From Panopea generosa (Eukaryota; Mollusca; Bivalvia; Adapedonta; Hiatellidae), in the NCBI GenBank assembly GCA_029582155.1, contig CM055901.1:38306616-38370615 (forward strand): a DNA stretch of 64,000 nucleotides. Direction: 5' to 3'. Numbering within the stretch: the first letter of the stretch is position 1; each line of letters starts with the position of its first letter. The notes under the pieces were generated by a model. That model did not search any database. It had not been told where the DNA came from and saw only the letters and a list, made by a program, of their open reading frames with translations. The position numbers and the translations under genes are program-made. This document shows positions 1 to 64,000 of this stretch, in pieces.

Positions 1-913
1 GTATTTAATACACCGAAACTCGACGTGCCTTACTTACAGGGTTTACAGAAACAAAGAACATATAAATACATATAAAACAACTTCTTTTTATATAATATGT
101 AATCAATCCCCGTCAGTAAAGTCGTTTATTCTGACCATCAATAATGATACCGTCTTGACATTAAAATCTCAAATTCATGTATGATACTTTCATTTCAACA
201 ATTTATGATAAAATATGAAATATGATAATGATATGATTTATATTAATAACTTCAATTATCAAAGACAGTTTTGCAATCTGTCAACGCCGAATTAAACCAA
301 ACAGATACATTAATATTTACATACATAAATAACTACTTAAGAAGCAGGTGAGAACATCTAACCTGGCCATTGTTAAACAAACGATTGTGTAATCTATAGG
401 TGAAGGGCCGAATCTAATGTTGGTAAAACTTGTGGCCCAATCCCCATTTCATGTTAAATGATGAAATAAAATATGTTTAAACTAAACTAAACTACCTGGT
501 CAAAACAAAATTGCTTTTACACATCATGTGATATATATGTCGCCTAAAAGGAAACGCCTACTTTTGGAATCACAGTAACATTTATTTAGTGCTGTCGAGA
601 GTGATTTAAATAATATATCTATATAACTTAATGTATCAATCCATAAGTATATGTTACTATGGAGATATAATAAAGCCTGTATGTTTCATGCTATGTATAT
701 ATACGGAAACGTGAAAACATGATATATAGTGTATGGTTAATAACTGTCAATGTCCTGTACTACAGCTGTCGGTAGATTATGTGTTTACAACATTCATTAA
801 TTAATGACACACTCACTACAAAACAAAAATTACCCAACAAAATGAATATTAAAGATATATCTCGATTCCGCACAGGCGACTATCAGTCGTCTTTAAGAAG
901 AACATCGTATGCG
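1..913. other. Unique AT-rich DNA, no gene seen
   Basis: I see no open reading frame of note. Bases about 395-500 (GGGCCGAATCTAATG followed by an A-rich stretch) resemble the end of a dispersed repeat, but I cannot name it. Confidence 0.5.
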
Positions 914-3900
914 TTTAGAGTTTAAATTTAGGCATGTTCTAGGTGTATTAATGTTCAGTTGTTTTAGAGTTTAGATTTAGGCACGTTCCAGGTGTATTAA
1001 TGTTCAGTTGTTTTAGACTTTAGATTTAGGCATTTTCTAGGTGTATTAATGTTCAGTTGTTTCAGAGTTTAGATTTAGGCACGTTATAGGTGTATTAATG
1101 TTCAGTTGTTTTAGAGTTTAGATTTAGGCATGTTCTAGGTGTATTAATGTTCAGTTGTTTCAGAGTTTAGATTTAGGCAACGTTCTAGGTGTATTAATGT
1201 TCAGTTGTTTTAGAGTTTAGATTTAGGCACGTTCCAGATGTATAAATGTTCAGTTGTTTTAGAGTTAATATTTAGGCACATTCCAGATATATTAATGTTC
1301 AGGTTGTTTAAGAGTTTAGATTTAGGCACGTTCCAGGTGTAATTAATGTTCAGTTGTTTTAGACTTTAGATTTAGGCATGTTCTAGGTGTATTAATGTTC
1401 ATTTGTTTCAGAGTTTAGATTTAGGCACGTTCTAGGTGTATTAATGTTCAGTTGTTATAGAGTTTAGATTAGGCATGGTCCAGGTATACATGTATTAATG
1501 TTCAGGTTGTTATAGAGTTTAGATTTAGGCCCGTTTTAGGTATATTAATATTCAATTGTTTTAAAGTTTAGATTTAGGCCCGTTCCAGGTATATTAATGT
1601 TCAGTTGTTTTAGAGTTTAGATTTAGGCACGTTCCTGGTATATTTATGTTCAGTTGTTTTAGAGTTTAGATTTAGGCATGGTCCAGGTATACATGTATTA
1701 ATGTTCAGTTGTTTTAAAGTTTAGATTTAGGCCCGTTCCAGGTGTATTAATGTTCAGTTGTATTAGAGTTTCGATTTAGGCACGTTCCTGGTATATTTAT
1801 GTTCAGTTGTTTAGGCACGTTCCATGTATATTAATGTTCAGTTGTTTTAGAGTTTAGATTTAGGCACGTTTTAGGTATATTAATGTTCTGTTGTTTTAAA
1901 GTTTAGATTTAGGCCAGTTCTAGGTATAACAATTTCAGTTGTTTTAGAGTTTAGATTTAGGCACGTTCCAGGTGTATTAATGTTAGTTGTTTTAGAGTTA
2001 ATATTTAGGCACATTCCAGATATATTAATGTTCAGTTGTTTTAGAGTTAAGATTTAGGCCCGTTCCAGGTGTATTACTGTTCAGTTGTTTTTGAGTTTAA
2101 ATTTAGGCACGTTCCAGATGCATAAATGTTCAGTTGTTTTAGAGTTAATATTTAGGCACATTCCAGATATATTAATGTTCAGTTGTTTAAGAGTTTAGAT
2201 CTAGGCCCGTTCAAGGTGTATTAATGTTCAGTTGTTTTAGATATAGATTTAGGCATGTTCTAGGTGTATTAATGTTCAGTTGTTTCAGAGTTTAGATTTA
2301 GTCACGTTCTAGGTGTATTAATGTTCAGTTGTTATAGAGTTTAGATTAGGCATGGTCCAGGTATACATGTATTAATGTTCAGTTGTTATAGAGTTTAGAT
2401 TTAGGCCCGTTTTAGGTATATTAATGTTCAATTGTGTTAAAGTTTAAATTAAGGCCCGTTCCAGGTATATTAATGTTCAGTTGTTTTAGAGTTTCGATTT
2501 AGGCACGTTCCTGGTATATTTATGTTCAGTTGTTTTAGAGTTTAGATTTAGGCATGTTCTAGGTATACATGTATTAATGTTCAGTTGTTATAGAGTTTAG
2601 ATTTAGGCATGATCCAGGTATACATGTATTAATGTTCAGTTGTTTTAAAGTTTAGATTTAGGCCTGTTCCAGGTGTATTTATGTTCAGTTGTATTAGAGT
2701 TTCGATTTAGGCACGTTCCTGGTATATTTATGTTCAGTTGTTTAGGCACGTTCCATGTATACTAATGTTCAGTTGTTTTAGAGTTTAGATTTAGGCACGT
2801 TCTAGGTATATTAATGTTCAGTTGTTTTAGAGTTTAGATTTAGGCAAGTTTTAGGTATTTTAATGTTCTGTTGTTTTAAAGTTTAGATTTAGGCCAGTTC
2901 TAGGTATAATAATTTCAGTTGTTTTAGAGTGTAGATTTAGGCACGTTCCAGGTGTATTAATGTTAGTTGTTTTAGAGTTAATATTTAGGCACATTCCAGA
3001 TATATTAATGTTCAGTTGTTTTAGAGTTAAGATTTAGGCCCGTTCCAGGTGTATTACTGTTCAGTTGTTTTTGAGTTTAAATTTAGGCACGTTCCAGATG
3101 CATAAATGTTCAGTTGTTTTAGAGTTAATATTTAGGCACATTCCAGATATATTAATGTTCAGTTGTTTAAGAGTTTAGATCTAGGCCCGTTCCAGGTGTA
3201 TTAATGTTCAGTTGTTTTAGATTTAGATTTAGGCATGTTCTAGGTGTATTAATGTTCAGTTGTTTCAGAGTTTAGATTTAGTCATGTTCTAGGTGTATTA
3301 ATGTTCAGTTGTTATAGAGTTTAGATTAGGCATGGTCCAGGTATACATGTATTAATGTTCAGTTGTTATAGAGTTTAGATTTAGGCCCGTTTTAGGTATA
3401 TTAATGTTCAATTGTGTTAAAGTTTAAATTAAGGCCCGTTCCAGGTATATTAATGTTCAGTTGTTTTAGAGTTCGATTTAGGCACGTTCCTGGTATATTT
3501 ATGTTCAGTTGTTTTAGAGTTTAGATTAGGCATGGTCCAGGTATACATGTATTAATGTTCAGTTGTTATAGAGTTTAGATTTAGGCATGATCCAGGTATA
3601 CATGTATTAATGTTCAGTTGTTTTAAAGTTTAGATTTAGGCCCGTTCCAGGTGTATTAATGTTCAGTTGTATTAGAGTTTCGATTTAGGCACGTTCCTGG
3701 TATATTTATGTTCAGTTGTTTAGGCACGTTCCATGTATACTAATGTTCAGTTGTTTTAGAGTTTAGATTTAGGCACGTTCTAGGTATATTAATGTTCAGT
3801 TGTTTTAGAGTTTAGATTTAGGCACGTTTTAGGTATTTTAATGTTCTGTTGTTTTAAAGTTTAGATTTAGGCCAGTTCTAGGTATAATAATTTCAGTTGT

Positions 3901-6900
3901 TTTAGAGTTTAGATTTAGGCACGTTCCAGGTGTATTAATGTTCAGTTGTTTTAGAGTTAATATTTAGGCACATTCCAGATATATTAATGTTCAGTTGTTT
4001 TAGAGTTTAGATTTAGGCCCGTTCCAGGTGTATTAATGTTCAGTTGTTTCAGAGTTTAGATTTAGGCATGTTCCAGGTATATTAATGTTTAGTTGTTTTA
4101 GAGTTAACATTTAGGCATTTTCGAGGTATATTAATGTTCAGTTGTTTTAGAGTTTATATTTAGGCACGTTCCAGACATCTTAATGTTCAGTTGTTTTAGA
4201 GTTAAGATTTAGGCACGTTTTAGATAAATTGATGTTCAGTTGTTTTAGAGTTAAGATTAGGCACGTTCCAGACATCTTAATGTTCAGTTGTTTCAGAGGG
4301 AAGATTAAGGCACGTTCCAGGCATATTCATGTTCAGTTGTTTTAGAGTATAGATTTAGGCATGTTCTAGGTATATTAATGTTCAGTTGTTTTAGATTTTA
4401 GATTGAGGCACGTTCCAGACATCTTAATGTTCAGTTGTTTTTATGTTTAGATTTAGGCACGTTCCATGTATATTAATGTTCAGTTGTTATAGAGTTTAGA
4501 TTAAGGCATGGTCCAGGTATATTAATGTTCAGTTGTTATAGAGTTTAGATTAAGGCATGGTCCAGGTATATTAATGTTCAGTTGTTTTAGAGTTTAGATT
4601 AAGGCATGGTCCAGGTATATTCATGTTCAGTTGTTTTAGAGTTTAGATTAAGGCATGGTCCAGGTATATTCATGTTCAGATGTTATAGAGTTGAGATTAA
4701 CGCATGGTCCAGGTATATTAATGTTCAGTTGTTATAGAGTTTAGATCAAGGTATGGTCCAGGTATATTAATGTTCAGTTGTTTTAGAGTTTAGATTAGGC
4801 ATTGTTCCAGGTGTATTAATGTTCAGTTGTTTTAGAGTTTAGATTTAGGCATGTTCCAGGTATATTAATGTTTAGTTGTTTTAGAGTTAACATTTAGGCA
4901 TTTTCTAGGTATATTAATGTTCAGTTGTTTTAGAGTTTAGCTTTAGGCAAGTTCCAGACATCTAATGTTCAGTTGTTTTAGAGTTAATATTAGGCATTTT
5001 CTAGGTATTTTAATGTTCAGGTTGTTTAGAGTTTAGATTAAGACACGTTCCAGATATCTTAATGTTCAGTTGTTTTAGAGTTAAGATTTAGGCACGTTTT
5101 AGGTATATTGATGTTCAGTTGTTTTAGAGTTAAGATTAGGCACGTTCAAGACATCTTAATGTTCAGTTGTTTCAGAGGGAAGATTAAGGCACGTTCCAGG
5201 CATATTCATGTTCAGTTGTTTTAGAGTATAGATTTAGGCATGTTCTAGGTATATTAATGTTCAGTTGTTTTAGATTTTAGATTTAGGCACGTTCCAGACA
5301 TCTAATGTTCAGTTGTTTTAGAGTTTAGATTGAGGCACGTTCCAGACATCTTAATGTTCAGTTGTTTTTGTGTTTAGATTTAGGCACGTTCCATGTATAT
5401 TAATGTTCAGTTGTTATAGAGTTTAGATTAAGGCATGGTCCAGGTATATTAATGTTCAGTTGTTATAGAGTTTAGATTAAGGCATGGTCCAGGTATATTA
5501 ATGTTCAGTTGTTTTAGAGTTTAGATTAAGGCATGGTCCAGGTATATTCATGTTCAGTTGTTTTAGAGTTTAGATTAAGGCATGGTCCAGGTATATTCAT
5601 GTTCAGTTGTTTAAGAGTTTATATTAAGGCATGGTCCAGGTATATTCATGTTCAGTTGTTATAGAGTTGAGATTAACGCATGGTCCAGGTATATTAATGT
5701 TCAGTTGTTTTAGACTTTAGATTAAGGCATGGTCCAGGTATATTAATGTTCAGTTGTTTTAGAGTTTAGATTAGGCATTGTCCAGGTGTATTAATGTTCA
5801 GTTGTTATAGAGTTTAGATCAGGCATGGTCCAGGTATACATGTATTAATGTTCAGTTGTTATAGAGTTTAGATGTAGGCCCGTTTTAGGTATATCAATGT
5901 TCAATTGTTTTAAAGTTTAGATTTAGGCCCTTTCCAGGTATATTAATGTTCAGTTGTTTTAGAGTTTCGATTTAGGCACGTTCCTGGTATATAAATGTTC
6001 AGTTGTTTTAGAGTTTAGATTTAGGCATTGTCCAGGTGTACATGTATTAATATTCAGTTGTTTTAAAGTTTAGATTTAGGCCCGTTCCAGGTGTATTAAT
6101 GTTCAGTTGTATTAGAGTTTCGATTTAGGCACGTTCCTGGTATATTTATGTTCAGTTGTTTAGGCACGTTCCATGTATATTAATGTTCAGGTGTTTTAGA
6201 GTTTAGATTAAGCACGTTCTAGGTATATTAATGTTCAGGTTGTTTAGAGTTTAGATTTAGGCACGTTTTAGGTATTTTAATGTTCTGTTGTTTTAAAGTT
6301 TAGATTTAGGCCAGTTCTAGGTATAATACTTTCAGTTGTTTTAGAATTTAGATTTAGGCACGTTCCAGGTGTATTAATGTTCAGTTGTTTTAGAGTTTAG
6401 ATTTAGGCATGTTCCAGGTATATTAATGTTTAGTTGTTTTAGAGTTAACATTTAGGCATTTTCTAGGTATATTAATGTTCAGTTGTTTTAGAGTTTAGAT
6501 TAAGGCAAGTTCCAGACATCTAATGTTCAGTTGTTTTAGAGTTAATATTTAGGCATTTTCTAGGTATTTTAATGTTCAGTTGTTTTAGAGTTTAGATTAA
6601 GACACGTTCCAGATATCTTAATGTTCAGTTGTTTTAGAGTTAAGATTTAGGCACGTTTTAGGTATATTGATGTTCAGTTGTTTTAGAGTTAAGATTAGGC
6701 ACGTTCCAGACATCTTAATGTTCAGTTGTTTCAGAGGGAAGATTAAGGCACGTTCCAGGCATATTCATGTTCAGTTGTTTTAGAGTATAGATTTAGGCAT
6801 GTTCTAGGTATATTAATGTTCAGTTGTTTTAGATTTTAGATTTAGGCACGTTCCAGACATCTAATGTTCAGTTGTTTTAGAGTTTAGATTGAGGCATGTT

Positions 6901-8084
6901 CCTGACATCTTAATGTTCAGTTGTTTTTGTGTTTAGATTTAGGCACGTTCCATGTATATTAATGTTCAGTTGTTATAGAGTTTAGATTAAGGCATGGTCT
7001 AGGTATATTAATGTTCAGTTGTTATAGAGTTTAGATTAAGGCATGGTCCAGGTATATTCATGTTCAGTTGTTTTAGAGTTTAGATTAAGGCATGGTCCAG
7101 GTATATTCATGTTCAGTTGTTTTAGAGTTTATATTAAGGCATGGTCCAGGTATATTCATGTTCAGTTGTTATAGAGTTTAGATTAAGGCCCGTTTTAGGT
7201 ATATTAATATTCAATTGTTTTAACGTTTAGATTTAGGCCCGTTCCAGATATATTAATGTTCAGTTGTTTTAGAGTTTCGATTTAGGCACGTTCATAGTAT
7301 ATTTATGTTCAGTTGTTTTAGAGTTTAGATTTAGGCATGGTGCTGGTATACATGTATTAATGTTCAGTTGTTATAGAGTTTAGTATTAGGCATGGTCCAG
7401 GTATACATGTATTAATATTCAGTTGTTTTAAAACTTTAGATTTAGGCCCGTTCCAGGTGTATTAATGTTCAGTTGTATTAGAGTTTCGATTTAGGCACGT
7501 TCCTGGTATATTTATGTTCAGTTGTTTAGGCACGTTCCATGTATATTAATGTTCAATTGTTTTAGAGTTTAGATTTAGGCAAGTTCTAGGTATATTAATG
7601 TTCAGTTGTTTTAGAGTTTAGATTTAGGCACGTTTTTGGTATTTTAATGTTCTGTTGTTTTAAAGTTTAGATTTAGGCCAGTTCTATGTATAATAATTTC
7701 AGTTGTTTTAGAGTTTGAATTTAGGCACGTTCCATGCATATTAATGTTCAGTTATTTTGGAGTTAATATTTAGGCACATTCCAAATATATTAATGTTCAG
7801 TTATTTTAGAGTCTGGATTTAGGCACGTTTTAGGTATATTAATGTTCAGTTGTTTTAGAGTTTAGATTTAGGCCCGTTTGAGGCATATTCATGTTCAGTT
7901 GTTTTTGAGTTTGAATTTAGGCACGTTCCAGGCATATTAATGGTCAGTTGTTTTAGAGTTAATATTTAGGCACATTCCAGATATATTAATATTCAGTTGT
8001 TTTGAGACATTCCAGGCATGTTAATGTTCAATTGTTTTAGAGTTTAGATTTAGGCATGTTCTAGTATAATAATGTTGAGTTGTT
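914..8084. repeat. 49-bp minisatellite A, about 146 copies
   Basis: The unit contains ATTAATGTTCAGTTG, then TTTAGAGTTTAGATTTAGGC and a variable CACGTTCCAGG block. Most copies are 48-50 bp; a variant carrying TATACATG is 6 bp longer. Higher-order structure is visible. The variant TGTTAGTTGT recurs at 1981 and 2961, and GTATTACTGT at 2071 and 3051, both 980 bp apart, which is 20 units. The variant TTCAGAGGG recurs near 4292, 5171 and 6730. It has no coding potential. Confidence 0.95.
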
Positions 8085-8230
8085 CAACCATTGTTTTTTT
8101 CTCGTTCATAGAATAAAAATAATAAAGAGAAACTTATATATTTTATTACTGATTTACATTGGCGCTGTCCAGTTATCATTTAAAAAAATACATGTTTCAT
8201 CAAGGAAATGTTAAAGATTGTTCCTGTACA

Positions 8231-11200
8231 CTGTATTCATACTCCCATTTCAAGGGCTAATAAACCTACACAAACATTTGGCTAATGACTAATGTTTTCA
8301 TACTTACATTTACATGTCTAATGTATCCATACTCACATTTCTATGGCTTATGAATTCATATTCCCATTTTTATGGCTAATGTTTTCATTCTCACATTTCC
8401 ATGGCTAATGTATCCATGGTCACATGTATTTGACTAATGTATCCATACTTGCATTTCAATGGCTAATATATCCATACTCACATTTCCATGTCAATGTATC
8501 CATACTAACATTTATATGACTAATGTATCCATAATCACATTTTAATGGCTAATATATTCAAACTCACATTTCAATGGATAATGTATCCATACTCACATTT
8601 GTATGACTGATGTAACCATACTCGCATTTCAATGGCTAATTAATTCATATTCACATTCAATGTCAATGTATCCATACACACATTTGTATGACTAATGTAT
8701 CCATACTCACATTTATATGGCTAATGTATTCATAATCACATCTCCATGTCAATGTTTTCATACTCACATATGTATGACTAATGCATTCATACTCGCATTT
8801 CTATGACTACGGTATCCATACTCACATTTCCATGTCAATATATCCATACTCACATTTGTTTGACTAAAGTATTCATACTCACATCTGTATGACTAATTTA
8901 TTCATACTCACATTTGTATGACTAATGTATCCATACTCGTATTTCCATGTCATTGTATCCATACTCACATCTGTATTACTAATGTATCCATAATCACATT
9001 TCCATGTCAATGTATCCATACTCAAATCTGTATGACTAAGAAGTCATACTTGCATTTCTATGACTAATATATCCATACTTACATTTCCATGTCAATATGT
9101 CCATACTCACATTTGTTTGACTAATGTATCCATACTCACGTTTGTTTGACAAATGTATCCATACTCACATCTGTATGACTAATGTATCCATACTCACATC
9201 TGTATGACTAATGTATCCATACTCGCATTTCCATGTCATTGTATCCATACTCACATCTGTATGACTAATGTATCCATAATCACATTTCTGTGTCATTGTA
9301 TCCATACTCACATCTGTATGACTTATGTATCCATACTCACATCTGTTTGACTAATGTATCCATACTCACATCTGTATGAATAATGTATCCATACTCACAT
9401 CTGTATGACTAATGTATCCATAATTACATTTTTATGTCAATGTATCTATACTCACATCTGTATTACTAATGTAGTCATACTGGCATTACTATGACTAATA
9501 TATCCATACTCACATTTCCATGTCAATGTGTCCATATTCACATTTTTTGACTAATGTATCCATACTCACATTTGTTTGACAAATGTATCCATACTCATAT
9601 TTCTATGTCATTGTATCCATACTCACATCTGTATGACTAATGTATCCATACTCACATGTGTATGACTTATGTATCCATATTCACGTTTATGTGTCATTGT
9701 ATCCATACTAACATCTGTATGACTTATGTAGCCATACTCACATATGTATGACTAATGTATCCATACTCATATCTGTATGACTAATGTAACCATACTCACA
9801 TCTGTATGACTAATGTATCCATACTCGCATTTCCATGTCATTGTAACCATACTCACATCTGTATTACTAATGTATTCATAATCACATTTCTATAACTAAT
9901 ATATACATACTCACATCTGTATGACTAATGTATCCATATACGCATTTCCATGTCATTGTATCCATACTCACATCTGTACGACTAATGTATCCATAATCAC
10001 ATTTCTATAACTAATATATACATACTCACATCTGTATGACTTATGTATTCATGCTCACATATCCATGTCATTGTATCAATACTCATATCTGTATGACTAA
10101 TGTATCCATACTCACTTTCTATGACTTATGTATCCATACTCACATCTGAATGACTAATGTATCCATACTCATATTTCTATGACTAATGTATCCATACCGA
10201 TATCTGTATGACTAATGTATTCATACTAATATTTGTATGACTAATGTATCCAAACTCACATTTCCATGTCATTGTATCCATACTCATATGTGTTTGACTA
10301 ATGTATCCAAACTCGCATTTCCATGTCAATGTATACATACTCACATTTCTTTGTCAATGTATCCATACTCACATCTGTATGACTAATGTTTCCATACTCT
10401 TATTTGTATGACTAATGTATTCATAATCACATTTCCATGTCAATGTATCCATTCTCACATTTCTATGACTAATGTAACCATACTCACATCTGTATGACTA
10501 ATGTATCAATACTCGCATTTCCATGTCATTGTAACCATACTCACATCTGTATTACTAATGTATTCATAATCACATTTCTATAACTAATATATACATACTC
10601 ACATCTGTATGACTAATGTATCCATATACGCATTTCCATGTTATTGTATCCATACTCACATCTGTACGACTAATGTTTCCATAATCACATTTCTATAACT
10701 AATAGATACATACTCACATCTGTATGACTTATGTATTCATACTCACATACCCATGTCATTGTATCAATACTAATATCTGTATGATTAATGTATCCATACT
10801 CACTTTCTATGACTTATGTATCCATACTCACATCTGAATGACTAATGTATCCATACTCACATTTCTATGACTAATGTATCCATACCGATATCTGTATGAC
10901 TAATGTATTCATATTAACATTTGTATGACTAATGTATCCAAACTCACATTTCCATGTCATTGTATCCATACTCATATGTGTTTGACTAATGTATCCAAAC
11001 TCGCATTTCCATGTCAATGTATCCATACTCACATTTCTTTGTCAATGTATCCATACTCACATTTGTATGACTAATGTTTCCATACTCTTATTTGTATGAC
11101 TAATGTATTCATAATCACATTTCCATGTCAATGTATCCATTCTCACATTTCTATGACTAATGTATACATACTCAGATTCCTATGGCTAATGTATCCATTC

Positions 11201-14200
11201 TCACATTTGTATGACTAATGTATCCATATTCGCATTTCCATGTCAATGTATCTATACTCATAAGTGTATGACTAATGTATACATACTCACATTTCCATGC
11301 CAATATATCCATACTCATAATTGTATGACAAATGTATCCATAATCACATTTCTATGGCTAATGTATCCATACTCACATTTATATGACTAATGTATCCATG
11401 CTCACATTTCTATGGCTAATGTATCCATACTCAAATTTCTATGACTAAAGTATCCATACTCACATTTCTATGGCTTATGTATCCGTAATCACATTTCTAT
11501 GACTAATGTATCCATACTCACATTTCTATGGCTTATGTATCCGTACTCACATTTCTATGACTAATGTATCCATACTACATTTCGCTAGCTAATGTATCCA
11601 TACTCACATTTGTATGACTAATGTATCCATACTCGCATTTCCATTTCAATGTATCCGTACTCATATTTGTATGACTAATGTATCTATACTCACATTTATT
11701 TGACTTATGTATCAATACTCGCATTTCAATGACTAATGTATCCATAATCACATTTCCATGTCAATGTATCCATACTCACATTTCCATGTCAATGTATACA
11801 TACTCACATTTCTATGTCAATGTATCCATACTCACATCTGTATGACTAATGTTTCCATACTTTTATTTGTATGACTAATTAATCTATAATCACATGTCTA
11901 TGTCATTGTATGCATACTCACATCTGTATGACAAATGTATCCATACTCACATCTGTATGACTTATGTATCCATACTCACATTTCTATGGCTAATGTATCC
12001 ATACTCACATTTGTATGACTAATGTATCCATATTTGCATTTCCATGTCAATGTATCTATACTCATAATTGTATGACTAATGTATACATACTCACATTTCC
12101 ATGCCAATGTATCCATACTCATAAGTGTATGACTGATGTATACATACTCACATTTCCATGCCAATATATCCATACTCATAATTGTATGACTAATATATCC
12201 ATCATCACATTTCTATGGCTAATGTATCCATACTCACATTTCTATGGTTAATGTATCCATACTCACATGTCTATGCCTAATGTATCCGTACTCACATTTA
12301 TTTGACTTATGTATCAATACTCGTATTTCAATGACTAATGTATCCATAATCACATTTCCATGTCAATGTATCTCTATTGACATGTGTTTGATTAATGTAT
12401 CCATACTCACATTTCTATGGGTAATGTATCCATACTCAAATTTGTATGACTAATGTATCCATACTCACATGTGTTTGGCCAACGTATCCAAACTCACATT
12501 TCAATGGTTAATGTATCCATACTCACATTTGTATGACTAATATATCCATACTCAAATTTGTATGACTAATGTATCCATAGTCACATTTATTTGACTTATG
12601 TATCTTACCCGCATTTCAATGACTAATGTATCCATACTCACATTTCCATATCATTGTACGCATACTCACATCTGTATTACTAATGTATCCATAATCACAT
12701 TTCTATGACTTATGTATCCATACTCACATCTGAATGACTAATGTATCCATACTCACATTTCCATGTCATTGTATCCATAATCCCATCTGTATGACTATTG
12801 TATCCATACTCTCATTTCCATGTCAATGTATCCATACTCACATCTGTATGATTAATGTATCCATACTCACATCTGTATGACTAATGTATCCATACTCACA
12901 TCTGTATGAGTAATGCATCCATACTCACATTTCCATGTCATTGTATCCATAATCCCATCTGTATGACTATTGTATCCATACTCTCATTTCCATGTCAATG
13001 TATCTATACTCACATTTGTTTGACTAATGTATCCATACTCACATTTCTATGACTAATGTATTAATACTCACATTTTTATAACTAATGTATCCAAACTCAC
13101 ATGTCCATGTCATTGTATCCATACTCACATGTGTTTGACTAATGTATCCATACTCGCATTTCCATGACTAATGTATCCATACTCGCATCTGTATGACTAA
13201 TGTATCCATACTCACATCTGTATGACTAATGTATCCATAGTCACATCTGTATGAGTAATGCATCCATACTCACATTTCCATGTCATTGTATCCATACTCA
13301 CATCTGTATGACTAATTTTTCCATAATCACATGACTATGTCATTGTATGCATACTCACATCTGTATGACAAAAGTATCCATACTCACATCTGTATCACTA
13401 ATGTATCCATACTCACATTTCTATGGCTAATGTATCCATACTCACATTTGTATGACTAGTGTATCCTTATTTGCATTTCCATGTCAATGTTTCTATACTC
13501 ATAATTGTATGACTAATGTATACATACTCACATTTCCATGCCAATATATCCATACTCATAATTGTATGACTAATGTATCCATATTTGCATTTCCATGTCA
13601 ATGTATCCATACTCATAATTGTATGACTAATGTATCCATACTCACATTTCCATGCCAATATATCCATACTCATAATTGTATGACTAATGTATCCATCATC
13701 ACATTTCTATGGCTAATGTATCCATACTCACATTTATATGACTAATGTATCCATGCTCACATTTCTATGGCTAATGTATCCATACTCACATTTCTATGAC
13801 TAATGTATCCGTACTCACAATTCTATGGCTAATGTATCCGTAGTCACATTTCTATGACTAATGTATCCATACTCACATTTCTATGGCTTATGTATCCGTA
13901 CTGACATCTGAATGACTAATGTATCCATACTCACATTTCTATGTTATTTTATCCATAATCACATCTGTATGACTATTGTATCCATACTCTCATTTCCATG
14001 TCAATGTATCCATACTCACATTTGTTTGACTAATTTATCCATACTCACATGTGTATGACTAATGTATCCATACTCGCATTTCAATGGCTTACGTATCCAT
14101 ACTCACATTTCTATGACTAATGTATTCATACTCACATTTTTATAACTAATGTATCCAAACTCACATGTCCATGTCATTGTATCCATACTCACATGTGTTT

Positions 14201-15433
14201 GACTAATGTATCCATACTCGCATTTTCATGACTAATGTATCCATACTCACATTTCTATGACTAATGTATCCATACTCGCATTTCTATGACTAATGTATCC
14301 ATACTCGCATTTCCATGACTAATGTATCCATACTCGCATTTCCATGACTAATGTATCCATACTCATATTTCTATGACTAATGTATTCATACTTACATTTG
14401 TATGACTAATGTATTCAAACTCACATTTCCATGTCATTGTATCCATACTCACATCTGTATGATTAATGTATCAATACTCACATCTGTATGACTAATGTAT
14501 CCATACTCACATCTGTATGAGTAATGCATCCATACTCACATCTCCATGTCATTGTATCCATACTCACATCTGTATGACTAATTTATCCATAATCACATGT
14601 CTATGTCATTGTATGCATACTCACATCTGTATGACAAATGTATCCATACTCACATCTGTATGACTAATATATCCATACTCACATTTCCATGTTATTGTAA
14701 TCATAATCACGTCTGTATGACTAATCTATCCATACTCACATTTGTTTGACTAATGTATCCATACTCGTATTTCAATGGCTAATGTATCAATACTCACATT
14801 TCCATGTCAATGTATCCATACTCACATTTCCATGTCAATGTATCCATACTCACATTTGTATGGCTTATGTATCCATACTCGCATTTCAATGGCTAATGTA
14901 TCCATACTCACATTTCCATGTCATTGTATCCATACTCACATCTGTATGATTAATGTATCCATACTCACATCTGTATGAGTAATGCATCCATACTCACATT
15001 TCCATGTCATTGTATCCATACTCACATCTGTATGACTAATTTATCCATAATCACATGTCTATGTCATTGTATGCATAATCACATCTGTATGACAAATGAA
15101 TCCATACTCACATTTGTATGGCTTGTGTATCCATACTCACATTTGTATGACTAATGTATCCATATTCACATTTGTATGACTAATATATCCATACTCACAT
15201 TCCCATGTCAATGTATCCATACTCACATCTGTTTGACTAATGTATCCATACTCGCATTTATATGGCTAAAGTATTAATACTCACATTTCCATGTCAATAT
15301 ATCCATAATCACATTTGTATGAATAATGTATCCATACTCCCATTTCCATGTCAATGTATCCATACTCCCATGTGTATGACTAATGTATTCATATTCGCGT
15401 TTCTATTGCTAATGTATTCATACTCACATTTGC
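8231..15433. repeat. 28/29-bp minisatellite B, about 250 copies
   Basis: The core is AATGTATCCATACTCACAT followed by a variable segment (TTCTATGACT, CTGTATGACT or TTCCATGTC). Copies with GTC are one base shorter than those with GACT. Copies are fairly diverged but blocks recur: TATCCATATA followed by CGCATTTCC occurs at 9931 and 10619, 688 bp apart, within two long similar blocks. The short open frames in it (60-97 codons, both strands) are products of the repeat. Confidence 0.95.
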
Positions 15434-15462
15434 ATATTGATTCGAAATTGAATTTATAACAA

Positions 15463-16200
15463 TTAACATTGAGTTATTTCTATGTTTTAGACATTTACTG
15501 TAAAAACGACACTCCAGGATCTCCTGTGTTCTCTAGTGTTAAATTTAACTTATTTCTATGTTTTAGACATTTACTGTAAAACAGCACGCCAGGATATTTT
15601 GTGTTTTCTAGTGTTAAATTTAACTGATTTCTATGTTTAAGACATTTATTGTAAAAACAGCACGTCAGAATATTCTGTGTTTTCTAGTGTTAAATTTAAC
15701 TGATTTCTATGTTTTAGACATATACTGTAAAAACAACACGCCAGGATCTCCTGTGTTCTCTAGTGTTAAATTTAACTTATTTCTATGTTTTAGACATTTA
15801 CTGTAAAACAGCACGCCAGGATATTTTGAGTTCTCTAGTGTTAAATTTAACTTATTACTATGTTTTAGACATTTACTGTAAAACAGCACGCCAGGATCTC
15901 CTGTGTTCTCTAGTGTTAAATTTAACTTATTTCTATGTTTTAGACATTTACTGTAAAATAGCACGCCAGGATCTCCTGTGTTCTCTAGTGTTAAATTTAA
16001 CTTATTTCTATGTTTTAGACATTTACTGTAAAACAGCACGCCATGATCTCCTGTGTTCTCTAGTGTTAAATTTAACTTATTTCTATGTTTTAAACATTTA
16101 CTGTAAAAACAACACGCCAGGATCTTCGTGGTTTCCTAGTATTAACATTGATTTATTTCTATGTTTTAGACATTTACTGTAAAAACAGCACGCCAGGATC
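15463..16200. repeat. 75-bp minisatellite C containing the exon 1 acceptor, about 10 copies
   Basis: The unit runs from TTATTTCTATGTTTTAG through ACATTTACTGTAAAACAG to CTCTAGTGTTAAATTTAAC. The last copy supplies the acceptor and the first about 36 bases of the probable exon at 16170. Since 75 is a multiple of 3, the unit is open on both strands (15763-16182 plus, 15707-16039 minus); these frames are repeat products. Confidence 0.93.
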
Positions 16201-16275
16201 TCTTGAATTCTCCATTATTCAACAAACAAATCAAATCTGCAAATAACATTTTCAACTATAATACAGAAACTTTAG
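16170..16275 (+). CDS. Probable exon 1 of visible gene model (propeptide, upstream part)
   Basis: The exon is bounded by an acceptor (TGTTTTAG) and a strong donor (GTAAGTGA). It is open in one frame for 35 codons plus one base. That phase matches exactly the exon at 32431, which needs one preceding base to start. The two other frames hit stops. The protein is polar, with no cysteine and no recognisable domain, as expected for the variable start of an M12B propeptide. Its first 36 bases and its acceptor are the last unit of the 75-bp tandem array just upstream. The intron that follows is about 16 kb. The call rests on phase and splice sites only, so it is less secure than the later exons. Confidence 0.55.
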
Positions 16276-19200
16276 GTAAGTGAAGATGTCTCATTTCAAT
16301 GTGCATGCTACAGGTATTAGACGACCCAACATTAATGATGTTTCCTCTCGCCACGTGGAAAGGCCACAATAGTAGTGTCCATTGCTATTCCATCAATAGT
16401 TGGTAAATAGAGGGATTAACCCAGAACCAGAATCATAAAACAACTTAGTGTTAATTGCTGCACGTTCACGTGCAATTCTCTTCTAAGCTAAACGTAATTG
16501 TGACACATGTAATATAATACGAAAACTTGTCGATGTAAAAACAATTTTAATTATCAAATTCAAGTGAGTAGATAATTTAGGTAAAAGGCAGTTCAATAAG
16601 TATGTTGTTTTCGATTGAGCTCGTTTTTTGACACGTTACCTTCTTCTAGCTGTTAGTATTTACGGAGCTGTATGTGTTTGATATGACCATATTACCACCA
16701 ACTATTATACATTGTGGTAGGTCGTGAAAAAACATGTAGCCCCGTACTTGTATGTATAAGAACATCTTACTATACAAACATCTTAACTATGGCGATGCCA
16801 TTCCACTTGTTGTTCAAAGTGAAACGTTAACACGAAGTGTAGGTCAACGTCAATACCAGTTATTTGGAGGCGCAGTTAACACGAAGTGTAGATTAATGTC
16901 AATACCAGTTATTTTGAGGCGCAGTTAACACGAAGAGTAGATCAATGTCAATACCAGTTATTTGGAAGCGCAGTTAACACGAAGTGTAGATCAATGTCAA
17001 TACCAGTTATTTGGAGGCACAGTTAACACAAAGTGTAGATCAATGTCGATACCAGTTATTTGGAGGCACAGTTCACACGAAGTGTAGATCAATGTCAATA
17101 CCAGTTATTTGGAGGCACAGTTAACACGAAGTGTAGATCAATGTCAATACCAGTTATTTGGAGGCACAGTTAACACGAAGTGTAGATCAATGTCAATACC
17201 AGTTATTTGGAGGCGCAGTGAACACGAAGTGAAGGTCAATGTCAATACCAGTTATTTGGAGGCACAGTTAACACGAAGTGTAGGTCAATGTCAATACCAG
17301 TTACTTGGAGGCACAGTTAACACGAAGTGTAGGTCAATGTCAATACCAGTTATTTTGAGGCGCAGTTAACACTAAGTGTAGGTCAATGTCAATACCAGTT
17401 ATTTTGAGGCGTGGTTAACACGAAGTGTAGGTCAATGTCAATACCTGTTATTTGGAGGCGCAGTTAACACGAAGTGTAGATCAATGTCAATACCAGTTAT
17501 TTGGAAGCACGGTTATCACGAAGTGTAGATCAATGTCAATACCAGTTATTTGGAGGCACAGTTAACACGAAGTGTAGGTCAATGTCAATACCAGTTATTT
17601 TGAGGCACGGTTATCACGAAGTGTAGATCAATGTCAATACCAGTTATTTGGAGGCACAGTTAACACGAAGTGTAGGTCAATGTCAATACCAGTTATTTTG
17701 AGGCACGGTTATCACGAAGTGTAGATCAATGTCAATACCAGTTATTTGGAGGCGCAGTTCACACGAAGTGTAGGTCAATGTCAATACCAGTTATTTGGAG
17801 GCGCGGTTAACACGAAATGTAGATCAATGTCAATACCAGTTATTTGGAAGCACGGTTATCACGAAGTGTAGATCAATGTCAATACCAGTTATTTGGAAGC
17901 ACGGTTATCACGAAGTGTAGATCAATGTCAATACCAGTTATTTGGAGGCACAGTTAACACGAAGTGTAGGTCAATGTCAATACCAGTTATTTGGAAGCAC
18001 GGTTATCACGAAGTGTAGATCAATGTCAATACCAGTTATTTGGAGGCACAGTTAACACGAAGTGTAGGTCAATGTCAATACCAGTTATTTTGAGGCACGG
18101 TTATCACGAAGTGTAGATCAATGTCAATACCAGTTATTTGGAGGCACAGTTAACACGAAGTGTAGATCAATGTCAATACCAGTTATTTGGAAGCACGGTT
18201 ATCACGAAGTGTAGATCAATGTCAATACCAGTTATTTGGAGGCACAGTTAACACGAAGTGTAGGTCAATGTCAATACCAGTTATTTTGAGGCACGGTTAT
18301 CACGAAGTGTAGATCAATGTCAATACCAGTTATTTGGAGGCACAGTTAACACGAAGTGTAGGTCAATGTCAATACCAGTTATTTTGAGGCACGGTTATCA
18401 CGAAGTGTAGATCAATGTCAATACCAGTTATTTGGAGGCGCAGTTCACACGAAGTGTAGGTCAATGTCAATACCAGTTATTTGGAGGCACAGTTAACACG
18501 AAGTGTAGATCAATGTCAATACCAGTTGTTTGGAGGCGCAGTGAACACGAAGTGTAGATCAATGTCAATACCAGTTATTTGGAGGCGCAGTGAACACGAA
18601 GTGTAGGTCAATGTCAATACCAGTTATTTGGAGGCACGGTTAACACGAAGTGTAGATCAATGTCAATACCAGTTATTTGGAGGCGCAGTTAACACGAAGT
18701 GTAGGTCAATGTCAATACCAGTTATTTGGAGGCGCAGTGAACACGAAGTGTAGGTCAATGTCAATACCAGTTATTTGGAGGCACAGTTAACACGAAGTGT
18801 AGATCAATGTCAATACCAGTTGTTTGGAGGCGCAGTGAACACGAAGTGTAGATCAATGTCAATACCAGTTATTTGGAGGCGCAGTGAACACGAAGTGTAG
18901 GTCAATGTCAATACCAGTTATTTGGAGGCACGGTTAACACGAAGTGTAGATCAATGTCAATACCAGTTATTTGGAGGCGCAGTTAACACGAAGTGTAGGT
19001 CAATGTCAATACCAGTTATTTGGAGGCGCAGTGAACACGAAGTGTAGGTCAATGTCAATACCAGTTATTTGGAGGCACAGTTAACACTAAGTGTAGGTCA
19101 ATGTCAATACCAGTTACTTGGAGGCGCAGTGAACACGAAGTGTAGGTCAATGTCAATACCAGTTATTTGGAGGCACAGTTCGCACGAAGTGTAGGTCAAT

Positions 19201-22200
19201 GTCAATACCAGTTATTTGGAGGCACGGTTAACACGAAGTGTAGGTCAATGTCAATACCAGTTATTTGGAGGCACGGTTAACACGAAGTGTAGATCAATGT
19301 CAATACCAGTTATTTGGAGGCACAGTTAACACGAAGTGTAGGTCAATGTCAATACCAGTTACTTGGAGGCACAGTTCGCACGAAGTGTAGATCAATGTCA
19401 ATACCAGTTATTTGGAGGCGCAGTTAACACGAAGTGTAGATCAATGTCAATACCAGTTATTTCGAGGCGCAGTTAACACGGAGTGTAGGTCAATGTCAAT
19501 ACCAGTTATTTGCAGGCGCAGTGAACACGAAGTGTAGGTCAATGTCAATACCAGGTATTTGGAGGCGCAGTTAACACTAAGTGTAGGTCAATGTCAATAC
19601 CAGTTACTTGGAGGCGCAGTGAACACGAAGTGTAGGTCAATGTCAATACCAGTTACTTGGAGGCACAGTTCGCACGAAGTGTAGGTCAATGTCAATACCA
19701 GTTATTTGGAGGCACGGTTAACACGAAGTGTAGGTCAATGTCAATACCAGTTATTTGGAGGCACAGTTAACACGAAGTGTAGATCAATGTCAATACCAGT
19801 TATTTGGAGGCACAGTTAACACGAAGTGTAGGTCAATGTCAATACCAGTTACTTGGAGGCACAGTTCGCACGAAGTGTAGGTCAATGTCAATACCAGTTA
19901 TTTGGAGGCACAGTTAACACGAAGTGTAGATCAATGTCAATACCAGTTATTTGGAGGCACGGTTAACACGAAGTGTAGGTCAATGTCAATACCAGTTATT
20001 TGGAGGCACGGTTAACACGAAGTGTAGATCAATGTCAATACCAGTTATTTGGAGGCACAGTTAACACGAAGTGTAGGTCAATGTCAATACCAGTTACTTG
20101 GAGGCACGGTTAACACGAAGTGTAGGTCAATGTCAATACCAGTTACTTGGAGGCACAGTTCGCACGAAGTGTAGGTCAATGTCAATACCAGTTATTTGGA
20201 GGCACAGTTAACACGAAGTGTAGGTCAATGTCAATACCAGTTATTTGGAGGCACAGTTCGCACGAAGTGTAGGTCAATGTCAATACCAGTTATTTGGAGG
20301 CGCAGTGAACACGAAGTGTAGGTCAATGTCAATACCAGTTATTTGGAGGCACAGTTAACACGAAGTGTAGGTCAATGTCAATACCAGTTATTTGGAGGCA
20401 CAGTTCGCACGAAGTGTAGGTCAATGTCAATACCAGTTATTTGGAGGCACGGTTAACACGAAGTGTAGGTCAATGTCAATACCAGTTATTTGGAGGCACA
20501 GTTCGCACGAAGTGTAGGTCAATGTCAATACCAGTTATTTGGAGGCGCAGTGAACACGAAGTGTAGGTCAATGTCAATACCAGTTATTTGGAGGCGCAGT
20601 TAACACGAAGTGTAGGTCAATGTCAATACCAGTTATTTGCAGGCGCAGTGAACACGAAGTGTATGTCAATGTCAATACCAGTTACTTGGAGGCACAGTTC
20701 GCACGAAGTGTAGGTCAATGTCAATACCAGTTATTTGGAGGCACGGTTAACACGAAGTGTAGGTCAATGTCAATACCAGTTATTTGGAGGCACGGTTAAC
20801 ACGAAGTGTAGATCAATGTCAATACCAGTTATTTGGAGGCACAGTTAACACGAAGTGTAGGTCAATGTCAATACCAGTTACTTGGAGGCACAGTTCGCAC
20901 GAAGTGTAGATCAATGTCAATACCAGTTATTTGGAGGCGCAGTTAACACGAAGTGTAGATCAATGTCAATACCAGTTATTTCGAGGCGCAGTTAACACGA
21001 AGTGTAGGTCAATGTCAATACCAGTTATTTGCAGGCGCAGTGAACACGAAGTGTAGGTCAATGTCAATACCAGGTATTTGGAGGCACAGTTAACACTAAG
21101 TGTAGGTCAATGTCAATACCAGTTACTTGGAGGCACAGTTCGCACGAAGTGTAGGTCAATGTCAATACCAGTTATTTGGAGGCGCGGTTAACACGAAGTG
21201 TAGGTCAATGTCAATACCAGTTATTTGGAGGCACAGTTAACACGAAGTGTAGATCAATGTCAATACCAGTTATTTGGAGGCACAGTTAACACGAAGTGTA
21301 GGTCAATGTCAATACCAGTTACTTGGAGGCGCAGTTCGCACGAAGTGTAGGTCAATGTCAATACCAGTTACTTGGAGGCGCAGTTAACACGAAGTGTAGA
21401 TCAATGTCAATACCAGTTATTTCGAGGCGCAGTTAACACGAAGTGTAGGTCAATGTCAATACCAGTTATTTGGAGGCACAGTTAACACGAAGTGTAGATC
21501 AATGTCAATACCAGTTATTTCGAGGCGCAGTTAACACGAAGTGTAGGTCAATGTCAATACCAGTTATTTGCAGGCGCAGTTAACACTAAGTGTAGGTCAA
21601 TGTCAATACCAGTTACTTGGAGGCACAGTTCGCACGAAGTGTAGATCAATGTCAATACCAGTTATTTGGAGGCGCGGTTAACACGAAGTGTAGGTCAATG
21701 TCAATACCAGTTATTTGGAGGCACAGTTAACACGAAGTGTAGATCAATGTCAATACCAGTTATTTGGAGGCACAGTTAACACGAAGTGTAGGTCAATGTC
21801 AATACCAGTTATTTGGAGGCACAGTTAACACGAAGTGTAGATCAATGTCAATACCAGTTATTTCGAGGCGCAGTGAACACGAAGTGTAGGTCAATGTCAA
21901 TACCAGGTATTTGGAGGCGCAGTTAACACTAAGTGTAGGTCAATGTCAATACCAGTTACTTGGAGGCACAGTTCGCACGAAGTGTAGGTCAATGTCAATA
22001 CCAGTTATTTGGAGGCGCGGTTAACACGAAGTGTAGGTCAATGTCAATACCAGTTATTTGGAGGCACAGTTAACACGAAGTGTAGATCAATGTCAATACC
22101 AGTTATTTGGAGGCACAGTTAACACGAAGTGTAGGTCAATGTCAATACCAGTTATTTGGAGGCACAGTTAACACGAAGTGTAGATCAATGTCAATACCAG

Positions 22201-25200
22201 TTATTTCGAGGCGCAGTTAACACGAAGTGTAGGTCAATGTCAATACCAGTTATTTGCAGGCGCAGTGAACACGAAGTGTAGGTCAATGTCAATACCAGGT
22301 ATTTGGAGGCGCAGTTAACACTAAGTGTAGGTCAATGTCAATACCAGTTACTTGGAGGCACAGTTCGCACGAAGTGTAGGTCAATGTCAATACCAGTTAT
22401 TTGGAGGCGCGGTTAACACGAAGTGTAGGTCAATGTCAATACCAGTTATTTGGAGGCACAGTTAACACGAAGTGTAGATCAATGTCAATACCAGTTATTT
22501 GGAGGCACAGTTAACACGAAGTGTAGGTCAATGTCAATACCAGTTACTTGGAGGCGCAGTTAACACGAAGTGTAGATCAATGTCAATACCAGTTATTTCG
22601 AGGCGCAGTTAACACGAAGTGTAGGTCAATGTCAATACCAGTTATTTGCAGGCGCAGTGAACACGAAGTGTAGGTCAATGTCAATACCAGTTATTTGGAG
22701 GCGCGGTTAACACGAAGTGTAGGTCAATGTCAATACCAGTTATTTGGAGGCACAGTTCGCACGAAGTGTAGGTCAATGTCAATACCAGTTATTTGGAGGC
22801 GCAGTGAACACGAAGTGTAGGTCAATGTCAATACCAGTTATTTGGAAGCACAGTTCGCACGAAGTGTAGATCAATGTCAATACCAGTTATTTGGAGGCAC
22901 AGTTAACAAGAAGTGTAGGTCAATGTCAATACCAGTTATTTGGAGGCACAGTTCGCACGAAGTGTAGGTCAATGTCAATACCAGTTATTTGGAGGCGCAG
23001 TGAACACGAAGTGTAGGTCAATGTCAATACCAGTTATTTGGAGGCACAGTTCGCACGAAGTGTAGATCAATGTCAATACCAGTTATTTGGAGGCGCGGTT
23101 AACACGAAATGTAGGTCAATGTCAATACCAGTTATTTGGTTGCACGGTTATCACGAAGTGTAGATCAATGTCAATACCAGTTATTTGGAGGCGCAGTTAA
23201 CACGAAGTGTAGGTCAATGTCAATACCAGTTATTTGGAGGCACAGTTAAAACGAAGTGTAGATCAATGTCAATACCAGTTATTTGGAGGCGCAGTTAACA
23301 AGAAGTGTAGGTCAATGTCAATACCAGTTATTTGGAGGCACAGTTAACACGAAGTGTAGGTCAATGTCAATACCAGTTACTTGGAGGCACAGTTCGCACG
23401 AAGTGTAGGTCAATGTCAATACCAGTTATTTGGAGGCGCAGTGAACACGAAGTGTAGGTCAATGTCAATACCAGTTATTTGGAGGCGCAGTTAACAAGAA
23501 GTGTAGGTCAATGTCAATACCAGTTATTTGGAGGCACAGTTAACACGAAGTGTAGGTCAATGTCAATACCAGTTATTTGGAGGCGCAGTGAACACGAAGT
23601 GTAGGTCAATGTCAATACCAGTTATTTGGAGGCACAGTTAACACGAAGTGTAAGTCAATGTCAATACCAGTTACTTGGAGGCGCAGTTAACACGAAGTGT
23701 AAGTCAATGTCAATACCAGTTATTTGGAGGCGTAGTGAACACGAAGTGTAGGTCAATGTCAATACCAGTTATTTGGAGGCACAGTTCGCACGAAGTGTAG
23801 GTCAATGTCAATACCAGTTATTTGGAGGCGCAGTGAACACGAAGTGTAGGTCAATGTCAATACCAGTTATTTGGAGGCACAGTTCGCACGAAGTGTAGGT
23901 CAATGTCAATACCAGTTACTTGGAGGCACAGTTCGCACGAAGTGTAGGTCAGTGTCAATACCAGTTATTTGGAGGCGCAGTGAACACGAAGTGTAGATCA
24001 ATGTCAATACCAGTTATTTGGAGGCGCAGTTAACAAGAAGTGTAGGTCAATGTCAATACCAGTTATTTGGAGGCACAGTTAACACGAAGTGTAGGTCAAT
24101 GTCAATACCAGTTACTTGGAGGCACAGTTAACACGAAGTGTAGATCAATGTCAATACCAGTTACTTGGAGGCACAGTTCGCACGAAGTGTAGGTCAATGT
24201 CAATACCAGTTATTTGGAGGCACAGTTCGCACGAAGTGTAGGTCAATGTCAATACCAGTTACTTGGAGGCACAGTTCGCACGAAGTGTAGGTCAATGTCA
24301 ATACCAGTTATTTGGAGGCACAGTTAACACGAAGTGTAGGTCAATGTCAATACCAGTTACTTGGAGGCACAGTTCGCACGAAGTGTAGGTCAATGTCAAT
24401 ACCAGTTATTTGGAGGCGCAGTGAACACGAAGTGTAGATCAATGTCAATACCAGTTACTTGGAGGCACAGTTAACACGAAGTGTAGGTCAATGTCAATAC
24501 CAGTTATTTGGAGGCACAGTTAACACGAAGTGTAGGTCAATGTCAATACCAGTTACTTGAAGGCACAGTTAACACGAAGTGTAGATCAATGTCAATACCA
24601 GTTACTTGGAGGCACAGTTCGCACGAAGTGTAGGTCAATGTCAATACCAGTTATTTGGAGGCGCAGTTCGCACGAAGTGTAGGTCAATGTCAATACCAGT
24701 TATTTGGAGGCGCGGTTAACACGAAGTGTAGGTCAATGTCAATACCAGTTACTTGGAGGCACAGTTAACACGAAGTGTAGGTCAATGTCAATACCAGTTA
24801 CTTGGAGGCACAGTTAACACGAAGTGTAGGTCAATGTCAATACCAGTTACTTGGAGGCACAGTTAACAAGAAGTGTAGGTCAATGTCAATACCAGTTATT
24901 TGGAGGCACAGTTAACACGAAGTGTAGGTCAATGTCAATACCAGTTACTTGGAGGCACAGTTAACACGAAGTGTAGATCAATGTCAATACCAGTTACTTG
25001 GAGGCACAGTTCGCACGAAGTGTAGGTCAATGTCAATACCAGTTATTTGGAGGCGCAGTTCGCACGAAGTGTAGGTCAATGTCAATACCAGTTATTTGGA
25101 GGCGCAGTTAACACGAAGTGTAGGTCAATGTCAATACCAGTTATTTGGAGGCACAGTTAACACGAAGTGTAGGTCAATGTCAATACCAGTTACGTTACTT

Positions 25201-28200
25201 GGAGGCACAGTTCGCACGAAGTGTAGGTCAATGTCAATACCAGTTATTTGGAGGCACAGTTAACACGAAGTGTAGGTCAATGTCAATACCAGTTACTTGG
25301 AGGCACAGTTCGCACGAAGTGTAGGTCAATGTCAATACCAGTTATTTGGAGGCGCAGTGAACACGAAGTGTAGGTCAATGTCAATACCAGTTACTTGGAG
25401 GCACAGTTAACACGAAGTGTAGATCAATGTCAATACCAGTTATTTGGAGGCGCAGTTAACAAGAAGTGTAGGTCAATGTCAATACCAGTTATTTGGAGGC
25501 ACAGTTAACACGAAGTGTAGGTCAATGTCAATACCAGTTACTTGGAGGCACAGTTAACACGAAGTGTAGATCAATGTCAATACCAGTTACTTGGAGGCAC
25601 AGTTCGCACGAAGTGTAGGTCAATGTCAATACCAGTTATTTGGAGGCGCAGTTCGCACGAAGTGTAGGTCAATGTCAATACCAGTTATTTCGAGGCGCAT
25701 TGAACACGAAATGTAGATCAATGTCAATACCAGTTATTTGGAGGCGCAGTGAACACGAAGTGTAGGTCAATGTCAATACCAGTTATTTGGAGGCGCAGTG
25801 AACACGAAGTGTAGGTCAATGTCAATACCAGTTATTTGGAGGCACAGTGAACACGAAGTGTAGGTCAATGTCAATACCAGTTATTTGGAGGCGCAGTTCG
25901 CACGAAGTGTAGGTCAATGTCAATACCAGTTATTTGGAGGCGCATTGAACACGAAATGTAGATCAATGTCAATACCAGTTATTTGGAGGCGCAGTGAACA
26001 CGAAGTGTAGGTCAATGTCAATACCAGTTATTTGGAGGCGCAGTGAACACGAAGTGTAGGTCAATGTCAATACCAGTTATTTGGAGGCACAGTGAACACG
26101 AAGTGTAGGTCAATGTCAATACCAGTTATTTGGAGGCACAGTTCGCACGAAGTGTAGGTCAATGTCAATACCAGTTATTTGGAGGCGCATTGAACACGAA
26201 ATGTAGATCAATGTCAATACCAGTTATTTGGAGGCGCAGTGAACACGAAGTGTAGGTCAATGTCAATACCAGTTATTTGGAGGTGCAGTGAACACGAAGT
26301 GTAGGTCAATGTCAATACCAGTTATTTGGAGGCGCAGTGAACACGAAGTGTAGGTCAATGTCAATACCAGTTATTTGGAGGCGCAGTGAACACGAAGTGT
26401 AGGTCAATGTCAATACCAGTTATTTGGAGGCACAGTGAACACGAAGTGTAGGTCAATGTCAATACCAGTTATTTGGAGGCGCAGTTCGCACGAAGTGTAG
26501 GTCAATGTCAATACCAGTTATTTGGAGGCGCATTGAACACGAAATGTAGATCAATGTCAATACCAGTTATTTGGAGGCGCAGTGAACACGAAGTGTAGGT
26601 CAATGTCAATACCAGTTATTTGGAGGCGCAGTGAACACGAAGTGTAGGTCAATGTCAATACCAGTTATTTGGAGGCACAGTGAACACGAAGTGTAGGTCA
26701 ATGTCAATACCAGTTATTTGGAGGCACAGTTCGCACGAAGTGTAGGTCAATGTCAATACCAGTTATTTGGAGGCGCATTGAACACGAAATGTAGATCAAT
26801 GTCAATACCAGTTATTTGGAGGCGCAGTGAACACGAAGTGTAGGTCAATGTCAATACCAGTTATTTGGAGGCGCAGTGAACACGAAGTGTAGGTCAATGT
26901 CAATACCAGTTATTTGGAGGCACAGTGAACACGAAGTGTAGGTCAATGTCAATACCAGTTATTTGGAGGCACAGTGAACACGAAGTGTAGTTCAATGTCA
27001 ATACCAGTTATTTGGAGGCACAGTGAACACGAAGTGTAGGTCAATGTCAATACCAGTTATTTGGAGGCACAGTTCGCACGAAGTGTAGGTCAATGTCAAT
27101 ACCAGTTATTTGGAGGCGCAGTGAACACGAAGTGTAGATCAATGTCAATACCAGTTATTTGGATTCGCAGTGAACACGAAGTGTAGGTCAATGTCAATAC
27201 CAGTTATTTGGAGGCACAGTTAACACGAAGTGTAGGTCAATGTCAATACCAGTTATTTGGAGGCACAGTGAACACGAAGTGTAGGTCAATGTCAATACCA
27301 GTTATTTGGAGGCACAGTTAACACGAAGTGTAGGTCAATGTCAATACCAGTTATTTGGAGGCGCAGTGAACACGAAGTGTAGGTCAATGTCAATACCAGT
27401 TATTTGGAGGCACAGTTCGCACGAAGTGTAGGTCAATGTCAATACCAGTTATTTGGAGGCGCAGTGAACACGAAGTGTAGATCAATGTCAATACCAGTTA
27501 TTTGGAGGCGCAGTGAACACGAAGTGTAGGTCAATGTCAATACCAGTTATTTGGAGGCGCAGTTCGCACGAAGTGTAGGTCAATGTCAATACCAGTTATT
27601 TGGAGGCGCAGTTAACAAGAAGTGTAGATCAATGTCAATACCAGTTATTTGGAGGCGCAGTGAACACGAAGTGTAGGTCAATGTCAATACCAGTTATTTG
27701 GAGGCACAGTTCGCACGAAGTGTAGGTCAATGTCAATACCAGTTATTTGGAGGCGCAGTGAACACGAAGTGTAGATCAATGTCAATACCAGTTATTTGGA
27801 GGCGCAGTGAACACGAAGTGTAGGTCAATGTCAATACCAGTTATTTGGAGGCGCAGTGAACACGAAGTGTAGGTCAATGTCAATACCAGTTATTTGGAGG
27901 CGCAGTTAACACGAAGTGTAGGTCAATGTCAATACCAGTTATTTGGAGGCGCGGTTAACACGAAATGTAGGTCAATGTCAATACCAGTTATTTGGTTGCA
28001 CGGTTATCACGAAGTGTAGATCAATGTCAATACCAGTTATTTGGAGGCGCAGTTAACACGAAGTGTAGGTCAATGTCAATACCAGTTATTTGGAGGCACA
28101 GTTAACACGAAGTGTAGATCAATGTCAATACCAGTTATTTGGAGGTGCAGTTAACACTAAGTGTAGATCAATGTCAATACCAGTTATTTGGAGGTGCAGT

Positions 28201-31200
28201 TAACACGAAATGTAGATCAATGTCAATACCAGTTATTTGGAGGCGCAGTTAACACGAAGTGTAGATCAATGTCAATACCAGTTATTTGGAGGTGCAGTTA
28301 ACACGAAATGTAGATCAATGTCAATACCAGTTATTTGGAGGCGCAGTTAACACGAAGTGTAGATCAATGACAATAACAGTTGTTTGGAGGCGCGGTTAAC
28401 ACGAAGTGTAGATGAACGTCAATACCAGTTATTTGGAAGCGCAGTTAACACGAAGTGTAGGTCAACGTCGATACCAGTTATTTGGAGGCGCAGTTAACAC
28501 GAAGTGTAGATCAATGTCGATACCAGTTATTTGGAGGCGCAGTTAACACGGAGTGTAGATCAATGTCGGTACCAGTTATTTGGAGGCGAAGTTAACACGA
28601 AGTGTAGATCAATGTCAATACCAGTTATTTGGAAGCACAGTTAACACGAAGTGTAGGTCAATGTCAATACTAGTTATTTGGAGGCACAGTTAACACGAAG
28701 TGTAGATCAATGTCAATACCAGTTATTTGGAGGTGCAGTTAACACAAAGTGTAGATCAATGTCAATACCACTTATTTGGAGGCGAAGTTAACACGAAGTG
28801 TAGATCAATGTCAATACCAGTTATTTGGAGGCGCAGTTAACACGAAGAGTAGATCAATGTCAATACCAGTTATTTGGAGGCGCAGTTAACACGAAGAGTA
28901 GATCAATGTCAATACCAGTTATTTGGAGGTGCAGTTAACACGAAGTGTAGGTCAATGTCAATACCAGTTATTTGGAGGCACAGTTAACACGAAGTGTAGA
29001 TCAATGTCAATACCAGTTATTTGGAGGCACAGTTAACACGAAGTGTAGGTCAATGTCAATACCAGTTATTTGGAGGCACAGTTAACACGAAGTGTAGGTC
29101 AATGTCAATACCAGTTATTTTGAGGCACAGTTAACACGAAGTGTAGGTCAATGTCAATACCAGTTATTTGCAGGCGCAGTGAACACGAAGTGTAGGTCAA
29201 TGTCAATACCAGTTATTTTGAGGCACAGTTAACACGAAGTGTAGGTCAATGTCAATACCAGTTATTTGGAGGCACAGTTAACACGAAGTGTAGATCAATG
29301 TCAATACCAGTTATTTGGAGGCGCAGTGAACACGAAGTGTAGGTCAATGTCAATACCAGTTATTTGGAGGCACAGTTAACACGAAGTGTAGGTCAATGTC
29401 AATACCAGTTATTTGGAGGCACGGTTAACACGAAGTGTAGGTCAATGTCAATACCAGTTACTTGGAGGCGCAGTGAACACGAAGTGTAGGTCAATGTCAA
29501 TACCAGTTATTTGGAGGCACGGTTAACACGAAGTGTAGGTCAATGTCAATACCAGTTATTTGGAGGCACAGTTAACACGAAGTGTAGGTCAATGTCAATA
29601 CCAGTTATTTGGAGGCACGGTTAACACGAAGTGTAGGTCAATGTCAATACCAGTTATTTGGAGGCACAGTTAACACGAAGTGTAGGTCAATGTCAATACC
29701 AGTTATTTGGAGGCACAGTTAACACGAAGTGTAGGTCAATGTCAATACCAGTTATTTGGAGGCACGGTTAACACGAAGTGTAGGTCAATGTCAATACCAG
29801 TTATTTGGAGGCACAGTTAACACGAAGTGTAGGTCAATGTCAATACCAGTTATTTGGAGGCACGGTTAACACGAAGTGTAGGTCAATGTCAATACCAGTT
29901 ACTTGGAGGCACAGTTCGCACGAAGTGTAGGTCAATGTCAATACCAGTTATTTGGAGGCACAGTTAACAAGAAGTGTAGATCAATGTCAATACCAGTTAT
30001 TTGGAGGCACAGTTAACACGAAGTGTAGATCAATGTCAATACCAGTTATTTGGAGGCACAGTTCGCACGAAGTGTAGATCAATGTCAATACCAGTTATTT
30101 GGAGGCACAGTTAACACGAAGTGTAGATCAATGTCAATACCAGTTATTTTGAGGCACAGTTAACACGAAGTGTAGATCAATGTCAATACCAGTTATTTGG
30201 AGGCACAGTTAACACGAAGTGTAGATCAATGTCAATACCAGTTATTTGCAGGCGCAGTTAAATACTTATGTCTCTGGTGTTTATATTTTAATAGTTGATA
30301 TCTAAATGATACTTGTTTCATTCAACACCTTTTCAAATGGCATTATTAAATTCTCAATACTGTATGTTCTTGCGGAATGTACAAGTTGAAAACTAAGCAA
30401 TTCGAAAAGTTCTTATAAAAAGAATTGACTCAAAAACATAAAAAATATACCCGTTCTAGTATAATTTGCGGAACAGACACATATGACGCATTGGTGTTTT
30501 CGTTAATCAGACTGATAACAAACAAATGCCTTCTATAATTAGTACACGACGGTGAACGATCTTTATATAGCGTAATGCTACATTTATAAGGGACATTAAT
30601 AGCTTTGGTCTACATTCATTGACCTATCGATCATTGTTCGGACAATTATAGTTACTACAGATACTACAATAAAACTACATGTATCTAATATTTTGTGGGT
30701 GGACAATATATGACAACTTTTATGACCGTCGTCTGGAAACAAACAAAGAAGGGACTGCATAGGAATTGAACATACTGGCAACATTCATTTAGTCTTTCAT
30801 TAATATAAAAAAATTCAAATTTAATGTTTTTTCTTATTACGTCTATTTCAGCTTTTAAATTATAAGCATGTAAATCATTCTCCATATTACGTTATCAATC
30901 CTTGTGTAGTTATTGTTTCATGCCAACTCTATGATTTGGTTGCATTGGGACTGTTCGTTACAATTATGACGAGTGTACATACACTGGGACTGTTCGTTAC
31001 AATTGGGACAGTTCGTTACAATTATGACGAGTGTACATACACTGGGACTGTTCGTTACAATTGGGACTGTTTGTTACAATTATGACGAGTGTACATACAC
31101 TGGGACTGTTCGTTACAATTGGGACTGTTTGTTACAATTATGACGAGTGTACATACACTGGGACTGTTCGTTACAATTGGGACTGTTCGTTACAATTATG

Positions 31201-34200
31201 ACGAGTGTACATACACTGGGACTGTTCGTTACAATTGGGACAGTTTGTTACAATTATGACGAGTGTACATACACTGGGACTGTTCGTTACAATTGGGACT
31301 GTTTGTTACAATTATGACGAGTGTACATACACTGGGACTGTTCGTTACAATTGGGACTGTTCATTACAATTATGACGAGTGTACATACACTGGGACTGTT
31401 CGTTACAATTGGGACTGTTTGTTACAATTATGACGAGTGTACATACACTGGGACTGTTCGTTACAATTGGGACTGTTCGTTACAATTATGACGAGTGTAC
31501 ATACACTGGGACTGTTCGTTACAATTGGGACAGTTTGTTACAATTATGACGAGTGTACATACACTGGGACTGTTCGTTACAATTGGGACTGTTTGTTACA
31601 ATTATGACGAGTGTACATACACTGGGACTGTTCGTTACAATTGGGACTGTTCGTTACAATTATGACGAGTGTACATACACTGGGACTGTTCGTTACAATT
31701 GGGACTGTTCGTTACAATTATGACGAGTGTACATACACTGGGACTGTTCGTTACAATTGGGACTGTTTGTTACAATTATGACGAGTGTACATACACTGGG
31801 ACTGTTCGTTACAATTGGGACTGTTCGTTACAATTATGACGAGTGTACATACACTGGGACTGTTCGTTACAATTGGGACAGTTTGTTACAATTATGACGA
31901 GTGTACATACACTGGGACTGTTCGTTACAATTGGGACTGTTCGTTACAATTATGACGAGTGTATATACTTTTCCAGTTTATTCTGGCACTGGTTCTGTTT
32001 GTTTGTCTTGAACTTCGTGGTTAGGACTAGTGTATGTATTGTGCGATTCTGCCAAAACTATTACATAAGTAAGGTACATACGGTACGGAATTGTCTATAA
32101 AATACCCATCTTTTGCATACAGGAACTGTGTGATCTTTTAATTTCTGTTTTTATTCCTGTCTCATAGTAGCGCAATATTAGAAGAATAGTATTTATATTG
32201 AAATGCAAGAATGTCATCGTTGGAGAAGGTTAGGACTGGTACACGGAATGGTTTTATATAAACGTTCTGTATCCGATAAAAGTAATTGAATTCCATGTCC
32301 AGTATGCAAGACATAACATTGTTTTCAAGACAGTAAGTACTAGTAAGCAATGTCTATTTGTGGTGTTTCCGGTATAACTGCTTATTATCCAAATACGCTT
32401 TTAATGTGTAACACGATTATTTTACCGTAGGTAGCAGTAGTGACCAACACCCTGCTGATGTTCTTATCTACGGAGATCCAGCTGTAGACAGGGACATAAA
32501 CATCAAAGTTCAGACTCCTGGACAGATATATCATCTAAATCTACAAAAATTCGATAAGAAGTTACTTCATGAAGACTTTAAAGTACTCACTGTCTTCACG
32601 GATAATTCCGGGAAAACAGTTTTTAATGAAGATAGCTCACCAGTAAGTAACATTATTTCGAAGTGATATTTTTCTACGTATTTCATCTTAAACTATGAAT
32701 TAACGTACATGACTAATTATTCTTTGACAGTGAACAAATAGACTAAAGTCATAAGGGTCTAGAATGAGTGTCAAGTTAGTAAATAGTTTCCAGTTGGTAG
32801 TTGGGGATTCCAATAACCAACTACCGACCAGTTGCCAGTTGGGGATTCGGATTCGTTATTTTTATTACTATTTAATTTACATATTTTACTGTGTTTATAT
32901 GTTTAAAAAAATAATCAATAAAAAATGTATGTAAATTAATATAAAATCTGAATCCCCAACTGGCAGCTGGATGCTCGCGGCGAATTCCAAACGGAACATT
33001 TTGAATCGCCGTCTAGTGAGTATACTCGGTATATTGAAGAACCAACTGGCACTGGTGTTTTATTTATTATTATTAACATGCTTTTTTATTAAATTGATAT
33101 GTTAATATAATAAAACAGTGATTTAAAAAAAATCCGAATCCTCAACTGGCAGCTGGTAAGTAGTTGGCGATTCGCGGCGAATCCCAAACTGGATATTTGG
33201 AATCGCCGTCTCGTGAGTAAACTCGTTATATTGAAGAACCAACCCGGCACTGGTGTGTTATTTATTATCAGAAACTTTTCTTCTTTTTTTTATTGAATTG
33301 ATATGTTGAAATAATAAAACAGCGATTTTTAAAAAAAACTCCGAATCCTCAACTGGCAGCTGCTTCGTGAATAATATTATAAATACATTTAGTAGACTAT
33401 GGTGATATTATAAATACATTTAGTAGACTATGGTGATATTATAAATACATTTAGTAGACTATGGTGATATTTGGCGGTAATTGTATCTTCTACGAAATAA
33501 GGGGCCAATGTGTATAGTAGCGAGCAAACAATGAAACTGCCTGTCAGTTGGGGATTCGGATTTTTTTTAAAAATTTTAAATAGCTGTTTTATTTTTTTAA
33601 CATATCAGTTCAATAAAAAAACAAGTTTATGATAATAAGTAACACCAGTGCTGGTTTGGTTCTTCAATAAAACGAATATACTCACCAGACGGCGATTCAA
33701 AATGGCCAGTTGGGGATTCGTATTTTTTTCTCAAATCGATATTTGTTTTCAAAAACAAATCAATTCTATAGAAAAACAGTTTATATCAATAAATAAACAC
33801 CATTTCCGCGTTGTTCCTTCAATATCATCAGTGTATTCATCAGGAGGCGATTCAAAATTTCCAGTTGGAGATTCAGCCGCGAATCGCCAACTACCAACCA
33901 GTTGCCAGTTGGGGATTCGGATTTTTTTCTCAAATCGATATTTGTTTTCAAAAACGAATCAATTCTGTAGAAAAACAGTTTATAACAAAAAATAAACACC
34001 ATTTCCGCGTTGTTCCTTCAATATCATGAGTGTATTCATCAGGAGGCGATTCAATAATAATAAAAAAAGACACCAGAACCGCGTTGTTTCCACAGTATAA
34101 CGAGTATACTCACCAGACGGCGATGCAAAATGTCCAGTTGGGAATCCGTCGCGATTCGTCAACTACCAACCAGTTGCCAGTTTGGGATGCAGATTTTATA

Positions 34201-37200
34201 TTAATTTACATACATTTTTATTGAATATATTTTTAAACATATTAACACGAGTAAAATATGTAAATTAAATAGTAATTATAATAACGAATCCGAATCCCCA
34301 ACTGGCAGCTGGTCGGTAGTTGGTTATCCAACTGCGAACTACCTACTAACTTTACACTCTTGGATCTAGATGGTTGACGAGGAATATTCATACTGTACGT
34401 AATAGTGCCCATATAGTTAGCCCGGTACAATTGCAGTTTGATTTACAGCTCATTTACAGCCCTTATTACCGTCCTTGATGTTAAACAATCTTCATTTTTA
34501 AACAACCTATACTATTTTGTCCCGTCTATCCCGCTGATGATTTAAGTTTTTGTACAATATCACGATAGCTGAAATCTGAACAAGCACACATGTTTTGCAG
34601 TAAAAATATGGCGAATTTCAATCAAATATAGGAGGTTATGTGGGGGCGTACGCCGGGTTTTTCAAAGAGTAGATCCGCCATTGATACAGGTTTACACGTA
34701 GTAATAATTGTTTTATCTTAGAAAGAGTCCGAATGACGTCAAGCAGTATTTTAGTGCTGTCTATTTTTTAGAATGGGGATTTCGTTTCAAGTTTACCACT
34801 TCAAGTTAAATATCGATTTTGTCACGTTTTGATGGATTTGACATACCAAACCATTCGGATTTTATTTATAAATGATAATGAGATGCTTATTATTTTTTTA
34901 AGACATTTATAGTGGGTTTTTTTTTGTCCATATATATTCCCTTTAAATTTATTAAATAGTCTATACATTAAGTTGCTACACGAATTTTACTGTTGTTGAT
35001 TTGTTTGTTTTGCCATGATATTTAAAACAAGATTATGGTGTTAATGTGGGTAGTCTTTCATAACAATTTATACATATAAAGCAAATTAATATTTGTCCCT
35101 GCATATTTTCAGCATATATTGCACGAGAAAGCGAGCCAGCTCCATTTTTATCACGACATATTGTCTGGGACGCTGGTCAGTGTGAGGGCCAACAATGAAT
35201 CCGGCAGCGGAAACATGAAGCACTACGTGGTCAGTTCTCCCATACTACAGTGGTCTCTAGTGTAATACCACGGCATAAACAGCCGGCTTACATTCGGCTT
35301 ACATTTAATTGATAGAAACAGTTAACCATATTTTGGGGAATGTCAAAATATTCAACATTTTTGGTCGGAACTCAAAACTTTTTATCAACATAACATTTGA
35401 TCTTATAGTTGTTGTTACATTTGGTGTAAAAGGGAAAGGTTTACACAATGCACTTATCAATTTTATTATAATAAGTGGTAAATGCTTTATTTTCAGAAGC
35501 AAGTATATAAATACAACCCAACGTTTAAATGTTTTTAAAAACCTATTTGAATAAAAGAATTGAAATTGAAAAACACATCGCTCTTAACAAAGATAAGTTG
35601 CAAAATCATAACTGGAAATGGGCACCTTTTATTTCCTAATATGTTATGTTAGAAAAAATAAATATTTCAAATAAACGTTTAAAATATTTTAAAAAACCCA
35701 AGAATACAAACGTCAGTTGGTCGGATTTAATCATTTATTACACGTAAGAATACAAACGTCAATTGATTTGATTTAGACATTTATTACACGTAAGAATACA
35801 AACGTTAATCTGATTGAACAAATCCGTATTTATAACAGTTCGTCAAACTCCAAAACATGCTGCAGAAAAACAAAATTTAATGGAAGATGTTGAATACTGC
35901 AATAATATCATGAGTTATGAAGCGGCTATTTTTACATTATCGTACTTTATTTATAGTTTTGAAATTGTACGACAAAATGTTCTCAATACAGTACAACAGT
36001 CTGTTTAAACTGGTGCAGTATTGTATTGGCTGTGACATTTGAAAATAGCTTAAAAATAAGAAATTTTGTCAGGGATAGAAACACCAACAGTATTTGCAAA
36101 CATGTCTTCGTTGTTAACACAAATTTGGCAAAAATGTACAACTGACATATTTGATCAAGCCCTTTTATTTGATACAAAACTCACAAAATATGTTTGTTTT
36201 TTGTTCGGGAGATGTTGTTAATGCAATAATTTGACCTGGAGAATAACCCCGATCAATACGACTTTGACTTTGCAGTTTGTGACTGTGTTTTACTGTGTAT
36301 TTGGTGTTGTTTTAATGGTACAGCTCTGTTATGTTGCAGTGTGTGACTGTGTTTTACTGTGTATTTGGTGTTGTAGTAATGGTACAGCTCTGTTACATTG
36401 CAGTCTGTCACTGTGTTTTACTGTGTATTTGGTGTTGTAGTTATGGTACAGCTCTGTTACATTGCTGTGTGTCACTGTGTTTTACTGTGTATTTGGTGTT
36501 GTAGTAATGGTAGAGCTCTGTTACATTGCAGTGTGACACTGTGTTTTACTGTGTATTTGGTTTTGTAGTACTGGTACAGCTCTGTTATATTGCAGTGTGT
36601 TACTGTGTTTTACTGTGTATTTGGTGTTGTAGTAATGGAACGTACAGCTGATATATTGCAGTGTGTCACTGTGTTTTACTGTGTATTTGATGTTGTAGTA
36701 ATGGTACATCTCTGTTTCATTGCAGTGTGTCACTGTGTTTTACTGTGTATTTGGTGTTGTAGTAATGGAACGTACAGCTGATATATTGCAGTGTGTCACT
36801 GTGTTTGACTGTGTATTTGGTGTTGTAGTAATGGTACAACTCTGTTACATTGCAGTGTGTCACTGTGTTTTACTGTGTATTTGATGTTGTAGTAATGGTA
36901 CATCTCTGTTTCATTGCAGTGTGTCACTGTGTTTTACTGTGTATTTGGTGTTGTAGTAATGGAACGTACAGCTGATATATTGCAGTGTGTCACTGTGTTT
37001 GACTGTGTATTTGGTGTTGTAGTAATGGTACAACTCTGTTACATTGCAGTGTGTCACTGTGTTTTACTGTGTATTTGGTGTTGTAGTTATGGTAGAGCTC
37101 TGTTACATTGCAGTGTGTCACTGTGTTTTACTGTGTATTTGGTGTTGTAGTAATGGTACAACTCTGTTACATTGCTGTGTGTCACTGTGTTTTACTGTGT

Positions 37201-40200
37201 ATTTGGTGTTGTAGTTATGGTAGAGCTCTGTTACATTGCAGTGTGTCACTGTGTTTTACTGTGTATTTGGTGTTGTAGTTATGGTACAGCTCTGTAACAT
37301 TGCTGTGTGTCACTGTGTTTTACTGTGTATTTGGTTTTGTAGTACTGGTACAGCTCTGTTATATTGCAGTGTGTCACTGTGTTTTACTGTGTATTTTGTG
37401 TTGTAGTAATGGAACGTACAGCTGATATATTGCAGTGTGACACTGTGTTTTACTGTGTATTTGGTTTTGTAGTACTGGTACAGCTCTGTTATATTGCAGT
37501 GTGTCACTGTGTTTTACTGTGTATTTTGTGTTGTAGTAATGGAACGTACAGCTGATATATTGCAGTGTGTCACTGTGTTTTACTGTGTATTTGATGTTGT
37601 AGTGGTACAGCTCTGTTATATTGCAGTGTGTCACTGTGTTTTACTGTGCATTTAGTGTTGTAGTAATGGTACAGTTCTGTTAAATTGCAGGAAGGTATTA
37701 TCCAGGATGACGTCATAATAGCTCCACCTGTCGCACATAAACGCCACAAACGGTCGTTACACCAAACAAAACATACGGTTTGGCCGAAAAAGCCAGACGT
37801 TCATGATTTTATCGATGATGAATTGTTTGGTAAGTTCTTCTGACGATTGATTAAAAACATAGGGTCTAAATTTCCTTTTTATGCTCCGCCATTCGAAGAA
37901 TGTTGAAAGAGCATTATGTGTTATCCCTGTTTGTCCGTCCGACCGTCCGTCTGTGTCGAAGGTCAAATTGGTTTACTTATCAATAACGTGTTAAAGGCTC
38001 TTTATATTTAACAAATATTTGTGTTATATGTAGTTGTATAATTATAAAACACAAGTCAAGTTCGATAGTTGCCATCGTCTGTCAAATTGTACAGGAGTTA
38101 TGGCACATTTTCGATTTATTCTTTAGTAAAATTTACATACATATAGTATTATAGGGACACATTTTTAGTTTATAAGATGTACATATGTACGCATGTTAAT
38201 AATCGAACCCACCCCCTTTGAAAATATCAATATATTAGTTAGTTGGAGTTATTTTATCAAACGGTGCCATCAACACCTTCACATCATACACATTAATCAC
38301 TTAGATCTTTCTATGTAATAGCAAATTTAATTTATTTTTATTCAGAATGGTAACTGAAATGTTGTTTTGTTATTCTAGTAGCCGGATTTAATTTTATTGA
38401 TAAAATACTTCACTGTACGGAACATTACCCGTTTGTCTTTAACCCGTTTGATTTGCCATTGTCTTGCCCCAATAATAGATAAGGTCAATATATTTCTTAA
38501 TTTCAAATTTATTCCATACTCTTTAATAAGCTAGTTTATTTTACTACAACAGTATGTAAAACCTGAAATATTTACCCAAGTAATTGTTCCCCCCTTTTCC
38601 CTCTTTCACAAATAAGTTTTCAATGACATGTTACCATTATTCTTGTAAGCATATATATCTACTTATAATTTCTGGCACTGTTATGTCGTTTGGAATGGAA
38701 CATGACCTTCAGTAATCATTACCCAGTTGTATATAACTGCAATCACGTAATACATACTATAGTATAATATACTAACCTGAAATCGGAATAATTAATAGTG
38801 AAGTTGATAGTGTTGTCCGCTCACGCCAGAGGGTTCGGTCCCAGCTCGACCCGATGACTGTAAAATAACAACACTCAGTACTGGTTCTAACCAGGTAGCG
38901 GACTTTCAAGAGAGCCGGTTGAGCTTTCTTCGCAATCAAGCTAAAATAAGTTTACACAAAGTGAGCATAATGATTAAATTAAACAGTTTTAATGGAGATT
39001 GAAGAGAATCATGCTGAAGGGCTAAAGTGGTACGTGAACCATTGCTGTTTTGTTGTCTAATATTAAATGGATATTTTGTCATTATAAAAGTTCAAATAAA
39101 AAATAACAAATCAGGGTATAGGCATTTAAATAACTTACTTCACGTTGGCTGGATAATGTATCGAATCCTATTTAACCGTTAAAACATTTGAAAACTTCCA
39201 CTGCTGACTTACTTGTCTCATATCATGATCGAGCATACACTGTATAAGGTCTAGTTATGCAGTGTTTGGTATCGTAGTGTTAAAACATGTAACATTGACT
39301 ACAGTTATATACCTGACGTGTATATACCTGCCTGATGTGTATATACCTGACGTGTATATACCTGCCTGATGTGTAAATACCTGATGTGTATATACCTGAC
39401 GTATATATCTGTTTGATGTCGTAATTGAACTAACAACTATGACATGCTAATTGCTTTTCATCGTAATGAAAGTTTTATTATGGTCGTATGTTTTGTATGT
39501 GTCGCAAAAAATATTCACCTCCTGAACGCACTTTTGTTCTGTCTTTTATTAAGATATAACATAATTAGACATTTCCTGCAAATACATAATTCCAAAAGAA
39601 AATTCTGAAAAAAATACATTTGGAAAAAAACATTTAAGTTCATAAATCATTTTAAAACAAACCATGTTAAAACAACTGACAGCTTTCAAAAGCGTGTCAA
39701 CTTTATAAATGTATTAGACATATTTATTTTTTGCTCTGTATTGTATGGTTGGCAATAGTAATTATGTACAATGTATTTAAAAAAACTTGCTAGATCGTTC
39801 AGCATACGATCAGTTATTCATAATTAAAAGCGTGGTAGCGTTCGTCCCATTCTGTCTCTATTTATGGGAGGTTTCACGATTATAAACCTATTGACGTTAT
39901 CGCTCAAACAAATTGATGGAAGTGTGATCTTTATTATAATAGGGCTTTTTTGAAAGCCTGGCCTAATAACACACAATATAACAGGGATTTTGATCGGCTG
40001 ATATAAACTGAGTTCCGTTGAACATGCACTAATTTCTAAATAACTTTGGGGCTAGCTTCCCAAACATTACTATATGGACACATTTTTGCTATTACTCCAG
40101 TGCCACCAAGTGTTGACAACCTGAAGTTTCCAACATACTTCCATTTGAATAATTCGTCTGAAACAAGTGCCAGTTCCCGCTCAGTTCCATACACGTCACA

Positions 40201-43200
40201 TACTGCTGGTTCCGCATCCTACAAACAATATCGACAGAAGCGGCAGACGAAGACAGCGGTCACGAAGATCGAACCAGAGCTACTCCTATTTTGCGACAAT
40301 GCAATGGTGAAACAATTTGAAGGAGACACAGACGAACTTCTAGAGTATTTACTTCATTTTTGGCACGCAGTGAGTAGTAATACTGGAATACCAATAAACG
40401 ATCTAGGCAATATCCGCCGAACTTGTCTTGAAGTTTCCGTTTAATTTACAAATGGTCCAAAAGAAAAACATTTTGGCCAAAACCCGAAACTAAAAGTAAC
40501 AGAAGGTTTCTTTGCGATTTTGACAAGTATATAAAAATATATAAACTCCTTTTTAGCATACTAAAAGTTTTAGAAAATCGAAGAATATGAAGTTTGATTT
40601 TTTCAGGTTTTATTGATACGCATATTTATATTAAATGATAAAATGTGTTATTATCTGTTCGGGTAGAAAGTATAGATATGTATACGAAATATTCAAGTTT
40701 TGTTGACATTTTCATATAGACTAAGTGATAACATTATGTTATATTAACCTACATGCTTTTGTAAGTGCTTGGTATTAAAAAACACATGTAATGTGATAAC
40801 AATAGTTTAAGAAAACCCCACACACCTCTATCATAACGTGAAAAAATGGTACTTCAAATATTTATCAGTTGCGTCGCACTTCTTATATTATTGGTTTGTA
40901 TCTATAATACAACTTTTTCACGTACACATGAACGCCTTCAAAGTGCGCTACTTCGACTGTAACAATGTTCACTACAGCCCGTGCTTCTTACATGTGCGTC
41001 GCGCCATGCGGCAACCTAACTTTACACTTACATCTAACCATTTTCAATACACTAATAAACTGTCTGGTGTAGGGGCTTTCAGTGTTTGATCTTACGTTGT
41101 ACTACGTTCCAGTCCCATTCCTCTGATATATGCCATCTTTATCCTTCCATACTTGAATTTGATGAAACATTCTGATGTTATGATGCAGACGTTGATGCAA
41201 ACGTTGATGGTATACGCACAGGTGTCACAAATGTAATACTTGCAAGGCAGCTTTCTTGAAGGACTCATTAGAGTATCAATGGTTTATCCCGGTTTTCCAT
41301 TGTACACAATTATTAATGCCTCCTCTCCTGATTGGGCAATTGTAACGTTTGTGGAAGTTTCGTCATCCAAAACAAAAAGCAATCACGGAATTTCTGATTT
41401 ATTTGAAACTTCCGAAGTAAAAGTCCTGTTCCCGTACCAAACAGACGAGATGTTGTGTCACATCCAATAACAGCATGTATGAATAATGTATGTTTGCAAA
41501 CTTCTTTCCCTAGCTTTATTTTTGTAAGCTTTGCGCTTTAAATAGATAAGGAGCAGTATCCGTATCACCATTGACTGCATGTTCCACAGATGTATTCACG
41601 TTTAAGTCATCTGCATCTCTTACTGCTTGTCACTTGTATCGTATGCCCCCTTTAAACATGTTAATTAAGCCTTGCTTATTATTTGTTTAAGCAAGGAACG
41701 TATCTTTTTGTGTGTATTGTCAGTTCACCTACGAATATTATTTTTCACCCATGTCCAGTATTACATCTAAGGTGTACAGTATATTAGAGGAGTCCTCCAA
41801 ATATCCAATCAAATACAACCACCGATCCCTTTCAATGCTTTTCGACAATATACCGCAAATACAAGTCTTATTAATAAAAAGGTATCCAGGTATATGTATA
41901 TATCGTAACCTTTTGGCCATGGGAGTTGCTGTGTTAAAATTCCTCCGTCAATGACATACTGACTTTCTGTCGTCATAGTTTGTGGTTCTATAGCAACAAC
42001 TCTCCAGATTACTAAAGGTTCAGATAATTTGAATCGAAGAGAGCCGAGGTAGGTACATACTTGATAAGTAATTAATGAAGATAGTTCCACTCTGATCAAC
42101 ATAACCGAAGCAGCAGAAATCCACCGATGAAAACATAGCTGAAGATCGACTTGTATTATTTCATAGTTTATCTCAACCGCAACTTTAAAACTCAGTGTAT
42201 CAGCCTGTTTTGTTTTATTTTTTAAAATAATACTAATTGGCGTCATGTTCTTCCATGGATTTAATACTGTCACTACCAGTATCCCTAGATTTATCACTAA
42301 TACCACTACCAGTATACCTGGAGTTATCAATATTAACATTTTATCTTCCATAACAACAATACTGCTTAGCGATGGATCGCCAGTGAAAGGATTTCATAAT
42401 TTGACAAAGCTGACAATTTGTTTCATTCTGTGACTGCCTTGCTTTGCAATTCTTTTTGTGCTCACATGATGTATACATAGCGTTTGCATACCCTGATGTA
42501 CCTCAGCACATTTCGGTGTAGATAACAGGCTAACTGTTCTTTGTATTTCAGTCATACTATTGCCACTACTTATGACACCACCGGTTGTTCCAGTACCCTT
42601 AATTAGTATGTGCTCTTTGATCAAACTATCGAGAGTCCAGCCCAGTATAACCGCTTCTTCCTACATCAAGATACCTTAATTTAAGAAACTTAAATACAGT
42701 ATGATGTTGTCATTCCGTTGTTTTAACATACTACATGTCGTATTGTACAAGTACAGATACCATTATTTCAAATAAGGTGTGTGGCAACCCTTAGTGTAAC
42801 AAAAACAATAAAACAATATAGAAAAAAAACAACCTTAACATAACAACTGTTACACTAAGCGTATGTTTGGTACATGTATTGACATTTGATTATAAAACAG
42901 GTTCACTTAGTGTAACAATTTTTTTAGAAATTATTTATCCCTGCTATGAAATGGGGGAATATAGTGTTATCCATGTTCGTCCGTCCGCACACACGAATGG
43001 GTAGTTAAGTGTTTAGGGTTAGAAGTTTTTTGGACGATTGAAAAATAGCTGAAAAAAGTGTGCAGACAAAGAGCCGAATTTCCCTTACGTCTGAGTTTGA
43101 TGCTCACTGTCTCAAAAAGTTCAAACATCTCTAAGTATTGCATCCATAATAGTGCCGTTCTTCTATGCGTTTTCTTGTAGGTGTTTGGTTTTTTGTTTAG

Positions 43201-46200
43201 CAAATTATTTAGGCTTAAAGTTGCAACTTTTATATCAGTGTGTGTTTCACACTTTGAGTTAGTTAGAACCTCTACATTGTGTTCTTCCTCATAATATTCA
43301 AAAATGCGTTCTTCTGAGACAATGTCTCATATATTACCCAAGTGGAGTGACTTCTTGAAATGTCTCAGATACTCTTCCGACAGTGGCAGTGGTATTGTCC
43401 GTATTTCGAAATTCAAAGTTGTGTCCTTGTTCCTCTTCACATTCCGCTAAGCATACGCCCTACAGTTGTATCCCCTACAGTTGTATCCCCTACTGGTGTA
43501 CCCCCCACAGTTGTATCCCCTACAGGTGTATCCCCTACAGTTGTATCACATACAGCTGTATCCCCTACAGTTGTACCTCCTACAGTTGTATTCCCTACAG
43601 TTGTTTCCCCTACAGTTGTATCCCATACAGGTGTATATCCTACAGTTGTATACCCTACAGTTGTTTCCCCTACAGTTGTATCCCCTACAGTTGTACCCAC
43701 TACAGTTGTACCCCTACAGTTGTATCCCCTACAGTTGTATTCCCCACAGTTGTATCCCCCTACAGTTGTATCACCTACAGTTCTATCCCCTACAGCTGTA
43801 TACCCTACAGTTGTATCCCCCCCTACAGTTGTATCCCCAACAGGTGTATACCCTACAGTTGTATCCGCTTCCGTTGTATCCCCTACAGGTGTATCCCCCT
43901 ACAGTTGTATCACCTACAGTTGTATCCCCTCCAGTTGTAATCCCCTACAGTTGTATCGGCATCAATGATCTCAAAAAACTCTTGTAGCCCCGAACCCCCA
44001 GTCAGATGACCAATGCTCCACAAAAAGCTCATTTCAACTTTGAATCTGATGTCCCAATCCTAGTACAATGTTTCACTATTCAGTGACTCGTTCTGTGGTG
44101 TTTCTAATGTCTTCTTCCATAAAGGCTGGTCATTAGCAAGTATAAACGTCACATATATGCTCGCTTACAAAGTTCATCGTTAAAATAATACGAGTTTCAT
44201 GATAATCATCGGCATGGGTCATATGCGATTTAAGTTACCTGAATGCTTTTGTTAATCAAATAGCGCGCGAACGATTACTTATTTTGCAAACTTATCTTAT
44301 ACAATTCACAGGCAACTGATTTATTATAGACAGAATGCAAGTTGTATATGACCTTGAATATGTTGTGATGTTTTACAAAATGGTCTTGATTTAAACGAAT
44401 TGCAGTTTGAAGTAAGATTTCAAGTACTTTTTAAGTTACAGTAGACACATTCTGAAATCACAAGCACTTCAACTTGAAACATAAATTGCTGGGGAAAATT
44501 TCGTTTTGTAGAGAATTTGGTTTGTATTCCAGAGATGAATGGAAGTTAAAAAATTTGAAACGATGTTTGGCGAGATTCTGCGTGAATACGCAAGCATTTC
44601 TAAATATCAATCAGTTGTTTTCACTTCTTTATATAATTCATTGGAGCAAAATTGAGATGTTCTGTTAGCTCCATTAAATTATAAACACCTACTATTTGAA
44701 ATTCGTTATTGGTTCATAATTCTTAAATGAAATCAGTGGGTGGGGTATTTCTTATTCTTTTTTATGTTATTTCATCGAAGTTTTTCTTACATAAAATTGA
44801 GTAATAATATGTTGTTTACTCGTTAAAACATTAAGTGTTGTTTAGCAAGCAGAAACTGGGCAAAGAAAAAAAATTATTTGTACTATCTACTTTTTTATGA
44901 TAGTATATTATGAAAACCCTTAGGATAAAAACATGAAAAAAAATACACTTTCATATCCTTCGATTTTCCTATATTTCTATATTGTATAGAGGTAAATGAA
45001 GGATCTCAAAACTACTTAGAAACCAAATGTTACTTTTAGTTTCGGGTCCTTAGGTAACTTAACTGGACTAAAAGTGTTAGTTTCTCTTATCACTATCTAT
45101 CACGCAAACATGTAAAACTTGACTTGTATTCGCCAGTAAGTAGCACATCTGCTAATATTCTTCACCTTTCATTTACACATGTTTCCAATGCGTGTAATCA
45201 TTTATTCAGATCTGGTGATATCCTTCATCTTTCATTTACACATGTTTCCAATATTTGTTATCTTTATTTACATCTGGTGATATTCTTCACATTTCATTTA
45301 CACATGTTTCCAATGTGTGTAATCCTTAATTTACATCTGGTAATATTCTTCACATTTCATTTATACATGTTTCCAATATTTGTTATCTTTATTTACATCT
45401 GGTGATATTCTCCACATTTCATTTACACATGTTTCCAATGTGTGTTATCCTTAATTTATATCTGATGCTATTCTTCACATTTCATTGACACATGTTTTCA
45501 ATATTTGTAATCCTTAATTTACATCTGGTAATATTCTTCACATTTCATTTATACATGTTTCCAATATTTGTTATCTTTATTTACATCTGGTGATATTCTC
45601 CACATTTCATTTACACATGTTTCCAATGTGTGTTATCCTTAATTTATATCTGATGCTATTCTTCACATTTCATTGACACATGTTTTCAATATTTGTTATC
45701 TTTATTTACATCTGGTGATATTCTCCACATTTCATTTACACATGTTTCCAATGTGTGTTATCCTTAATTTATATCTGATGCTATTCTTCACATTTCATTG
45801 ACACATGTTTTCAATATTTGTAATCCTTTATTTACATCTGGTGATATTCTTCACATTTCATTTATATTTGTTATCTTTATTTACACCTTGTGATATTCTT
45901 TTCATTACATTTACTCAGTCATGTTTCCATTTTTTTGAAATCCTTTATTTGCAGGTTAACTGGAAATTTCTCACAATTTCACTACAAAGGAAATGGCCAT
46001 ATATTGACATAAAAATAAGAGAAATAGGAGTATTTCGAGATGCCAACGCACAGCCCTTCATAGAAGAAAATCGAATACGACAAGGCAGCCGTTTATTTTC
46101 TTTATATGACGCTATGGACAGTTTACAAAGATGGCTCGTTAAATACGAGACGGTTTTACCGCTGCACGACATTGCTTTTCTACAAACAGGGTATGTGTTG

Positions 46201-49200
46201 TTTTACCGCTGCACGACATTGCTTTTCTACAAACAGGGTATGTGTTGTTTTACCGCTGCACGACATTGCTTTTCTACAAACAGGGTATGTGTTGTTTTAC
46301 CGCTGCACGACATTGCTTTTCTACAAACAGGGTATGTGTTGTTTTACCGCTGCACGACATTGCTTTTCTACAAACAGGGTATGTGTTGTTTTACCGCTGC
46401 ACGACATTGCTTTTCTACAAACAGGGTATGTGTTGTTTTACCGCTGCACGACATTGCTTTTCTACAAACAGGGTATGTGTTGTTTTACCGCTGCACGACA
46501 TTGCTTTTCTACAAACAGGGTATGTGTTGTTTTACCGCTGCACGACATTGCTTTTCTACAAACAGGGTATGTGTTGTTTTACCGCTGCACGACATTGCTT
46601 TTCTACAAACAGGGTATGTGTTGTTTTACCGCTGCACGACATTGCTTTTCTACAAGCAGGGTATATGTGATAAAACAACACATGTGCAAGTGCTGTTGTC
46701 ATATACTGTGTATTTTGGGTGTTCATAAAATATATACCATGCATTTGATTTTTCCAGTTGTATAAAATGATAAATGACATAATCAACAAATTATAACAAC
46801 TCACTTTACGGATCTCATTTCTTATAAAACATTTCGCGTTTTATCAGCGGATTATTTAGGCAGTTTACATGCGACCACTATCCAGGTGATCAGTATGCGT
46901 CAATGTTAGCATTTATTTATTGTAATGCTGTTTTATCATGGTGACAGTGCGTCTACACCCACCTAATTTAATAAGCATTTTTCAATAACCTTTTTATATG
47001 TTAATGTTTATGTTATACTAATGTTCTTCAGGAACGATGCCTGTAGAATGACAAGCCATACAAGACGATTTAAAGATAGCAGATTCAAAGGAGAAGAAGA
47101 GGAAGAGGAGATTGACGGGTGTGTGGCTGGAACAGCAGGTAACACTGATACACACTGTAGCACTATAACGATGAAACGGCAGGTAGCACTGACAAACACT
47201 GTAACACGGTAACAATGGAACAGCAGGTAACACTGATACACATTGTAATACTTGAACAGCAAGTAACACTGATACACAGTGTAACACTGGAACAGCAGGT
47301 AACGCTGACACACACTGTAACCATGGAACAGCAGATAACACTGGCACAAACTGTATCATTGGAACGGCAGGTAACACTGATACACACTGTAACACTGGAA
47401 CAACAGGTAACATTGACATACATACTGTAACACTGCAACAGCAGGTAACACTGATACACAATATAACACCGGAACAGCAGGAAACACTGGCACACACTAG
47501 AACACTGAAACGGCAGGTAACACTGATATACACTGTAACAATGCAACAACAGGTAACACTGGCACACACTGTAACACTGGAACGGTAGGTAACACAGATA
47601 CACACTGTAACACTGGAACAGCAGTTAACACTGACACACACTGTAACACTGGAACGGCCGGTAACACTGATACACACTGTAACACTGTAACACTGGAACA
47701 GCAGGTAACACTGATACAACAATTAACACCGGAACAGCTGGAAATATGGCATACATACACTAGAACACTTGAAGGGCAGGTAACACAGATACACACTGTA
47801 ACACTGTAACACTGTAACACTGCAACAGCAGGTAACACCGATACACAATGTAACACCAGAACAGCAGGAAACACTGGCACACATTAGAACACTGGAACGG
47901 CAGGTAACACTGGTATACAGTGTAACACGGCAAGAACTGGTAACACTGGCACACACTGTAACACTAGAACGGCAGGTAACACAGATTCACACTGTAACAC
48001 TGCAATAGCAGGTTATACTGATTCACACTGTAACACTGCAATAGCAGGTTATACTGATACACACTGTAACACTGCAACAGCAGGTAACGCTGATACACAC
48101 TGTTACCATGGAACAGCAGATTACACTGGCACACACTGTAACACTGGAACGGTAGGTAACACAGATACACACTGTAACACTGGAACAACAGGTAACATTG
48201 ACACACACTGTAACACTGGAACGGCCGGTAACTGATACATACTGTAACACTGGAACAGCAGGTAACACTGGCACACACTAGAACACTGGAACGGCAAGTA
48301 ACACTGATATACACTGTAACACTGCAACAACAGGTAACTCTGGCACACACTGTAGCACTGGAACGGCAGGTAACACAGGTACACACTGTAACACTGTAAC
48401 ACTGGAACAGCAGGTAATACTGATACACAATGTAACACCGGAACAGCAGGAACAATGGCACACACAAGAACACTGGAACGGCAGGTAACACAGGTACACA
48501 CTGTAACACTGTAACACTGCAACAGCAGGTAACACTGATACACAATTTAACACCAGAACAGCAGGAAACACTGGCACATACTAGAACATTGGAACGGCAG
48601 GTGACACTGATATACACTGTAACGCTGCAACAACAGGTAACACTGGCACACACTGTAACACTGGAACGGCAGGTAACACAGATACACACTGTAACACTAG
48701 GTTACACTGATACACACTGTAACACTGCAACAGCAGGTAACGCTGATACACACTGTAACAATGGAACAGCATGTAACACTGACACACACTGTAACAGTGG
48801 AACGACAGGTAACGCTGATACATACTTTAACATTGGAACAGCAGGTAACACTGATACACAATGTAACACTGGAACAGCAGGTAACACTGACACACACTGT
48901 AACAGTGGAACGGCAGGTAACGCTGATACACACTGTACCATTGGAACAATAGGTAACACTGATACATACTGTAACACTGGAAGAGCAGGTAACACTGACA
49001 CTCACTGTAACAGTGGAACGACAGGTAACGCTGATACATAATGTTACACTGCAACAGCAGATTACACTGATACACACTGTAACACTGCAACAACAGATTA
49101 CACTGATACACACTGTAACACTGCAACAGCAGGTAACGCTGATACACACTGTAACACTGGAACGGCAGGAAACACTAACAAACACGGTAACACTGACAAA

Positions 49201-52200
49201 CACTGGATCAGCAGGTAACACTGACAAACACTGAACCACTAATAAACACTGGAACACTGACAAACACTGAACCTCTGACAAACACTGGAACACTGACAAA
49301 CACTGACACACACTGTAACACTGACAAACAATGTAACACTGATATACATGGAACATTGACACACTCTGGAACACTGTAATAAATGTTTATGTTACAAGTG
49401 CTTCTAAATTTTAAATATTTTAAATCATGATAAATCGTGTAACAGTTCTATGGATTAGAAATATAGTGAAATGAAATAATATTATATATCAGGCACACAT
49501 GTATTCAATGACACTGCTGAGGTCGTGGTCACACTACCTGTTATGAGACAGTTTACCAGTTACTTGTGGAAGGGTGGTGTTTAGTTCTTCGTAAATCCTT
49601 GTATAAACATCTAGAATACATGTATAATGCAATATATAAATAATGATAACGTCGCTTCATAATTATGAAAAGCTCTCTAAATACATGAATCAGACTTTGA
49701 CAGAAAATAAATTATTCAGCGGAAATGGTGTTCTCGGTAGTGTTAATTTATTATAATAAATGAGAGTTGAGGTAATACATCATAAGATATCAAAAACCTA
49801 ATTGTTCAAATATTCAAATTGATTCAGAACGTATGGAAACGATTTAAATACGTGTTTTCATAAATTAATTGCCTTTTTAAGAATCATACACAAACAGAAT
49901 AAACTTCAGTATAATGTAGCTAACAGCAACATGAAGAACATGAGATAAACAGAAGAAATATATGTAGAAAAACATGAAGGTGAATAATAGTTTAGCTGAA
50001 CTATTTTGATATATTTAAACTATATACTGAATAGTTTGTATTTTAACTATATACTGAATAGTAAAAAAAAAAAGATGTATTTAAAGCAAACCTACTGACA
50101 CTTTTTCGTAAACATTTAACACTTTTTGAATTGAACAATTCAATAAATATCAATGTTTGGATTTGTTCAGTGATATCGTGTAAAAATATCGTGTTTATCC
50201 CAATTCTTTATATAGTGTGTTTTTGACAGAAAATGGAGCTCGTCGTAAATGTCTTCACATACGTTACACAACTTCTGGTAACGAGGTATTGCACGGTGTA
50301 GATGTGAAAACCACAACGTTGTACTTGTTTATGTTATATTTTGTTATGCAGATTCTTAGATATGCAGCAGGCTCGAAGATAGTTTAAAATTCTCAAACTT
50401 AGTTTAAGGGTTTTAACTTCTCTCTTGTTAGAAATAAACGTATCAAACAGCCTGATTTCAAATAATGAAAAAAAAGTGTGACCGTCTACAGAATATAAGA
50501 ATTCCCAAATATCAGTAAACTGATTTTTTCAAGAAGTGTTTTGACTTCAAAGATCCAATTATTTTTTATTCCCAATTCAGTAATTCAGTTAGTCTTAGAA
50601 ATATATTAAAACCCGTCAAAGTTCACAATTTTACCGCAACAGTGCTTTCTTTTTACTTGACAGTGTCCGAAAGACCCTCTATAAAGTTTGCTCCCGTTTT
50701 CTGCATCATTAATTATAGTCTATTTTAGTGTGTATGTTGTTTTTTTCCTGTTTTCATCCGTTTTGATATATATAATTATTTTAATAAGTTCCTTTGGTTT
50801 GACACAGGCGTCGCATACGTGAGAGGAGCATGTCTGTCGGCACCTTACTTCCGCAAGCTGGCCTATAACTTTGGAATAGGTGAAGCATCTACAAGCTTTA
50901 ACGGAGTGATTATAGCTGCTCATGAAGTCGGACATTTGTAAGAAAACTTTACATAGTTTATCTTTATTTAGTGTATTTTCTTACATTTAATATAAATATA
51001 CCCAGGAACACTCTTCTGGTTGACAAAGCAAAATATTAAATTTATATCAAATGGTATTAACTTAAATATCGGATAATCAGATACGAGGGGCAACAGAATA
51101 TGCAACTCTCCTCGCAGCTTAACACCTCAATGATTCTAATAAACGCGGAGTCGAAGTATGGATTTAAGGCGTTTATGTGAAGTCAGCGCAATGATTCCTT
51201 GGGAGTAGAAGAGGTTTCAAAGAAAAGAAAATAGCAAACTAATAAAAATCCTACGAAAATTACTGAATTGTTCGTATTACAGATTAGGTGCATATCATGA
51301 CGGGGAGGCAGAAGCGAGGAACTGTGCCAGCAACTCCGGCTATATCATGAGTTACTCCAGGGAAGATGCCTACAAATTTAGCCGCTTCTCTCCATGTTCC
51401 ATCAGAAGTTTCCAAAACTTTCTAAAGTAAGATGTTCAAGTGATCAAATAAAACGACAACAGAATCTTAATATAAGTAAATAGATAATGTTCATTTATTT
51501 TTATTATTTTAGTCATATATTTTAAATGAAAAACGAATGAAGAAATGTTTTTGTTTTAAAACAACCTTGAGAGACATTCAAGTATAAAATTACCTTACAT
51601 ATGATTGCTTGTTCTGCAGCATGGACAGATCGGCGTGTTTGAAACAGAGAGCGAGCACGGAGATAATGCAGTTTCCAACCTCGTTCCCTGGTACTTACAT
51701 GTCAATTAACGAACAATGCCGACGATTTACTGGCGGACCGCCGTGTGAGGTGAGTATACATTTAAACAAACTCTCATAACGGCGTCTAACATAAATGGAG
51801 TTTGCCGTATGAGCGTAGTCACCTTCCTACAGCCATTTAAGTACAGCTTGGTGATTGGTGGCTGAAATTCAAGCATTCTCAACCGATTCTAGAATATAAA
51901 CAGTTGAGACCCAGCTGCACGCGACATTTTAGCCAGTGTCCAGAGATTAGCCAGTGTCCAGAGATTAGCCAGTGTCCAGAGATCGTCATTTGTGTGATAA
52001 TAAAAGCACAAACAGGAGAGCAGACTTTTTTAGTAACTTTTCTGGGAGACTCTGTAAACATTACATCTATAAATCTGAATCATTTATACTTAATTTACTG
52101 GGCGACTCCGTAAACATTACATCTATAAATCTGAATCATTTATACTTAATTTACTGGGCGACTCCGTAAACATTACATCTATAAATCTGAATCATTTATA

Positions 52201-55200
52201 CTTAATTTACTGGGCGACTCCGTAAACATTACATCTCTGAATCATTTATACTTAATTTAATTCAAGTTAGTTTTCACAACTGTTTATAATATATCTGTAC
52301 TGGGTGTGGTACGATGGTGTATATTGCTCAGCACACTGTATGTCAGTTGTTTATACTGGATGTGGTGTCATGTTGCATATAGCTCATTTACACAGTATCT
52401 CAGTTGTTTATACTAGATTTGTACTGGGCGTAGTGTCATTATGTATATAGCTCATATACACAGTATCTCAGTTGTTTATATTAGATTTGTACTGGGCGTG
52501 GTGTCATTATGTATATAGCTCAGTTACACAGTATCTCAGTTGTTTAAACTGGATTTGTACTGGATGTGGTACCATGTTGTACATAGCTCATTTACACAGT
52601 ATCTCAGTTGTTTATACTAGATTTATACTGGGCGTTGTGCCATGTTGTATATAGCTCAGTTACACAGTATCTCAGTTGTTTATATTAGATTTGTACTGGA
52701 TGTGGTGTCATTTTGTTTATAGCTCATTTACACAGTATCTCAGTTGTTTATACTAGATTTGTACTGGGTGTGGTACCATGCTGTATGTAGCTCAGTTACA
52801 CTGTATCTCAGTTGTTTATAATAGATTTGAAATGGGTGTGGTACCATGTCGTATTTGTACCGGGTTTGGTACCATGCTGTATATAGCTCAGTTACACTGT
52901 ATCTCAGATGTTTATACTAGATTTGTACTGGGTGTGGTACCATGTTGTATATAGCTCAGTTACACAATATCTCAACTGTTTATACAAGATTTGTACTGGG
53001 CGTGGTACCAAGCTGTATATAGCTCGGTTACACTTCATCTCAATTGTTTATACTAGATGATTTATACTGGGTGTGGTACTATGTTGTATATAGCTCAGTT
53101 ACACTTCATCTCAATTGTTTACACTAGATTTGTACTAGGTGTAGTACCATGATGTATATAACTCAGTTGTACTTTATATCAATTGTTTAAGCTAGATTTG
53201 TTCTGGGTGTGGTACCATGCTGTATATAGCTCAGTTACACTGTATCTCAGTTGTTTATACTAGATTTGTACTGGGTGTGGTACCATGTTGTATATAGCTC
53301 AGTTACACAATATCTCAAATGTTTATAATAGATTTGTACTGGGTGTGGTGTAATGTTGTATATATAGCTCAGTTACACTTCATCTCAATAGTTTATACTA
53401 GATTTGTACTGGGTATGGTACCAGGATGTATATATAACTCAATTACACTGTATGTCAGCTATTTACACTAGATCTGTACTGGATGTGGTACCATGTTCTA
53501 TATAGCTCAGTTACACTGTATCTCAATTGTTTATACTAGATGTGTAATGAGTGTGGTACCATGTTGTATATATAGCTCAGTTACACTGTATGTCAGTAGT
53601 TTACACTAGATCTGGACCGGATGTGGCACCATGTTTTATATAGCTCAGATACACAGTATCTCGGTTGTTTATACTAGAATTGTACTGAGTGTGGTAACAT
53701 GTTGTATATAGCTCAGTTACACAGTATCTCGGTTGTTTATACTAGATTTGTACTGGATGTGGTACCATGATGTATATACCTCAGATACACAGTATCTCAG
53801 TTGTTTATACTAGATTTGTACTAGGTGTGGTACCATAGCTCAGTTACACAGTAACTCAATTTGTTATACTAGATTTTTACTGGGTGTGGTACCATGATGT
53901 ATATAGCTCAGTTACACTGTATCACAATTGTTTACACTCGATTTGTACTGGGTTTGGTACCATTATGTATATAGCTCAGTTGCACAGTATCTCAGTTGTT
54001 TATACTAGATTTTTACTGGGTGTGGTACCATGATGTATATAGCTCAGTTACACTGTATCACAATTGTTTATACTAGATTTGTACTGGGTGTGGTACTATA
54101 TTGTATATAGCTCAGTTACACTTCATCTTAATTGTTTATACTAGATTTGTACTGGGTGTGGTACCATGTTGAATATAGCTCATTTACACTGTATCACAAT
54201 TGTTTATACAAGATTTGTACTGGGAATGGTACAATGATGTATATAGCCCAGTTACACTGGATCACAATAGTTTATACAAGATTTGTACTGGGAGTGGTAC
54301 CATGATGTATATAGCTCAGTTACACTGTATCACAATTGTTTTTACTGCATGTGTACTGGGTGTGGTACCATGTTGAATAAAGCTCAGTTACACTGTATCT
54401 CAATTGTTTGTACTTGATTAGTACAGGGTGTGGTACTTTGTTGTATATAGCTCAGTTACACTGTATCTCAATTGTTTATACTAGATTTGTACTGGGTGTG
54501 GTACCATGATGTATATAGCTCAGTTATACTATATCACATTTGTTTATACTGGTTTTGTACTCGGTATAGTACGATGTTTTATATAGCTCAGTTACACTTC
54601 ATCTCAATTGTTTATACTAGATTTGTACTGGGTTTGGTACCATGTTGTTTATATAGCTCAGTTACACTTCATCTCAATTGTTTATACTAGATTTCTACTG
54701 GGTGTGGTTCCATTTTCTGTATAGCTCAGTTACACTGTATATCAATTGTTTATTCTAGACTTGTACTGGGTGTCGAACCATGCTGTATATTGTTCAGTTA
54801 CACTTCGTCTCAATTGTTTATACTAGATTTGTACTGGGTGTGGTATCATGTTGTATATATAGCTCAGTTACACTGTATCTCAATTGTTTATAATAAATTT
54901 GTACTGGGTGTAGTACCATGTGGTATATAGTTCAGTTACACTTCATCTCAATTGTTTATACTAGACTTGTACTGGATGTGGTTTCATGTAGTATATATAG
55001 CTCAGTTACACTGTCTCTCAATTGTTTATATTACATTTGTACTGGATGTTGTACCATGTTATATATAGCTCAGTTACATTGTATGTCAGTTGTTTACACT
55101 AGATCTGTACCGGATGTGGTACCATGATGTATATAGCTCAGTTACACAATATCTCAATTGTTTATACTAGATGTGTACTGGATGTGGTGCCATGTTGTAT

Positions 55201-58200
55201 AAAGCACACTTACACTTCATCTCAATTGTTAACACTAGATTTGTACTGTGTGTGGTACCATGATGTATATAGTTCAGTTACATTTCATCTCAATTGTTTA
55301 TACTATATTTGTACTGGGTGTGGTACCATGATGTTTATAGCTCAGTTATACTATATCACAATTGTTTATACTGGTTTTGTACTCGGTATAGTACGATGTT
55401 TTATATAGCTCAGTTACACTTCATCTCAATTGTTTATACTAGATTTGTACTGGGTGTGGTACCATGATGTATATAGCTCAGTTACACTGCTTCTCAAATG
55501 TTTACTCTCGATTTGTACTGGGTGTGGTACCACGATGTATATAGCTCAGTTACACAGTATCTCAATTGTTTACACTAGATGTGTACTTGGTGTGATACCA
55601 TGATGTATATAGCTCAGTTACACTGCATCTCAAATGTTTACACTCGATTTGTACTGGGTGTGGTACCATGATGTATATAGCTCAGTTACACTGCTTCTCA
55701 AATGTTTACACTCGATTTGTACTGGGTGTGGTACCACGATGTATATAGCTCAGTTACACAGTATCTCAATTGTTTATACCGGATGTGTACTGGGTGTGTT
55801 ACCATGATGTATATAGCTCAGTTACACTTCATCTCAATTGTTTATACTAGATGCGTACTGGGTGTGGTACCATGATGTATATAGCTCAGTTACACTTCAT
55901 CTCAATTGCTTATACTTGATGTGAACTGGATGTGGTGCCATGTTGTATATAGCTCACTTACACTGCATCTTAATTGTTTACATTAGATGTGTACTGGGTG
56001 TGGTACCATGATGTATATAGCTCAGTTACACAGTATCTCAGTTGTTTATACTGGATTTGTATTGGGTGTGGTGCCATGTTGTATATAGCTCACTTACACT
56101 TCATCTCAATTGTTTACACTAGATGTGTACTGGGTGTGGTACCATGATGTATATAACTCAGTTACACTTCATCTCAATTGCTTATACTTGATGTGTACTG
56201 GATGTGGTGCCATGTTGTATATAGCTCACTTACACTGCATCTTAATTGTTTACATTATATTTGTACTGGGTGTGGTACCATGATGTATATAGCTCAGTTA
56301 CACAGTATCTCGGTTGTTTATACTGGATTTGTATTGGGTGTGGTGCCATGTTGTATATAGCTCACTTACACTTCATCTCAATTGTTTACACTAAATGTGT
56401 ACTGGGCGTGGTACCATGATGTATATAGCTCAATTACACTTCATCTCAATTGTTTACACTAGATGTGTACTGGGTGTGGTACCATGTTGTATATAGCTCA
56501 CTTACACTTCATCTCAATTGTTTACACTCGATTTGTACTGGGTGTGGTACCATGATGTATATAGCTCAGTTACACAGTATCTCAATTGTTTATACTAGAT
56601 GTGTACTGGGTGTGTTACCATGATGTATATAGCTCACTTACACTTCATCTCAATTGTTTATATTAGATTTATACTTGGTGTGGTACCATGATGTTTATAG
56701 CTCAGTTACATTTCATCTCAATTGTTTATACTAGACTTGTACTGGATGTGGTACCATGTCGTATATATAGTTCAGTTACACTTTATCTCAATAGTTTATA
56801 CTAGATTTGTAATGGGTGTGGTACCATGCTGTATATAGCTCAGTTACACTGTCTCTCAATTGTTTATATTAGATTTGTACTGGGTGTGGTACCATGCTGT
56901 ATTTAGCTCAGTTACACTGTATCTCAATTGTTTATACTAGATTTTTACTGGGTGTGGTACAAAGATGTATATTGTTCAGTTACACTGTATCTCAATTGTT
57001 TATACTAGATTTGTACTGGGTGTGGTACCATGTTGTATATATAGCTCAGTTACATTGTATGTCAGTTGTTTACACTAGATTTGTACTGGATGTGGTGCCA
57101 TGTTGTATATAGCACACTTACACTTCATCTCAATTGTTAACACAAGATTTTTACTGTTTGTGGTACCATGATGTATATTGCTCAGTTACACTTCATCTTA
57201 ATTGATTATACTAGATGTGTACTGGGTGTGGTACCATGATGTATATAGCTCAGTTACACTTCATCTTAATTGTTTACACTAGATGTGTACTGGATGTGGT
57301 ACCATGATGTATATAGCTCAGTTACACTGCATTTCAATTGTTTACATTAAATTTGTACTGGGTGTGATACCATGTTGTATATAGCTCAGTTACACTGCAT
57401 CTCAATTGTTTACACTAGATGTGTACTGGGTGTGATACCATGATGTATATAGCTCAGTTACACTGCATCTCAAATGTTTACACTCGATTTGTACTTGGTA
57501 CGGTACCATGATGTATATAGCTCAGTTACACTGACACTCAAATGTTTACATTTGATTTGTACTGGGTGTGGTACCATGATGTATATAGCTCAGTTACACT
57601 TCATCTCAATTGTTTATACTAGATGTGTACTGGGTGTGGTACCATGATGTATATGGCTCAGTTACACTTCATCTCAATTGCTTATACTAGATGTGTACTG
57701 GATGTGGTGCCATGTTGTATATAGCTCACTTACACTGCACCTCAATTGTTTACATTTGATTTGTACTGGGTGTGGTACCATGATGTATATAGCTCAGTTA
57801 CACAGTATCTGGGTTGTTTATACTGGATTTGTATTGGGTGTGGTACCATGTTGTATATGGCTCACTTACACTTCATCTCAATTGTTTACACTAGATGTGT
57901 ACTGGGTGTGGTACCATGTTGTATATAGCTCACTTACACTTCATCTCAATTGTTTACACTTGATGTGTACTTGGTGTGGTACCATGATGTTTATAGCTCA
58001 CTTACACTTCATCTCAATTGTTTACACTAGATGTGTACTTGGTGTGGTACTATGTTGTATATAGCTCACTTACACTTCATCTCAATTGTTTATACTAGAT
58101 GTGTACTGGGTGTGTTACCATGATGTTTATAGCTCAGTTACACTTCATCTCAATTGTTTATACTAGATGTGTACTGGGTGTGGTACCATGATGTATATAG

Positions 58201-61200
58201 CTCAGTTACACTTCATCTCAATTGTTTATACTGGATTTGTATTGGGTGTGTTACCATGATGTTTATAGCTCATTTACACTTCATCTCTATTGTTTATACT
58301 GGATGTGTACTGGGTGTGGTACTATGATGTATATAGCTCAGTTACACTTCATCTCAATTGTTTATACTGGATTTGTATTGGGTGTGGTGCCATGTAGTAT
58401 ATTGCTCAGTTACCATGTATGTCAGTGGCTTATACTAGATTTGTACTGGATGTGGTGCCATGTTGTATTTATAGCTCAGTTACACAGTATCTTGGTTGTT
58501 AATACTAGATTTGTATTGGGTGTGGTACCATGTTGTATATTGCTCAGTTACCATGTATGTCAGTGGCTTATACTAGATTTGTTCTGGATGTGGTGCCATG
58601 TTGTATTTATAGCTCAGTTACACTGTATCTTAATTGTTTATACTAGACTGGAACTGTTTGTCGAACCATGCTGTAAATAGATCAGTTACACTTTATCTCA
58701 CTTCTTTATACTAGATTTGTACTGGGTGTGGTACCATGTTGTGTATAGTTCAGTTACACTTCATCTCAATTGTTTATATTAGATTTGTACTGGGTGTGGT
58801 ACCATGTTGAATATGGCACAGTTACACATTATCTCAATTGTTTACACTAGATTTGTACTGGTTGTGGTACCATGATGTATAAAGCTCAGTTACAGTTCAT
58901 CTCAATTGTTTACACTCGATTTGTACTGGGTGTGGTGCCTTCCTATATATAGCTCAGTTACACAGTATCTCTGATGTTTATACTAGATTTGTACTGGGTG
59001 TGTTAGCATGTTGTATATAGATCAGTTACACTTCATCACATTTGTTTACACTCGATTTGTACTGGGTGTGGTACCTTGCTCTGTATAGCTCAGTTACACT
59101 GTATCTCTGATGTTTATACTAGATTTGTACTGGGTGTGGTATCATGTTGAATATAGCTCAGAAAGAATGTATCACAATTGTTTATATTGGATGTGTACTG
59201 GGTGTGGTACCATGTTGCATAAAGCTCAATAACACTCTATCTCAAATGTTTTTACTTGATTAGTACAGGGTGTGGTACCTTGTTGTATATAGCTCAGTTA
59301 CACTGTATCACAATTGTTTATACTGGATTTGTACTCGGTGTAGTACGATGTTTTATATAGCTCAGTTACACTTCATCTAAATTGTTTATACTAGATTTGT
59401 AGTGGGTGTGTTACCATGTTGTATATATAGCTCAGTTACACTGTATCTGAATTGTTTATACTAGATTTGTACCAGGTGTCGAGCCAGGCTGTATATAGCT
59501 CAGTTACACTTCATCTCAATTGTTTGTACTAGACCTGTACTGGATGTGGTACCTCATTGTATATATAGCTCAGTTAAACTGTATCTCAATTGTTTATTCT
59601 AGATTTGTACTGGGTGTGGTACCATGGGGTAAATAGCTAAGTTACACTGTCTCTCAATTGTTTATATTACATTTGTACTTGGTGTGGTATCATGCTTTAT
59701 TCAGCTCATTTACACTGTATCTCAATTGTTTCTACTAGATTTGTACCAGGTGTCGAACCAGGCTGTATATAGCTCAGTTACACTTCATTGCAATTACTTA
59801 TACTAGACCTGTACTGGGTGTGGTACATCATTGTATATATAGCTCAGTTAAACTGTATCTCAATTGTTTATTCTAGATTTGTACTGGGTGTGGTACCATG
59901 GGGTAAAAAGCTCAGTTACACTGTCTTTCAATTGTTTATATTACATTTGTACTGGGTGTGGTATCATGCTTTATTTAGCTCTTTTACACTGTATCTCAAT
60001 TCTTTCTACTAGATTTGTACTGGGTGTGGTACAAAGATGTATATAGTTCAGTTACACTGTATCTCAATTGTTTATACTGTATTTGTACTAGGTGTGGTAC
60101 CATGTTGTGTATATAGCTCAGTTACACTGTATGTCATTTGTTTACACTAGATCCATACTGGAACTGGTGACATGTTGTATATAGCTAATTTACACTGTAT
60201 CTCAATTGTTTATCTAGATTTGTACTGAGTGTGGTACCATGTTGTATATATAGCTCAGTTACATTGTATGACAGTTGTTTACACTAGATCTGTACTGGAT
60301 GTGGTACCATGTTGTATATAGCTCAGTTACAATGTATCTCAATTGTTTATACTAGATTTGTACTGGATGTGGTGCCATGTTGCATATAGCTCACTTACAC
60401 TTCATCTCAATTGTTTACATTAGATTTGTACTGGGTGTGGTACCATGATGTATATAGCTCAGCTACACTTCATCACAATTGTTTACACTAGATTTGTACT
60501 GTGTGTGGTACCATGATGTATATAGCTCGGTTACACAGTATCTCGGTTGTTTATACTAGATTTGTACTGGGTGTGGTACCATGTTGTATATAGCTCAGTT
60601 ACCATGTATGTCAGTTATATATACTAGATTTGTATTGGGTGTGGTACCATGTTATATATAGCTCAGTTACACTGTATCTCAATTGTTTATACTAGATTTG
60701 TACTGGGTGTGGTACCAAGCTCTATACAGCTCAGTTACACTGTATCTCAGTTTTTTATACTAGATTTGGACTGGGTGTGGTACCATGTTGTATATAGGTT
60801 ATCTCAGTTACACAGTATCTCAATTTTTTATACTTAATTTGTATTGGTGGTGGTACCATGCTGTATATAGCTCAGTTACACTGTATATCAGTTGTTTATA
60901 CTAGATTTGTACTTCGTGTGGTACAATGCTGTATATAGCTCACTTACACTGTATCTCACTTGTTTATACAAGAGTTGTACTGGGTGTGGTACCATGCTGT
61001 ATATAGCTCAGTTACACTATATCTCAATTGTTTCGACTAGATTTGTACTGGGTGTGGTACCATGCTCTATATTGCTATGTTACACTGTATCTCAATTGTT
61101 TATTCTAGATTTGTACTGGGTGTGGTACCATGCTGTATATAGCTCAGTTACACTGTTTCTCTACTGTTTATACTAGATTTGATATTATCAAAATTTTGCA

Positions 61201-61325
61201 ATATTCTCCTAAAACAGGTTGGTCCAAAACAGTGTGAACATCTCTGCTGTGATGATGCAAAAGGACAATGGAGATATACCCGATCTGAGCCTGCGGTTGA
61301 TGGAACGTCATGTGGCACTGGCAAT
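16170..61325 (+). CDS. ADAMTS-like secreted zinc metalloprotease gene, 11 exons, partial at both ends
   Basis: This entry gives the whole gene model; the exons follow separately. Eleven exons join in consistent phase (0-1, 1-0, 0-0, 0-1, 1-0, 0-2, 2-1, 1-2, 2-2, 2-0, 0-0) into 566 codons without a stop. Order by approximate codon: M12B-type propeptide 1-190; furin-type RHKR near 163-166 and RQKR near 235-238; catalytic domain about 240-490 with HEVGH, third His and Asp (HExxHxxGxxHD) and the Met-turn IMS; cysteine-rich disintegrin-like region 500-566. Family knowledge: such enzymes are secreted, furin-activated and cleave extracellular matrix. The post-catalytic region fits ADAMTS better than classic ADAM, but no thrombospondin repeat is visible. 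The start codon, signal peptide and 3' end are missing. Almost every long intron is filled with minisatellite. I do not assign an orthologue. Confidence 0.9.
16276..16821. other. Unique intron segment
   Basis: This is intronic sequence between exon 1 and the next array. I see no gene, RNA or mobile element in it. Confidence 0.5.
16822..30260. repeat. 49-bp minisatellite D, about 274 copies, highly homogeneous
   Basis: The unit contains TCAATGTCAATACCAG, TTATTTGGAGGC and CAGTTAACACGAAGTGTAG. Copies differ at a few recurring positions (GGCAC/GGCGC, TTAACAC/TTCGCAC/TGAACAC, AGGTC/AGATC, TATTTGG/TACTTGG). Spacing is almost always exactly 49 bp. Higher-order repeats are visible: the GCGCAT variant sits at 25695, 25940, 26185, 26528 and 26773 (245 bp apart, once 343 bp), and CCAGGTATTT at 19551, 21070, 21903 and 22295, all multiples of 49. 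A 5-bp duplication (GTTAC) near 25190 is a rare length change. The array lies in the intron between exons 1 and 2. Confidence 0.97.
30261..30946. other. Unique intron segment
   Basis: This is AT-rich intronic sequence between arrays D and E. The short minus-strand open frames (62-66 codons) show no recognisable domain. Confidence 0.5.
30947..31962. repeat. 58-bp minisatellite E, about 17.5 copies
   Basis: The unit is composite: GGGACTGTTCGTTACAATT occurs twice per period, once followed by ATGACGAGTGTACATACACT and once by the next GGGACTG. Copies are nearly identical, varying mainly at TTCGTT/TTTGTT and GACTG/GACAG, so expansion is recent. It lies about 470 bases before exon 2. Confidence 0.95.
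31963..32430. other. Unique intron segment before exon 2
   Basis: I see nothing here beyond the acceptor of exon 2. Confidence 0.5.
32431..32642 (+). CDS. Exon 2, M12B/ADAMTS propeptide
   Basis: The exon lies between the acceptor ACCGTAG and the donor GTAAGTAA and encodes 71 codons starting in phase 1. The segment YHLNLQKFDKKLLHEDFKV has the pattern found near the start of reprolysin propeptides, where a His-Leu-Asn-Leu stretch is followed by charged residues and an FxV motif. It contains no cysteine. It ends in phase 0, which agrees with the exon at 35113. No stop interrupts the frame, and base composition is visibly less AT-rich than the flanking intron. A foldback element begins about 120 bases downstream in the next intron. 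Confidence 0.85.
32766..34359. mobile_element. Foldback/MITE-like DNA element, about 1.6 kb, with long terminal inverted repeats
   Basis: The left end (GAGTGTCAAGTTAGTA, 32766) and the inverted right end (GAGTGTAAAGTTAGTA, ending 34359) match, and similarity continues for about 190 bases with TA-rich indels. Internal sequence is also inverted: ATCGCCGTCT and the CACTGGTGTT segment of the left arm reappear reversed in the right arm. Each arm is itself built of tandem subunits of about 185-205 bp that begin with CCAGTTGGGGATTCG or its complement. No transposase frame is present, so it would be non-autonomous. TCTAGA flanks both ends (32757-32762 and 34365-34370) as a possible but unproven target duplication. 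Confidence 0.75.
33380..33473. repeat. 31-bp direct repeat, three copies, centre of the foldback element
   Basis: ATATTATAAATACATTTAG followed by TAGACTATGGTG is repeated three times with almost no change. It sits between the two arms of the foldback element. Confidence 0.85.
34360..35112. other. Intron segment without recognised features
   Basis: This is AT-rich intron between the foldback element and exon 3. I see no gene in it. Confidence 0.5.
35113..35229 (+). CDS. Exon 3, propeptide
   Basis: This 39-codon exon starts in phase 0 after the acceptor CATATTTTCAG and ends before GTCAGT, a usable but imperfect donor. The translation includes QLHFYHDILSGTLVSVRANN. In ADAM/ADAMTS propeptides the matching place usually reads C-x-Y-x-G followed by a small, Val/Ser-rich strand. 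Here the cysteine position is occupied by another residue. The donor choice keeps phase 0 for the exon at 37691. Reading past it reaches a stop after about ten codons, so the splice is required. Confidence 0.8.
35699..35815. repeat. Short direct repeat, about 45 bp, 2.5 copies
   Basis: TAAGAATACAAACGT, followed by a TTTATTACACG end, is present three times with a few differences. It is intronic. Confidence 0.8.
36271..37690. repeat. 64-bp minisatellite ending in the exon 4 acceptor, about 22 copies
   Basis: The unit contains TGTCACTGTGTTTTACTGTG, ATTTGGTGTTGTAGTAATGG and TACAGCTCTGTTACATTGCAG. The final unit ends CTGTTAAATTGCAG exactly at the start of exon 4, so every unit carries a close copy of that 3' splice site. 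Both the pyrimidine-rich stretch and the AG are repeated, but the exon is not. Variant units with GGAACGTACAGCTG recur in pairs, showing block duplication. Confidence 0.95.
37691..37829 (+). CDS. Exon 4, end of propeptide with furin-type site RHKR
   Basis: The exon starts immediately after the acceptor CTGTTAAATTGCAG and ends before GTAAGTTC, in phase 0 to 1. It encodes a basic stretch ending in R-H-K-R at 37742-37753, a match to the furin consensus R-x-K/R-R used to remove the propeptide of secreted metalloproteases. Following residues are rich in Lys, Asp and aromatic residues and have no assigned domain. The acceptor is the last unit of a 64-bp tandem array that fills the preceding 1.4 kb, so the splice site itself is repetitive. 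Confidence 0.87.
37870..37975. repeat. Dispersed repeat fragment with GTCCGTCCG motif
   Basis: TGTTATCCCTG followed by GTCCGTCCGACCGTCCGTC resembles the segment at about 42945-43005 (GTGTTATCC, GTCCGTCCGCAC). The two copies suggest an old dispersed element of unknown class. Confidence 0.45.
38801..38950 (+). mobile_element. tRNA-derived SINE-like element
   Basis: GGGTTCGGTCCC at 38831-38842 fits a pol III B box. It is followed by CAGTACTGGTTCTAACCAGG, GCGGACT and a tail AATCAAGCTAAAATAAG. From memory this central and tail arrangement is common in molluscan SINEs. The A box is degenerate, so the copy is old. Family name is not assigned. Confidence 0.5.
39311..39416. repeat. Short imperfect repeat of TGTATATACCTGACG type
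   Basis: About six imperfect copies of GTGTATATACCTGACG or GTGTATATACCTGCCTGATG occur in a row within intron 4. Confidence 0.8.
40101..40369 (+). CDS. Exon 5, second furin-type site RQKR and start of catalytic domain
   Basis: The exon follows ATTACTCCAG and precedes the donor GTGAGTAG. It contributes 90 codons in phase 1 to 0. The first half is Ser/Thr-rich with an N-x-S sequon (NNSS). R-Q-K-R at 40232-40243 is a second furin-type site, and directly after it begins a stretch (IEPELLLFCDNAMVKQF) with the pattern that opens ADAM/ADAMTS catalytic domains, usually 'vEtlvVaDxxMvxxhg'. The end (LLEYLLHFWHAV across the splice) matches the first catalytic helix. The open frame extends into the intron for 25 codons, but the strong donor and phase support ending at 40369. 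Confidence 0.87.
40370..41737. other. Intron 5, first part
   Basis: Most is AT-rich. About 41050-41470 shows degenerate coding-like sequence on the minus strand that may belong to the decayed gene described at 41738-44155, but stops interrupt it. Confidence 0.4.
42790..42917. repeat. Small inverted and direct repeat CTTAGTGTAACA
   Basis: The 12-base word CTTAGTGTAACA occurs at 42790-42801 and 42906-42917, and its exact complement at 42848-42859. The first two could form a hairpin. It may be a remnant of a small foldback element. Confidence 0.6.
42945..43005. repeat. Dispersed repeat fragment with GTCCGTCCG motif, second copy
   Basis: GTGTTATCC, then GTTCGTCCGTCCGCAC, resembles the fragment at about 37870-37975. 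Confidence 0.4.
43455..43962. repeat. 15-bp minisatellite, about 33 copies, possibly once coding
   Basis: The unit is CCTACAGTTGTATCC with scattered substitutions and a few 1-2 base indels. Being a multiple of 3 it is open in several frames; on the minus strand it reads as a five-residue Thr-Thr-Val-Gly-(Asp/Glu) repeat that is in line with coding-like sequence on both sides. On the plus strand it gives 185-202 codon frames of VSPTV type that I treat as shadows. Confidence 0.9.
44156..45143. other. Intron 5, AT-rich segment
   Basis: I see no gene, RNA or mobile element here. Confidence 0.5.
45144..45954. repeat. 63-bp minisatellite ending in the exon 6 acceptor, about 13 copies
   Basis: The unit contains ACATCTGGTGATATTCTTCA, CATTTCATTTACACATGTTT and CCAATATTTGTTATCCTTTATTT. 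The last, shortened unit reads AATCCTTTATTTGCAG and forms the acceptor of exon 6; other units have AATCCTTTATTTACA at the same place, which lacks the AG. Block repeats are visible: TCTGATGCT at 45461, 45649 and 45774. Confidence 0.93.
45955..46190 (+). CDS. Exon 6, catalytic domain central strands
   Basis: The exon lies between the acceptor TTTATTTGCAG and the first of eleven GTATGT-type donors. It encodes 78 codons plus two bases. The order of elements fits the reprolysin fold: an IDIKIREIGVF strand, then a helix with Ser-Leu-x-x-W (SLQRWL), then LPLHDIAFLQTG. The last corresponds to the 'hDtAxLlTr' strand of ADAM/ADAMTS enzymes, which precedes the active-site helix. The last 38 bases of the exon and the donor are repeated ten more times in the intron, so the true exon end is ambiguous from sequence. 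The first donor gives the phase (2) that the exon at 47032 needs. Confidence 0.88.
46153..46663. repeat. 47-bp exon-end/donor minisatellite, 11 junction copies
   Basis: The first copy is the last 38 bases of exon 6 (GTTTTACCGCTGCACG to ACAAACAGG) plus the first bases of the intron (GTATGTGTT). Ten further junctions follow at exact 47-base steps: 46238, 46285, 46332, 46379, 46426, 46473, 46520, 46567, 46614 and 46661. Copies are identical except the last, which has AAGCAGG and GTATATG. All three plus-strand frames are open, which creates overlapping frames of 142-307 codons. Confidence 0.97.
46664..47031. other. Rest of intron 6
   Basis: Unique AT-rich intron leading to the acceptor of exon 7; nothing else seen. 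Confidence 0.5.
47032..47138 (+). CDS. Exon 7, catalytic domain with acidic insertion
   Basis: The exon follows the acceptor TGTTCTTCAG and ends at CAG|GTAAC, phase 2 to 1. It supplies about 36 codons between the LLT-type strand and the strand before the zinc site. Two cysteines (NDACRM and DGCVAG) probably pair with catalytic-domain cysteines. Between them is a basic patch and a run of six glutamates (about 47092-47109), which I do not know from typical family members. The end of the exon plus its donor is the first unit of the 36-bp array that follows. Confidence 0.85.
47127..49378. repeat. 36-bp minisatellite seeded at the exon 7 donor, about 60 copies
   Basis: The unit is GGAACAGCAGGTAACACTGA followed by TACACACTGTAACACT. 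The first copy is the end of exon 7 (GGAACAGCAG) and its donor (GTAAC), so most units repeat a CAG|GTAAC junction. Copies diverge more than in the 47-bp array, and beyond about 49200 the array decays to shorter CACTGACAAA units. Because 36 is a multiple of 3, long frames up to 241 codons occur on both strands; these are repeat products. Confidence 0.95.
49379..50807. other. Rest of intron 7, unique
   Basis: AT-rich unique intron. I see no gene or known element; a small duplication of TTTAAACTATATACTGAATAG lies near 50014-50062. Confidence 0.5.
50808..50937 (+). CDS. Exon 8, catalytic zinc-binding motif HEVGH
   Basis: The exon lies between the acceptor GACACAG and the donor GTAAGA, phase 1 to 2. 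It begins GVAYVRGACL, which matches the 'GlAxvgGaC' strand before the active site. It ends with the zinc-binding helix: HEVGH at 50921-50935 contains the two zinc-ligand histidines and the catalytic glutamate. The motif is split, because the remaining G-x-x-H-D lies in the next exon. All catalytic residues in this exon are intact, so an active protease is expected. Confidence 0.93.
51283..51426 (+). CDS. Exon 9, third zinc ligand and Met-turn
   Basis: The exon follows the acceptor TTCGTATTACAG and ends before GTAAGATG, phase 2 to 2. Joined to exon 8 it completes HEVGHLLGAYHDG, the reprolysin consensus HExxHxxGxxHD, with the third zinc His at 51296-51298 and Asp at 51299-51301. The Met-turn methionine of the metzincin clan sits at 51347-51349 (GYIMSYS). 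The exon ends in SPCSIRSFQNFL, equivalent to the FSxCSxxxxxxFL segment that closes the family's catalytic domain. Confidence 0.94.
51620..51749 (+). CDS. Exon 10, end of catalytic domain and start of disintegrin-like region
   Basis: The exon is bounded by GTTCTGCAG and GTGAGTAT, phase 2 to 0. It contains MDRSACL, followed by a Pro-Gly-x-Tyr segment and NEQCRRFTGGPPCE. In ADAMTS proteins the matching linker reads 'lPGxxYsxxxQCxxxFGxxxxxC', which is the main reason I prefer ADAMTS to ADAM. The next intron (about 9.5 kb) is nearly all 68-bp tandem repeat. Confidence 0.9.
51930..51983. repeat. 18-bp direct repeat, three copies
   Basis: TTAGCCAGTGTCCAGAGA is repeated three times without change shortly after exon 10. 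Confidence 0.9.
52041..52262. repeat. 56-bp direct repeat, four copies
   Basis: CTGGGCGACTCCGTAAACAT, TACATCTATAAATCTGAATC and ATTTATACTTAATTTA are repeated four times; the first copy has GGGAGACTCTG and the last lacks about 10 bases. Confidence 0.9.
52270..61185. repeat. 68-bp minisatellite F, about 130 copies
   Basis: The unit contains CTAGATTTGTACTGGGTGTG, GTACCATGTTGTATATAGCT, CAGTTACACTGTATCTCAAT and TGTTTATA. Copies differ by many substitutions and by 2-base TA insertions. Block repeats occur, for example ACCAGGTGTCG at 59471 and 59745 (four units) and TCGGTATAGT at 54561 and 55383 (twelve units). The array fills nearly all of intron 10. Its open frames (60-152 codons) are repeat products. 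Confidence 0.96.
61218..61325 (+). CDS. Exon 11, cysteine-rich disintegrin-like segment
   Basis: This 36-codon exon follows the acceptor CCTAAAACAG and precedes the donor GTAAGTAC, phase 0 to 0. It encodes QCEHLCCDDAKGQW and, after a short linker, PAVDGTSCGTGN, which matches the 'CxxLwC...xxPxxDGTxCGxGkwC' block of ADAMTS proteins. The gene must continue to the right, because the motif is cut before its expected W-C and because a donor is present. The 68-bp array ends only 32 bases upstream, so the branch point probably lies in repeat-derived sequence. Confidence 0.88.
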
Positions 61326-61732
61326 GTAAGTACTAAACACATAGGATTTTGCTTTAGTTTAAACATATTTTATTGCCATATAAACACATGTTACAATATA
61401 TATCATGCATATTAGTTTAATACAATTTAAAGCAAAATGGACTGGCTACAAATTCTCTCAACATTAGATACGGCCATTCCCTTTCAACTATATTTAACAA
61501 TTTTAAAGGTAGTTTAGGTATTTTGAAAGTATATTCATGGCAGGTAAATATAAAAACATAAAGTGTAATTAATGAAGTACATACTATTATACACGCGCAC
61601 TCACGCTAAAAAAGAACACTGTCTATTTGTCTTTTACAAATCTTTATGTATAGCAATGACCACGGTCATCTGGAATGTAACAGACTATGATTAGTTCAAT
61701 TAACACATGTACATAGGAATGTCATAATCTTC
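61326..61732. other. Intron 11 start and possible LTR of the retrotransposon
   Basis: No gene is seen. If the polypurine stretch at 61733-61746 primes plus-strand synthesis, the 3' LTR would lie in this stretch, but I cannot define its outer end. Confidence 0.35.
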
Positions 61733-61848
61733 TATCTCCCTCCAAGTATTTGGAAGCTAAAATACTTCTAAGTTTAGGTGGCTAATACTGAAATTAAACA
61801 TGATAATCAACAACAGAAATTGAATGAAACAAGAATAATCAAATAAGC

Positions 61849-62034
61849 ACAAACTAATGTCCTTTAGGTTATGTGCAAAAGTGGAAGTTAAACACACTGT
61901 CCTGAATTTCGTTAGTTCATATCATAATTCTTATGAAAATAAGAATGTTAACACAAACTAATGTCTCTTAAATTATGTGAAGCAGTTTCAGATAGACACA
62001 ATGTCATGAATATTGTTAGTTCATCTGATAATCT
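61849..62034. repeat. Imperfect tandem duplication of about 104 bp at the 3' end of the retrotransposon
   Basis: ACAAACTAATGTC starts both copies (61849 and 61953), and both continue with similar TTATGTG, CACAATGTC/CACACTGTC and GTTAGTTCAT elements. The right copy overlaps the end of the integrase frame. Confidence 0.75.
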
Positions 62035-62575
62035 GAGTGCCAGGTTGGAGAGCGAGTGACACTGCTGGATCGTCGTTGTCGGTCGCTGGGTGTAAGATCG
62101 GGGTTATGTTCATTATCTGTGACCTTTGTAACTGATGGCCGTGTGGTTAGCGGTTGTCCATAATTCTGGTCAGGTACTGCCCGGTTAAAGGTCAAATGGC
62201 GGCGCTCAAAATGGTTGTTAAGTTTAGATGACGATCTGTCCAGTATTACACTGAGGAGAGACGGTGATGTATACCCCAGTTTATAAGGAACTGTCGTGTA
62301 GCTGTGGCTGGCTGTAAATTCAGGCCCACCATCAGAGGCTAGTTCATCAGGTATGCCAAAGGTGACAAATGTACGTCGTAGGCAAGTTAAGAGCCCAGCT
62401 GCACCATCAGATGATCGTTCAACGATTGGCCAGTTAGAGTATCGGTCGACGACAACCAGGTAATTGATTCCTTTGTAGTGGAAGAAGTCGACACAGACAC
62501 ACTGAAATGGATAGTCTGGTGATATCAATGGATAGGGTGGCGCACTTGGGTTGGAGGGGCCATGTGATTGCAGTG
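62016..62575 (-). pseudogene. Integrase core with internal deletion and unusual tail
   Basis: The DDE-type core begins with VDFFHYKG (first Asp) and continues to a second Asp in SDGGPEFTA. The sequence then jumps directly to a short Ser/Thr/Arg-rich tail. The segment that should hold the catalytic Glu and the C-terminal DNA-binding part is absent, probably a deletion of some 200 codons. A one-base frame change separates this frame from the zinc-finger frame near 62550. The protein could not perform integration. Confidence 0.85.
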
Positions 62576-62620
62576 GTTACATCCGGTTCTGTATGCTGTA
62601 ATGGCAGGAGTAATTCCAGG

Positions 62621-63637
62621 TCAAAATACTGAAGCCTCAGCTCTCGAGATCATAGAGGTAACACATTGGTGAGCAGAATGTAAAGCAGTTAATATGTCAT
62701 GTCGAAGGGATGGAGGTATAACTATACGATCCTTGTATAGTATGACACCACCTACGGTATGGAGGTGGTCCCGAAATTTGAAAAAGGCCCGCAGTGGTAC
62801 AGTGAACGCATGACGAGAGTCGGGTGTACCAGACTCGATAAGGTCAAGTAGTTGGTTCATGCTGTCATCACTTGCTATGGCGATACGGACTCTTTCCCAT
62901 GTCACTGATTTCATTGCGAGCGAGTCAAGTGAAGATGTAGCTGATGCAATAACACACTCCTCTATAGTATAAGTATCTGTTTCAGAAGCACGTATGCCTG
63001 CTAAGAACGTTTTGGAAGGTAGCAGTGTTGCTTGAATCGAAACATATTGATTGATAGCTGCTATGTCATCTGTAAGTGTAAGTTTCTCAGGGTTACCAGC
63101 TGGGAGACGAGAGACACAGTCAGCGGCTCGGTGTTTGACGCCTGGCACGTGAATCATACGGAATCGGTACCTGGGGGTCTTCTCCTTTAAGTTCCTGAGG
63201 CGAGAGTTAGAGATGTGTTCCAGAGACCTGTCACCAAGTATTTTCAATAGAGGTTTGTGGTCAACGGCGATGATGAGATTCTCGCATCCCAAAACGAAAT
63301 AGCTTGCTTTGTCCAGAGCGTCAGCAACTGCCAGGGCTTCGCCTTCAACTGGTGCGTAACGGGATTCAGCAGAATGAGTGAACCTACTGCCCACGAGTGT
63401 GATCTTCCATCCTGTACGGCAGCAAAATGGTTCCTGTTCTGGACATTTGCAGTGTTCTTGAAATAGCCAAAAACCGATGCCAGTCTTGGACCAGTCGGTA
63501 GCAAGACATGTTGGTTTACTGTGGTCAACTATTTTTACACCTTCAATTTCACTTATGAATAATTCAAAAGCATTGTTGAGGTCGTCGTCCCAAACAAAGG
63601 ATATTCCAGGTTTCAAAAATTCCCTGAATGGTAGCAT
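62621..63637 (-). pseudogene. RNase H and integrase zinc-finger region of the Ty3/gypsy element
   Basis: The frame is open for 338 codons. It starts at the RT connection (LPFREFLKPGISF), continues through an RNase H domain (CLATDWSKTGIGFW, with Asp; EGEALAVADAL, with Glu; IIAVDHKPLL, with Asp) and a spacer, and reaches the histidines of the H2C2 integrase finger (LHSAHQ). The frame ends at a TGA in place of an expected Trp codon near 62620; the C-x-x-C half (GCNHCN) follows at about 62560-62580 in the same frame. Length and residues are close to intact family members apart from the breaks. Confidence 0.88.
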
Positions 63638-64000
63638 CTTTTTTGGTTATACTGAAGGCAAAGAACACTTGGTTCACAAGGCCAAACCAGGACCGCACAT
63701 CTGTTAGGTTCTTGGGTGCCGGGAAATTTAGGATAGCACGAATGTATTTCATGCATGGACGGACACTATTTGATGTTATTTCGAATCCAGCAAATTCCAC
63801 AGAGTCTTGTCCAAATACAAATTTTTCAGGGTTCAGTGTGATACCTTGTTGTCCACAGATGTCAAGCCAATGAACAGCTTGAAAGAAGCTTTCCTCTAGG
63901 GAATCAGCCCAGAGAAGGACATCATCTACACATTTAGTTTTGTTTGGTATATCTGCTACAATTTCATCTTACCGTCTGGTGTAGCCGTCACCAGATGCGA
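63564..64000 (-). pseudogene. Reverse transcriptase fragment of the Ty3/gypsy element
   Basis: The C-V-D-D motif (about 63920-63932) is the YxDD-type catalytic box of reverse transcriptase. It is followed by the thumb region with NPEKFVFGQ, FAGFEIT and DVRSWFGLVNQV, which is characteristic of gypsy-type RT. Breaks seen: a TAA in frame at 63969-63971, and a frame change near 63637 where the RT passes into the RNase H frame. The RT fingers lie beyond the window. Confidence 0.88.

Follow-up and report, generated by a model that had tools for sequence, protein, structure and literature searches.

Minisatellites at splice junctions of an ADAMTS-like gene of the clam Panopea generosa: comparison with amphioxus mirages

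Background

The founding paper on mirages is reportedly that of Canestro in 2002. Mirages are minisatellite-like tandem copies of an intron-exon boundary, either 5' or 3', with units of 10-160 bp; the relevant passages of two reports place them in the amphioxus genes Adh3, BflGb6 and BflGb9 (globins), PGBD5 and troponin C, describe splice signals in many of the copies, and cite RT-PCR for normal splicing (PMC3087553, PMC3902484). As for human genes, intron 18 of ABCA7 carries a VNTR with a 25-bp repeat, the first GT of which is the splice donor of exon 18; according to the sections of that report dealing with splicing, retention of one unit (use of the next donor) accounts for ~2% of transcripts, and skipping of exon 19 rises with VNTR length (PMC5954066). 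In human segmental duplications, tandem repeats at exon-intron boundaries were linked to new introns, with splice sites duplicated or activated, in the part of the paper that treats them (PMC2812944). A literature search covering open-licence papers found no earlier report of molluscan mirages. An intronic 27-bp minisatellite is mentioned for abalone, its place relative to the exons not being given in that passage (PMC6905558), and the corresponding sections of a paper on gastropod hemocyanin treat intron gain, not repeats (PMC7931591).

Here, five minisatellites in one gene of Panopea generosa were analysed. The original prediction had proposed that they grew from the gene's own splice junctions.

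Methods

The window, i.e. the whole stretch of 64,000 nucleotides that was analysed, is C8:38306616-38370615 (genome, 1.47 Gb in 39 contigs). Tandem arrays were located with TRF, and the reach of each array was assigned by alignment of its terminal unit across the junction. For the chance test in this gene, the array list was merged by hand from the TRF rows; the end of the 63-bp array was moved to 45954, and the alignment reach was used for the 36- and 75-bp arrays. The gene stretch (15431-61325) holds 18 arrays. Raw window coordinates were rejected as the null because 30.8 of the 45.9 kb of this stretch is array; each array was collapsed to one unit before random placement (16.1 kb left, of which 1.7 kb is exonic).

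Other genes of the same genome were sampled at 90 loci around myosin, SNF (neurotransmitter symporter) and kinesin exons, which gave 78 blocks (273 kb in total). The Pfam hit rows used were 300 of 303, three kinesin rows without loci being left out. Hits with a 300-bp flank on both sides (112 hits) gave 224 edges. Of these, 171 were kept as junctions with a confident site; the other 53, which were dropped, lay at the end of the domain (18), lacked a site (2) or had a weak one (33). None of the dropped edges that had a site carried an array at -20 to +50. Note that the splice sites of the sample are predicted ones, taken as the best site near the end of the Pfam hit with a generic weight matrix. 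An array was regarded as touching a junction when its end lay no more than 20 bp outside or 50 bp inside the exon.

Results and discussion

The gene between 16 and 61.3 kb of the window encodes an ADAMTS-like M12B metalloprotease with the reprolysin and ADAMTS cysteine-rich domains (domain search). The gene model consists of 11 exons (A-K) with 566 open codons; all 10 introns are GT-AG, and the phases are consistent. The exons are as follows.

16170..16275, + strand: exon A, prodomain start, with the acceptor within the last array unit (gene model, aligned with relatives; start poorly conserved)
32431..32642, + strand: exon B (gene model)
35113..35229, + strand: exon C (gene model, relatives)
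37691..37829, + strand: exon D, with RHKR, presumably a prodomain cleavage-like motif (gene model, relatives)
40101..40369, + strand: exon E (gene model, relatives)
45955..46190, + strand: exon F, VNWKFLTISLQR...AFLQTG, with an array on both sides (gene model, relatives)
47032..47138, + strand: exon G, NDACR...VAGTAG (gene model, relatives)
50808..50937, + strand: exon H, zinc-binding HEVGH (gene model, domain search, relatives)
51283..51426, + strand: exon I (gene model, relatives)
51620..51749, + strand: exon J (gene model, relatives)
61218..61325, + strand: exon K (gene model, relatives)

The best-matching named proteins were from Mercenaria, Ruditapes, Mactra, Dreissena and Mya, all heterodont clams (72-78% identity; query coverage, at least 93%). 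Proteins of seven bivalve relatives are gap-free across C|D (KHYV|EGII), E|F (WHA|VNWK), F|G (QTG|NDACR) and G|H (GTAG|VAY). Thus, the junctions touched by four of the five arrays are well supported. The fifth, at the start of exon A, is the least certain of all, owing to poor conservation of this part of the protein. The protein of an eighth relative (P0014; Ruditapes philippinarum) is partial; it is continuous across E|F, and QTG is followed by an unrelated stretch. This stretch, integrase-like (PF00589 in the domain list) and lying between the parts that match exons F and H, is perhaps an annotation artefact. A paralogue search with PF01421 gave four matches in the genome.

Two other elements were observed in the window. 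Nested inverted repeats lie at 32775-34350 in the intron separating exons B and C (arms at 32813-32973 and 34167-34327, 85% complementary, with others inside), and look like a nested foldback or TIR element. On the minus strand after exon K (62016-63800), there are open frames split over several frames, which by eye we take to resemble portions (RNase H and integrase) of an LTR retroelement.

All five minisatellites (75, 64, 63, 47 and 36 bp) were confirmed by TRF. They are listed with a sixth array near exon K.

15463..16212, + strand: 75-76-bp array, ~10 copies, ~91% alike (TRF and terminal-unit alignment)
36270..37690, + strand: 64-bp array, 22 copies, ~88-90% alike, with its end at the acceptor AG of exon D (TRF)
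45145..45954, + strand: 62-63-bp array, ~13 copies, ~90% alike (TRF rows end at 45862-45913; end extended by hand)
46153..46668, + strand: 47-bp array, 11 copies, 99% alike (TRF, alignment)
47127..49378, + strand: 36-bp array, ~56 (TRF) to 62 copies, old (~75% alike; TRF, alignment)
52298..61181, + strand: 68-bp array, more than 120 copies, ending 36 bp before exon K (TRF)

The 68-bp array was not counted as touching, since its end is 36 bp short of exon K. It is one of four very large arrays found with TRF, the others being at 914-8084 (49-bp), 8285-15431 (29-bp) and 16826-30261 (49-bp); together they fill ~37 of the 64 kb, and the window is mostly minisatellite.

The 75-, 64- and 63-bp arrays had each been claimed to end as the 3' splice site of the next exon. 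This is exact for the 64-bp array, of which the homology stops at 37690, the last intron base; the first 38 bp of exon D showed no copy in the 64-bp unit (score, 16; shuffles, 17.6 +/- 2.9). The 75-bp array runs 43 bp into the exon: the unit joins the 3' end of the intron, with the acceptor TTATTTCTATGTTTTAG, to ~43 bp from the start of exon A, and the repeat crosses the acceptor at 16169|16170 and continues to 16212 in the terminal-unit alignment (TRF end, 16202). As for the 63-bp array, the claim is doubtful; the acceptor of exon F (45955) is reached only via a degenerate last unit, and TRF stops at 45913 or earlier. When the start of exon F was compared with the 63-bp unit, 5 of 1,000 shuffles were as good and the start was the best of 261 exonic 38-mers, with at least 5 of 772 mostly intronic 38-mers scoring higher; this is suggestive of a diverged copy of the exon F start in the unit. 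The inner units have no AG at the acceptor position, and 815 bp contain four AGs, the real one included. Because the 63-bp unit has none, the AG dinucleotide is absent over ~700 bp upstream of the acceptor (45210-45919).

On the donor side, the 47- and 36-bp arrays begin in an exon end plus its donor, just as had been proposed. The 47-bp unit is the last 38 bp of exon F followed by the donor GTATGTGTT, and the array begins at 46153, inside exon F. In the 36-bp unit, 12 bp from the end of exon G are followed by the donor GTAAC. These bases match exactly and in register with the donor, which takes the array back to 47127 within exon G (TRF rows begin at 47131). In the shuffle test for exon copies, none of 1,000 shuffles was as good for either the 75- or the 47-bp array; for the last 38 bp of exon G against the 36-bp unit the test was not significant (129 of 1,000 as good), and the support is the 12 exact bases. 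With the real signal included in each case, the 75-bp array contains 8 acceptor motifs, the 64-bp array 20 GCAG sites and the 36-bp array 42 AG|GT sites; the 47-bp array contains 11 donors, 10 of which are identical from 6 bases before to 6 bases after the exon-intron border.

The original prediction was therefore partly confirmed by these anatomies, and was right in substance. Its statement that the arrays abut exons to the base applies to one array, perhaps two, whereas three cross into the exon. Seeding from a splice junction is firmly supported for the 75- and 47-bp arrays, is supported for the 36-bp array by the 12 exact bases, and is doubtful for the 63-bp array; exon sequence is present in three of the five units, but the 64-bp unit has no exon base. 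Separate seeding events were borne out: the units are unrelated, and those of 75, 64 and 36 bp each match their own array alone in a genome search, which passes over very common words.

We consider, with a probability of about two in three, that these are mirage-type minisatellites, namely products of random tandem duplication filtered by selection, with the outermost site still in use. A short tandem duplication would arise at a more or less random place. If inside an exon, it would mostly be purged by selection; if in an intron or straddling a junction, it would survive, in the latter case because the outermost copy, the last one at an acceptor or the first one at a donor, would still be joined to the whole exon and spliced. 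With a duplication across an acceptor, the last copy would stay joined to the exon, and with one across a donor, the first; the others would become intron. The array would then grow and shrink on the intron side, presumably neutrally, and so would look anchored on the exon. The arrays differ in age (99% to ~75% alike), as expected of repeated unrelated events, and the 99% identity of the 11 copies of the 47-bp array fits recent growth, as judged from one assembly.

In this gene, five arrays touch the 22 junctions, against 1.1-1.6 expected of 18 seeds, depending on the slack allowed (P = 0.004-0.013, uncorrected for the reader's picking). With strict TRF ends (the 63-bp array as TRF ends it) the number is 4 of 22 (P = 0.023-0.065, likewise uncorrected). 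This test is not fair alone, because the window was picked by a reader who was looking for oddities. The excess of array ends at splice sites that had been expected was therefore sought in the sample, where it was found at borderline strength. The 273 kb contain 88 arrays with a period of at least 10, and 9 of the 171 junctions are touched against 4.8 expected by random placement (P = 0.044-0.047, i.e. ~0.045). Arrays spanning the junction (end 5 to 50 bp inside the exon) numbered 6 against 2.6 expected (P = 0.046), and those abutting it (-20 to +4) numbered 3 against 2.1 (P = 0.36); none of the nine ends lies within three bases of a junction (0.6 expected). Six of the 171 junctions have both exon and splice site in the unit, and the remaining three touching arrays end outside the exon.

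Myosin L008, donor: 31 bp of exon in the unit
Myosin L026, donor: 28 bp of exon in the unit
Myosin L016/L013, acceptor: 9 bp of exon in the unit
Myosin L003/L025, acceptor: 9 bp of exon in the unit
SNF transporter L042, acceptor: 35 bp of exon in the unit, 26 copies
Kinesin L079, donor: 21 bp of exon in the unit, 35 copies
L022, L066 and L039: arrays ending 7, 7 and 17 bp short of the junction

The binned density of array ends per kb was 0.58-0.88 at -20 to +50, 0.21-0.58 at -1500 to -60 and 0.15 at -60 to -20, with none at +50 to +100. With expectations worked out by hand from this profile, the nine touched junctions compare with 5.7 on the nearer background (-400 to -60; P = 0.13) and 4.1 on the wider one (-1500 to -60; P = 0.025). 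When the sample and this gene were pooled, the ends ranged from -17 to +43 bp, a spread bounded by the counting window of -20 to +50 itself, and 2 of 14 were within three bases; both of these belong to this gene, one being the hand-extended 63-bp array. Such a spread around the junction argues against a process with the splice site as its edge. A shared mechanism at exon edges, as suggested originally, is not needed, since the frequency at other junctions is near that of random placement and the ends are not pinned. Arrays touch junctions more often in this gene than in the sample: 5 of 22 versus 9 of 171 (Fisher P = 0.012), or 4 of 22 when the TRF ends are taken strictly (P = 0.046). For spanning arrays alone, the numbers are 3 of 22 versus 6 of 171 (P = 0.069). 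The difference fits the gene's having been picked out, and a modest true excess is compatible with it.

Random seeding together with the purging of exonic duplications explains most of the junction-spanning frequency. What counts against this account is an excess over random seeding that is small and of the same sign in both sets (9 versus 4.8; 5 versus 1.1-1.6). The foremost alternative is that junctions are birth hot spots, where R-loops, nucleosome edges, polymerase pausing or AG|GT microhomology raise the duplication rate, perhaps ~two-fold. Observed numbers above expectation in both data sets, and the spanning arrays in particular, speak for it; however, the significance is borderline on nine events, the window was chosen by a reader, the array ends are not pinned to the junction, and the mechanism is putative. 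We regard it as an unlikely, if serious, contender. It is with the same reserve, as a tentative and rather improbable estimate, that the junctions of this clam might be called hot spots of minisatellite birth, ~two-fold relative to introns, with ~1 in 20 touched and ~1 in 30 carrying tandem copies of its own splice site; the same would perhaps apply to other animals rich in minisatellites.

The copied sites bear on the reading that they are kept as useful extra splice sites (for alternative splicing, splice enhancement or slow splicing). If used, the inner sites would lead to stops in all 41 cases in the 36-bp array (AG|GT) and in all 19 in the 64-bp array (GCAG); in the 47-bp array, 7 of 10 inner donors would do so, the frame staying open with numbers 4, 7 and 10. 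Because the inner sites would mostly break the frame, we infer that the outermost splice site is the one mainly spliced. Since 10 of 11 donors of the 47-bp array are identical, the choice would have to rest on exon context or position. Conservation of splice-site versus other columns was 0.90 versus 0.86 (36-bp), 0.98 versus 0.94 (64-bp), 0.98 versus 0.94 (75-bp) and 0.991 versus 0.998 (47-bp), and per-column conservation gave no sign of erasure of the inner splice signals in these four arrays. Selection on the copied splice sites was considered and rejected, the column differences being small and in both directions. Usefulness of the copies would accord with the slightly better kept columns of the 36-, 64- and 75-bp arrays and with the three open-frame donors of the 47-bp array. 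However, the column differences are small raw ones, absent from the 47-bp array, nearly all inner sites lead to stops, the inner units of the 63-bp array have no AG, and the proteins of the seven relatives show the exons joined at the array junctions, without an insert; we therefore hold this reading to be very improbable.

Coincidence or a wrong gene model with borders elsewhere deserves still less credence: although the borders were predicted from sequence, with the start of exon A and the end of the 63-bp array not firm, the ten GT-AG introns with matching phases and 566 open codons, the contiguity of the relatives across C|D, E|F, F|G and G|H, and exon sequence within units, which is independent of the exact border, stand against it.

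Comparison with known systems

A unit that spans the boundary, as in mirages, was found in the 75-, 47- and 36-bp arrays and in the six arrays of other genes, and not in the 64-bp array. Four of the five arrays have copied AG/GT signals, the exception being the 63-bp array. By structure, three of the five clam arrays can thus be classed as mirages, a known but little-noticed phenomenon. The clam differs from amphioxus in being a bivalve, in having five arrays at the 22 junctions of one gene, with up to ~62 copies, and in that the frequency was counted against random placement; amphioxus splicing is backed by RT-PCR, whereas that of the clam is predicted from sequence.

The ABCA7 repeat is like the clam arrays in its many copied donors in a row. 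As described in that report's passages, it begins at the GT and not in the exon, and its transcripts were measured, whereas the clam arrays were read from DNA only. If splicing is normal, each intron of this type is a natural experiment in splice-site choice, in which local sequence alone cannot decide.

As for intron gain by internal tandem duplication, for which Rogers, Gao and Lynch are said to be the source, the clam differs in that no new intron or exon was seen forming; existing introns grow, as far as one assembly tells. The arrays point to a route of intron growth, and gene prediction may err in minisatellite-rich genomes. The present data extend mirages from lancelets to a bivalve, and give their frequency in a sample from one genome, where arrays touch 9 of 171 junctions and exon copies occur at 6 of 171.
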